Below are positions 1-64,000 of a DNA stretch of 64,000 nucleotides, piece by piece. This DNA comes from Physcia stellaris (lineage: Eukaryota > Ascomycota > Lecanoromycetes > Caliciales > Physciaceae). The first letter of the stretch is position 1; every line of letters begins with the position of its first letter. A model generated the notes under the pieces. The model saw only the letters and a program-made list of their open reading frames with translations, searched no databases and was not told the DNA's origin. The translations under genes were made by a program, and so were the position numbers. The DNA lies in NCBI GenBank assembly GCA_018902385.1, contig JABSSW010000023.1, forward strand, positions 604,584 through 668,583, written 5' to 3'.

Positions 1-1734
1 GCGATCGTAAAAATTTTAATTTAATTATTTGCAACGATATTGTAAACGATAATAATAATATCGAAATTGTAATATGTTATTTAATTTTTATTCGAATATT
101 TCATTTGCGATAACGAATTTAAAAAAATCGTTTTGTTGTTTTTTCAATAAATTTTTTGATTTTTTTCTTAACAATCACGAATAAAAAATTGAATAAATGT
201 GTATATCGTCGAACAATTTCAATTCGTAAACAAAATTTCGTTTTTTTGATATTTTTATATGAATTCAATTTTTTGTTACGTCGAAAAAAATGTTCGATTG
301 ATTTTGACGTTTGGAATTTGTTTCGAATCGTTTAATCAAATAATTAAAATCATTGTTTTTTATTGTTTCAAATCAACAACGTTTCGTTAAAAACAAATTT
401 CAAACAATTAAAATTTGTTTCAAATTGTTCATTGTTGATTCAAAATTTACATTTAAAATATTGAATTGTTTCAAAATGTTTTAAAACGCATTAAATAAAT
501 TCATTTTTTTTGTATATTTTTTTTGTTTTGTTGATTGTTGTTCGTGCGCATTATGCATTCAAAAAATTATTAAATTTTTTAATAATTTTTTCATTCGTTT
601 CGTTTTTTTGTTTTAAACATTCAAATCGTTTTTTACATGTCAAAATCATTGATAATTTGTATTGTTTTTGTCGTATCAAATATTTTTTATTTTTTTCATT
701 TCGCGTATGTTTTGAATTTTTTGTTTTAAAATGATTATTAGCGTTATTTTTATCATTGAATTTATCGATTCGTGTTAAATTATTAATTAAATTTTGATTG
801 ATTGTTTTTATTAAACACGAAATGCAAAGTTTGTATTTAATATATATTAAATTGTTTTCGTAATCACATTTTTGCATCGTTATTGATTTTTCGAAACGTT
901 TTTTATAATTTATTTGCAATTTTTTTTTTATTGAATTGTAATTTTCATTCGTTTTGATAAATCAAAATTTTTTTATTGAATTGTAATTTTCATTCGTTTT
1001 GATAAATCAAAATTTTCGATACAAAATATATTTAAATATTTTTTCGTTTTGTACATTCATTTTTTTTATATCATGTTTGTCAATTCAAATCGTACGTGAA
1101 CGTTCATTTTTGATTGTTTTGTTGTTTAATAAAATAATAAAATTGTTTTTTTTCGACGATTCGATTTTCAAATTTGCGTTTTTAATATTTTGTTATTTAT
1201 GATTGAACAATAAACACATTGATATTGCATATATAAATTCGATTTATCAATTTTTCGACACGTTTTTCAATTGTTTCGTTTTCGTATTGAATTCGTTTTT
1301 TTTCGTTGTTTTTTTTGTTTTTAATGAATCGATATTCGAATTTTAAACAATTGATGTCACGCGATCATTGTTTGTAAAACATTTGAAAACAAAACGAAAA
1401 TTCGAAATCGTGTCAAATTTTTTTTTCAAAAAACATGATATGATATTGTTATAATTGGCATTAATTTTTCGATTAACGAATTCATCGATTATATTCGAAT
1501 TATTGATGTCAATTTAAAAAAAAATTGATGTAAAAACGCATAAAACAATTTTTTTGTTGTTTCGCAAAATTTTGATCGTTTCGATGAAATAATCACATTT
1601 CAATGTAATGATTTTTGAAATTTCATTGTTTTTTGCGTTAATTGTGATTCGATTTTTGATTTTGTTTTAATAATATTTGCAAATTTCGTTTTGAATACGA
1701 AAATTCAAATTTGTTCAAATTAATATGTAAAATG
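1..1734. other. RIP-degraded AT-rich DNA, no gene recognised
   Basis: The sequence is strongly AT-rich and nearly lacks CpC, CpT, GpG and ApG, like the rest of the block. Short open frames on both strands (for example 510-734 and 551-919) have Phe/Lys/Asn-rich content that follows base composition alone. No retroelement motif was recognised. It is probably the remnant of an older transposon into which element B inserted, but nothing seen here names it. Confidence 0.6.
925..1014. repeat. Two-copy tandem repeat, 45-bp unit
   Basis: Positions 925-969 and 970-1014 are near-identical copies of a 45-bp unit containing attgaattgtaattttcatt and ending in gataaatcaaaatt. Because the copies remain almost identical inside heavily mutated DNA, the duplication is probably younger than most of the mutation around it. 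No function is apparent. Confidence 0.8.
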
Positions 1735-1739
1735 TAAAA

Positions 1740-1915
1740 TGTCATGCAATGATATGAGTTAACAACAGAATTTTAAATTGCAAAATTAATTATGAAAATC
1801 TAACAAATCATATGTAAATAATTTGATCATAATCGAAATTCGAATCAAGATTTCGATGTGATAAAATAAAAATTCAAACATTTATTAGAATTTAACACAT
1901 AATATGTTCGTCACA
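1740..1915 (-). repeat. Element B 3' LTR
   Basis: This 176-bp repeat pairs with 13270-13446. On the plus strand it runs from TGTCATGCAATG to TTCGTCACA, so on the element's own strand it has the usual TG...CA ends. It differs from its partner at many sites, mostly transitions, showing that the insertion is old. Confidence 0.85.
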
Positions 1916-1975
1916 TTATTTTTCGTTTTTTTTCAATTTCGTTTCGAAACGATTAATCATTTTTTTTCACTTTTT

Positions 1976-3782
1976 TCATCGATCGACGATTCGAAAAATA
2001 TGATTGATTAAAACGTTAATAAACGAACAAATCATTGCGAAAATTGAAATGATCGAAACAAATGCAACAAACGTGATTTGAAATCGAAAATCGAAAAAAC
2101 GACGAAAACGTAAACGAAAACGTAAATCATGTGAATGAAAATCTTGATTGCAAAAATGAAAATCTTGATTACAAAAATGAAAATTTTGATTACAAAAATG
2201 AAAATCTTGATTGCAACGAAATGTAAAAAATATTTGACTTTTTGTATGATGAAATGATCGATTTTTCAAACAAAACAAAACGACAAAACGATATCGATTT
2301 CGCGAACGTATATTGTTGAAAACTTTTCGAATTCGAATTTTTCAAATTTTGATTAATCGATGTCTTTTGATTGATTGCAAACAAAAAATAAACGATGATG
2401 CGAAATTGATATGTGACAAATGATCGAACGTCGATGTTTTGCGAAAAAAAACGACGTTTTTGATGTTGACGTAAATCAAATGATTTAAATTTTTCACGAA
2501 ACATGCGAATCAAATCATCGATGATGAAATAAAATTTCTAATGTTTTGATACAAATGTTCGAAAAAATGAAATCGAAAATGTAAATGAATTGATTGATAG
2601 TTTTTTTATCGATTTCGATGTAATAATGAATGTCGCAATAAAGAAATGTAAACATTTTGATGATATCGATGCAAAACAAAATATCGATTTTGATGTTGCA
2701 AAAAAAATAAACGAAAAAACAAACGAACAATTAAACGTTGCAATTTCGACACGTTTTGATGTAAATTCACGTGTGATTAACATTGTTGCGATTTTCGTTT
2801 GCTTTGATGAAATTTCGTGTAATGCAATCGAGAAATTCGAGCGAATTGATGACATCGATTTGAAAATTGTTGCAAAATGAAATATATGACTTCGTGATGT
2901 TGCAAAAGAAATCGACGAAACAAACGAAATTGACTTTTTCATGAATTTGTACGTAGATTCTGATGTAGAAAATCGAAAATTCGAATTAATATTCGATTTC
3001 TGACTATGTTGCTCGCGAATATGCTAGTGAAGTTTGTTTTTGAAATTGAAATCTTGTTCGCAATGTTTGCAAATCATTTTCGAACAACTGACTTGTTTCG
3101 TATGTTTTAAAAATCGAATTATTGACGAAAAATAAACGAAACATTCAACGCACGAATAATATTGCGACGAAAAATTTGAAATAAAAATAGATAATTTCGA
3201 TGTAAATTCGAACGAAATAGTAAAAAATGCACAAATCAAATTTTTGTCGAAATTTTGTATGATGATGAAATTTGATTGATTTTTGAATCATGCGAATGCA
3301 AAATTTCGAAAACATTTGAACAATAAATCGAACACATTTGATTTCAAATATTGATGTTGAATTTGTTGAAAATTTTGCAAAAAATTCATCATTTTGCTGT
3401 ATAAATCAAATTTCAAAATATCGCATATAAGAATTGAATCGAAAATATCGATATTACGAAATGTTGATTGAATTGTTTTTTTTTGAATTTATTCGATCAA
3501 TTCAACGTGTTTTTTCGCTTTTCATTTGATTTGACATTCAGTCAATTTGATTTCACGTTGTGTTTGTTTCTGAATTTTTTGCTCAGTCGATTGAGCTTTT
3601 TTTTGCTTGAACAAATCGCTCGTCAAGATTTTTGCTTTCGTTTGTATATGAGATTGTAATTTTGTTAATTCGATTTCAAATTTGATTTTTTCAATTAACG
3701 AACAATCGAAATTGTGATACGATTTGTAAATCATCAAAGCAAATTTATGAAAATTAACGCGACAATTTGAGCATTTTATCAA
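1976..3782 (-). pseudogene. Decayed gag-like gene of element B (C2H2 finger, former Pro-rich tail)
   Basis: Read from 3782 downwards, the remnant shows a Lys/Gln-rich probable coiled coil (3522-3782). Next is a finger, C-x2-C-x12-H-x4-H, at about 3006-3071, interrupted by one TAG codon. Then comes a Ser/Phe-rich stretch (2538-2942), followed by a conserved tail (2190-2513) containing MFREKF, INQKTSINQN and SKSFQQYTFAKS. The same tail is readable in the undamaged element (QNRPISQ, SFQQHTPAES near 31957-32060), which makes this a homologous gag-only gene. The Ser/Phe-rich stretch lines up with a Pro-rich stretch there, as expected if CCN codons became TCN or TTN. Several frame changes and stops mean it cannot be translated as one protein. 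Confidence 0.75.
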
Positions 3783-4353
3783 ATTATGTTTTTGATAAAA
3801 TTTCGCGTCGATTAACTCTTGTGATGTAAAATATTTTGAAAATTAATTTTTGATATCGAAAATACGCAATCGTTTTGCAGAGATATCGTGCTTGCTCATC
3901 GCGAAAACAAAAAATGACAATCGATTTGCTAAAAACTAAATAAAAATTTCGAAAAATTCTTCAATAGAAATGATGATGTAAATATTGAATATTTGATTGA
4001 ATGTTTTGATTCGTAAATTGTGATTCGAAATGTTATTGAAATTATCATCGAAACAAAAAACAAATGTTGATTTGTTAAATAAATAAATAAAATTTTGAAA
4101 AATTTTCAAATGTTAAAAATGATTCGAATGCTGAATTACGATGACGATTTTGAAATTTGATATGAAATTTTGAAATCGACTTTTTGAAAAATGTAAATGC
4201 TTATTTAATTTCGCGTATCACAAACGAGCGATAAAATAAATGTAATGATTTGAATAAACGTGTAAAAAAAAATCGAAATTCGTTGATTTGATGATTTAGA
4301 AATTAAAATCTGATCGACGAAATTCTGTTGCGAAATGAAGTTCGCAATGTTCG

Positions 4354-4507
4354 TGTTATGACATTAACTTACTGACATAACTAACTAGATGACTAGTAAA
4401 TGATTGTTTCGAAATCATAATGTCTTGACACGTGTAATATTTAATCAGCAATTTTTTCTAATTAGTCAATTCATTTTTTTTACATCATACAATTCTGTAT
4501 TATAACA
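4354..4507 (+). repeat. Element A 5' LTR
   Basis: The 154-bp repeat starts TGTTATGACATTAAC and ends CTGTATTATAACA. It keeps several CT and AG dinucleotides that are TT and AA in the 3' copy. Of 11 substitutions between the two LTRs, 8 are CT/TT or AG/AA and 3 are CA/TA or TG/TA. Confidence 0.92.
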
Positions 4508-4509
4508 TA

Positions 4510-4521
4510 TGATAACATCAT
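4510..4521 (+). promoter_or_regulatory. Element A primer-binding site
   Basis: TGATAACATCAT begins two bases after the LTR end. It equals TGGTAGCATCAT of the undamaged element (30501-30512) with two G-to-A changes of the local type. A tRNA ending ATGATGCTACCA would pair with it; the tRNA species was not identified. Confidence 0.7.
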
Positions 4522-5476
4522 CGAATTCTGTTTTGCATCATTGATAATTGACAAATCGATTAGAATTTTTTTACGCAATATCAACATTTGTTTGTTAGAA
4601 CATCAACATCAAAATCAACATCAAACGATTCGATTTATTCGATCGATCAATTTCAATTTCAATTTCAATCAATTCGTTCGTTTCGTTGCATTTTCGAATT
4701 TCGTATTGCAATCTGACTCATTTATTACGATATTTTCACGTAAGTGATTTACGAACTGTTTACATTGATTAATCAGCATCGTCGTCGTTCAGCAATATTA
4801 ACAATTTGATTTATTTATCGCATCAAACATCGAATTTTGCTCAATAAGTGAATGATTATTCATCAATTGAGTGTCTTTTTGCTTTGTGAAACGAGTTTGT
4901 CAACAATTTCGTCATTTTGTGTGCGTATTTTCCGATTATTGATCAGAAAATTTCGCATTTGTTTCACAATGTAACACAGACAATGACAAAGTGAATGATT
5001 CAAAGCATTTTTTTTTTATTTTTTTTTTCAGTTTTTCATTTCATTTGCAATTTTATCACTCGTTATTTGCTGTATTTGTTGATTTTTTCGTTGCAATTCG
5101 CACGTTTGTTGCACGTTGACATCAATTCGTTGATTATTGTACATTCGTTTGTTTCAATTCATTATTTATTGTACGTTGCAGAACACGCTGATTATCGTAC
5201 ATTTTTTGACGTGCATTTCGTTTGTTTTTGTATCAATTTTTCAAATTGACATTTTTTTCAATAAAATCGAATATAGTCAGTAAAACGTTCAAACTGTACG
5301 ATTTCAAAATTTTTGCAAACGTATTTTGATTATTCGAAGCATTCGAAATCGAAATTACTGTTTTAAACATTGTATTCAATTCAATTAAATCAATTGATTT
5401 ACGATTTCAATTTTTTCGATTTAAATTCGATTTCAAGAAATTTATTGATTGATTTTCGAATTAAAAACAGTCTCGT

Positions 5477-8390
5477 GTGTTCGTTAAAGTCGTTCGAAAT
5501 TTTTGCAACGTCATTACAATTTATCGTGATTCGAAGTATTTCAAACAATTGATTAAAATTTCACGACAACATTTTTCGTTTAACAGTTTTGTGACATTTT
5601 CGCAAAGTTCAAATACATCATCTAAGTCTGAATTGTCACAAGAATTACGAAATTCGTTTGCAAAAGTTTCACGAATATCACGTCGAAACAAATTCATAAT
5701 TAACATTGAAAACGTTTCTATTCGTTTCGATTTACGTTTTGTTTCGTCAAAAACATCAAATTATTCGTCTGTAATCAATTCATTTTCTCGACGTGTTACA
5801 AGCGTTACGTTTGTTGACGAGATTATTCATCACGAGTTTATTGAATTACAATTAACACGAAATATGATCGATTTCATTGTGAAACAGCAACGAATCATTG
5901 CAATCATTGTACGAAAAACTATTCAAATTATATCTCGTGAACGTGATGATGACGATGATGACGTTAAATCATTTAATTCGTTTAATTTTTCGAATTATTC
6001 GATCAAAATGACAATATTGACAGCAACATTAAGTGAAATTCGATTAATTTTGATTTTTTCGATTCATATTACGATGACAAATCATTGATTAATGAAATTA
6101 ATTCTATCGTTAATATTGAAAAGAATACATATTTTCGCGATGTACATTTGTTCATCGTACGAGCAAAGAAAATGACTTTTACGCGAAACGAACAATTAAT
6201 TAAAAACAATTTGTGACTTAGCTTAAAGAATATTGCGTTGAAATGATGAACAAATAAATTGTTTGACGTCGAACGTCGAATGATTAAAATGATTATAATT
6301 GAACAAAAAGAATTGTTTGAATGAATTAGTTTGTTGCACAACAAATTCAAACAATCTATTAACGTTATTATGAATAATTTAATGCAACAACGTTACACAT
6401 TGAAAAATGTCGTTGTACAGCGTGAATTTCGTGAATACGCACAAAAAATCATTCGATTAATCAAAAATGTTGACATGATCAACGTATTAAATCAATTCGA
6501 TTTCATTTACAATAACATCGATATTGATGTACGAGTTGACACGTTACGTCGTTTCAAAAATAATATCATTATCAACGAAATGCTTAGCGATATGAACGAA
6601 TTCAAACACGATTGATGAATTAAAGCTGTTAAATTACGCAACAATAAAATATTCAATTATGTAAATTGGCGAGATAGTGTCAGACGCAAACTACGTAACT
6701 AAATCTTATACACAAAATGCTTTTACACAATAAAAAACTAATTCATCGTTTTTCAAATCACAGAATTTCAACAGAGTTTTTACGTCGAATTAAATTTTGA
6801 AGTCACAAAATGTTCGATTCTCGACAATATTCATGATTATATATAACGATCAATCGTTTTTTTTTCGCAATTTCAAATTCGACGAATTTCGATTTCGTTT
6901 GACAAAACGTCTTCAAAATCACAACGTGAATTGTTATGGATTTTTTCAATACTTTTTGATCGAAAATTCGCAACGATGAAATGACGTTTCATCAAGCGAT
7001 CGATACGTTGTCGTTTTTTTTCAAGTTTTGCTGAATTTCAAAACGATGTATCGTCAAAATCATCGAAGTTTACAAGCAAATCATTGTTCATTGCGAAATG
7101 AAACAGTTCGCTCAGTTAAATTTCAAGCAACAATGCAAAATACTGATTATGATAATCACTATTTTGTTTGAATGTTCGAAGTCGAAACAATCAAAATTGC
7201 AACGAAATCAAATCAAGCGTCATGAGCTGAACAAAGCACAAACAATCTTCAAGATCTTCGAAAAAGCGAATTCGTTGAAAAGTGAAAATAAAAAAATTTT
7301 GAATCATGCTTTGAGACTGCGCGCGACGCAAATAAAAGCAACGTTTCGAATTGCTTTGTAATCATGTTGCGAAAAAAGGAAAATCTTAATGGAACTTGAC
7401 GAAAAAGATGAATTGAAAGTACATTTGAAATTGACGTTATCGAAATACGAATTTGATGAAGAGCGCTGATATAGAATAGAGATTGCAGATTGTAATGAAA
7501 GAAAAAAAATAACAAATGTAGAGGTTGATCGTCGTTATGATCATGAGAGTTCTGAGTTCGAGAATTGTCTTGCTATGAGATGTATTCGCAATAGTTGTTA
7601 TACACAATATGATTGTCATTTCTTTTCAGATTCGAACCTCAATATTCAAAATAATCGCATTTAATTATTTAGACAAAACGTTTGTTCACAGCAATTCGAT
7701 CAATATAACAATAACAATCGTCAATCGCAATTTCAACGACAATTATTTCAATTTCAATCGTTTCAGCGACAATTTTTTCAATCTCGTTATTCGAATAATA
7801 TTTATCAAAATCAATTTTTTCAATTTCGTCAGAATTATCAGCAAGCAAAATATCAAAATTACAAATCAATTGATTATCAAGTCGATTATTCAAATAATCA
7901 AAAAAATCAATATTCAAACGTCAACGTTTGCACGTTGTTTATTTTATCGAATCGATTACAAATTACAGTCGATTCAACAAACGTCAACGCGTCAAATTCG
8001 AATCAACAGCAATTTATGTCATCGCGACAGTTTTTTAAATCGCTTAACAATATTCAACGAGACGATTATAGTGATTACGATGAATATGCACAGCGTTTTC
8101 AAACAACGTATCAAATTAACGTGATTGACGAAACGAATGAAAATAATTACATAAATGATATTAGCGATGCTCATTGATTAGTCGACTATAATGATATTAA
8201 CGATAACGTATTCGTTTACGATGATCAATCAAATTTACTCGATGATTACAATCAGAACGCGAAAATTGCACAAAATGTCAATTTTTTGTCATCAATTACA
8301 GAAGTCAGCACTGATGCACATATTTGTAATCACTGTAACAATATTTTTACGTTTAGAAATCAATTATTCAAGCATTTACGTAGCGCATGT
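5477..8390 (+). pseudogene. Element A gag remnant with Gln-rich tail and C2HC finger
   Basis: Broken open frames (5477-6088, 6331-6615, 7098-7361, 7692-8177) cover the capsid gene. The motif KNTYFRDVH near 6120-6150 recurs as KNTYFRNVH in element F, which supports a shared Gag. Codons 7692-8177 give a long Gln/Asn/Tyr-rich segment with many intact CAA codons. It is followed by a finger at 8325-8390 of the form C-x2-C-x12-H-x4-C, and then directly by the protease. A CCHC knuckle, typical of many Gypsy Gags, was not seen, so the C2HC finger probably takes its nucleic-acid-binding place. Frame breaks and TGA stops make it non-functional. Confidence 0.75.
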
Positions 8391-9378
8391 TGATTTTTTG
8401 ATACGTTCAAACACGTCAATCACGCAACATTGCACGATAATTTTATGATGTCGCACGTTAATCACGCTGTATCGATAATAAAATTATCATTTTCGTTTAT
8501 TTCAAACATTAAGATTTTTCGCAGAAAGATTTACGAGTTTTCACACGTTTTTTTTTCAGTCAATCGTCGCGTTATTCAGTTTATTGTACGTTTTGACGAA
8601 ATTAGTTTTGATTACGTTTTTCGTGAATATCAATACGATCAGACTATCGTTAAATTAGATAATAGCATCGAAAACATCAAGATATGCATCGATATTGATT
8701 GTTTTGTTATTATGATTGATCGCAAATTTCTTCACACAATTATTATTTAATGTATCGATGCAAAAATTAATTTTATTTATATTTGTGCGAAATGTGAATG
8801 ACAAAATTGTCAAATCAAACAAGTTCATGTTTGTTAATATGACGTTTGATGAAATGTTCAAATCAAAACACGAAATTATTGACGTTATTGAAATTGAAAT
8901 GCATTTTATTGATGATTTTGCAATCAACATATTGTTCGTTAATGATGTTATTTATTCACAAAATATCAAAATAGATTTCGAAAAGCGTCGTTTTATTATA
9001 ATCAAATATGAAAATCTTCGTGTGTCAATTGATGTGTTTAATCGAGTTATTTCGCACGTCAAACGTATCATTCGTTTTCGTCAAACATACATTTTACAAT
9101 TTGATGATTTTGCGAAAATACTCGTTACGTATCACGACTTTTCTTTTGACGATAAAGACTTTTTTTTTGAATTTTATTGTCAATACGATTTAGATTACGA
9201 TGATGACGTGTATGCACACGTTGTGAATAACAATTTATTCAAAATGTTCGTTCGCAACGTTACATTTCAATTTATTACGTTTGCGAAACGTGCACGACTA
9301 AATATGATTATTGAATACAATCAAATTGAATGTTATTTGACTATGTCAAAAAAATCGTACAAAACAATCAATGATTGA
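8391..9378 (+). pseudogene. Element A aspartic protease remnant
   Basis: In frame after the finger, CIDID at about 8685-8699, followed by MIDRKF, matches the retroviral-type protease active site (usual form hydrophobic-DTG with a following IDRKFL). Thr-Gly has become Ile-Asp (ACT to ATT, GGT to GAT), which destroys the flap-side glycine. The frame at 8716-9378 continues with HFIDDFAINILFVNDVI, which corresponds to the beta-strand segment after the active site in fungal Gypsy proteases. The enzyme would have processed Gag-Pol during particle maturation. Element F has the same layout at 25256-26014. Confidence 0.78.
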
Positions 9379-9695
9379 ATGAACGATCGTTTATGAAAAA
9401 AACAATTGATCGTCAATTTTGTTATTTTTGTTGCAACGTATGTTACATTAGACACAATTTCGCACGTTTCGCACGAATCGATTACATCGTTGAACGAGTT
9501 TATTGTATCGTTCATTTCGAGCATTCAGCTCGTTGTGTTTATTGTGTCACAAATCGATTTGAGTCTGAAACACGTGTTATCTAGTGACGTTATCGTGTAC
9601 GAAGTTGAAATGTTCGAATTAGTTAATTTAATGAACAATTATCAGAACATATTTCGCGATTTTGACTTGATTGTAAACATTTCTGAAAACGAATA

Positions 9696-11291
9696 AATGT
9701 TTATTAATTTTAAATCTGAAACTGTATTTAAATTCAACAAAATATATTTTTTAAAAGTCAAGAATCGCAATTTTATTGACGTTATTTTCGACAAATTACA
9801 TCAACAAAACAAATTGCATTGAACGATTCAATTTATTTCGTTCAATTATTCAGTTTTCGTTGTTTGACGCGACATTTTCACAAATAAAAAAAACGTGTAA
9901 TGATAAACATAAAAAACTTAAACGACATCATTGAAAGCGACAATTATTTGTTTTCATTGCAATTTGATATCATAATTGAAATTGTCGATTCATTTTACAT
10001 TTTTATAATTGATGTTGTGAATTGATTTCATCAATTCAACGTGCAACGCAAAAATCGTCACAAGTTCACTATTGTGACGCATCGTGAACAAAAAAAATTC
10101 AATGTAATTTTTATAAATTACAAAAATTCATTTTCATACGTGCAACGTCAAACGAACAAACTATTACGTTCGTACAAACAATTTGTTAAAACGTACGTGA
10201 ACGATATTATCGTTCATTTCAAAATTTTACGAAAACATTTGAAACATTTACGCACGTTTTTTCAAATGTTTCGCACGAAACGCATTAATTTAACTGTCAC
10301 GAAGTCGTTTTTAGCGTATTTTTTTGTTATTTTGTTAAATCAACGAATTGATAGTTTAAACATGTTTATTATTGCTGAAAAAATAATCGTCATTATTTCA
10401 TTACGTTTTTCATTTAGTTTGCGTGATTTCGAAATTTTCATAAAGTTTACGAATTAATTACGTTTATCAATATTTCGTTACGCTCAACGTGTGCAATCGT
10501 TACAAAAACGTAAAATCACGTTCACGAAAAACGTTATTGTCAACGAATTTGCACGAAAAAAACAAACAATTAAGACGCAATTATACGATTTTATTTTCGA
10601 AAAACATATCGTTTTTCGAAACTTGCAGATCGCATTCGTTTCATCAACGTTTTTGATTCATTTCGACAAAAAACGTCGATTTTACATTGATTTGAATATT
10701 TTCAAACAATGAAATTTTGCAACAATAATGTATTACATGCTAAATGATTTATTTAGCGATGTCACGTATTCGCGTACAGTCATTCAATCAATAATGTTTT
10801 TTAGTCGATGTTTGAATGACGTCGAAAAAAACTATTAATCAACAGAATTGAAAATAATCGACATTGTGTGAATAATTCGTAAAGTCAAACATATGATAAA
10901 ATCAATTGAAATATTTTCAGTTATCATTTACATTGATCATTTTGTTGTTGTATTCATTAGTCGACAAAATATTTTCATTATTTTCAATAATGATAAGTTA
11001 AATTTACGATTTGTGCGAATTTCGCAATATTTATTCGATTTTAATTTGTTTGTTAAACACAAAATTGACAAAACGAACGTAATGTCAAATGTTTTATTCA
11101 GATTACAGATTGTCGTGATTATTATTGACAAAATCGACGTATTCGAATCATTGTACGAACATATTTTGAAATTCACGCAAGCAAATTTGATTTTGAAAAC
11201 ATTTTTGTATTTTTATCATGTGACGTTAATAAAAATGTCAAACGATTTCAAAATTCGATTTAAACAAACGTATCAAAATGACGAGCATTGA
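9696..11291 (+). pseudogene. Element A reverse transcriptase and RNase H remnant
   Basis: The reverse transcriptase is readable from FDKLHQQNKL (about 9795) through LNDIIESDNY and IIDVVN-stop-FHQFNVQ (9930-10040) to the catalytic box YVNDII at 10194-10211. The usual YVDD is now YVND, so one of the two metal-binding aspartates is lost. The stop before FHQF is TGA where a Trp stood. RNase H follows: FLIHFDKKRRFYIDLN (about 10650-10700), then the tether region with IIYIDHF and LNLRFVRISQYL (about 10925-11030). The enzyme would copy element RNA into DNA inside Gag particles. The frame shifts at least twice. Confidence 0.88.
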
Positions 11292-11492
11292 TTCAAAATA
11301 TTCGTCATTGTACGATTTGTTGTCGTAATTGACACAATTACGTCAATTACATTTTCGCACGAAATTGTTGTTACGAACGAAACTATATCGACGCACGAAA
11401 TTATTTTTGTAATCACATTTGCTATCGCTTCGCTGAAGATTTACGAGTTTTTTGATTTTCGTGATGTACGCTTTCGATACAAAAATGACTTA

Positions 11493-12890
11493 TTGTATTA
11501 CATTTTTGATTTCGATTCGAAACGTTTGTGCATATTCGCAATCATGAAAATTGAAATATTTCAACAAGTTCACGATTTTACACATCACGACGATTTCATG
11601 CATACATACGATAAATTACGCAATTTTATTTACGTACACTCAATGATTAAACATTTTAAAATTTACATAATTCATTGTTCGAAATGTCAAATTAATTAAA
11701 TCAAACGTCATTTTGTTTACGACGAATTCACATTTATAATATCATCAACGATATTTTTTCATACAATAATTATGAATTTCATCGTGAAACTATCGTTTAA
11801 TCGTGACATGAACGTATTGCTTACGATTACGTGCAAATTTTTCAAGAAAATTTTATTGATTTCGAGTCACGATATTTGATTTGCAACTGACTGAACTAAT
11901 GTAATTATTGTAACGTTTATGAAGCACGATTGAAATATTTCGCATGTTATTGCATCAAATAGAAATAGCAAATTCATGTCAGATTTTTGACAAACGATGT
12001 TCAATAAATTCAAAACAATTATATTCATTTTCACAATTTATCATTTTCAAACGAATGATCAATCGAAACGAATCAATCAATTTATCGAAATCGTTTTGCG
12101 TTTTCACGTCATCGCACATTTCGATGACGAATGAGTCGACGTATTATCGTTTATACAAGTCGATAACAACAACGTCGTTCACATCATTATTGAATACGTT
12201 TCGAACGAATCAGTTTATGAATTCAAAATCAATGATACATTAAACATGTTAACAAATTTATCATTTGCAAATTACAATCAATTGCGTCAAATCAAACGAA
12301 AAAACGTCGAAGTTGTTATGACATTCGTTAACGCTTTGAGCAAAACTCGTTACGATGCAATACACAAGACGTTAAAATTCAAAATTGACGATAAGATGTA
12401 TTTGCGTTTACATCATGACTATACGATATTCGATTTATTTAATCACAAATTGTCGAAACAACGTGTAGAATTTTTTTTTGTCATCGAAAAAATCGACAAT
12501 TTCGTTTTTCGATTACAGTTATTTTTTGTCATGAAAATACATTTTGTTGTATTAATTGCACAGCTAAAATCAATTACGCGTGACACGAATTCTTATGATA
12601 AAACTGTCGATAAAAATTCGTCATCAATTCACGAAAAACAGTTTATTGCATTAATCGAGCAAATTTCGTTGTACGAAATCGAACGTCTGTTGAATCGACG
12701 TATCATTTTTACAGATCGCATCAATTATTTAATCAAATGAAAAAATTACGATTCGAAACACAATGTGTGATATTTTTTGCACGTTCTCGATATTTTCAAA
12801 AATCTCGTCGATATTTACGATTTACAGCATTTCATTGAGATTGACAAAACAGACGAAACACGTGAAAAACGCGAAAAACGCGATAGAAAT
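11493..12890 (+). pseudogene. Element A integrase with chromodomain, remnant
   Basis: The zinc-binding HHCC domain is clear at 11560-11700 (HDFTHHDD, then HCSKCQIN). The catalytic core lies in 11700-12240, where the three acidic positions read MNFIVKL, SNRNSKF and QSKRINQ. All three are changed (Asp to Asn twice, Glu to Lys). The C-terminal region, with KIDDKMYLRLHH, is at 12246-12740. It runs into a chromodomain at about 12680-12850 whose two conserved Trp codons are both TGA (12738-12740 and near 12770). Chromodomains guide chromovirus insertion to marked chromatin, which fits the clustering here. Confidence 0.87.
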
Positions 12891-13024
12891 CGTTTTAGAA
12901 ATAGATTTCGAAAAACAAGACGCGAATAAATGATTAATGTGTGATATGTTGATCAGAACATGATTATATGTATAGATTAAATGTGTCAGTGAAAGCATTG
13001 AGTTTTTTTTTGTTGCTGTGCATT

Positions 13025-13179
13025 TGTTATGACATTAATTTATTGACATAGTTAATTAAATGATTAGTAAATGATTGTTTCGAAATCATAATGTCTTAAC
13101 ACGTGTAATATTTAATCAGCAGTTTTTTCTAATTAGTCAATTCATTTTTTTCTATATCATACAATTCTGTATCATAACA
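13025..13179 (+). repeat. Element A 3' LTR
   Basis: This is the 155-bp partner of 4354-4507, ending in ATCATAACA. It is followed by GTTCG, the second copy of the target duplication. It is slightly more mutated than the 5' LTR at CT and AG sites. Confidence 0.92.
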
Positions 13180-13269
13180 GTTCGATTCAATTGTTTGTTA
13201 CAAATTATGATTGAAACATGTACGAAAACATATCTTTGTTGAATTTGATAAAGTTTAAAATAATATAAA

Positions 13270-13446
13270 ATGTTATGCAATGATATGAATTAACAACAAA
13301 ATTCTAGATTGCAAAATTAATTATGAAAATTTGACAAATCATATGTAAATGATTTGATCATAATCGAAATTCGAATTAAAATTTCGATGTGATAAGATAA
13401 AAATTCAAACATTTATCAAAATTCAATATATAATATGCTCGTCACA
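13270..13446 (-). repeat. Element B 5' LTR
   Basis: This is the 177-bp partner of 1740-1915. The TAAAA following it at 13447-13451 is the second copy of the target-site duplication. It lies only 90 bp beyond element A, so A landed near the 5' end of B. Confidence 0.85.
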
Positions 13447-13451
13447 TAAAA

Positions 13452-16160
13452 TTCGTAATTGTTTGTTGTATGTTAATAATGTAAAAAATCGAAATAACAC
13501 GTAATATATTTTTTATCGTTAAATTTTCGAATATCATGTTTGTTTTTTTATCATTCGCGAAATATTTTTTAATCACATGATGTATAATTGTGATTTCAAA
13601 AAATATCATAATAAAACGAAATTTATTGAATATGTTTTTGATGTACATTTTAAAATCGAAATCATTTTTGAAATTTTTGAAAAATATGTCGTAAATTGCG
13701 ATAATTATAATGTCGACAATAAATAAAATAAATTACATAACATTTGTTAATTTTTATTGTAATAATTGACACGCATTTATTTATTTTCGATTGAAAAATG
13801 TAAAAAACGTAAACATTGCGTGACTAAAATGTGCGAATAATAATATAAATTGTTATGATAAATGTTAAACACATAATAAAACTAATTGTTAAAATTTACA
13901 AAAAGTTCGTGAAATTTCGAATAATAAATGTAAAAGATAAAAGTTCAGAATTTTCGAAAATGCGATTCGCATTTCGTTAAACAATTCGATTATCGAAATT
14001 CGAATGATTTCGAAAAAATCAATTTCAATCATTTTACAATTCGATCAACGATAAACTCAACAAATTCATATTGTCAATCGAAATCGATCGAATTCGTACG
14101 ATTGAATAAATTCGTTGTGAATAAAAAACAATTGCAAAACGTAATCTGTTTTGTAACGATTAATAAATCAATATATTACATTTCAAATTATACATTTCTG
14201 ATGTCAATAATTCATTAAATTATATTATTTCTAATACGAATTTTACAATAAACAAGAAATGCGACAATTAAATTCACAACGTTTTAGCGTTCGTTTGATC
14301 GATTTCGTTTCATTACAATTTTTTTTAATGATCGATTTTTCGCGTCAATTATCAATGTTTTATAGTATATCAAAAATGTATCGCAACAACGTTGTTTTGT
14401 AAATAATTTTGTGCTTTCGACGTGTAATTTTGAAACATTGTAATTCAATAAATAGAAATAACAATAACAATGTAATGTAATTTCAAATATTGCGTTCGTG
14501 TTGTAATATCGAATGAATCGCGTCATATGTTGAAAATTGTTTATTTCAAATTTCGAATTCATTTCTTGAATTTTTTTAAACATTTTTATTTTACAACATA
14601 ATAAATATTTCATTTGATTTTTTTTGTTTTTGCGATAACAATAATTATTGCAACAATGATATCAACATGATATATCGTTGTTTGTACAGTTATTACATCG
14701 TTTTTACAAATAATAATGTTGTCGCAATGACGTTTCAATGACGACGAAATTGATTTTCGAATGTCGACAATGCAATACGTGTGTTAACGATACGATAAAT
14801 CATAATTTCATTTTTTTTTTCGTTGTTTGTTACATTTTGCAAAAACACGCAATTTGTTGTTTTTGTTGTAAATGTATTGTAAATAACGATGACGTTGTTG
14901 ACGCGTGTTAAATTGACAAATTTTTTTCGTTTGAATCGTTGAACGCATTCAATACGACAAAAATGTATTTTGATCGCGATATTCGCGATCGCATTGTAAT
15001 CAAATTCAATAAACAACAAAATAAACGTTTACAAACAAACAGCGCTTCATGTAAAATTGAAATTATCGAATATCATCGTTTTTGTCATTTTTATTTGACA
15101 TTATCGTATCATCATCACGATCATCGCTTTGTTGTACGAAACATCACATTGACAATTCACGATTGTACGTTGAGACGTTGATGATTTTGCGTTCGAATAT
15201 ACACATAATTACGTTCGAATTGCAAAAATCGAACGTTTCGTTTAAGCAATTTTCAGTTAATTTTTCATGAAATTAACATTCTTCATATCATAATATGATA
15301 TGACATGACGTTGCGATATCAACATGATATACATATATTTTTTTCAAGAATTCTTTTTAGCGTTTTTTTTTTTAACGTCGTTTTTAACTCGTCGCATGTC
15401 GCATGTCGCATATTTATTGTTTCGAAACTTGCAATTCAACGAAACAACGTATTACGAAATTTGCAATTCAACGAAACAACGTGTTACGAAATCAATTACG
15501 AAGTTTGCAATTCAACGAAACAACGTATATATTACGAGACTTGCAATTCAATGAGACAGCGTGTTACGAAATCAACGTGACAACGTTATCAAATTTTGAG
15601 CAATTTCTGATTCAGTTGCTCAATTTGTATGATAAATTGTATGATTATCAGACAGTTGATTTGAAAATTCTTTCAAGATTTTCGTCGTATTTCGATTTTT
15701 AGACTGAATACGAAATAGACTGTTTCGAAATAAAGTTTATTCGCAAATCGTGTTTTTCACGCTAAAAAATCATTTTTGTATTGAATTAAATACATTCAAT
15801 TGTTTCAAATCAATATTAACGCGTAACAGAATCAATTCATTTATAATGTCAACGTTGCGTTCAAAAATTTCGTTATAATTTAAAACACGTTTGCGTTTTT
15901 TTTGACGAAAACAAACGAAACAAATGCAAACTTTGCAACAAAAATTTTCATTATTGTAAAAAAAACATGATTTCAATGAAATTGCAAAACAACGTTCGCA
16001 TTTTCGTTGTCAAAAATAACGACAAAAAATGTTGAAATTGATTTTGAAACATTGAAAAAATAATAGCATGCAATTTTTAATGCGTAACGTGATTAATACG
16101 ATGCAAATGTCAATCGAAAAAATTCGTTGTTTTTTATCAAAAAATTTTTCGTAAGATTGC
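13452..16160. other. AT-rich degraded DNA between B and G
   Basis: Short frames on both strands (13442-13648, 14284-14613 and 14735-15019 minus; 14939-15181 plus) show no recognisable motif. The segment may contain the 3' LTR of G and the DNA in which B inserted, but no LTR pair was found. A minisatellite occupies 15391-15575. Confidence 0.5.
15391..15575. repeat. Minisatellite array
   Basis: Three perfect GTCGCAT units stand at 15391-15411. They are followed by four copies of a unit of about 33-43 bp built on ttgcaattcaacgaaacaac and ending in ttacgaa, beginning near 15427, 15460, 15503 and 15539. The last copy has two G-for-A differences (atgagacagc) compared with the others. The copies fall in different frames, so this is unlikely to be coding. 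Confidence 0.85.
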
Positions 16161-16790
16161 AATGATTGTTACATCAAAATCTGTTGAAAAAAAATTTTTT
16201 TTGATAATTGTTTTTGTTTTTTCGTTCGTTTTCGCGTTGATTCGCAAAAAAATTCGAATTTTTTTGTTTCGTTTTCGATTTTGATTCGTTTTGTTTTGTT
16301 TTGTTTTTGATTTTCGTCATCATCGATTCGATTGCGTCTGTTTCGTTTGTCGATTTCGCGTCGTTTGTTTTTGTATCGCAAACAAATTCGTTTGTTTCGC
16401 GTTTGTTTTTGCGTTCGATTTCGACAACAAAATCGCGTAATAAACGATAAACAACATTTCAATTTAAACGCAACGACAATTAACATGACACAATCGAAAT
16501 AAATTTGATTGTGATAATTTGAATTTTGATTGATAAATTTATCGACGCATTAATGTACATTGTGATGTTTTTTTGAATTTAATGATCGTATGATTTTGCT
16601 TGTTTTGTGTTTGTTTTCGTTGAAATGTTAATTTTTGTTGTTTTTGTTGTGATGTGTTGTTTTGTGATTTGTTTGTTAAAATTTACGAATTTCAATACAT
16701 TTTTATTTGAAATGTATGCAAATTGCGCATGTAATCAAAAATAATTCACAATATCATTTTATTGTTTGTGTTTTTGCGTCGCAATTATTG

Positions 16791-18376
16791 TTATTTTTGT
16801 TTTTTAAATCGTTCACGTTTTTTCAATTTTAAAAATTGACGTGTTTGTTTTTTTGTTGAAAATTTTTCGCTCGATTTCGTTTTGAATTTGTTTGTTTTTC
16901 GACGTTTCGCAATTTTTTCAAATTTGCGTAATTTGCGCGCATTTTCGAATTTGACAATTGCGTTTTTCGCATTTTCGAAATATTTCATTGATTTTCACGA
17001 ATTTTCATATGACGATAAATTTATTCATGCAATAAAATATTCAAATTGATTTTTTTTAATGCGTTTGTTTAACATTTGCGATATTTTTCATTTTTTTTTC
17101 GTTTTTTATTAATATTGATTGCGATTTTGAATTTGCGTCGTCACGATTATATCAAAATTCGAATAAAAAAACATGAAACACAAAATGTATGAATTCATAT
17201 TGTTTAAACAAATCAAACTCGTAAATTTGCGTATTTATTTTTTTGACAATTTCGAAAAAATTCAATTGTTTATGATCAATTTTTTTTTTGAAACGCAATG
17301 TGCGTATATTTACATCACGCAACAACATTTTTTTCAAATTCAAAATTTTTCATTATATGATTTTCATTATAATATTTGATTTGTTGTTCGAAAATCGTTT
17401 TTCACAATTTCATTAAATGCGTTCGATTGTTTCGCAACGTTTTTGTTTTGTTTGTTGCAAATGTTGTTTTTTTTTTGAAAAATTGTTCACAAAATCGTTG
17501 TTTAACGTCGCAACGTATTCAAACAAATTTTTTTGAAAAATTTGATCAATGTTTGAATGTTTATTATTATTGTAAACAAATTGTGTCATGAATAACAATT
17601 TTGATCAATTATTTTGTTTGAAATTGCAATACACACGCAAATAATGTTCGAACACAACATTTTGTTTTTTTGTTTGTTCATTTGTTTGTAAATGAAAAAC
17701 AATGTTAAATTTACGTTTTGTTTTCAAATTTCAACACAAAATAAATCAAAAATTGTTTGTGAAAAAAAAATTTCGATTCGAAATAATGTTACGCATCATT
17801 TCATGACGATATACGAATTTTCGTCATAACAAATTCGCAAAATTTATCGCGTTTAACGTTTTTGTGATTGTTATGTACGTTGCGTATTTCGTCAATTTGT
17901 TTATCAATATTAATATTGAATCGCTAATTTTTCAATATAAAAATTTTTAACAAAAAACATATTTGTAATGAAATTCATGATAATTGTATCAAATGATTGT
18001 TTTTTATTTGATAAAATTGTTATCATATCGTCATAAAATTTATGTCGATAAATTCGCATTCGTTAACAATTTGAACAAATGCGTACATAATTTGTTATTT
18101 TTTTAATTATGTTAAATCAAAAATATTTGCGTCGCACAACATTTTCGATTTTTGCGTGCGCAAAATGTTTAACATTTGAATCGTCATGATTCATACGAAA
18201 AATTTTTTGTTTTGTAACGAAATTTTTAAACACATAAATTGCGAAATCACGACGAAACAATTTATTTTTTTCAACATTTTATTTCGAAAATTCGTTTTGT
18301 TTGTTTGCGTATTTTTGACGTCATTGTTTTTCAACAACAAAAACGTTTTTTTGTTGTAATTTGAATAATCACGCAA
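16791..18376 (-). pseudogene. Element G integrase and chromodomain remnant
   Basis: From high to low coordinate: a possible zinc-binding end (18191-18376, MRDYSNYNKKT and NTQTNKTN), then core C-terminal sequence FVYNNNKHSN at 17413-17598. Next is the post-core region with RTLRFKKKIDHKQLNFFEI and FIHFVFHVFLFE at 17152-17343. A chromodomain follows at about 16930-17060 with YFIA-stop-INLSSYENS-stop, then a basic tail. Both stops are TGA at conserved Trp positions. The arrangement is that of a chromovirus integrase. Confidence 0.75.
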
Positions 18377-19299
18377 TTATTGATTTTCGCAATTTCAAAT
18401 AAAATTTTTCGATTTCATAATTTGATGAATTAAAAATCGAAATACGACAATATTTAAAATTTTGCAAACACATTTATCGAAAATTTTTTCATTCGAAACA
18501 ATATTTCGAATATTTGTCGTAACAATATTACGTAATCGCGTTGTCGATGTTGCAAATTTAATTAAAACAAACACACGTTAATCGTTTTGCAAATCAAATT
18601 GATAATTTTGATTGCGAAATTTGTTTCGCAAAATAAACAAAAATTTATCGTTGTTTTTGTCGTTATCGTTCGATTTCATAAAATCAAATTTTTTCGACGA
18701 CGCGTTCGCAAAATTCAATTTGTTTTTGCGATATTTTATATTGAAATCAAACGCAATTAATTTTTCAATTCAACGAATTTGTTTCGCATTGAATTTTTTA
18801 ATTGTCATAAAATATCGAAAATTGTTGTGATCAAAAATAACGCGAATAAAATGTTTGTTATTTTGCAAATAATGTTTTCAATTTTTGAAATCAAACATTA
18901 TTGCATACAATTTTTTGTCATGCGTATTTCAATTAATTTTTGTTTTTTTGAATTTGTAATTGAAAAACGCAATGAAATGTTATTGATCGTTTTTGTTTTT
19001 TTGATTGAACATATTATTTGTTTCGCAATCAAAAACATCAATTTTCATGCGTAATTTCGTTTTTCAATCATAATGCGTAAAAATAAAAACAATCGTAAAT
19101 TTAATTTTGATTTTGTTGAACGCAATTTTAGTTTTTTTTGTCATAACAAATGAAAAACGATTTTTTTTTTCATATCACGCGTCAAATTCGTAAATGATAT
19201 TACGATTTGCGAAAATTTTTTAACAAAACGTTTATAAAATTCAACAAAATTTAAAAAAATCATGATATTTTTTGCATTTTCGAATTCAAATCAATCAAC

Positions 19300-19834
19300 G
19301 ATTGCGTTTATACGCGAACGTTTTATTTGAATATCATTGCGTTCAACAACGAAATTTAAAAAATTGATTTTTTTTGTTAAATTTGCATTTTTTCAATTTG
19401 ACATACAAACGATAACATAACAACGTTTTAAACATCAAACGAACATGTTTTCAATGTTGTTGTTTATTTTCGAAATAAATGAACATATTATTCAAATACA
19501 TCACGCAAAAAACGTTAATGTATGATTTTAATATTTCATTAATATAAAATTCAAAAATAACAAAAACGTTAACAAAATCGAAAAACATAATTTGATATTC
19601 GTATTATTCATAAAAAATACGAAAAACAATTTTTCATTCATTTTTTTGACGAATACGAATTTTATGATACGCATTTCGAATGTTTATTTTGATAAAATGT
19701 TTAATATTCGCGAAACGTTTTAACGTTTCAAATAACAACGACAATGAATAATTGTTTTTAATCATGATTTCATTGAATTTTCGATAATTCACATATAAAC
19801 GCAAATTGTCATTTGATTTTTTGACAAACAACAC
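19300..19834 (-). pseudogene. Element G reverse transcriptase remnant
   Basis: The frame 19634-19834 carries LRLYVNYRKFNEI and IKINIRNAYHKIRI, the fingers and first catalytic block of a Gypsy reverse transcriptase, ending at a TGA where a Trp is expected after the last Glu. The first catalytic Asp (normally in KLDL) is now Asn. The second box reads YLNN at 19487-19498 (reverse complement of attattcaaata) in place of YLDD, so both aspartates of that box are lost. RNase H must lie between 18400 and 19300 but is too damaged to place. Confidence 0.82.
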
Positions 19835-20371
19835 AAATAGTTTCGCAAATACGTTGAAAAAACGAATTTATTTTTTCGTCAACGCGTTTTCGAAATAATT
19901 GCGTATAACAATAAATTCGTTATGTGACATATTGTATATAAATTCAAAACGCGATTTTTTGTTTGATTGCAAATCAATAACATGTTCGATTTAATTATGC
20001 GTATTTAAATTGTTCGACAACGTTTTAAAAAATATTTCGATTATTTTTTTGATAATATCAAAAATGTGATCGTTGCGATTCATTTGTAACGCATCACAAC
20101 GAACAACATTTCGTTTTCGATATTGATAATTTTGTGTTAAAAAAAACATTTGATATAACATTGCGACATAAACACGATCGCGATTCGCAATGACAATCAT
20201 AATTAAATCAACGAATTTTTTCGCAAAACAGAAATTGATTGAAATTTGTTTGAATTTTTTATAATTATCATCACGATATAATTAACGACAATCATGTCAA
20301 CGAATGTCAAAATCGACAACATTCAATTATAAATATTCAAAAATCATGTCGTATTCACGCATGTCAATCGT

Positions 20372-21233
20372 TCAAAAATCAATATTTTGTTTTTTTACAT
20401 GTTTTTCATTATTTCGTGTCATGATATGCACGTTTTTATAATGTTTATACATTTGAATCACACGATCGTTAACAATCTTTACATGTTGTTTAACAATTTT
20501 TTTGAATTCAAACAATTGCATTTGTTTGACAAAAATTTGTGATATAAAATTCGTTTCGATATCAAAATCAATCAAACAAATAATTGTTGTATTGTTTGTT
20601 TGCGTAACAAATGTTTTAATTGATAACGTAATTATCAAAATACGAAATTTATTTCGTTTTAAATTTATTTTCAATGTTTCAACGACAAATATTAAATTCG
20701 TTTTTTTTGACGATTGATTTTGATTTTGATTGCGTTTTTTTTGAATTTGCGCATAATTTTTACACACAAAATCATTTGTTATGTGATTCGATTTGTGACA
20801 TGAAAAACATGTACGTTTTTCGAATTTTGAAAATGCGAAATTGTGATTTTGATTTTCATTTTCATTTTTATTTTATTTTGTTGATTTTGTTGCGATTTCG
20901 AAAATTGATTTTGATTGTTTTTTTGAACGTTGTCAAATTCAACAAATTTGTTACGCGAAATTTTTTGTTTTTATTTTTGTCGTCGTCATTGTTATTTTCG
21001 TGATTCTTTTGATCATTTTCATTATTTTGTTTTGTTTTCGTAACATTGTTCGACGATTTATTTAACGTATCATCGTTGACAAACAATTGTTTTGCAATCA
21101 ACAAATTGACGATTAATTTGAAATAAAAATCGATTTCATAATTTTGCATTTTTACACATTTGATGCGAATGAAAACATAAATTTTGATTAACAATTTTTT
21201 TTGTCGTTTTTCGTTCGAAACGTGACGTTTCAA
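20372..21233 (-). pseudogene. Element G gag (CCHC knuckle) and protease remnant
   Basis: The gag remnant at 20868-21233 ends in a basic Asn/Lys-rich stretch. A zinc knuckle follows at 20762-20809, starting CFSCHKSNH with the last Cys six residues after the His instead of the usual four. The protease is in the frame 20372-20767: CLIDFDIETNFIS matches the active-site region of Gypsy proteases, with the normal DSGAE now reading DFDIE. Both would have worked in particle assembly and maturation. The acidic-Gly loss is of the local G-to-A and C-to-T type. Confidence 0.75.
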
Positions 21234-21466
21234 TTTGTTTCACAATTTGATTAAATATTGATTGAACGCAACAATATTGTGTCGAAACAATTGTTTGACA
21301 TTTTCAATAACAATAATCGTGTTCATGACACGAATTATCGAATTGTTAAACAACGTTAACAAATAATTTTTATATTGTTTTTATGTTTGTTTTTTAAATT
21401 GAACATCAATATAATTACGTCATTGTTGATTTTTTTGTCGTCATCAAAAACGACATCGATCAATTT

Positions 21467-21660
21467 TGTTATGCGTAAAATGTAAATTCATTTTTTTAAA
21501 AATTATGAACGACAAAATGTCAATTTATGTACACTAATTGCGAATCAATTGTCTTATCATCATTCATTTAATATGAGATGACGACAGAATTCTTGTCAAA
21601 AATCATGTCAAAATATTCGATTTAAATTCATATCATCTAATTTGATTTTGTGTCATAACA
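21467..21660 (-). repeat. Element F 3' LTR
   Basis: This 194-bp repeat pairs with 28728-28921. The central and distal parts are well conserved, and the first 40 bp differ more. Differences include CT/TT and AG/AA pairs but also other changes, implying more age or independent mutation than in the LTRs of H. Confidence 0.88.
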
Positions 21661-21849
21661 ATTTGTCAATCAAAAAAAAGAAAAATCAATTTTTTCATTG
21701 AGTTTCATGTTTTATCATCATGCGTAATCATATTATGCATCAATTTATTTATTTTTCGTTTTTTTGTGATTGCGATTATCAGAATTTTGCGAATGATTGA
21801 ATTCGTATTGTTCAATGAAATTTTGAAAATTCTGTAATTCGAAAATAAA

Positions 21850-23082
21850 TCGTCATTCGTCATATTTCGACTCATAATCGATTCATTTGATTAAATATTG
21901 AATTACGAAAATTTTGTTGTATTTTTTAGTTCGCTTTTCGATTAGCTTTTCAATTTCATAAAATTTGTATTGATTCGTATCGTTTTCGATATCAATAAAA
22001 TCAAAATAATAAAAACGCGAATAATTGTAAAAATCAATTTCGACAAATGTTGATTCGAATTGTGCAATAAACACAACGAAATGAATTCGTCATGTTGATG
22101 ACAATTTCAATCGATACGCAAAACGTTCGATGCGTTCAAAAATTCGAAATGATTCGCAACGTTGTTAAAATAATTTCGAATTTGATTTGTCAAACAATTT
22201 GTAATTTTTGTTGAATTGTAAATAAATTTTTTCATTTTGTTTTAATCGAATAAAAATATGACGTGAATTATAATATATTTTGATTTTGACAATCGCAAAA
22301 TTCGTGACATCGACAATTTTTCGCTAATATTTCATGCGTTGCGTTGACAAATTCTGTACATTTGTTGTGTTAATTTCGATGAAATTCGATATCGCGTTTT
22401 TGATTTTGAATTCGTATATGATTTCATTGAATGATAAATTTGTAACGATGTTAAACATGTTGTTTAATTGAATTTGAATTGCAAAAAAAACTAAAATGTA
22501 ATCGATGTTCGAAAATTCGATGACGAAATATCTGATAACAATTTCAACAATTTGATTGATTCGTTTTGACGAATCATTCGTTTGCGAATAATATGTCATT
22601 GAAATTAACAATTTCGTGTTTAATTTGATGAAAAACATTTGTCAAAAATTCGACATGAATTTTGAATCGCGATTTGAAATTATAATTTCAAACATTTTTC
22701 AATCGATTATTAACAATTTGTTCAATAATGCGTTGATTCATTTTTTCGTTTCATAAATGTTTTTGTCGAAAATCAATGAAATTCGACGAAAATGTTTACA
22801 AATTGCGAACATAACAATGTTCATTTCGTCAAACATAATTAGAATGAAATCAATGACAATAATATGAAACGAACGCGAAACGAATGTAATAAATATCAGT
22901 TTTTCGTAAAGTCGATGACGTTTGATTTGTGTTAATTGACAAATAAAACAATGCTCGATGTATTTTCTGATTTTTCGCGAAAATCGAAATATGTATAACG
23001 TATTGAAAATTCTGTCATAACATCGATGAATTTTCGAATGATAATTTTGATCGTGAATTAAACGAAATATTTCGCGTTTCAT
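21850..23082 (-). pseudogene. Element F integrase and chromodomain remnant
   Basis: The HHCC zinc-binding domain is in 22738-23082 (LIHDQNYHSKIHRC, HCFICQLTQIKRH), directly followed by the first core motif IVIDFIL with its Asp intact. The C-terminal half of the core is in 22324-22638 with SSKRINQ, where the catalytic Glu has become Lys. The chromodomain starts in 21883-22074 (YEIEKLIEKRT, IQYLIK-stop) and continues past two TGA codons at conserved Trp positions to about 21850. Confidence 0.85.
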
Positions 23083-23523
23083 TGTGACAAATATACACGA
23101 TCGATGCGAATCAATGTCAACGTGATATATAATGTCATTCGTATTTATCGCAAAATTGATTTTTGTTTTGAATTTTTTTGATATAAATTTCGTATTGTTA
23201 TTTTTTTGCTCATTGACGTTTCGATTTTTTACGTTGTTTTCGAACGATCACAAAATTTGAAAATTTCGAATCGACAAATTTTGTTTTTTTTCGTGCATTC
23301 GAATCGTCAACGATTTTAATATCGTGATCATGTTTCGTCACGTTTTTTCGTTTTGATATTCGTTTTTGTTTTTGTTTTTTAAATTTATTTTTCGATATTG
23401 CGATAAAAATGTTTTGAAAAACGTAACAATCGAAATTATTCGAAAAATCGATTATTTCGTCATGATATGTGTTCAAATCAAATTTATTTTTTGAATTTTT
23501 GTCGATTTGTTCATTTTCAAAAA

Positions 23524-24941
23524 TTAATTTTGATAACGCATTCGAAACGACATGATTTTTTTTGATTTATATTTCATTTTCAATTTAAATTGTGATAAAT
23601 AAACTGAAGCACGAACGAGACGAAAATTGAATTTATCGATGTTGCTCGAATTCATCGTGATTTGCTTAACGATAAAAATATTGACGACATAATTCGTGAA
23701 AACGACAATAATATTTTTGATTGTTTTTATCATATGTCGAATTTTTTTTTACAATTCATATTAAATCACACATTTCGAATTCGATAAATCAATATTTGAT
23801 TTCGATTTCGTTCAACATTTTGCTTAAAAATAAAATGAATTCGATGTCGTTACGTTTGAATTTGTTTGAATTGTTGTTTATTTTAAAATGATAAATTATC
23901 GCGTCGAATTCGCGTCGTTTAAACGCGTCGATGTCGATGTACAATTTTCGATCGAAATTGAAATGTATCAAAAATGAAATTTTGTTAAAAATTTTTTGCA
24001 ATAATCGATATGATTTTAATTTTTCAATTGAAAAATTGTTCATTACAATTTTTTGCGAATAGATTTTGCGAATGATTTTTTTGTTGAACGATAATTGACG
24101 TAAAAATAAAATTTTGCGACGTTGTAACGCGTTCGTTTTTTGAACGTAAAACGCGACAAAATTTCGTAATCATTTTGTTAAATTTAAATAAATTTTCAAA
24201 TTTTTCAAAATATATGAAAAATTCAATTTGATTATTGTTTTCAATTTATCGATTGCGATAATGAAATCAAAAACGTCAATTTTTTGATCAAAAAATGCGA
24301 TCGTAAAATAATCGAAAAACGATTTTTCGACGACAAATTAATTTCATAAATATTCAATCGTTCGAATATCGAATGTAAATGAATCATATGATTTTTAAAA
24401 ATATTGAAAAAAACGACAATGTCGTTTACGTAAACACGAACAAATTCGCGAAAATTTCGAAAAATAAAATCGATTCGTCGTTGTACGTATGATGATGAAT
24501 TTTGAAATTCATCACGATCACGTTAAATTGTTTTTGTTCTTTATGTGAAACGACGATAAATTTATGTTTGTTTGCAAACTTTATCAATCATTGATGAAAA
24601 AAAATTCGTTACGTCAAAAACGAATATGAATTTGCATTCGACGACGATTAAAATAATGTCAAATTGAAAAAACATAAAATAAAAATCGATAAAAATGATT
24701 TTGTTTAATTCGCGTATATCGACGACGATTCGATTTTTGCATTTTGAATCGTTTGATTCAAATATTGTTTTTCATATTGCGAAAACAAAATAATTATGCG
24801 AAATGAATTGATTGATGTATTTATGCGATTTTGAACGTGCAATTTATCGAAAATTTTATCAACGAATTTTCGATTTGCGAAATCGAAAAAATAAATTTTT
24901 GTTGTTTTTATTTTCGCGTCGAATTTGAATTCAATTGACAT
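23524..24941 (-). pseudogene. Element F reverse transcriptase and RNase H remnant
   Basis: The start is marked by KTTKIYFFDFANRKFVDKIFDKL (in 24705-24941), parallel to the reverse transcriptase start of A. The catalytic box YVND is encoded by the reverse complement of 24421-24432, one Asp having become Asn. RNase H is at 23789-24043 (FLIHFNFDRKLYIDIDAF, then RNDIEFILFLSKMLNEIE). Its tether continues in 23524-23733 (NIDKFNFRLVRASVYLSQF). It would have copied element RNA. Confidence 0.83.
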
Positions 24942-25255
24942 TCATTCATTTTTCGAAATTCGCACGATAAATTCATTGTCGTTTCATAATTTTGAATAGT
25001 TCAACGCAACGTTTGCAAAGTTTAGTTCGAGCGTTAACGTCATCGTAAACGATAATTTCAACAACAAAACTTTTTCGCACTAATATTAAAATTTACAACA
25101 ATAAAATCGTTAAAATTGCGTGCAAAATTGAACGCAAAATCGACATTTGCATCGACGAAATTAGTCGCGATCGTATCGTGCAAATTTTCATAATTAATCG
25201 TCATAATCGCGTCAATTGTCATGATCGAAACATCAAATTTCAACGTTTGTTTGAA

Positions 25256-26014
25256 TCAATTTTTAAAAACAAATTTATGAACATTAGCAATTAAATGAAC
25301 GTATTTCGAATTAACTAAATAACATTTTTTTTTCTCGTATTTTTGTACGAGTTTCAAACGTGTATTTTTGAAAATGTAAACATTTTCAAAATTGATGTTG
25401 TGAATTTGAACGATTTCTGTATGTGCGTCGATGATATGTGAAAACACGTTTTTATTTTGATTTAATCGTTTAATTCGTGTTGACGTAAACATAAAATCGC
25501 GTTCAATAAACAAACTATTTTTGTCACGTAATTTGAATGAAATTGTAAAAACTGATTTGACTGAAATTTTAATAATTTCGCTAACACGAACAACGCGCTT
25601 GATTTGTAATTCAACATTGATGACATTTAATTTAATTCGTATATTTTTGCAATTTTTTATAATGACGATTTGTTTGTTTACATTTATATTCATTTGCTTT
25701 GAACTCAATATATCATTGTTTAGAAAAATTTTTGTTTTCAATTTTTTCATTATGTAAATCTGTCGCGTAAATGTGACGATCGTATCGTCGTCATCAATCG
25801 AAATTTCAAAAACACGAAAAATTAATAAAATATGATCAATTGTTGTGACGACGACATTCTCGATATTGCGAATTTTGAAAAATTTCATGATTTGTCGCGC
25901 ATGAATTTTGTAATCAAATATTTTTTGCATCAGAAATTTACGATCGATTAATGACGCATCGCATTCGATATCGACGCACATATCGATGAAAAATTGTTTT
26001 ATGTTTGTTTTCAT
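25256..26014 (-). pseudogene. Element F protease remnant
   Basis: A 252-codon frame begins near FFIDMCVDIECDASLIDRKF, the retropepsin active-site region. The usual DTGCGASLID is now DIECDASLID, so the catalytic Asp stays but the following Thr-Gly is lost. It continues with KTKIFLNNDILSS, the strand that follows in fungal Gypsy proteases. This is the longest uninterrupted frame in any damaged element here. No reason beyond chance and few Trp codons is evident. Confidence 0.8.
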
Positions 26015-26146
26015 CGTGACGTAACGTCACGAACGAAATTCGAAATTGAATCGTGTATTTGCTTTGACGTTTGATTGTATAATAAATGTTTGATAATTAT
26101 GAATATTTTTCGTCGACGATGTGTCAAATTTAATCGAAATTGCTTG

Positions 26147-27606
26147 ACACGAACGCAAATGTCGATGAAATTTGTTATTAAAATAAAATTTCGATTGACA
26201 ACGTTTGCATGAATAAATTTTTGTTTATTTGATTAAAATATTCACAAAATATTCGAATGATTCATGAATCACATAATTTTCATTAAATTTTTGAATTTCG
26301 AAATGTTTTTCGTCATGATATTCATCATTTATCATAAATATTTTTGACGCGTTTTCAATATTCATGTTGTGATCATTTTGATAATTTTTTTCATCGTTTG
26401 AATAATTGTTTTTTGCTTTTTTTTTCGCAAAATACGTTCGTCGATATAATGTTTCATTTTGATTAAACGTTTCATTTTGATTAAAATAAATATTTTGCTT
26501 AAACGAAAACGAAAATGAATTTGAAAAATCAGCAAAATAATTATTAAAACGTAAAAATTGCGAATATTGAAATCGCGAATCGAACGTGTTTCGATTTTTT
26601 TGAGTTTCGTTTTGTTGCGTTTGTTGAAATCGATATTGCTGATTTGCGTATGAACGTTTTTGCATATTTTGTGTCGATTGTTGTCGATTTGAATAATTTG
26701 ACTGATACGAACGTTGTTGTTGTTGAAAAACGTAAACGTTATTTTGTTTGTCAAACTGATACGAAATTGAATATTGCGTTTGTCGTGATTGCGAAAAAAA
26801 TTTATTGAAATTTTCGTAATCATTACGTTCATTGATGAAAGAAAGAACATTATACGAATCGAATAAAACTGAAATTTGAAAACGATAAATAAATTGAAAA
26901 CGACGATCGTTTTCGAATTGATAATAAAAACGATATCGATTTTCGATGTTTCATTATATTTTTTTTTATCATCAATTGTTGAAAAAAAATTCATTCATTG
27001 TAATTTTTTTGTCGATTTGATCAAATTTCGTCGAAATTTCAATTTCAATTCATTGTAAATTAAATAAATTGTGAATAAATTGACATCATTGTCGATTTAA
27101 TTTTTTGATTATAATTTCAACGAAATCGAATGATTCGCGATGTCGACGAACATTTTCATCGTGTATTTTTTTCGTGATGATCGTCAACGTTGTTAATGAC
27201 GATTTTTTGTATCGTTTCAACAACAAACGTTTTCATTTTTTTACGTTTTTTTCGAGTTTGATTAATTTTTTTGAAAATCGTTGATTATTTTTGTATATCA
27301 ACGTAACGCGTGATCACGCATGCAATTATAAAAATTTGTTCGAATCACATCAACATTTTTGAACAATGTTATATTTTTAATTTTTTCAATATAGAAATGA
27401 ACATTTCGAAAATATGTATTTTTGTTCGAATGTTCGATCGAATTGTCGATAATAACGTTTTTTTTTTTCGTATCACGAATCGAAAAATTTTGTTTTTTGA
27501 ACATTTCATTTGACGTCATCGTCATTGTCAAAAAATTCGATTGAATCTGATGATTCGACAAAATTTTGAAATTTTGTCTGAATGTTGTTTTGATATTTTC
27601 GAACAA
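26147..27606 (-). pseudogene. Element F gag remnant with Gln-rich tail and C2HC finger
   Basis: The frame 27298-27606 contains KNTYFRNVHFYIEKIKN, matching the Gag of A. Frames 26225-26994 give a Gln/Asn/Tyr-rich tail (QQYRFQQTQQNETQ) with many intact CAA codons. At 26147-26209 a finger of form C-x2-C-x12-H-x3-C (CKRCQSKF...HRHLRSC) stands between Gag and protease, as in A. The region 27607-28713 upstream is leader or N-terminal gag with no motif seen. Confidence 0.78.
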
Positions 27607-28713
27607 AATCTGAAAAATTTGTCATTGTTGTTGCAAAATTCAGTGTTTTGTCAATTGTTATTTTCGTTTCGTTATGTTTGTATTAAATGCGAAAATAAAT
27701 TCGATATTTTTGTGTTTCGAAAAATAATATTCAACGAAATTATGATGTTGTTTCGTCGTTGAAAAAACGACGTCGACGAAATGATTTGAAATTTACGACG
27801 TAAATTTTTCGAAAAATGAACGTAAAAATATCAAAAAAATATTTGCAATCGTCGATTTTAAATCAAAAATGAATGACGTAACACGATCATTAATTCAATC
27901 GAAAATGATTGATTATTTCGATAAACGTTTCGATGACGATCACGAAAATTTTAAAATTTTTGCGAAAACGAATTTTGTCGACGATTCATTTTGTTGAATA
28001 AACAATGTTTGTCGAAATTGAATAATTAATAATTGACAACGATGTTGATTTAAAACAATTAATTACGATATTGTTCACAGTAATTTTGTCGATGTATTGA
28101 CAAAATAAATTGAATCAATTGTATCGATGTAATCGAATAGCTCAAACGCAATGCGAATGATTTGTGATGTGAAAACAATCAAAATGATTTAAATAAAAAT
28201 AATGTGTCGTATTGAGATTTGAAATAAAATGATGATAAACAAAACAAAAAGAAAAAAAACGAATTGAAGTTTTCAAAACTTGTTGAGCAAATTATTTGTT
28301 GATGAAAAAACAAATGAAATCGTTAAATTGAATTGTTCGAATCAAACAAAAATTCGATGATAAATTGACGTTCAAATGTGTCGTCATTGAGCGATGACAA
28401 CACGAATTCAAACGAAAATTTGAAATGTTCAACTATTTGAAAAAAAAATCAATCGTTTTTATTGAAAATTGTAAAAAGTCGAAAAGACGTGATTGAATGA
28501 TTCATTTTCAAATGAGTATTGATTGTTAATGAAAATGAATGATTGATTGTCGATCGAAACGTCAATCAAATGACAATCAAATTTTTGATTGCGATCGTGA
28601 AAAGAATATTGATGAGCAATTGATTTGCATATAGAGTGCAAAATTGTTCGAAAACTGATACGTTAAAAGACAAAAAATGATGTCGTTTTGTTTACGTACA
28701 AATTATCGCTTGA

Positions 28714-28725
28714 ATGATGCTATCA
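28714..28725 (-). promoter_or_regulatory. Element F primer-binding site
   Basis: Minus-strand TGATAGCATCAT lies two bases from the LTR. It equals TGGTAGCATCAT of the undamaged element with one G-to-A change. The spacing is the same as in A. Confidence 0.7.
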
Positions 28726-28727
28726 AT

Positions 28728-28921
28728 TGTTATGCGTAATGTGTGAATTGATTGATTTAGAAATTATGAACGACAAAATGTCAATTTATGTACAATAATT
28801 GCGAATCAGTTGTTTGATCATCATTCATTTAATATAAAATGACGACAAAATTCTTGTCAAAAATCATGTCAGAATATTTGATTTAAGTTCATATCATCTA
28901 ATTTGATTTTGTGTCATAACA
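28728..28921 (-). repeat. Element F 5' LTR
   Basis: This is the partner of 21467-21660 and the upstream LTR in the element's own orientation. The adjacent primer-binding site at 28714-28725 supports the assigned boundary. Confidence 0.88.
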
Positions 28922-30348
28922 TCATGTTTTTGAACGAGACGATCGTTTTCGAACGCAATTTGAAAATCGAAAATACGTATAAACACGACGAAATCGAAAA
29001 ATCAACGTTGTTACATTGTTCAAAAAAAGTAAAAAATGATTTATATTTTTTGTTTTCACGTTGAAAAATTACATCGTTTGAATTATATATCATAATTTTA
29101 TTACGCAAAAAATTTTCAACGATTTCGTCAAACATCACGTTTTATTTCTCATTATATCGATCATTTATGAAAACAAAAATTCTGTATTGATTTTGAACAA
29201 CGTTTCGATTTACAAATTTGTAAAATTTCAAAAAATATGCATTGAAATCGACGTTGAATTGATTTTTTTATTTTTTTATTCATTTGATTACAATTCAATA
29301 AAAATCTCGTTCGCGATTTTCAAAAAATGAATCAAACGACACGATGATTTGATCGAAAAATACGAATTTGTATTTGAAAATTTCGAACGATTTTTGCACG
29401 ATGCAATGTATGCACAAATTCAACGAAATAATTCAAACAATTTGTTTCGAATTTCAAATATCAATTTGTGAAAAATCGAAACATATATATTAACAAGCAG
29501 ATTCTGAATTTTTTAAAAAAAAATTCTTTGAGTTCTGAAATGAGATGATCTTGACATACTCGTATGCTCCGATTGGAAATTTGAATTTTCAATTGATGAA
29601 AGTTATCGAATTTAACAAAACATCGCGAAATTCTCAATATTTTCAAAACAGATATCATCGTCAATATTGTTCACTTTTGTTTCATTTTTGTATCGTTGAA
29701 ACGCGCTCGATTAGTTTTACAATTTGATTGTTTCATGAGTTTGTGTGTTCAAAAAGTGACTGTAAATAAAAGTGCGATGAAAGTTGATGTTTTTGCTTCG
29801 AGAAGATTGATTTTCCGATTCGGCAAAAACGTCAAAAAAGAATAATCAAAGACATTTTTTTATAAATTGTGTTCTATAAATTATTTAATAGAAATTAAAA
29901 ATCAATCGTTAAAAATTTCAAACATAAATGTTTTTCGAATGTTCAAATTGCAAATTTTCGTTGATGTTTTCATTTGTGTCATCAAACGAATCATTTTCAA
30001 AATTAACATTTGCGTATTTCAGATTTTTCGAATAAAATGAAAAAAAGCAAAATTTATCGTCGAATAAAAAAACGATTTGAAAATTCGAAAAATTCGAATT
30101 TTGCAAATATGAAAATTGAAATTAAAAATTTTTTTTTTTAATCGATTTGAGCATTCGTTGAATAAAAAACGAAATTTTCAAATCGTAACGTAAACATCGA
30201 TTTGAAAATTTCGAATCTGAAAAATTTTTGTAATTTCGATATATAATTTTAATTGATGTCGACGACGAATTTCGATTTTGAAAAAAAAATTTTAAATCAA
30301 AAATTTGTTAACGATAATGATTTCAATGATAATTATGATTTTTTATGC
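28922..30348. other. Degraded DNA with a less mutated patch
   Basis: From 28922 to 29460 and from 29834 to 30348 the sequence has the usual CpY-poor composition and no recognised motif. Between about 29461 and 29833, CT, AG and even CC and GG reappear (for example ctccgattgg at 29567-29576), so this patch has been mutated less. Short frames there (29461-29664 minus, 29545-29727 plus) are not recognised. Confidence 0.5.
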
Positions 30349-30499
30349 TGTTACGGTAAACCTGCACATAGGGCTGGAGTCGTGATATCTTGACCAGAAG
30401 AGACTAGCGCCTTGGCAGCCTGGTCCATATCTCGCACTCTGCCTCCTAGATAGTAAGAATCAAGCATATTATCCACCCACATCACGATTTATCGTAACA
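30349..30499 (+). repeat. 5' LTR of the undamaged element
   Basis: It starts TGTTACGGTAAACC and ends TTTATCGTAACA. The outer TGTTACG and CGTAACA are inverted copies. By eye it is identical to 32561-32711 over all 151 positions. Confidence 0.96.
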
Positions 30500-30500
30500 A

Positions 30501-30512
30501 TGGTAGCATCAT
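30501..30512 (+). promoter_or_regulatory. Primer-binding site of the undamaged element
   Basis: TGGTAGCATCAT begins one base after the LTR. TGG is the usual start, complementary to the CCA end of a tRNA. The same site, with local G-to-A damage, follows the 5' LTR of A, F and H. A tRNA ending ATGATGCTACCA is implied but not identified. Confidence 0.8.
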
Positions 30513-30569
30513 CGAGCATACGATTGACAGCTTTCATCGCTGTCTTCAAAAGCAGCTTCTAGTTACCGT

Positions 30570-30705
30570 GTAACGCCTAGCTGCAGTGCAGTTCTAGCCC
30601 CTGTGGAGCATCCAGTCCGGCAGACGATAATTGTCACAACTCCAGTGGAGTATTCAGTCCTGCCTGACGATAACGGCCCTAGTTGCTCTGCAACGCCTAG
30701 CTTTT
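30570..30705 (+). repeat. Imperfect repeats in the leader
   Basis: A block starting gtggag and ending gacgataa occurs at 30603-30630 and again at about 30645-30672. A second motif, aacgcctagct, occurs at 30572-30582 and 30692-30702. Lying between the primer-binding site and the gag start, these repeats could form an RNA packaging or dimer structure; that role is inference. Confidence 0.65.
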
Positions 30706-30844
30706 CAGCATCCAGTTCAGAATAACCCAGCCATTCGGCACCAGAAACTCCTATTGCGAATCCGCAACAACCAGAACCAAAACCCCAGCCAGAAAACCTA
30801 TCCACGAGTCCTCCGCACCTCAATACGTACCTACTCATCCAACC

Positions 30845-31564
30845 ATGCCCCCTCGGCAGTCAGAAATTGACCATTGGCGAAAGCAATACGAACACGAAGT
30901 CGGCTTCTTTTATCCAGATTTGCCAGTCAGTCACATTTACCCTGAAGGTGACATCCTCACGAAACGCGATCTTACCGTTTATCGAGACGTCGAGCAATTC
31001 GTACAGCATATCAGAATCAAGACGGATATACATCTAGAAGCCGGATTGATCGCTCATTGTTGTTTTCGTGGTGCTGCATCTGAATGGTTCTTCGGTCTTC
31101 TCGACTTCCTGCAAGATCATTTGACAAGAGATCTTGATGCTCTGTGCAATCGCATACTTCAGAAATTTGATACAACAAAGCAGAAGGAGGAGCAAGAACG
31201 TCTGCAACAACAACAAGCCGAAGAAGCCCGCATAGCGAAGGAGAAAGCAGAAGCATTTGCATGCAGACGTTGCCCTGCCAAATTTCCGAGCAATACGAAG
31301 CTCCACCAACATATCCAGGATCACCACCAGAAGAAGGCCGAAAAGCCTGCAAGCGAGACTGCAAAACCTACACCGACCGAGACCGTTACCAACACCAAGC
31401 GGGCCCGCCAAGATCACAACAATCGAGCCCGCAGAAACTACATCAACTGCAATATCTGCACCGATACCAACACCTCCCTCTACACCAAGCAAGCCCGCAG
31501 AACCCACACCAAAACCAGTGGCCGCAATGCCTACACCCCCTGCAACACCTCCACTAACGAGTGA
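30845..31564 (+). CDS. Gag-like protein with coiled coil and C2H2 finger
   Basis: The ATG at 30845 opens a frame of 239 codons. Residues 1-105 resemble a capsid-type domain (HCCFRGAASEWFFGLL near residues 71-86 recalls the Gag motif in which a small residue precedes a Trp). Residues about 110-138 form a Gln/Glu/Ala-rich coiled coil. A finger, C-x2-C-x12-H-x3-H, spans residues 140-160 (31262-31324). After about residue 175 the frame loses protein-like character, while the overlapping frame one base on becomes Pro-rich and matches decayed relatives. The real product is therefore probably a fusion with the next frame. The role would be to package element RNA. The capsid identity is inference; the finger is plain. 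Confidence 0.75.
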   Translation: MPPRQSEIDHWRKQYEHEVGFFYPDLPVSHIYPEGDILTKRDLTVYRDVEQFVQHIRIKTDIHLEAGLIAHCCFRGAASEWFFGLLDFLQDHLTRDLDALCNRILQKFDTTKQKEEQERLQQQQAEEARIAKEKAEAFACRRCPAKFPSNTKLHQHIQDHHQKKAEKPASETAKPTPTETVTNTKRARQDHNNRARRNYINCNICTDTNTSLYTKQARRTHTKTSGRNAYTPCNTSTNE

Positions 31565-32390
31565 GCCGACATTGATGCTCACACCACCTATTAGTCAGTC
31601 AAAATCGACCTCGAACACCTCACTTCCATTGACCCCACCCGCTACACCAATCGCAACACCGATTGCAACACCAAAGAAATTATCCTGGGCCGAAATAGCC
31701 TCACGCCCAGTCATTGCATCGAAGCCTTCGCGTCTCCCAATTCCTACACCTAAGATCATACCAAAAGCGCTGGAGACTGCACCAAATACCTGCCCGCCTA
31801 CTCCGCCGCCTACCCCCCCTCAGAAGCCAGTACCAAAACACCAGAAACCCTACCTTACTATCGATGACCTGTTCGAGATGTTTGCTGAGAAGCGCACGAA
31901 TTCAGGCCTGTTACACACCAGGAGGACCGAATCCTCCCCAAAGGTCTCCCGCCAGTCCAAGATCACGTCCTACTTCAAGCCTGCAACCAATCAGAACAGA
32001 CCGATTAGTCAGGGCTCGAAAACTCCAAATCCGAGGAGTTTTCAACAGCATACGCCCGCGGAATCGAACCGCGCCAAATCCTTACCTCCTTGCAAAACCA
32101 CGTCTGAGAAATCGACCATTTTACCACGCAAATCATCGACCTTCTCCCGCCTACCTTCCTCAGAGATATCGAGCGTTTCGTCATACAAATCGCCCCGTAT
32201 CTCTCGCTGCAAATCCTCCATTTGCCCGCCTCCTTCATCTACTCCTCGAGCCTCTTTCGGCATCTCCGCCTCCTCGCATACTTGCCGCATCTGCAGCGGT
32301 ACTTTCGGATCGAACAATGGCTTGCATCGCCACCTACGAGCAATCCATTTCGACCAAGCGACTCGCCGGCATCGCCGTTGGATCATCTAG
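31257..32390 (+). CDS. Second gag frame: Pro-rich region, conserved core, C2H2 finger
   Basis: This open frame overlaps the first by 308 bases in the +1 frame. It has no ATG near its start (the first is at 31527), so it is most likely reached from the upstream frame. From about 31390 it reads as protein: a Pro/Thr-rich segment, then LSWAEIASRP, then a core with DLFEMFAEK (31866-31892) and SKITSYFKPATNQN (about 31957-31998), and a second finger C-x2-C-x12-H-x4-H at 32283-32348 (CRICSGTF...LHRHLRAIH). The core occurs in damaged form in B, D and E, which shows this is the genuine frame. Whether the +1 step is programmed, an unseen intron or a disabling mutation is unknown. Confidence 0.7.
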   Translation: MHADVALPNFRAIRSSTNISRITTRRRPKSLQARLQNLHRPRPLPTPSGPAKITTIEPAETTSTAISAPIPTPPSTPSKPAEPTPKPVAAMPTPPATPPLTSEPTLMLTPPISQSKSTSNTSLPLTPPATPIATPIATPKKLSWAEIASRPVIASKPSRLPIPTPKIIPKALETAPNTCPPTPPPTPPQKPVPKHQKPYLTIDDLFEMFAEKRTNSGLLHTRRTESSPKVSRQSKITSYFKPATNQNRPISQGSKTPNPRSFQQHTPAESNRAKSLPPCKTTSEKSTILPRKSSTFSRLPSSEISSVSSYKSPRISRCKSSICPPPSSTPRASFGISASSHTCRICSGTFGSNNGLHRHLRAIHFDQATRRHRRWII

Positions 32391-32560
32391 CTATCTCTGG
32401 CCGGGCGCAATTTCCAGAGATACCTGCGCCAATAAACGGAGAACTGGGCCGTTTCCTTACTTCTTTACATGTATTACTAATAGATTTCTCATGGATGGAT
32501 CGCATGTTCCCGTCACGCGGCACAACGAGGGCGTTGTGGTCTTCTTTCGTTGGTGGCATC

Positions 32561-32711
32561 TGTTACGGTAAACCTGCACATAGGGCTGGAGTCGTGATAT
32601 CTTGACCAGAAGAGACTAGCGCCTTGGCAGCCTGGTCCATATCTCGCACTCTGCCTCCTAGATAGTAAGAATCAAGCATATTATCCACCCACATCACGAT
32701 TTATCGTAACA
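32561..32711 (+). repeat. 3' LTR of the undamaged element
   Basis: Identical by eye to 30349-30499. The usual polypurine tract is not obvious: the bases before it (ttggtggcatc) are only weakly purine-rich. The second frame stops at 32390, leaving about 170 bp of untranslated sequence. Confidence 0.96.
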
Positions 32712-34418
32712 TATGCGAATGCGAAAAAATTTCGATTTTGAAATTTTGCGCGATTTTGCGATTGTATTTTACAAATATATTACAACGTTATAATCATAAT
32801 ATCAACGATTTCAACGTCAAAAATTGAACGTTAAAATAATGATGTTTTGTTACACATTTTAACGTTGTTTTGATTTTCGTTCTCATCGAAAATCGCATTA
32901 TCAAAAAATAAAATGAATGCATTCATTTCGCATATTGTCAAACAAATTCGAATTTTCGATGTTTTGTTTAAATTTTAATTCACGTTTTAATCAGATTTTT
33001 TCAAACGTTTTCGCATCAATGACAAATTCGTTATCGATGTCAAATTTGATGTTTTGTTAAATTTATCAAATTTCGACGTTTTTTTTTTATTTGTATTTGA
33101 CGAAAATTGAAATCGTTATTACGAACATATTTGACAAATAAATTTGACAAATAGATAATTGATATGATAAATGATTAAACAAATATATTTGAATCGAATT
33201 ATGTTTTAATTTTTTGACGAAATTAACGTGATTTGAAATTTGACGTTTGCACATTGTTTGCAATTTCATCATTTTGTATTTATTTGTTTTTGTAAATTTA
33301 TTATTTTCGTTTAGTTAATCAATATACGTTTATTCAAACACGATTCATGATATTACAATAAATTTTTATTTTTATCGTTCGTCGAAATACGCGAACGTTC
33401 AAAAATAAAATTTCAAATCGATCAAATTTTTTTGACGAAACAAACGACGAAAAATTTTGTTGATCAAACAAACAATTTGAAATTTTTTTTGACGAAACAA
33501 CGACGAAATTTTCGACGATAAAAAACGATAAAACGAACAACAAACAATTTTTTTTTTTTTATAATCGTCAATTTTTTATTTCTCGTTATGATTCGAAATT
33601 ATCATAATTTTTTTTCATTTAAAATCTCGTCATTTGAAATTTTTCGTGTCGAAATCGATCGTTATTTGAAACAAATAATCGATAACATCAACGAAAAAAA
33701 AATTGTTATTCAATTCAAACGTCGCAAATTCGTTTTTTCGCGTATAAATATATCGATGAAAAATGACGATTTAACATTCATTTTTGAACGTCATTAACGT
33801 CAATCAATTGAAATAATGAATCGAAAATTATGTCGTTAAATTTTTGCAAAAATTCGATGTTTTGCGTTTTGATCGAAACATTTATTTGAAAACTTTTAAT
33901 CAATATCAGAAATTTGCGAATGAATTTCAAAACAATATCAACAAATTCGCAAAAATTAATTTCGAATTAACGAAAAAACGTTTATTGAAAATTCAAAACG
34001 ATGCAATTTATAACATTTTTCAAAACAAATACAACGCGTTGAAATTGAAATATCAAATTTTATCGATCAACGAAAAAAAACGTGAAAACAACGATAACGA
34101 CGATGCGTTTGTTTTCAACGTTTCAAAAAAACATTGTTTTGTCAAATATTTTGATTCATTTACGTTTATCGATGAAATGAATTCGATTTGACGTATATAA
34201 AAAACGAAAATGCATGATAAAATGACGATTAACAACGATCATTACAATACGAATCTGTTCGTCGTTATTTTTGTTATTGATTGAATTGTCGACGAAATTG
34301 ACGATCACATTCAATCGATACGTAATATCGATCTCAATTATTTCAAAAATTGATTTATGATGTTGAAATTTCTGTCAAACATTTACGATAATTTTGATTT
34401 CAAACGCAACATGCGTAA
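32712..34418. other. Degraded DNA with a possible gag remnant
   Basis: Most of this segment is CpY-poor DNA without motifs. Plus-strand frames 33588-33797 and 33844-34191 are Lys/Asn-rich with a helical, possibly coiled-coil region (FNQYQKFANEFQNNINKF). They could be the capsid part of an older element cut by the undamaged element on one side and by C on the other. No diagnostic motif supports a firm name. Confidence 0.4.
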
Positions 34419-34632
34419 TGTCATGTCATGTCAAAATCGTTAAGCACGCTAATTTGATCGAATTTAACGTCTTGATCGATAAAATATAACATTTCGAAAA
34501 TTTTCACTTTTTTTCGTTTTCACGATTCAATTTTATCATTATTCACAATGTTATCACGATGACTCATCATCGTTTCGTAAACATTGCGTTTATTTGTAAT
34601 CATTTGATCACTCAATCGTATATTTTTTTACA
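34419..34632 (+). repeat. Element C 5' LTR (3' boundary approximate)
   Basis: Similarity to 42115-42325 holds over about 205 bp and fades after caatcgtatatttt. Differences include four CT sites here that are TT in the 3' copy. The true end may be as far as 34673. Confidence 0.75.
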
Positions 34633-34776
34633 ATTTTGAATCGTCTAAATTTTCGTGAACGATTGTTCGATCAAATGACATCATTTAAAATTTCGAAAAC
34701 ATTTGTTGTCATTGCGTTCGTGATTCGAAATAATATCGTTATTTCGTTTTAACAATCATCATTCGATAACACGATC

Positions 34777-36102
34777 GTGAAATCATTTCAATTTGAAATC
34801 GATCAACGAAACGAATTAATTTCAATTCATGAAAATTCATCAAACGACGAACGCATTGTTGTTGTTTTTCGCGTGTCGTTTCGACGTATTATCGTCGTTT
34901 CAACGAACGTCGACGATTTCGAATTCGATAATCAAACGAATTACGCACAATTGCGAACAATTCAAACGATAATTGAAAAAAAAACGAAAAACAAACGTGA
35001 ATATAAATTGTTTTTGACGAAAATTAAACGTTTCGATACAACGTCATTTCGAAAAAACGAAATTAATTCAATTCGCGTTGTTGAGAAAAAACGAAAACGT
35101 TCACAAACGTTTTTCAATAACGAAAACGACGATGACAATAACGACAACGAAAAATTTCGTAATAAATTTATTTCGAAACGTTCGCGTTTTCGACGAATCA
35201 TCGAATTCAAATTCAAAAATTTATTCATTTACAACGTCAAAAATATTAAAAAATTTCAATCGTGAATTCGAAACGTCGTGTGAATTTTCGACGCAAATTT
35301 TAATTATTTTTTCAAACGTCGTATCAAGATCGTTTGAACGCAACAATTTTTTGATACGATTTCAATCGAATTATGAAAATCGTATCAGAAAATCAATCAA
35401 CATCGAAAAAAATTGATGATGACGTGATCGTATTTTTCGAAATTTTTTCACAACGATGTCGAATTTTTTGAAATTCGTCGTTTTGATGTGAATCAAAAAT
35501 ACAATAATGTCAAAAAAAAAAAACGATGAATGAATTCGCGACGCATTTCGAATCGTTAAAAACAAAATTGAACGTTATCGAAAACATCAAACGAAACAAA
35601 TTTTTTTATGATTTGAACGATATTTTACGAAAAATTATCACATTCGATGCAATTTCGTCGACGATTCGTCAAAAAATTTTGTTCAAAATCGTCAATGCAA
35701 AACGATCGTCATTTTATCAAAAATTTTCAAAACGTTTTCGATTTTCGCAAATTTTTTCGTTCGAAAATCGTGAACGTCAAAAAAACAAAAATTTCGTCAA
35801 AAATGATTTTTTTGCGCAATTTGATAAAACGAAAAATCAATTTGATAAAAACAAAAAAAACGACGTCGATTCGTCGACGAAAAAAAATCGAAATTGTTAC
35901 AATTGCGATAAATCGAAACATAAAAAAAAAAATTGTTTTTATTCAAAAAAAAAAACAATCGTCGACGTCAATGCGATTCGCAAAAATAAAAACAAAACAT
36001 TTTCAAAATTTATCGAAATCAAAAATGATTCGAAAAATTGAAAAAATTTGTTGCGATAATCGTCGTTGTCGTGACGAATTCACACAAAATTCAATCAAAT
36101 GA
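34777..36102 (+). pseudogene. Element C gag remnant with CCHC knuckle
   Basis: Overlapping frames (34777-35265, 35078-35416, 35526-36041) cover Gag. The knuckle at 35895-35936 reads CYNCDKSKHKKKNC, the standard C-x2-C-x4-H-x4-C of retroviral nucleocapsids, and is fully intact because Cys and His codons are not targets of the local mutation. Frame changes separate the pieces. Gag would form the particle shell and bind element RNA. Confidence 0.82.
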
Positions 36103-36469
36103 CATATTCATTCGCGTCAACGTCAATATTTTTGAAAAATGACAATCGCAAATGAATTTCATGAATTCGATCGTTGACATAAATTGCATTTCGAAATCGT
36201 TGACGAAAAAATGAAATTTGCAAAACATCGACGAAACGTTCATAAAAATGAATAATTTCGATGTCGAAAACAAATTTTTCATTAATACGTATCAAATGAA
36301 AATGAATGTTCGTGATGACAAAAATAATTTTTTCATCTCGATGCAAAAATTTTATTCGTTTCAAAATTTGATGTATTTTTTGATAATGAATTTTTTATGA
36401 ATAATGAAAAACAATTTACACGTATATTGATTCACGATAACGTGACGTTACACAATCAAAAAAAATCGA

Positions 36470-38320
36470 TTGAAATTAAACATTTTCGAAAATTTCACGA
36501 CAATGTTGAACGATGATATCGTTTCAATGTACGCGTTGATATGTATTATACGAAAAAACGACGAAACGTCGATCGAAATTTCGAACGAATTGCAAATATT
36601 CGAAAATATATTTTTTTTCAAATCGACGATCACGTTTTTTTCGCACGACGAACACGATCATGTCATTGATTTAATGTCGAACAAATTTTCGTTTTTCGAA
36701 TTTTTGTACAATATGTTTCAAAAAAAATTAAAAATTTTTCAAAAATACATTCGCGAAAATTTTGCGTTGAATCGTATCAAACATTCGATTGTCGATATTG
36801 ATACGTCGATATTATTCATTTTCAAAAAAAATGAAAATTTAAAATTTTGCGTAAATTACAAAAATTTGAATGCGATCACGATCAAAAACAAAATTTCATT
36901 ATCGTTGATTGATGAAACATTGAATCGTTTGATAAACGTCGCGTATTTCATCAAATTAAATTTGAAAAACGCGTATTATCGTATAAAAATCAAAACGAAT
37001 GACGAATGAAAAATCGCATTTCGAACACGATACGATTTTTTCGAATACGTCGTGATGTTTTTCGATTTTGTCAACGCGTCGACGATTTTTCAATCGTTCA
37101 TAAACAAAATGTTTGCAAAATTGATAAACAAATTGTGTGTATTGTTTTTAAACGACATTTTGATTTATTTTCGAACGAAAAAAAAACATTGACGTCACGT
37201 AAAAACGATGTTTAAACGTTTTCGAAAATTCAATTTTTTCGTCAATTTGATCAAATGTCGATTTATGCAAAAATTTATCGAATTTTTAAAATATATTATC
37301 AATAACAAGAAAATATTCATGAACATAAAAAAAATAAATTCGATCAAATCATGAACGATTTTTGACAATTTCAAAAAATTGCAAATTTTTTTGAAATTCG
37401 CAAATTTTTATCGAAAATTCATCGTAAAATACGCGAAAATGTCGCGTTCATTTTTCGAATTATTGAAAAATAACAAAAACGAAAAACAAATCGACGAATT
37501 CATTTGAAACGACGAAACAATAAAAAATTTTAAAAAACTTATTCGCATGTTCATCGAAACGTTCATGTTGATACATTTCGATTTCAATAATCGAACAATG
37601 ATTGAAATCGATGTTTTAAAATTTGTGATCGCAAAAATGATTTCGCAATTAATAAAAAATTTCGACATCGAAATTCAAACGCAATAACATTTCGTCGTTT
37701 TTTATTCAAAAAAAATGATATTTGTCGAAATCAAATATTCAACGTACAATCAAAAATTGTTTGTCATCGTGAAAAATTTCAAACAATAACGTCATTATTT
37801 AAAAAATAATCAATTTACGATTATCGTAATGTCGAATCATAACAATTTGAAATATTTCATGTTTATCACGTTTTTGAACAAACGACAAATCAAATGAATT
37901 TTATTGTTAAATGAATATGATTTCGAAATCAAATACAAAAATGAAAATTTTAATTCGACAAACGAATCATTTCGACGTTCAAATTACGAAAACGAAAACG
38001 AAAACGATAACATTTGTTTGTTCATATTGCAAAACAAATTTCGAAATATCGCAATTGCGAATATCGCGTTTTCAACGAAATCAAAACAATGCGAAAAAAT
38101 TTTTGACGAAAAATTTTCAAAAAAAAATTTTCAAAACGAAATTGTCGCGATATCGCAAACAATGCGTCGAAAAAAAATTGTTAAAACGTGTAACAAAAAA
38201 AATTCGTACGAAAATTCATTTCAAAAATTTTTCAACAAAATTGAAAAATTGCAAATGTTCGACAATGAATGCGTAAAACGTCGCGCGTTCATACGAAACG
38301 ATAAAAAATTTAAAAATTGA
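36470..38320 (+). pseudogene. Element C reverse transcriptase and RNase H remnant
   Basis: In 36470-37009 the blocks LKFCVNYKNLNAITIKNK and IKLNLKNAYYRIKI are clear. The frame ends NDE-TGA, where Trp is expected, then continues in another frame to FLNDILIYF at 37145-37171 (normally YLDD or FLDD). RNase H follows: FMLIHFDFNNRTMIEID (about 37560-37615), SNHNNLKYFMF (about 37835-37865) and NEYDFEIKYKNENFN (about 37907-37953). Asp in KLDL and in the YLDD box has become Asn. A protease is expected at 36100-36450 but could not be recognised. Confidence 0.86.
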
Positions 38321-38329
38321 ACATTAAAT

Positions 38330-39720
38330 TCGAACAATATTTTACGATATTGATATGTTGTATATGTATCAAATGAAACAAATTTAAAAATCGAAATTTT
38401 GCGACGTTGTCACGACGATTTTTTTGCGAAACATTTCGAAATTGAAAAAATCGTTAATTTCATTCAACGAAAATTTTATTGAATGTATATGCGAAAAAAC
38501 ATCGAAAAATACATCAAAAAATGCGCGATATGTCAAAAAACAAAAAATTATCGTTTTTACGAAAAATTGTCGTTTTTACGAAAAATTGTCGAAATTTCGA
38601 TACAAAAAAATAAAAAATGAAAAAAATATCGATCATGATATGATCACAAAATTTTTTCATTCAATAAATGACGTAAAAAAATTTACGATTCGATTATAAT
38701 AATAAATCGATATATCAAAATAACGATTTACGTTTCGATCAAAAAATTAAAATGCGAAAATCGCAAAAAAACGAAACAATTTTTTTTTCGACAAATTTTT
38801 TATCATGAAAACAAACGAAATGTGATTTGTTTTTCGACGACGTTTTTTTGAAATATAATTTATCGAAAAACATAATTTCAAATCGTGAATTTTTGTTCAC
38901 AAACAATTTTTGATTAACATTGTGTTATCACGCGAAAATTAAACGCAAATTTAATATCGTTTTTTATTCACAAACAAAATCAAACAAAAAAACAAAATTA
39001 AATTTTTAAATATTATTTGCGATGTTTTTGCAATCACAAACAAAACAATTGAATTTCGTTGTTGTTAATGATCGTTTTCGTATACAATTGCGCGAAACAC
39101 GCGTTTATTGAATTAATTTCGTTTGAAATTTTGTTCGAATACATTTCAAATTTCAATTTCAAATTCGATTTTGTTCAACAAAACATTTCGACGACGAAAC
39201 AAAAATTTCAAAATTTGTTCGATAAACGAAAAAAATTACAAAAAAATTTGAAACACAATAATGAAACGCAAACAAAATAAATCAACAAAAAAACATTCGC
39301 GAAAACATACAATGTAAAAAACAAAATCATGTTGTCGATCAAAAATTTAAAACAAATGCGATTAAAAAAAATTGTTCGACAAATACATCGAATTTTTTGA
39401 AATTGAAAACGTTGTCGACACGCAAATTTATCGTTTAAAATTGTCATTCAAATGACGCATTCATTCAATATTTTACGTGTTTTTATTCGAAAAATATTAT
39501 ATCAACGAATTCACAAAATCGTTTGCGAAAATAATTTTGATAAACGATCACGAAAAATGAAAAATAAAAAAAATTTTCGACGTGAAAAAAAAAATGTTTC
39601 GATATTTGATTCGTTGAAAAAAATATTCATCATGTGATAATAAATAAATTAAAAAAAAATTTGAATAACGTCGACGAAACGTTGACGACGTTCAAACGAA
39701 AACGTGTCGAAATTCAATTG
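38330..39720 (+). pseudogene. Element C integrase and chromodomain remnant
   Basis: The catalytic core is poorly readable at 38424-38700. The C-terminal half has FVYNCAKHAFIELISFEILF at 39069-39130. The region after the core shows VDTQIYRLKLSFK-stop-RIHSIFYVFLFEKYY (about 39415-39500). A chromodomain follows near 39600-39660 with FRYLIR-stop-KKYSSCDNK-stop. The first of these two stops is TGA and the second TAA. Insertion targeting to heterochromatin is the known role of such domains. Confidence 0.75.
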
Positions 39721-42114
39721 TCATTTTTCGTCAAAAAAAAAAACGATCGTTCAAACGAAATTTTGCGAAATCAAATTTGAAATTCAAAAAAAAAACGACG
39801 ATTTGTAACAAAAAAAACGCAAAATGCGAATTTTTTTACAATAAATTGTTTCACATGTAATAAAATCAATAAAATTCATTTTTTTAATAATTGTGTCGTT
39901 GCATTGAATATGTACAAATGATTAATAAACATGTTGAAATTATCAATTAATTTTTTTATGCGATGTTTTTTCAATTCGTCGTCGTTTTTGTGTTAAAAAA
40001 ATCACAAATCAAAATTTGTGAATTACAATGAACATCGTTTTGAATTTTATTTTCGTTTTTATCGTATCGATTTTTTCGATTGATTACGATTTGTTCGATT
40101 TTGATAAAAATAATGTTCAAAAACGATTATCACGTTTATTCGACGTTATCGTCGTCGAAATTCATAATTTCAACATCAATCGAAATTTGATTTTCATTTT
40201 TTTTTTTTTCATTCGAAAAATTCGCGAAACGCATAATTGAAAAATTTTCATTGACGCGAAACGAATCGATCATAAAACGTAAAATTTGATTGATATCGAC
40301 GAATCGAAATTTCAAACGCAACAACAAATTTTCAATAAAACGATGTTGATTTGATTTTTTTTTTTTATTGTGTAAAATGTTGTTGAATTTTCACAATCGT
40401 ATTTTTCAAACGCAATTGCAAATTGAACATCAAATTGTCGCGTTTGTGTTTTATTGCAATTGTCAAAATCGTCAAATGTTGTTGAATTCGACGAACATAT
40501 TTAAAAAAAATTAACGTGCAAAATTTGCGAATCGACACGCACGTAAAACATTTGTCGTCGTAAAACGATCGAAAACATTGCGCAAATCAACGCGATCAAT
40601 TGAAAACGCAAAATACATATTTCATGTTCGACATCGTCAAATTTGCGTTTGACGCATTTCATACAACATTTTACACGAAACGTGTTCACAACACGTTTAA
40701 AAAATTACAAAAATTAACACACGAAATCACGAAATCAAATCAAATTTACAATTTTGATTTTGACGTCACGCGAAATCATTACGTGTTTCAATAACGACAA
40801 TCAAAAAAAAAACAATAAATTTATTGTTGACAATTTTGATATTGTACAAATTGTCAACGTCAACAAAACACAATTTAAACGCGAAAAACATTTTTATCAA
40901 ATTGTTTCAAAATAATATTGAAAAAAAAAAATGAAAAAATGATCGCAATGAATTTTTGTGTACGCGTCAAAACGTTAATCAAATGTTCAACACATTTATC
41001 AAAACAAACGACGAACGCGATGAATCGCAAATGAAACGAAAAAAAATTATACAACGAACGCGACAAAACGTTTGTTCAACGACGACAAATTAATGTCGAT
41101 TCGAACAATTGAAAATTAATTTTTTTCATTTCACATTGAAAACGTAACAATGAATGAAATCGTCGTCACGTCATCGATTCATGAATTACAATGAACATTT
41201 CATCATTTGAATTACAATGAACATTTGTCATTGATAATGAAAATAAATCATGTAAAAATAAAAATGAATGAAAATCAAAACAAATTTATTTATATTTGAA
41301 ATGACGCAAAAAAATCGTCATCAAAATACAAATCGAAAAACAAAAAAACAAAAAAACGATGTTCAAACGTCGATTCGAACGACAATTTCAAAAATGAAAA
41401 AATTTTCATTTTTGCGTTTTATCATTAAATTATTTGAACGATGACAAATAAAAATCAAATTGAAATTTTATGTTTTATTTTGACACGAATAAATTATCAC
41501 GCGTAAAATCAAATGACACGAATAAAACGTAAAAAAATCGTTTTTAAAACAAAAAAAAAACGAAACAAAAAACAAAAAAACATTGTTCAAAAATCGATTT
41601 GAACGATTATTTTTAAAATCAAAAAATTTTGATTTCAACGTTTTATCGTTAAATCATTTGAATCATACAAAAATTGATTTAAATTGTTTATTTCAATGTC
41701 AAAAAACAAAACGTGCTCGAAAATCAAAAATTACGTTCAAAAAAATTGAATTCGCGAAAAACAAACGTCGCAAAAACGTTTGTTTTCGTTTGTTCAACAA
41801 AAACAACAATGTATTGATGATTCGAACAAATATTGATTTGAACATATTCGTGTCGTATATCATGAATGTCGTGATATATCGCAAATGACAACATCACGAT
41901 TAACAAAAAAATTATCGCATAATCGCGAACATCAACATTGAAAATTACAAAAAAATTTTAATTGAAAATCGCGCAAACAAAAATTGACGTCACGCAAAAA
42001 ATTATTTTCACGAAATTTTTTTAAACGAAAAAATTGAAAAATCGAATGAATTACACGCAAAAAAAACATCGACGATTCGATTTTGAAAATCAAAATTTTA
42101 AAAAAAAAAACAAT
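39721..42114. other. Element C region between integrase and 3' LTR
   Basis: Short frames on the minus strand (40136-40327, 40501-40689, 40875-41066) are Cys-containing (CCMKC, CFDKC), but none is recognised. They may be parts of an additional antisense gene like the one proposed in H. A tandem duplication with a period of about 224 bp (41337-41440 and 41561-41664) lies near the end. Confidence 0.4.
41337..41664. repeat. Imperfect tandem duplication, period about 224 bp
   Basis: The block gttcaaacgtcgattcgaac with its downstream 80 bp at 41361 recurs in altered form at 41585 (gttcaaaaatcgatttgaac). Both copies follow an A-rich run with repeated caaaaaaac. The differences include AA/CG changes and so are not only of the local C-to-T type. 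Confidence 0.7.
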
Positions 42115-42335
42115 TGTCATGTCATGTCAAAATCGTCAAACACGTTAATTTGATCGAATTTAACGTTTTGATCGATAAAATATAACATTTCGAAAATTTT
42201 CATTTTTTTTCGTTTTCACGATTCAATTTTATCATTATTCACAATGTTATCACGATGATTCATCATCGTTTCGTAAACATTGCGTTTGTTTGTAATCATT
42301 TTCGATTCATTCAATCGTATATTTTGTTCGAATCA
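42115..42335 (+). repeat. Element C 3' LTR (3' boundary approximate)
   Basis: This is the partner of 34419-34632. Beyond about 42325 it joins sequence belonging to gag-only copy D, so D may have inserted at or into this LTR. Confidence 0.72.
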
Positions 42336-44110
42336 AAAATCACGAAAAATTTCTGCGATTCATATTTTCAAAAGTTTTCAAAATTTTGTTCATTTTTTTC
42401 ATTTTTCAAACGTTCGAATCAAATCACGAAAAAATTTCTGTTCAAAAGTTTTCAAAATTTTGTTCATTTTTTTCAATTAATACAATCAAATCAATATGAA
42501 AAACGACGAAAAAATCAACAATTGTTTCATTATTTTTTGTTTCGTTCGTAACATTATCAGAACAAATATTTGAATTTTCAGAAAATCAAATTCAGAAATT
42601 TTCAATTGTCAATTTTTTTTTTTCGAACGATACAGTCAAATCAATATACGAAATTCAGAAAATTTCAACTGTTATCATTTTCAAAAAAAATTGTTTTATT
42701 TGTCGAATTGATGATTTTTTCAATCAAAAATCATTATTTCGAATTTTTTTCGTGTCATGAAACATTACGTTATAAATTGAAACAACAATTCGTTCGTCGT
42801 GCATATCAACGACAACAAAAAATTCAAAAACAAGTCGAATTGATCGAACAAAAATTTCGAAAACAAGATTTTCATTTTTCGATCAATGCAATCAATTTAA
42901 TATGCGAAATCGAAAAAAAATCATACATCACGCACGTTGAATCATTGATTTTCGCAATATCAAAAAATTTGACATCGAATACAAAAACATTTTTGCAATT
43001 TGTTTCGTCAAAATATTCGAATTTTTAATTACATGTATTCAATTTTGCATCAAAATTGATAAAAAATACATCAATTCAACGAATCGTTTGCGATCGAACG
43101 ACATGTCGACGTTGCAATCAAATATTCAATTTCAATAACAAATTTCACGAACATATACGTCAATATCATGTTCGAAAATTTATTAAAAATTTTAATCTTC
43201 GAATTTCGACATTAGAATTTGCATGCAAAATCGCAAAGAAATCAGCGATCGTTTGTTCATTTGTTTCGTTTGTTTCGCAAAAATCTTTTATTTTTTTTGC
43301 AATATCAAAAAGTCAAAAATTTTGATTTTCAATAATTTTCGAATCAATTATCGCATCAACGCGTTCGTGTTTTTTTTTTGCGACATTCGAAATTGCATCA
43401 AAACGAACGAAAATTGCAACGTTTAAACGTTCGTTTACTTTTTCGTTTACATTTTTACGAATTTTCGTTCGAAAACATCAAGAAATTTATTTTCAAAAAT
43501 CACATTTGATTATGAATGATTTCATTCGTATGTTTGTTGAAAAATTTAAATCATTTGATTTGCGACAACATCATAATCGTCATTTTTTTCAACAAAATTT
43601 CGATATTCGTCAATTTTGTTCGATCAAATTCGATTTCATTATCGAAAATCTGTTCGAAATGTTCGATGAAAAATTCACAAAAAAAAATCTATTTCAAAAT
43701 CAAAACAACGTGTTTTTTCAAACATTTTCAAATCAATCGCGAATTACGATTTATTTCAAGTTTACAATCAATCAAAAATCGTCGATTAATCAAAATTCGA
43801 AAAATTCAAAATCGAAAAATTTGAATCAACACATGTTTGCGAAATTAATTCGCATTGTTTTCAGCAATAATTTGTTTGAAAAATCGATCAAATTATCGTA
43901 CAAAATGTTCGATGTTTTTGCGTCGATTCGAAAATTTCTTTTTTTATTTTCATATTTTTTCGTTTTTTTTCGACTTTTTTTTTTGTTTTCGTATTCGTTT
44001 CGACTATTTTCGTTGCAAAAATAAATTGTATTAACGTTTATCAACAAATCATTTCGATCATTAATCGTGTCAATATTGAATTAGTCGTTTCGAAACGAAA
44101 TTGAAAAAAA
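42336..44110 (+). pseudogene. Copy D: decayed gag-only element
   Basis: Plus-strand frames 42570-43028, 43056-43325 and 43506-44024 give, in order, a Gln-rich coiled-coil stretch (QRQQKIQKQVELIEQKF), a C2H2 finger C-x2-C-x12-H-x4-H at 43104-43169, a Ser/Phe-rich stretch, and the conserved core with NLFEMFDEKF and ITIYFKFTINQKSSINQN. These match the undamaged element part by part. The tail ends with tcgtttcgaaacgaaattga and an A-rich tract (44085-44110), identical in B and E, which marks the 3' end before the LTR. A repeated block (atcacgaaaaatttctg) occurs at 42344 and near 42425 in the leader. The LTRs are not recognisable. Confidence 0.75.
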
Positions 44111-44158
44111 ACGAAAAATAAAATATTCGAATATTCAATCACGAAACATTTTTATAAA

Positions 44159-44535
44159 CAAATATTTTGCATACACGTTTTATTGAATGAATCGTACACA
44201 TCGATTATCGCATGCGTTCAAATATCGATGAATTAATCGTTGTTACGCGAATTTTGTTAATATAATGAAATTGTTCGTTTCATAATATAATCGATTTAAA
44301 ATTTTCGAATTTTTAAAAATGTTGACGCGTTGTTTGCTTACTAATAATCGTCGAAATTATTCGTAAAAAATTGTATGAATTGATCATTTTTTAACAAATT
44401 TATTACATTCATGTTTTGTTGAATGCAATGTACATATCAATTTTCGTATATGCGTAAATATCAATGCATTAAACGTTGTTGCGAAAAGTTTATCAACATA
44501 ACGAAATTGTTCGTTTCATTGTATAATTCGTTTGA
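44159..44535. repeat. Imperfect tandem duplication, period 236 bp
   Basis: The stretch at 44159-44295 resembles 44396-44535; the shared core gaaattgttcgtttcat starts at 44267 and 44503. It falls between copies D and E, so it may represent their LTRs (3' of D and 5' of E) in decayed form. This was not proven. Confidence 0.6.
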
Positions 44536-44599
44536 TGTTGCAAGAATTCAACATTTATATTAATGTTTTCATTACATTCAAAAGTTCGAATTTTCGATT

Positions 44600-45655
44600 T
44601 TTTACATTATTTTAAACTTTATCAAATTCAACAGAAATATGTTTTCGTACATGTTTCAATCATAATTTGTGACAAACAATTGAATCGAACATTGCGAATT
44701 TCATTTCGTAACAAAATTTCGTCGATCAAAATCAAATATCTGAATCATTAACGAATTTCGATTTTTTTTTTTTATATTTTTATTCAGATTAATACAATAT
44801 TTATCAAATCAAAAAATTCGAATTTTCGAATTTTCACACTGAAAATCACATTTAAATTCATGAAAAAATCAATTTCGTCTGTTTCGTCGATTTTTCTTGC
44901 AACATTTACATCGATATTTGATTCAATATTATCAAAATATTTGCATTTTTTTATTGCGACATTCAATATCACATTCAAATCGATGAAAAATTTATCAATC
45001 AATTGTTCATTTACAATTTCGATTTCATTTTTTCGAACATTTGTATCAAAACATCAGAAATTTTATTTCATTATCGATGATTTGATTCACATATTTCGTG
45101 AAAAATTTAAATTATTTGATTTGCGTCAATATCAAAAAAGTTTTGCGTTTTCGCAAAATTTCGACATTCGTTCATTTCGTCAATCACGTTTTTTTTTATA
45201 CATCAATTTCGAATAATTTTTTATTTTATGTTTGCAATCAATCAAAAGACGTCGATTAATCAAAATTTGAAAAATTCGAATTCGAAAAATTTTCAACAAC
45301 ATACGTTCGCGAAATCGAATCGTTTTGTTTTTGTTTTGTCAAAAAAATCGATTTTTTCGTTATACAAAAAATTAAACATTTTTTACATTTCGTTGCAATC
45401 AAAATTTTTATCAAAATTTTCATTCACATAATTTCGATTTACGTTTTTGTTTTTGTTTTCGTCGAATTTTCGATTTTCGATTTCAAATCACGTTTGTTGC
45501 ATTTGTTTCGATTATTTTAATTTTCGCAATGATTCGTTCAATTATTCACGTTTTAATTAACGATATTTTTCGAATCGTCGATCGATGAAAAAAGTCGAAA
45601 AAATAATTAATCGTTTCGAAACGAAATTGAAAAAAAACGAAAAGTAATATGACGA
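44600..45655 (+). pseudogene. Copy E: decayed gag-only element, closest to B
   Basis: The first 100 bp (44604-44700) are the reverse complement of 13180-13262, and the next stretch is the reverse complement of 4312-4353. E thus shows element B uninterrupted. The frame 44860-45216 has a Ser-rich start and IDDLIHIFREKFKLFDLRQ. The frame 45228-45431 has INQKTSINQN and SKNFQQHTFAKS. No finger-coding part is visible, so E appears internally shortened. The 3' end tcgtttcgaaacgaaattga plus A-rich tract lies at about 45610-45650, followed by sequence similar to the B LTR (tttttattttatcacatcga at 45690). Confidence 0.75.
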
Positions 45656-45844
45656 ACGTACATCGAATTCAACATTTAACAAAATTAACATTTTTATTTT
45701 ATCACATCGAATGATAAAATCGAAATTCGTTTATGATCAAATTTTTTGTATATGTTTTCGCAAATTTATTAGATATTTGTTTTTCATTTCGATATTTTCG
45801 TGTAATTATGTATTAATATTATATCAATGTATAATATTTCACAC

Positions 45845-46342
45845 GCATAATGTTTATATATACAAATAAAAAATCAATATTTTAATGAAACGAATTTGAT
45901 TGAATGATTTAACGATTAAAATTGTAAATAAGTATTTTTCATTCAAAAAATCGCGAATTCGAATCGTATAATGAACAAAATGCGTAAAAAATGATAAACA
46001 ATTCGTTGAATTTCATAATTAAAAACGCGCTTTTTGATACGAATGAAAATTTTCAAAATAATTGTATTAATAATTTGAAATCATTGTTAACATGTGAAAT
46101 ATAACAAACAATAAATATTATTTTTTTGTTGTTGTAACAACGTCGAAAATTGATATTGAACGCAAAACAGAAAAAAAAATTAAAACGTTGACGAAACAAC
46201 GACGATTGCACAAAAAAATGACAAAACAAAATCGTAACGAAATGATATACGAATCGAAAAAAAAATGTTAAAAACGTCGATCGAAAAAATAAAAACGATG
46301 TAATAATATTGACAAAACGAATGATAAAAAAAAAACGAAAAA

Positions 46343-46374
<32 letters not shown>

Positions 46375-47060
46375 AAAAAAAAAAACGAATCGAACAAATG
46401 TTTCGACAAATTTCTTGATTTGAATTGTAAAAAAAAAAAACGTAACAAATCGTAAAATTGTTAATAATTAAAAAAAAAAATTGCAAAAAACGAAAAAAAA
46501 AACGAATCGAACAAATGTTTCGACAAATTTCTTAATTTAAATTATAAAAAAAAAAAACGTAACAAATCGTAAAATTGTTAATGATTAAAAAAAATCAATT
46601 TCATGTATTGATATGAAAAACGATTTATTTCGTCGTTATCGAAAACATGATCGCACGATTACAATTGAACGTGTATAAAATTTACGACGTGATAAAAATT
46701 CAAAAACGCGTTGAATCGTGTCAAAAATACGTTTTTGAAATTTAAAATTTCGAATTACAATTCATCGTCATGATGAAAAAAATATTGCAACAATGTAATA
46801 TAATGATTGCAAATTGAAACAAAAAAACGAAAAAAATTGCGAAAACGAATAATAAATTAAACGAATTTGCGAAATTAAATTTTGTCGATTTCGTAATATT
46901 AACATCACGAAATCATAATTATAAATTTATATGAAATAAAAACATTAAAACAATTTTATCACGATTAATGCACAATCGATATAACATATAATATTTATTT
47001 TTGAAAAAATTTATATTAATGTTTTCGCACGAATTGAAAAATTGAACATCGAAATTTAAA
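45845..47060 (+). repeat. Left arm of a large inverted repeat
   Basis: This arm is the diverged reverse complement of about 49600-50885. Matching landmarks (left and right): caatattttaatgaaacg near 45885 with the segment near 50820; gtgaaatataacaaacaata at 46096 with the segment near 50595; aacgatgtaataatatt at 46297 with 50403-50419; and gtcaaaaatacgttttt at 46719 with about 49930. The sum of paired coordinates stays close to 96,700. The inner edge is uncertain. Confidence 0.8.
46329..46588. repeat. A-rich run and two-copy tandem repeat, period 117 bp
   Basis: An almost pure A tract at 46329-46384 precedes two copies (46386-46470 and 46503-46588) of a unit beginning cgaatcgaacaaatgtttcg and containing aacaaatcgtaaaattgtta. 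The second copy has TTAATTTAAATTA where the first has TTGATTTGAATTG. These are TG/TA changes, which are not the main local type. Confidence 0.85.
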
Positions 47061-49599
47061 AAACAAAATTACATTAAATTAACATGAATAAAAATCAAAT
47101 ATAACAAATTCATTTTAACATCATTGTTTTTATGAATACAATATGCAAAAAACATCGATTTGACAACGATAAATATATTTTTTTTCATAAATTGTTATAA
47201 TGATTACACGTTATCAATTTTTTGAATTCGAAACGATGTTTTTTCAACAATATTATTTTCATGTATTATTGTTTTTTTTGTAATTCATAATGTAAATTGT
47301 GTTTTGATTTTACGTTATCGTGATTTTTAAAAATAAATATTTTCGATTAAAAAAAACAATGAAAATATGAATATTTTTTCGATATTTAAATTATTTTTTA
47401 ATATATTATATTCGTACGTTGACGAAAAATGACAATTAAAATTAAATAATCGTTAATTTTTTTGTTTGATATTATGCAATTACGATAATATTGTTCATTT
47501 CATTAACAACGATATTTTTGATAAATTGTTATTGTTTCAACATGTAAATATTTTCGCGTCAACATATATTTATCATTAACGTCGTTTGTAAAATTATTTT
47601 TGTTTATATGAATTTCAATTTTTTTTTTTTGTTGTTTAAATATCACGATCATTATTATCATGTTTCGTAACGCGAATCAATTAATCATTTGTAAATGTAT
47701 TATTGAATCGAAAATGTATATGATTTTTGATATATGTTTAAACGTATTCGATGAAATTATTATCAACGTCAATATTTTCGTCGTAAATAAAAATACGAAA
47801 AAATACGCACACGTTGATTGATATATGCGAAATTTCGTCAACGTTTATCAAAAAACGAATTTTTTCAATTTATTGAAATTTACGACAATTATATAATTTT
47901 TTTGACGAACGTCAATCGTTTCGTTTCGTTTCAAATTATTCATTCGAAACAATTGAAAATTTTGATTATTCAAATAAATTTCGAATTTCAATGTTTATAA
48001 CATTGTTGACGCAATTTCAAATTATCGATCGAAATGTTCGTTCGTTTTGCATTTATTACGTCGTTACGAACAATCGTGTTTTTCGCGTTTGTCGTCAAAT
48101 CAAAACGCAATTTGAAACATACGACGAATATTGATGAAAACACAAAACGTCGAAATATTTATTGAATATGTTTTTTTTTTTCGTTTTATTCGAAACGAAT
48201 AAAACGATTATTGATTTATGATGTAAATTCGATACGCGTAAAATTTGCAATCGCAAAAATAATATTTTCGATTTTTTTCAAAATTAAAAATTTTTTTGTG
48301 CATAACAAAAACACGCGAATTCGTATCAATGTTATAAAAATAACATTGTCGAATTTCGAAACGTGTTTTTCGCAACGACAATCAAATTGTCAAAAATTGT
48401 TCATCAATCAATTTACGACAAATCGCGAACGATTACAAAAAATCGATTTCAATATCGACAAAAATAAATTATTATTTTCGTTTCAAAATGAAAACGAATT
48501 CATGAATATAAACACAAAAATTCATTTTGAACACGACGACAATTTCGACGATTTCGAATTTGACGATTTCGAAATCGAACGATTCGATTTTATCGAATTT
48601 CAAATCGTTATTTTCGCATCAATTGAAAAAATAAAAATTTCGAATTTTCGTTTTACAAAAACATTTACAATTTGAATTTCAAAATCGCGTCGTTTTCGCG
48701 TCGCAAAAAAAATTGTAAATGTGTTTTTTAAAAAAATTTGAAAAAAATTCATTTTTTTGATTTATAAAAAAAAATATCAAACGATGTTGAATGAAAACGA
48801 AAAAAAAATATTGAAAATTGTGTTGACGAAAAAAATCAAACAAAAAAAAATGTATCAAACGTTGACGAAAATATCGTTTTCGAATATTCAAATGAAAAAT
48901 GTCGAATCAAACGACGAAAACGAAAAATAATGAAATGAAATTGTGATTTGAAATAAAATTGAACATAATTGAATTTTTGTTTCGAAAATAATCATGTTAT
49001 GTGTCGATTTTATTGCATTTTTCGTTATATACGAAATTGCAAAAAAATAATTTGTATTGTTGTTTGATTATGAATTTTTTTGAATTTTTTTGAAACAATC
49101 ATGTTTTTTTCGCGATTGTAAAACATCATTTTGTAATTTATATTAAATTTTTTCAACAATTAAACGATGCGAATAAAACGCGAAATTTGAAAAAATAAAA
49201 TCGAACGTGTTGCGACGCATAAAAAAAAATTTGACGTCGAACGTTAAATGTTTAAATATTATTTCAATAATCATGTATTGAGAAATTTTGTTATAAAAAA
49301 CGATTTTATTGCAAACATCGTCATACACGATATTGTGAAAAAATTGACATTATTCGTATCAAAAAAATTTGCATTGTATTTATTTTTCATTTATAAATTT
49401 CGTTGATTCGTTTTTTTTTATTTTGTTGTTTTTTTATATCATTCGTACGAAAATGTTTTTTAATAAATGCGATTGATTAATAAACAATTTTTTTGTATTT
49501 AATAAATTTGATATTATTAAACAATTATTTTTTATAAATTGTGATTTGATTTGATTTTGTTAATGTTAAAATGTTTTGATGATATTTAATTTTTGTTTT
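47061..49599. other. Interior of the inverted-repeat structure
   Basis: The centre holds plus-strand frames 47818-48000 and 48211-48675, the latter ending in an acidic Asp/Phe-rich stretch (DDNFDDFEFDDFEIERFD). They could be remains of a transposase or another mobile-element gene, but no catalytic motif was identified. The rest is AT-rich and degraded in the usual way. Confidence 0.45.
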
Positions 49600-50885
49600 G
49601 AATAAAAAAATGATTTTTTTTTTATTTTGATATTTGCAATTTGAAATGATACGAAAACAACAATTTATAAATATTTAAAACGAAATGTTAATAATTATAA
49701 CAATTGATCAATAAATATGATAAAATAAATGTTTTTATTTTTTATGTTATTTTTTCATTTTATATGTTGATTTATAATCATCAATTCGTGAAATTGTTAT
49801 TACGAAATCGATGAAATTTAATTTTGCATTTTCGTTTAATTTTTCGTTTTTTTTGTTTTTTTTTTTTACACGACGTTTGATTTTTCATTTTTACGACGAT
49901 AAATTGTAATACGAAATTTTGAATTTTAAAAATGTGTTTTTGACACGATTTAACGCGTTTTTATAATTTTCATTACGTCGTAAATTTCATACACGTCAAA
50001 AATTAAAAAAACTTTTTATCGCGATAAAATGAATTCGTTCAACAAAACGAAATCAATAACATCGAATTTTATTATCGACGACGTAATTAATAATTAAATC
50101 AAATTGTTTTTTCAATGAATTTTTTTTTTGCAATTTTTTTTTATTATTTTTTTCGTTCGTGCGTTCGTTTCGTTTTTATTTTGTTACGATTTTTTTTTTT
50201 TTTTCAATTTCGTTTAAACGATTATAATTCAAACGATTATTTCGTTTTTATCATGTTACGATTTTTTTTTTTTTTTTTTTTCAATTTCGTTTAAACGATT
50301 ATAATTCGAACGATCATTTCGATTTTTTTTTTCAATTTCGCGCAAACGATTACAATTCAAACGATCATTTCATTTTTATTCAATCATGATTTTTTTTTCA
50401 CGATATTATTACATCGTTTTTATTTTGTTATAATTTTTTTTTGTTATTTTCAATCGTTGTTTTATCGCGTTTATCGTTTTTCAATCAAATCAATCGACAA
50501 TTTTTTTTCAATTTCGTATTTTGCGCAAAATATTCACGAATTTTCAATATCGTCATCATAACAACAAAAAAATGATATTTGTTATTTGTTATATTTCACA
50601 TTTTAACATTGATTTCAAATTAATTAATTAAATGTCGAAACGCGAATTCGATAATTAAATATTGTTACAACGTTTTTATTAAATTCAAAATTGTTATTGT
50701 TCGATTTTTTCAATTGTAACATCAAATGTTTATTACACGAATCGAATTCGAACATTTTTTGAATGAAAATTTATCATTTACAATTTAAATCGCAATTTTA
50801 ATTATTAAATTAACAAATCGATTTTATTTCGTTAAATCATTGATTATTTATTTGCATATATAAACACGATACGTCATTCAAAAAA
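49600..50885 (-). repeat. Right arm of a large inverted repeat
   Basis: This is the counterpart of 45845-47060. It includes the T-rich minisatellite that mirrors the A-rich one in the left arm. Beyond about 50,890 similarity to the DNA outside the left arm becomes weak, which puts the outer end there. Confidence 0.8.
50150..50400. repeat. T-rich minisatellite, about four units
   Basis: About four copies of a 60-80-bp unit occur, each with a T run, then caatttcg, aacgatta and aattcaaacgat. They begin near 50168, 50240, 50315 and 50370. The array is in the right arm of the inverted repeat at the position mirroring 46329-46588. Confidence 0.8.
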
Positions 50886-52116
50886 ATTTTACATGTTTTT
50901 TTTTTTTTTTTTTTCATTTTTTTTCATTTTTTTTCGAAATTTTTGCATTTGTGTCAATTATCGTTTCACGAAAATCAATATTCAATATTAAACATATTCA
51001 TTAATTTTTATTTAATCGTTTTTTTTATCGTCACATTTTCGCAAAAATAATGTTTATTTTTCAAATTTTTTTGAATTTATTTATCGAAATTATTTGAAAT
51101 TTGTTTATTATAAAATATCAAGAATTTTATTATAATTGTCATGCATGATTTGATTTTTGAAAAATTGTTTTTCAAATTGATCGAATTATAAATGAACAAA
51201 ATAATTGTTTTAAACGAAAAAAAAATGAAATAAAATACATTTGTTTTGTATTGTTAATATTAAAATTTTAAATTAACATATTTGAATTTAACATTGAAAT
51301 GTAAACATTATATAATACAACAAACACATTTTTAATAATAATTTTTGCATTCAATATTAAATTTTTTGTATTTTACAAAACAATACATTCATTTTTATAC
51401 AAAATGTTCATATCACGAATAATAATATCAAAATTCAAATTATTAATGACGAAATCATTGTAATCAATATTTTTATTCATATTTCAAATATTTGAATTTT
51501 TGATTTTATTTTTTTCATTCAAGATTTCGATAATCACATTTATGCAATTTTAATTTTTTCAATTTTTTCATTTTTTTGAAAAAAAACTATTTAAATTACA
51601 TGCGAAAATCATGTGTATCGTTTTCAATAACAGTTTTTTGAAATGTAAAAATGTTTGATGTCGTATTTTGTTGAATTTTCAAAAAATGATGACGTATTGT
51701 TGATAACGTTATGCGAATATAAAGTGTACAATGTTTGATTTTCGAAATAACGAATTTCAACGAAAAAAAAAATTCGTTTTCAAACATCAAATGACACGAA
51801 AAACAAATATCATGATATGAATTTGTTTTACGTATTTTGCATTTTCATGTAAAATTAATGATAATTCATGAAATTCGCATACATATATGATTTTAATCGT
51901 ACGTTTTAACATTTTCAAAAAATAATAACATCGAACGTCGAAAAAATAATTGTATTGATAATTTTAATTGTTGAAAAAAATATTTTTCGATTGAAATTTA
52001 TTTATGAATACATGTTATAATATTATCAACGTCGACGTGATTGTTTTTGAACATTTTGCTTTTTATTAAATTTTTAATCAAACAATTATATTTTTCAATT
52101 TTTTGAAAAAATTGAA
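50886..52116. other. Degraded AT-rich DNA, nothing recognised
   Basis: Only short frames of compositional character occur (for example 51596-51790 minus). A T run lies at 50900-50921. No repeat pair or motif was seen. Confidence 0.5.
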
Positions 52117-52452
52117 TTATTTAATGTTCAAATTCGAATCATGATTTTCGTTATTCGCGTTTTTATAATTATCATCGTTAAACAAATGATCGAAATAATT
52201 GTTTTTTTCGAAAATATTGTCAAAATTATCGAAATTGTCGTTGAACATTTTTATTGATTTTTCAATTATCATTTTATTGCGTGTGACATTTTCATTTCGA
52301 TTATCGCGATTTCGATTATCGCGATTTCGATCATCGCGATTTCGATTACGTTTTAATATATTTTGAATTTCAATCGATTGCGTCATTTTGACAATTTTTT
52401 TTCGTGTAATTTTGATTTCGATCAATTTCGTTTTTTTGTTTCGAATCGTCAT
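52117..52452 (-). pseudogene. C-terminal part of an open frame split by element H
   Basis: This minus-strand frame joins in phase with 59587-59802 once element H and one copy of its ATAT target duplication are removed. It encodes a basic stretch, a repeated Asn-Arg-Asp segment (RNRDDRNRDNRNRDNRN) and an acidic Asn/Asp/Phe-rich end before its stop at 52117. The protein family is not recognised; a Gag or accessory protein of an older mobile element is possible. Its continued openness beside heavily mutated DNA reflects few Trp codons. Confidence 0.6.
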
Positions 52453-52454
52453 AT

Positions 52455-52637
52455 TGTAATGATCAGATTGTTTGACAAAAGATCTTTCGACAATCGAAAC
52501 GATATATTCGTCTAGAATTCAGAATCTAATTCTGATTTTGAATTTTGTCAAAATCAATTATGCGTTCTTTGCGATTAATTTATTATATAAAGTCAAACGA
52601 TTTCTCACATTAATTTTATTAGTTTTGAATTTTTACA
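52455..52637 (+). repeat. Element H 5' LTR
   Basis: It starts TGTAATGATCAGATTG and ends TTGAATTTTTACA. It retains CT or AG at 10 of the 14 positions where the two LTRs differ, so it is less mutated than the 3' copy. Confidence 0.95.
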
Positions 52638-52638
52638 T

Positions 52639-52650
52639 TGATAACATCAT
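52639..52650 (+). promoter_or_regulatory. Element H primer-binding site
   Basis: TGATAACATCAT begins one base after the LTR. It is identical to that of A and equals TGGTAGCATCAT with two G-to-A changes. The shared site contrasts with the different Gag type, suggesting a widely used priming tRNA. Confidence 0.72.
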
Positions 52651-52774
52651 TTTTTTTACATTTACAATGTATTTGATTGTGTTCATTGTTTTTTGTCAAT
52701 TCAAATTGCTTTCGCTGCACTTGATATTCATTTGAGAATTCAAAATTTCTAAAATTTTTTACTCATTAATCATC

Positions 52775-53886
52775 ATGTTTATTCAAGATGATAATTTAAA
52801 ACGTCGTCGTGATCGTTCAGATGATTTTTCACAACGTACGATTGTTTTCGACTTCTCAAATCTTGCGAACATTGCAACAGAATTCGACAATCAATTCGAT
52901 GAAATCGTTGACGAAATCGTCGAAAATTCGAACGAAAAAAACGTCGATTTGATCGAAAATGATGTCGTCGTCGAAAATGATGTCGTCGTTCAATTAAATG
53001 ATCAATTTCGTCGCGATCGTGAACGTACATCACGAATCAATTTATTCATGAATCACAATCAATTTTTTGCGAACATCGTTGATTTTAACGACGACGATCA
53101 TTTGTCTGATTTTATTTTTTTGACGCGCAAATTGAAACGCAAATCATTTTCGATGATTAAATCATCGATCGTCGTTTTTCAATTTTTCAGAAACGTGAAC
53201 GTAATCATGTTGAAATCAAAAACTTTTTGTTTAAACACGAGAAATTTCATGTGTTTAATTCATATTTAGTCAACAAAATCAACGTTTTCATCGTCATCGA
53301 ACAGTATTTCGAGAACAAAATTGTCGAATGATTTATTTTTTTGTTTGTTCATTTGCAAAAATTTGATGACAAATGATTCGAATTCAAAAAATATTTTTTC
53401 ATTCGTTGAGACGAACACGATTGACAACAGAAATTTCTCAAAATATACAACGAAATCATTCAATTTGACGCATACAACAAAATCGTCGATTACAACAACA
53501 AATTCACGTTTGTGTACGAAGACATTCGCGAACACGTTATTGAATTTGCGATCAAAAAAAAATATCGTGACGAGTTCAAAATCGATATTCGAAATTACAT
53601 TTTCAATCAAAATCAAATGTATTCGAATATGAATTTGCACAACATGATGACGAATGTTTCGAAACACGAAAATGTCAACGCAAAAAAATATGTTTTTCGT
53701 GTTTTTCGAGCAATTTCAACGACGAATCAATCAACACAAATTTTTGTCGTTCAAAACAATAAACAACAAAAAAATTTAAACGTTATGAATGTTTTCGCGA
53801 AAAAGTGTTACAATTGTGATCAGACGAATCATTTGTTTTCAATTTGTTCGAATTTCATCGTGTCAAAAAGTGATTCGTCAAATTGA
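52775..53886 (+). pseudogene. Element H gag remnant with CCHC knuckle
   Basis: The frames 52775-53269 and 53512-53886 contain an acidic Val/Asp/Glu-rich N-terminal part, a capsid-like middle (NLHNMMTNVSKHE) and an intact knuckle CYNCDQTNHLFSIC near 53808-53849, followed by a Ser-rich end. The standard C-x2-C-x4-H-x4-C spacing is kept. At least one frame change separates the two parts. Confidence 0.82.
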
Positions 53887-56060
53887 CGATTTCGTCGAGA
53901 CGATAAAAATCGTGACAAAAACAGAAATTCGAAAAACGTTTGAAATCGTCGTCGCATGAATTGCACGATGATCGCGATGAATCGTTCAAAATCGACAAAA
54001 AAAACGATTCGATAATTGAAAATGAACAAATTTCGTTTATCACAATCACGATTTCGAAGATGTCAAATATAAAAACGTCGAAATCTTGAAATTTTGAAAT
54101 TCGTGAAAAAAATTCGTACATTTCAAAAATACAATCGAAAAACGAATTGATGTTTTTAATCAATCTGAATGCTAATAAACGTATGTCGAAAACGTGATTA
54201 CGTTTCGATGTGAACGCAAAAAAAAAACGTCGCGTCGTTGTATTTGCAAATTCGAATGTTTTTCATTGTTTCATTGTTCAACGCATTGTCGATTTGTTGA
54301 AATTAAAATTACAACATTTTTTTGACAAAATGCAATTGAAAAGTGATAAGACTGTTGACGTCGTTGATTTCACTAAGTTTAATTAAAACAAAAATGAATT
54401 TCATACAATCATTGATTGTTTGATTCTTAATATGAATAACGATTTGATTTTAGACGAAAATTTTTGACAAAAATATCGTCTAATTTCTGATTACAATACG
54501 CTCGATATGCGTGTAACAGACGAAAATCAGAAATTTCTGCTTGCGAACATGAAAGATCACAATTTTCGTTTGCAAATTTTCGAAAATCAATCATTTAAAA
54601 TTCAAATTGTAACGAGACGTGCTTTCGAGCGATTGATACGAAAAAACGTTCAAATTTATCTGTACGTTGTTCGTATTATTGATCAAGAAATCGTCAAATC
54701 GTCTAAGAAATTTGCTTTTATTCAACACATTATCGACAACGCGAAACTGAACAAAATTTTGAATTTCGATGTGTTGAAAAAAATCTTTAGAAACGATTTT
54801 TCGAATCAATCATTTCGAAAAGATCGCAAAATCATCGTATTGATATTGAAAACGTTAAATCAATAAACAAGTTTTCGTACGAGTTTTTTAAGAAGCAGTT
54901 GAACGAACAAGCTATTCAAATCGATTATTTAACAAAAAAATTTAATACGATCAAGCACGTTGTCATGAAAAGCATCAATTTTCTTTGTCAAAAAAATGAC
55001 TTTTGACGTATGTGTATAAATTATAAAATTCTCAACGCGATGACGCAAAAAAACGATTATTCATTGTCGAAAATTCAAGATTGTTTAAACATGATCGAAA
55101 CAACGAAAAATTTTAACAAAATTGATTTAATTAATGACTATTGACAAATCAATGTGATCGAAAATGATCGTCACAAAACAACATTCAATATCAGACGAAA
55201 CAAATATGAATTCTGCGTTATGTTTTTCGAATTGATTAATGTTTTTGCGATTTTTCAAGCAATCATGAATGATATGCTGAAATCGTATTTGAACAAATTT
55301 GTGATCGTTTATTTGAACGACATATTGATTTATTTCAAAAACGACGAAAAGCATTTCGAACATGTGAAACTCGTGATTGAAATTTTTCATAAACATGATT
55401 ATTATGCGAAATCGTCGAAATGTTCTTTCTTTCAACAGCAAATTGAATTTTGTGAACATATCGTTGACAATGATGAAATACGCATGAACGAAATCAAATT
55501 GAAAATTATACAAAATTGATCGTCGTTTCAAACGATACACGATGTTCGTTTTTTCTTGAATTTTTGTGTTTATTATCGAAAATTCATAAAAAATTTCGTC
55601 ATCATTATTGAGTCACTTTACGAGCTTATTCAAAAAACTGAAAATCGCAAATACAAATCGATGTTTATGACATTTTCGATCAAAAACGTTTTTACGATCA
55701 TCAAAAACGTCATGTGTAATGATCGTGTATTGACACAATCTGATACGTTTTTGTCGTTCATCATTGAAATCGATGTTTCGAATTTCGAATGAAAAACGAT
55801 ACTTTATCAAATAGATTTCGATGACAAAAACATTTTAATGTTTTCGAAAACAAAGCATTTTTTTTCGTCGAACGTAATTATGCGATTCACGAACGTGAAC
55901 TTTTGATCATCAAAAAAAGTTTGCGAAAATGAAAATGTTACGTGAAAAATGAAACGACAATTTTGATGCGTACGAATCACGTCGAATTGCAACATTTGAA
56001 AAATACGATGAAATCATCGAATCGTCTGATTCGTTGATTCGTTAAATTCGAAAAATATCG
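53887..56060 (+). pseudogene. Element H protease region, reverse transcriptase and RNase H remnant
   Basis: The protease must lie in 53900-54450 but no active site was recognised. From 54507 to 54866 the linker (FERLIRKNVQIYLYVVRIID) is readable. Reverse transcriptase follows: NDF-TGA-RMCINYKILNAMT (about 55005-55050), KIDLINDY-TGA-QINVIEND (about 55118-55168) and YLNDILIYF at 55310-55336. The two TGA codons stand at conserved Trp positions, and YLDD has become YLND. RNase H is in 55556-55800 (FCVYYRKFIKNF, then VLTQSDTFLSFIIEIDVSN). Confidence 0.85.
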
Positions 56061-56556
56061 TTTGAACATCAAATATAAATCGAAATTTGAAATGATTGTG
56101 TTCGATATTTTGAATCGAAAAAGCGACTATCGTTTGCGATTTTTGCAAATAAATTTGCGTATTATCATTTTCGACGAAACGATGATAATTTATACGCGCG
56201 ATGAAATTCTGTCAAATAAAATGAAATGAAATGCGAAATTGAAAAAATATGAAAATCAATTCAAATTGAACGACGATAATGTTTCGCATCATCGAAATTT
56301 TTTCGTTGACAATTGAATTTTTTACATCGAATTTTGAGTTCGTGCAAATTATCTGAATTATGTTCACAAAATTTATGATCATTGCTCGAATACGATTTTG
56401 TTTAACATCATTAAAATCAAACAATGATGATTCGACATGCGCAAAAACATCAAACATTTTGTGCGAACGTGTTCAGAATGTCAATTGATCGTCAAATTCA
56501 AAAACGTCAAAAAAGATGTAATGCATTTTTCAAAAACTTGATCTGATAAAAATCAA

Positions 56557-57216
56557 TCATTTGAACGTTGAAATTTCGATTTGATCGAATCATTATTTAT
56601 CATTGTCAATGATAACAAATGAATCGTGATTGTTATTGATTATACGATCAAATGATTTGTTGCACGCGTTATTTCTGAAACAATTTTCGAAACTTTTGCG
56701 AACTTCGTGATCAACGATATTTATCGTGATTACGAAATTTTCAAGAAAATCATCACTGATAAAAATGTCAATTTGTGAACATTTGTTATGATCAAGACAT
56801 TTGCGTTGCTTAAAATCAAACATAAAAATATTATTTTTTATCATTCAAGAACGAACGAAACAGTGAAACGTTTCAATGACGTTTTGAATCATATGTTGAT
56901 CAAATATTGCATTGAAAATTTTATCAAGAATTGAAACATTTATTTGAATCAGATTTTGTTCGTCACGCGAATTCGAACGCATACGACGATTGACTTTTCA
57001 TTTTTTTATTTTTTCTATGAAGTTAATTCGATTTTGTTTGACGATGTCGATGAGTCAATTTCAAATCTCTATGACGAAAAAATAGATTCGATTTCATTTT
57101 TGAATCGTGAACGCGCAAAAACATTCAAAAAAATCATGCAACGTGTTAAAAAAACAAAACAATCTGAAATGCGAAAATCAAAAAAGAAATTTTTCACGAA
57201 AACGACAAGATATTGA
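56557..57216 (+). pseudogene. Element H integrase core remnant
   Basis: A single frame of 220 codons runs without any frame change and with five stops, all TGA, at 56569, 56620, 56653, 56776 and 56932. Each stands at or near a Trp expected in Gypsy integrases. The first two catalytic positions (NFDLIES and IITDKNVNL) keep Asp, each preceded by a pyrimidine. The third (NETVKRFN) has Lys for Glu. The C-terminal part reads LNQILFVTRIRTHTTIDF and LNRERAKTFKKIMQR. The zinc-binding end lies upstream in 56330-56520 (HFVRTCSECQ near 56456). No chromodomain was recognised beyond 57216. Confidence 0.85.
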
Positions 57217-58198
57217 TATGAACGAAAAAATCAAAAAAATTCGAAATCGATTGATATGATTTTTACGAAATCGTACGCAATGAAATTTTGAATATTTATG
57301 TGTTCAAATCGTCTGAAAAGTCGTCAAATAAGTATTTTATCAATGATGATCGAATGAAATTGATCAATGTGAATGAAAAAATGAACAAAAATTGACGTAT
57401 GTTTAGAAATCGCGAACGTTCGTTCAAAGCAAAAAAACAATTTAAAATCATTGACGTCGTTGCGAAAAAAGTCGTAACATCGAAAAAAAAACGTGACAAA
57501 TCGCGCAAAGTTCGAAATGCTGAAAAAAAAATTCGAATGAAAACTATATGTCATTTTCGAATGATGAACTTTTTGAAAACGATGACATAATATGAATCAT
57601 TTAGAAAAAAAAAATGTTTGTCGAATTTTGTACGATTCATACAAAGTGATTTCACGCGAAAAATCGAATTTTTTGTTGTTTTTTTCTTTATGTTATTGTT
57701 GTTGTTATTGTCGTTCTTTTCTTTTGAAATTTCCGAAAAGTGAAAAAAATCGTATTTATTATTCAAATTTTCGCATCTTTGTTTCGTTCTGTGAAATTTG
57801 ATTTAAAATACGAGTAAATCATGAATCAATGCAATCAAGAAATAATCGATTGATTTTTTCGTATCGTCGCATGTAACGCAAACACGATGAAATCGTTTTT
57901 TATAACATTGATTTTTCGTAACATGATTCATAAAAACAAATAACGCTCAACGTCGAATCTCTAATTTTCAACAAAAAAATTTATCGCTTTTTTTCAATTT
58001 TCATCTCGAAAATCATGTTTTACGAAATTTTTAATTTTCAACGTTATCGATATCACGACATCGAACGATCGAACGTTTTTTTTTTTTAACGTCGTAACGC
58101 AACGATCGACTTTTTAGATTTGACGACGAAAACATGAACACGTTCGAAACGTGTATCATTTTTTTATTTTGACGACGTTGTTCAAATCGTCGTTGCAA

Positions 58199-59118
58199 TC
58201 AATCAAAATCAAAAAAATGATTTTGATTTCGGAAAATCAAAAACGACATCGTTTCGAAATTTTGAACAATCGATGATTGTGTTACAATCGATGATTGTGC
58301 AACAATCGTTGATTGTGTTGATTGATTCGACTTTGATATTTCGTTTTCGTTCGTCGATTCGAATTTTTCATTCGCGATATCGAACGACGATGAAGTTGAC
58401 GACGAAAACATCGAATCGTTTTCATCGTTCATGAAAATATTTTCATTTTCATTTGATGATTGATCGAATCGAATTGCGTTTGAATCGTCGTCGCAATCGA
58501 TGTCATTGCAAACATTGATTGCGATGAAAACGATAACAAAATCGTTGAAATTGATAATATTTCAAATTTTCGTCGATTGATTCGCACAAAAAAGTACGAC
58601 GATAAATTGTCAATCGCATCGTCGTGAACACGCGTATCAATTCGATTAACGAACGTAATTGAAATATTGTGTTGCTCAATTATCGAATCAAAACTTGTAA
58701 CGAAAACGTATTTGCTAAAAGAACATTCGAAAACACGATGCATGTAAATGCAATTGTCGCATGTTTTTTGATTGACGTTTGTGAAAATCATACAAACAAT
58801 GAACGAGCGATTGTTCGAACATTGATTGCATGAAAATTCAATTTTTCGATCGTTACATTAAATCAATTGTCAACATTGATAATCATCGTACGCGTTCAAC
58901 GAAAAATATTGAAAATTTGAAAAATTTTTTATTTGAATTAGAATAGTTGTCAAATTTTGAAAATGCGTAATCTGAAAACGATTTTCATTTTCGAAATATT
59001 CGATGTTCATTTTTATTGTTGTTCGACGCAAATTCGAATGCTTTTCACGAAATTGCGTCGTCAAACGATTTAAAAATTGCTCATTATTAATCACGATCAT
59101 CGTTGATTTGAATTTCAT
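58199..59118 (-). pseudogene. Antisense gene candidate in element H with two CxxCx8C motifs
   Basis: Between integrase and 3' LTR, on the strand opposite to gag-pol, broken frames run from 59118 to 58199. Read in the frame of 58429-58791 and upstream of its ATG, two similar motifs appear: CNQCSNNRSFIVC (about 58800-58840) and CDNCIYMHRVFEC (about 58720-58765), each C-x2-C-x8-C. The C-terminal part (58199-58432) has a threefold repeat based on QSSIV. The product is not recognised. Additional antisense genes at this site are known in some plant Gypsy elements; a parallel here is inference. Confidence 0.5.
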
Positions 59119-59422
59119 TTATCGTCGTTTGATTGACAATTCGCGCGCGATTGTTGTCATAAATTATCGTTCGATCAGTCAATTGCGCATACAAATTGAC
59201 TGAAAACGAAATTATTTTACAAATGATTCAGAATTTTTCGATCATGCTGTTGTTGTCGAAAAATAAAAAAAAATATGTTTTGTTGACATTCAAATGATTT
59301 TAACATTCTTGTTTCAAATATTTATTTCGTACACGTTTTGAAATCAACTTACGATGTTTGCGAGAATTTTCTTGATGATGCGCAATATGATTGTTTATCT
59401 GTTTGTTGTTTAAAAAAAAAAA

Positions 59423-59605
59423 TGTAATGATCAAATTGTTTGACAGAAAATTTTTCGACAATCGAAACGATATATTCGTCTAAAATTCAAAATTTAATTT
59501 TGATTTTGAATTTTGTCAAAATCAATTATGCGTTTTTTGCGATTAGTTTATTATATAAAATCAAACGATCTTTCACATTAATTCTATTAGTTTTGAATTT
59601 TTACA
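59423..59605 (+). repeat. Element H 3' LTR
   Basis: This is the partner of 52455-52637. It is preceded by an eleven-base A tract at 59412-59422 that can serve as polypurine tract. It is more mutated than the 5' LTR, retaining CT or AG at only four of the 14 differing sites. Confidence 0.95.
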
Positions 59606-60070
59606 ATATTTGAAAATTTCGATTTATGATCAAAAGAATTTCGATCGATGAATTTTGATTTTCGTTTTTTGATTCGAATTGTTATGTCGTTTTTGTTTTG
59701 TGATTTTCGATGTTTGTTTTTCAATTCGATAATTGCAAATTTTTTGTTTGTCATTTTAATAATGTCGACGTCGTCAATATCGAAAATATAATTAATATTC
59801 ATGATATTGTCAATATCATCAACGTGATTAAAATTAAAAACATTGTTTTCGTCGTGAACAAAATTGAAAATATTATCATTATCGAAAACATAAACAAAAT
59901 TCGAAAAAATATCGTCATTCGAATGATTAACAATTGAATTTTCGTCATTATCGTCAATATCGAAAATATCGTCATTATTGACAACAAAATCGTCATTTCG
60001 ATCAATATCGACGACATTATTATTATCGAAAACACGATCAAAATTAAAAACATCGTTTTTATCGTCAATC
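59587..60070 (-). pseudogene. N-terminal part of the open frame split by element H
   Basis: The minus-strand frame 59587-59802 overlaps the LTR of H only because translation runs on into it. Its real continuation is 52452-52117. Upstream, to about 60070, another minus-strand frame gives an Asp/Asn/Val-rich stretch repeating NDDIFDID-like units, and the DNA there repeats atcgtcaatatcgaaaat. A further minus-strand frame at 60408-60713 (KQYKNYFEIVEQIRTKLTI) may belong to the same gene. No family was recognised. Confidence 0.5.
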
Positions 60071-62689
60071 GATAAAACGAAAAAAACGAAACGTGATTAA
60101 AATCGATCGCGATTATTTCATAACACGTAATTTACGTCAAAAAAACGTTTCATGATGTCAAAAATATTTCAATTCGAATTCGAATTCGAATCGACGTGCG
60201 TGATCAATGAATTTCAAAACGAAATAATATCAAATTTCGATATGATAAAAAAAATTTAAATTTTAACATTTTGAAATGAAAATGAAACAATTCAAACGAA
60301 AACAACGATACATTTTTAAATTGATCGATTTCGAATTGTTTCAAAATATTTCGTATATTTGAATACACGAAATATTTATTGTGATATTGTGAATATCAAT
60401 ACACGATTCAAAAAAATGTGTATTCGATTTTTTTGATTTTGATAAATCGTTTGTATTGTTTTTCGATTTTGTGCAAAACGTGAAATGTAATTTGAATAAA
60501 CAAATTGCGATAAAATTGTCGATTAAATTTCGTAATTGTTAATTTCGTTCGAATTTGTTCAACGATTTCGAAATAATTTTTATATTGTTTAAAAAATAAA
60601 ATTTTCAAACGTTTGATTACAAATTTTATATTGTCAATGAAACATTTGAACATTTGTTTCAAAATGCGATAATCGTTTTCAATTCGAAAAAATTTATAAA
60701 CGTTGAAATGCAATATGTCGTTGATGTTGTAATTGCAAAAACAACGTCGTTATGAAACATTAAATCAAATTTTGCACAAATACACGATTTCGTCGCGATA
60801 AAAACGTTCGTATTTATTTTTCAAATTTTTTCAAATTAATTTGTAATTTTCACGAATGAAAACGTAAACAATTTCGAATCAATGTTTCATGAATGATGAT
60901 CATTTTTGTTCGATTTTGTCATCGTTAAAAAAATGTTTGCAATGTTTTCGAATTTTTTTGTTCATGTAATAAATGAAAAAAAAAAATTTTTGTTATTGAA
61001 TATCGAAATTCGAAAATTTCGAACAATATTCAATTCGAAATAAAAACGATTACGAAAAAAAAATTGAAAATTTAATTGTCGATACAATTGATCGATATTT
61101 TCATCATTCATGTCAAATTCGTTTTATTTTTTGTATTAATAAAAATTAAATTTCAATAAAAATTAATGTTTAATGAAATTTGTTTCAAAAAAACAAATAT
61201 CAACAATTCGTATTGTTTGATTTTGCAAATGTTATTCAACACGAAAATTTCGAAATTTTGAATAAAAATTGAACGACATAATTGTTGACAAAAAAATTTT
61301 TTTTTCAAACGATCGTGATATTTCGCATCACGACAACAACAAAATCAATTGATAAAATCGAAATTAAAAACGTTGTACAAAATTTTTATAAAAATGTCAA
61401 TGTTTAATTTTCGCGTTTTGATTTTTTTTTTCGCATTGTAAATATTTTGAAAAATGAAAAAATAATTGAAATGATTCGTGATCAAATCATTTAAAATTTC
61501 GATCGAAATTATATTTATGTTTGTTAAATTGAAAATTGAATTTGTCGATTAAAAAATTGATTTTTGTCGTTTGCAATTGAAATTTTTTCAAAATTTTATT
61601 TGTTATTTGATGTTTGTGATATACACGAAAATTTTTCGTTGAAACGAACGAATAATTATAAAATTTCGTTTTAATTGTGAATTTTCATAACGTCGCACGA
61701 ACGTTTTTGTAACATGTGATTTTTTATGAACAATTTTAATCGCATTCAAACGTAATTTTAAAACGTTTCGTGATAATTGAATTATTTTTTATAATTGAAC
61801 GATATTTTAATCGTTTAATTTTGATATTGTAATTATGATTTTCGACGTAAATTATAAAAACGTCATGTTTTGTTTCAAAAATGTGATATCATACAACAAA
61901 TTCAATTGATTCGTTCGAAAAAATATTTCGACGATTGTAAAAAATGCGAAAAATTGATTGTTCGTCATTTTGATGTGATCAAATCATTATAAACAAAAAC
62001 AACGAATTGTTAACGATTAATTAATCGAAATTTGTAAAAACGAATTCAATCGTATATCGTTAATAATTTTACAATAACAAAATCGAATTGTCGAAATTTC
62101 GAACAACGATAATAAAAAAAAAATGATAATAATATTTTGCGTTTGTTATTTGTTTTTGTTTGAAATAATATTTTCAAAAAAAATCGTATATCGTTGATTT
62201 TAAAATTTAAAAACGATGATTGAATCGATTTAATTTTAAATATTTTTCATTGTACGTCAAAAATGATTTTTGAACGAAAACAAAAAAACGTTATATGCGA
62301 AATTGATTGTAATACAATAAAATCGAAAATGTTTGTTACAAAAAATATTTTCGTTTGATGTATGTTTTTTTTGAAAATAATTTTTTCAAATATGATCGTA
62401 TCGCGTTGATTTCAAAATCGATAAATTGTGATCGAATCGATTTGATTTCAAACATTTTACATCGTACGTCAATTATATAATGTTGACGAAATCAACAAAA
62501 CATTGATTGTTAAACAAATGATGTTGCGATAAAAACGAAAATGTTTGTTACGAAAATGAAACGACGACATCATCACAACATGATTTGTTTACGCGATTTC
62601 ATTTTCGCGATTACACGTGTCAAAATTAATCAATAAAATTCGAGTTTTTATTGATTATACGATAGCGTCACGTTAATAACGTCACGCGC
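60071..62689. other. Degraded AT-rich DNA up to the isochore edge
   Basis: Apart from the frame 60408-60713 nothing coding is supported. At 62150-62475 a tandem duplication with a period of 212 bp is visible. The last bases (62640-62690) already contain GC-rich words such as gtcacgcgcgg. Confidence 0.5.
62150..62475. repeat. Imperfect tandem duplication, period 212 bp
   Basis: The segment 62150-62262 and the segment 62362-62475 align through atttaattttaaatattttt and gatttgatttcaaacatttt to a shared gtacgtcaa (62252 and 62464). Many differences are CG/TA or other types, so the copies are old. Confidence 0.7.
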
Positions 62690-64000
62690 GGTTTGCATTT
62701 TCAGATTTCGAAACTGTCAATCTGCAGGTAAAATGTTTTTGCATAGACGATGTTCGCTGGCCGAGCCAATCACCAAAGTCTCTATACAGAACTCTTCAGG
62801 AGCATTAGCTCAAATACCCAACTCACCCATCCATCAAAACAGAATCCACCATCACCACACGTCGTCTCGGAAAATGGTCTCCTCCACCCCACCCAAAGCT
62901 CGTCCTCGTACGATCCCCATGCCGGTCTCAATCTGTTTTCTCGCCCTCTTCGTATTGTTTCTCTACATATCATCCTCCGCAATAAGCTTCTGGCGGCTTG
63001 CTTTCGGCATGATAATGGAAAAACCAAGTGTTGGGAGGGTCATAGTGTGTCTCTTGAGTCCACTACTTTCTATGGTGGTGATACCGCTCTTCGTTGTCCG
63101 CTCTGTTGGCATCGGGAGGGTTTTCTCGAGATTTGATTATATTTTCTGGAAATTAGTGTAAGTGTTGTACGGTGTGAATATATGTGGATGATGAAGGGGG
63201 ACTGATGAAGATGTAGCGATGGTGAGGGAGAATGGGATTGGAATTGGGATGGAGATGGAGATCTGGAAGCTGGATATGGTAAGAGGAAAGGTGGGCTACG
63301 AAACAAAGAATGGGTCAAAGATGTTGCATAGTGGAGCAAAGCATGAAGAGAATTGATTAACTGATCAGGAACCGATCTTGTGGGTACTTTATAGACCTAC
63401 GAATACGCGATTTGAGACGAAGTCAAAAGATGATGTTTTCTACACGTCATAGTCATTTTCGAGACTGTTCACTATGCAATAGCTTTGACCCGTTCTCTTA
63501 TAAAGGTTGAGCGGGTAGTGACGAGAGGAAGATCCCACGATTTATTATGCGGAGTAGACTTTGTAAGGAAAAAAAGAAAGTTTTATGGAGAAGAAGTAAT
63601 TCCCGGGAACACTATTCTCTTTGTCTCCGTTTCTAGATATTTGAAGGCTCGAGTGACTTAGAAGCATACCATAAATAAAGTCGACGATTTGATGAGATGA
63701 TTCTGGGCTCCGATGGTATTCTTGCATATTGAACTATCTATTGGCCTTGTGGCGTGCAGCATCCTCAACAGTATTACATACCTTCATGATTTACTCGATT
63801 ACTGCCGGAGAAATGCAAAATGATAATGCTATGATTTTCAAACGATTCCAGCATCCGATCAATCAAACTCAATCTTGAGACCCTCTCAAACCACAATCCG
63901 CTTTTGATTCAACCTCAACCTTGCGCACGGATACTCCTCCAATAGTTCAATCTCTACAATTATTCCATGCTCTTCCGATTTATTGTCCAAATGAGTCTAC
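62690..64000. other. Normal-composition DNA, no confident gene
   Basis: CC, CT, GG and AG are all common here, in contrast to the preceding 62.7 kb. Two overlapping plus-strand frames exist, 62733-63161 (with hydrophobic stretches such as ICFLALFVLFLYI) and 62750-63136 (ending CPLCWHREGFLEI). Neither is recognised, and introns could be present. From 63170 to 64000 no frame longer than 90 codons is convincing. This is probably the flank of a host gene region. Confidence 0.45.

Follow-up and report, generated by a model that had tools for sequence, protein, structure and literature searches.

What kind of process removes nearly every CpC and most CpT from fungal repeats and leaves CpA and CpG in place? 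This question is raised by a 64,000-nucleotide stretch of the genome of the lichen fungus Physcia stellaris (hereafter, the window), in which two AT-rich blocks of mutated repeats (1..30348 and 32712..62689, the second more heavily mutated) have almost no CC/GG and depleted CT/AG but keep CA/TG/CG. With a probability of roughly 0.87, we attribute the changes in P. stellaris repeats to a RIP-type process with the inverted target order CpC > CpT >> CpA = CpG.

Dinucleotide composition and elements of the window

Against 100 mononucleotide shuffles for each of the blocks 1-30050 and 33000-62500 (59.5 kb in total), we found 13 and 2 CC+GG, compared with shuffle means of 1045 and 949 (minima 978 and 877). 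CT+AG (shuffle means 2909 and 2784) were reduced 5-10 fold in both blocks, and CA, TG, and CG were retained. The individual counts were CC 4, GG 9, CT 264, AG 336, CA 1853, TG 2082, and CG 1680 in the first block (CG observed/expected 3.23) and CC 1, GG 1, CT 138, AG 141, CA 1826, TG 1663, and CG 1854 in the second (3.91). The depletion is symmetric between the strands, as a sequence-only reading had noticed from the rarity of ApG and GpG. Its counts at 8701-8880 (CA 13, CG 5, CT 1, CC 0) were reproduced exactly, and those at 31081-31140 were CT 6, CA 3, CG 2, and CC 1 within the stretch, with the C at 31140 preceding a T and bringing CT to the 7 reported. The extent it claimed, 1-62690, holds for both AT-rich blocks but not for an unaffected island between them.

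This island (30349..32711, forward strand) is a short LTR element that lies inserted in mutated sequence and is itself un-mutated; its 151-bp LTRs (30349-30499 and 32561-32711) are identical, and copies of the target-site duplication TATGC flank it (30344..30348 and 32712..32716). The reading frames inside are C2H2-like, with matches that fall under Pfam's cut-off. Another GC-normal, un-mutated stretch lies at the contig end (62690..64000). Within the mutated blocks, reverse-transcriptase-like remnants with TGA stops are located at 36644..38740 and 54821..55879 on the forward strand, and a fragmented one with TGA and TAA stops at 17958..20050 on the reverse strand. Stops tallied by hand in 136 of the 140 stop-listing rows, of supporting value only, were TGA 243, TAA 33, and TAG 3. 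Pfam searches at E 0.01 returned no match for eight of the nine long open frames in the AT-rich blocks; the ninth (12135-12737) has a weak SH3_Tf2-1 match below the Pfam cut-off.

Sequence context of the mutations

For a polarised test, the un-mutated retroelement copy L057 was used as the reference for four mutated copies (L067, L068, L069, and L070, in this order below). CpC was read as T at 376/484, 422/486, 457/490, and 462/488 sites (78-95% lost) and CpT at 185/422, 213/423, 327/431, and 345/429 sites (44-80% lost). The corresponding values for CpA were 15/443, 15/440, 22/444, and 20/443 (3-5%), and those for CpG were 10/458, 11/457, 10/458, and 9/459 (2%). Between two un-mutated copies (L056 vs. 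L057), the background was CpA 17/443, CpC 23/485, CpG 14/452, and CpT 20/428, such that the CpA change in the mutated copies equals the background of 3.8% and reveals no CpA preference. Both strands carry C-to-T changes (read as G-to-A on the opposite strand), in some patches confined to a single strand; there is little else, as transversions amount to 0.5-0.8% and T-to-C changes to 11-27 of 1640. The dose of change is graded among copies, and CpC was mutated at 1.8 to 2.9 times the rate of CpT. In the main frame of this retroelement, TGG became TGA at 5, 8, 10, and 10 of the 10 sites, a change that the sequence-only reading had ascribed to this process, and all new stops are of this kind; none arose from the Gln codons CAA/CAG (0/36) or from CGA (0/22).

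Two further families gave similar contexts. Compared with the un-mutated island of the window, L054 was changed at CpC 76/127, CpT 46/125, CpA 8/119, and CpG 16/124. Among 14 copies of a third family, the transversion-filtered C/T mismatch fraction was.986 for CpC,.822 for CpT,.151 for CpA, and.149 for CpG. Two other tabulations were rejected. A column-wise inference over 14 copies (CpA.40, CpC.84, CpG.42, CpT.80) included unaligned flanks, and unfiltered pairwise counts (CpA.32, CpC.99, CpG.28, CpT.86) came with 12128 A/T mismatches, which made us suspect misalignment; transversion-filtered counts and un-mutated reference copies took their place. The proposal of C-to-T change before pyrimidines on both strands is therefore supported against un-mutated copies, with CpA and CpG at background. 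Neither of the refuting outcomes named in the sequence-only reading was found: most changes do not fall at CpA, and the elements were not CpY-poor from the start, since un-mutated relatives exist and are CpY-rich.

Distribution among loci and un-mutated repeats

We compared 70 loci of the genome, which were fetched by similarity rather than at random, partly overlap each other or the window, and do not constitute a genome census. The 41 AT-rich loci (GC < 0.36) have means per kb of 2.7 for CC+GG, 37.9 for CT+AG, 130.1 for CA+TG, and 120.8 for CGx2, compared with 118.9, 124.9, 134.8, and 116.6, respectively, in the 11 GC-normal loci (GC > 0.44); the 18 loci of in-between GC were left out of both means. 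One AT-rich locus retains 53 CC+GG per kb. Among these similarity-fetched loci, the mutated ones examined are repeats, and the loci that hold the methyltransferase genes are spared.

Many repeat copies are mutated, yet some close relatives are intact: over 3.47 kb, L056 shares 95% identity with L057, and over 4.2 kb, L050 shares 97% with L051. In the island family, the matched part has escaped mutation at 18 of 19 loci, with pairwise identity reaching 86%. The survival of un-mutated pairs at 95-97% identity counts against strict RIP. The process therefore either passes over some repeats, or happens rarely, or has ceased by now.

Proposed process and alternative explanations

The RIP-type process would recognise duplicated DNA and mutate it during the sexual cycle, in bouts that each hit a single strand. 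Its catalyst may be a RID/Masc1-type or DIM-2-type cytosine methyltransferase with a target choice shifted to CpY. The search for such enzymes that the sequence-only reading had suggested was positive: the genome encodes one DIM-2-like and two RID-like methyltransferases, the RID/Masc1-type genes being at L001 and L003. As a guess, a RID paralogue is the responsible enzyme somewhat more probably than anything else; something other than these genes seems a rather improbable guess, and DIM-2 a slightly poorer one. It is also possible, although we hold this only tentatively, that a distinct RID paralogue, represented by the L001 clade (most members of which have SPPCQ/P-x-FSP and MEET[F/Y]GLL), turned into a CpY-specific mutator, and that this form of RIP occurs in several lineages, lichen fungi at least. 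If so, it would have been overlooked because RIP indices rest on CpA and TpA.

Among the alternatives, gradual deamination of CpY methylated by DIM-2 in heterochromatin, with no RIP bouts, is improbable but survives best. The genome does have a DIM-2-like gene, and a CpT preference is ascribed to Neurospora DIM-2 in the available part of a review (PMC13297926). However, L067 and L070 lost 78-95% of their CpC with transversions at 0.5-0.8%, compared with 1.2% between two un-mutated copies, and one-strand patches also argue against slow decay. L067 and L068 share 540 mutated sites of 558 and 625, where independence would give 389, and are thus not independent copies; 85 sites are mutated in L068 but not in L067, and 72 of these sit on the same strand, within two patches. 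One-strand clusters are also present in 3 of 14 bins of L067.

Such one-strand patches of C-to-T change would also suit an AID/APOBEC-type cytidine deaminase acting on single-stranded DNA. These enzymes pick their targets by the base preceding C. Here the next base decides which C is changed and the preceding base hardly matters, both at CpC (ACC.91, CCC.88, GCC.85, TCC.89) and at CpT (ACT.62, CCT.67, GCT.56, TCT.65), which makes this explanation very improbable.

We give almost no credence to the view that the elements were always poor in CpC and CpT or that general AT drift removed both. The family A segment (8001..10000) matched 14 places, including the window's own, over 1560 or more of its 2000 bases, and no un-mutated copy was among them. 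However, CC and CT abound in the un-mutated copies of two other families, and AT drift would not spare CpA and CpG; for both polarised families the view is already refuted. The idea that long-read assembly or base calling produced the pattern deserves equally little: Nanopore and Illumina data were combined in a hybrid assembly (PMC7513301, available part), but the doses are graded, patches are one-stranded, CC is normal in islands of the same contig, and matching Pro and Gly loss recurs in 33 closely related proteins from ENA sources. Two of eight scans of viral contigs were covered and contained no DNA of relatives. CpG-methylation decay of the Masc2/DNMT1 type was rejected based on the CpG change of 2% and CG observed/expected of 3.2-3.9 in the blocks, as was methylation induced premeiotically (MIP), which is methylation without mutation, given the mutations present here.

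Comparison with known systems

Like the RIP-type process proposed here, RIP of Neurospora crassa makes C-to-T changes in repeats on both strands with one-strand clusters, 91.9% of clusters being one-stranded in the available part of the source (PMC7296669), and P. stellaris has RID-like and DIM-2-like genes. The target order differs, being CpA > CpT > CpG > CpC in Neurospora (PMC5496416, in part); the contrast with classical RIP drawn by the sequence-only reading is thus confirmed, with CA and TG kept and CpA at background. This reversal means that standard RIP scores miss the mutated repeats. TpA/ApT is 0.49 and 0.44 in the mutated blocks vs. 0.63 in the intact island, and (CpA+TpG)/(ApC+GpT) is 1.32 and 1.28 vs. 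1.31. Since these values resemble intact DNA, tools with the thresholds 0.89 and 1.03 quoted in the literature would label thoroughly mutated DNA as un-RIPped.

A kingdom-wide survey, as far as its accessible text goes, describes a CpA preference shared by RIP-like defences (PMC12543289), and excerpts of other sources indicate that this preference is usual but not defining, with other orders reported (PMC4352252, PMC6180176, PMC5496416). CpT is among the targets in Botrytis, Sclerotinia, Magnaporthe, Colletotrichum truncatum, and Anisogramma, as it is here; unlike in P. stellaris, the available parts of these reports do not list CpC among the targets (PMC4352252, PMC10998396, PMC6180176). Also unlike here, CpA is the first or second signature in Botrytis, Sclerotinia, Magnaporthe, and Anisogramma, which have at least one RID/Masc1 gene (PMC4352252, PMC10998396, in part). 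The C. truncatum families called CpT have a CpA index of 0.08-0.12 (PMC6180176, in part), compared with 1.3 in P. stellaris. Cladonia rangiformis is likewise a lichen fungus with heavily AT-rich repeats and RID and DIM-2 homologues, but its RIP is described without next-base analysis in the available text, which mentions neither CpA nor CpT (PMC12542154). Microbotryum transposons have C-to-T changes in a strict context as well, but the target is TpCpG, with a Masc2-type enzyme and no RID in the part of the source available (PMC4352252).

Trichoderma reesei RIP also makes C-to-T changes in duplicated DNA, but CpA and CpG come first and CpC last. The measured Neurospora and Trichoderma orders thus both put CpC last in the available text (PMC5496416), whereas P. 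stellaris has the reverse order, with hardly any leakage, which suggests that RIP target choice can evolve. The residues that set this choice could be sought by part swaps between RID types in Neurospora.

Context of C-to-T Changes

C-to-T mutation at CpC and CpT (together CpY), probably of the RIP type and with CpA and CpG spared, can be polarised in a P. stellaris retroelement that has both un-mutated and mutated copies. The two un-mutated copies, L056 (contig C5) and L057 (C12), are GC-normal, contain long open frames, and share 95% identity. The search with L057 found at least 41 matching stretches including these two (40 of 236 candidates scored), and the four best matches after them, the mutated copies L067, L068, L069, and L070, were compared with L057 as the reference. 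In this order, the fractions read as T were.777,.868,.933, and.947 for CpC;.438,.504,.759, and.804 for CpT;.034,.034,.050, and.045 for CpA; and.022,.024,.022, and.020 for CpG. The background from L056 vs. L057 was.038 (CpA),.047 (CpC),.031 (CpG), and.047 (CpT), which places both CpA and CpG of the mutated copies at background. CpY accounts for 96% of their C-to-T changes, T-to-C changes number 11–27 of 1640, and transversions amount to 0.5–0.8%; swapping the reference to L056 gave near-identical figures. The apparent rate at CpC is 1.8–2.9 times that at CpT. The base 5′ of the mutated C has a small influence. As for the second base after C, CCC (.79) is the sole outlier below CCA, CCG, and CCT (.88–.93), and CTA (.70) and CTT (.68) exceed CTC (.58) and CTG (.59).

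The sequence-only reading had proposed this CpY specificity for the window, and its next-base counts in two small stretches were correct on recount. Both whole blocks have near-total loss of CC/GG and much lowered CT/AG, with CA, TG, and CG retained: positions 1–30050 have CC 4, GG 9, CT 264, AG 336, CA 1853, TG 2082, and CG 1680, and positions 33000–62500 have CC 1, GG 1, CT 138, AG 141, CA 1826, TG 1663, and CG 1854. Shuffled blocks contain approximately 1045 and 949 CC+GG, respectively. Unaffected DNA within the window lies at 30349–32711 and 62690–64000, the latter being GC-normal with short open frames only and located at the contig end, as the window runs to the right end of contig C23 (604584–668583 of 668583). 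The mutated segment 41376–42336 has 93% identity to the flank of L039 (C2), a copy of the short element at 30349–32711. The genome analyzed has 43.97 Mb in 147 contigs; the available text on the published assembly gives 46.57 Mb in 184 scaffolds from an ascospore-grown culture (PMC7513301), and our smaller contig set may be a trimmed version of it.

Effects on Codons and Proteins

In the 901-codon frame of L057, stops in the mutated copies arise solely at TGG codons and always as TGA (5, 8, 10, and 10 of 10 in L067–L070). RIP of the CpA type, as in Neurospora, would turn Gln codons into TAA and TAG; the 36 CAA/CAG and 22 CGA codons of this frame gave no stops in these copies. Three reverse transcriptase (RT)-like stretches of the window were aligned at 26–32% identity to P. 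stellaris RT proteins free of such mutation, some to two proteins such that residues were counted twice. Pro was kept at 0/86 positions (Phe 31, Ser 20), Gly at 0/84, and Trp at 0/28 (15 now stops); His was kept at 31/53, Gln at 20/71, Met at 11/35, and Cys at 11/24. There are 24 additional stops opposite residues other than Trp.

A mutated RT frame (L069:973–1764) that lacks Pro, Gly, and Trp was used as the query against a protein collection. Among the 120 matches listed of 211 found, 113 have <3% Pro+Gly+Trp and none has <4% His+Gln+Met+Cys. With the un-mutated protein of L057 as the reference, the 33 close matches kept Pro at 0/477 positions (Ser 227, Phe 201, Leu 41) and Gly at 0/261 (now mainly Asp, Asn, Lys, and Glu), with 77–93% of His, Gln, Met, and Cys kept. 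The 87 distant matches kept 6% of 1327 Pro, 6% of 785 Gly, 58% of His, 35% of Gln, 52% of Met, and 54% of Cys. Trp was kept at 28/29 positions in the close matches (P0238–P0270), although Pro and Gly are gone entirely; since Trp is encoded by TGG and expected to be lost, this counts against a simple reading of these proteins, and perhaps gene callers read TGA as Trp. Because the query composition and the search length limit favor such matches, they speak to the existence of the signature and not to its frequency. Part of them may be from P. stellaris itself, and they inform on CpC, not CpT.

Mutated and Spared Repeats

A short LTR element makes up the island at 30349–32711; its two 151-bp LTRs are identical, and its target duplication reads TATGC. 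For its family, 19 other loci were fetched among 90 matches listed, with L037 and L045 overlapping, so not all are separate copies. Over the matched part, 18 of the 19 are GC-rich and un-mutated, and L054 is the sole mutated one (C read as T relative to the island: CpC 76/127, CpT 46/125, CpA 8/119, CpG 16/124). The 18 loci (L036–L053) have normal CC/CT despite their position in or beside mutated DNA, and the copies are 72–86% alike. In their longer alignments to the island, C-to-T is mostly.11–.16 at CpG and mostly.02–.06 at CpA; this higher CpG value is a separate background effect of ordinary divergence. Family A, a mutated repeat (8001–10000), has 14 matches of at least 1560 bases including the window's own, and none is un-mutated. 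In pairs, for transversion-poor parts only, C/T mismatch fractions are.986 (CpC),.822 (CpT),.151 (CpA), and.149 (CpG). The latter two are clearly above zero and probably reflect ordinary divergence, because the copies are old. Two island-family loci, L050 (C102) and L051 (C71), share 97% identity over ~4.2 kb, mutated flanks included, and represent either a post-mutation segmental duplication or uncollapsed assembly copies. The un-mutated pairs L056/L057 (95%) and L050/L051 (97%), together with the mostly un-mutated island family, indicate that not all repeats were hit.

In L067, three of 14 bins (250 bases) are near one-stranded (1/30, 1/23, and 0/32 vs. 25/34, 27/34, and 26/34; Fisher p 1e-8 to 1e-11, bins chosen post hoc); no bins of comparable strand purity were found in L068, L069, or L070. 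L067 and L068 have 540 mutated sites in common (of 558 and 625; 389 expected if independent), so the two either come from a single mutated ancestor or underwent mutation jointly. Among 85 sites mutated in L068 but not in L067, 72 are on one strand, in two patches (bins 0–3 and 8–9); the simplest reading is that L068 received later one-strand bouts there. L069 and L070 are nearly independent (717 shared vs. 688 expected). According to the available text of PMC7296669, 91.9% of the clusters left by RIP in Neurospora are confined to one strand.

Methyltransferase Genes

A PF00145 search of the P. stellaris genome gave four matches in three genes. The DIM-2-like L002 has 9bap and 9baq, presumably Neurospora DIM-2, as its top solved relatives (E 2e-181). 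The other two, L001 and L003, are RID-like, and one RID-like gene is located on C5. Methyltransferase motifs were seen by eye in both, split over separate pieces that are taken for exons. In a tree of 54 hand-picked rows, L001 and L003 fall in separate clades. The L001 clade (17 rows; 100/100) adjoins Aspergillus, Penicillium, and Cyphellophora proteins (93/94), and its sole named member is Heterodermia, which belongs to Physciaceae, the family of Physcia. The clade of L003 holds further lichen proteins as well as Xylona (99/96), and a third clade unites Lecanora helva with a second Haloplaca protein (100/98). At least three RID-like clades thus occur among lichen fungi in this tree (L001, L003, P0171, P0178); Physcia has two and Haloplaca has a different pair. 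As for the enzyme, timing, and trigger of CpY mutation in P. stellaris, these are matters that we infer.

Comparison With Known RIP Systems

Anisogramma has two RID genes and a CpA plus CpT signature in the available text of PMC10998396, such that a RID gene pair alone does not predict CpY. Among lichens, Cladonia metacorallifera and Gyalolechia flavorubescens are RIP-positive by index in the portion of the survey available (PMC7882544), which suggests CpA loss; CpY targeting is thus probably not general across the class. In the open-licence literature, as far as its text was available, no report of CpC-led RIP, or of CpY RIP sparing CpA, was found. The preferences reported in the accessible text of these sources, including the survey PMC12543289, are CpA, CpG, CpT, and mixed, and CpT to TpT was dominant in the RIP-positive control fungi of one survey, as given in its available part (PMC7882544).
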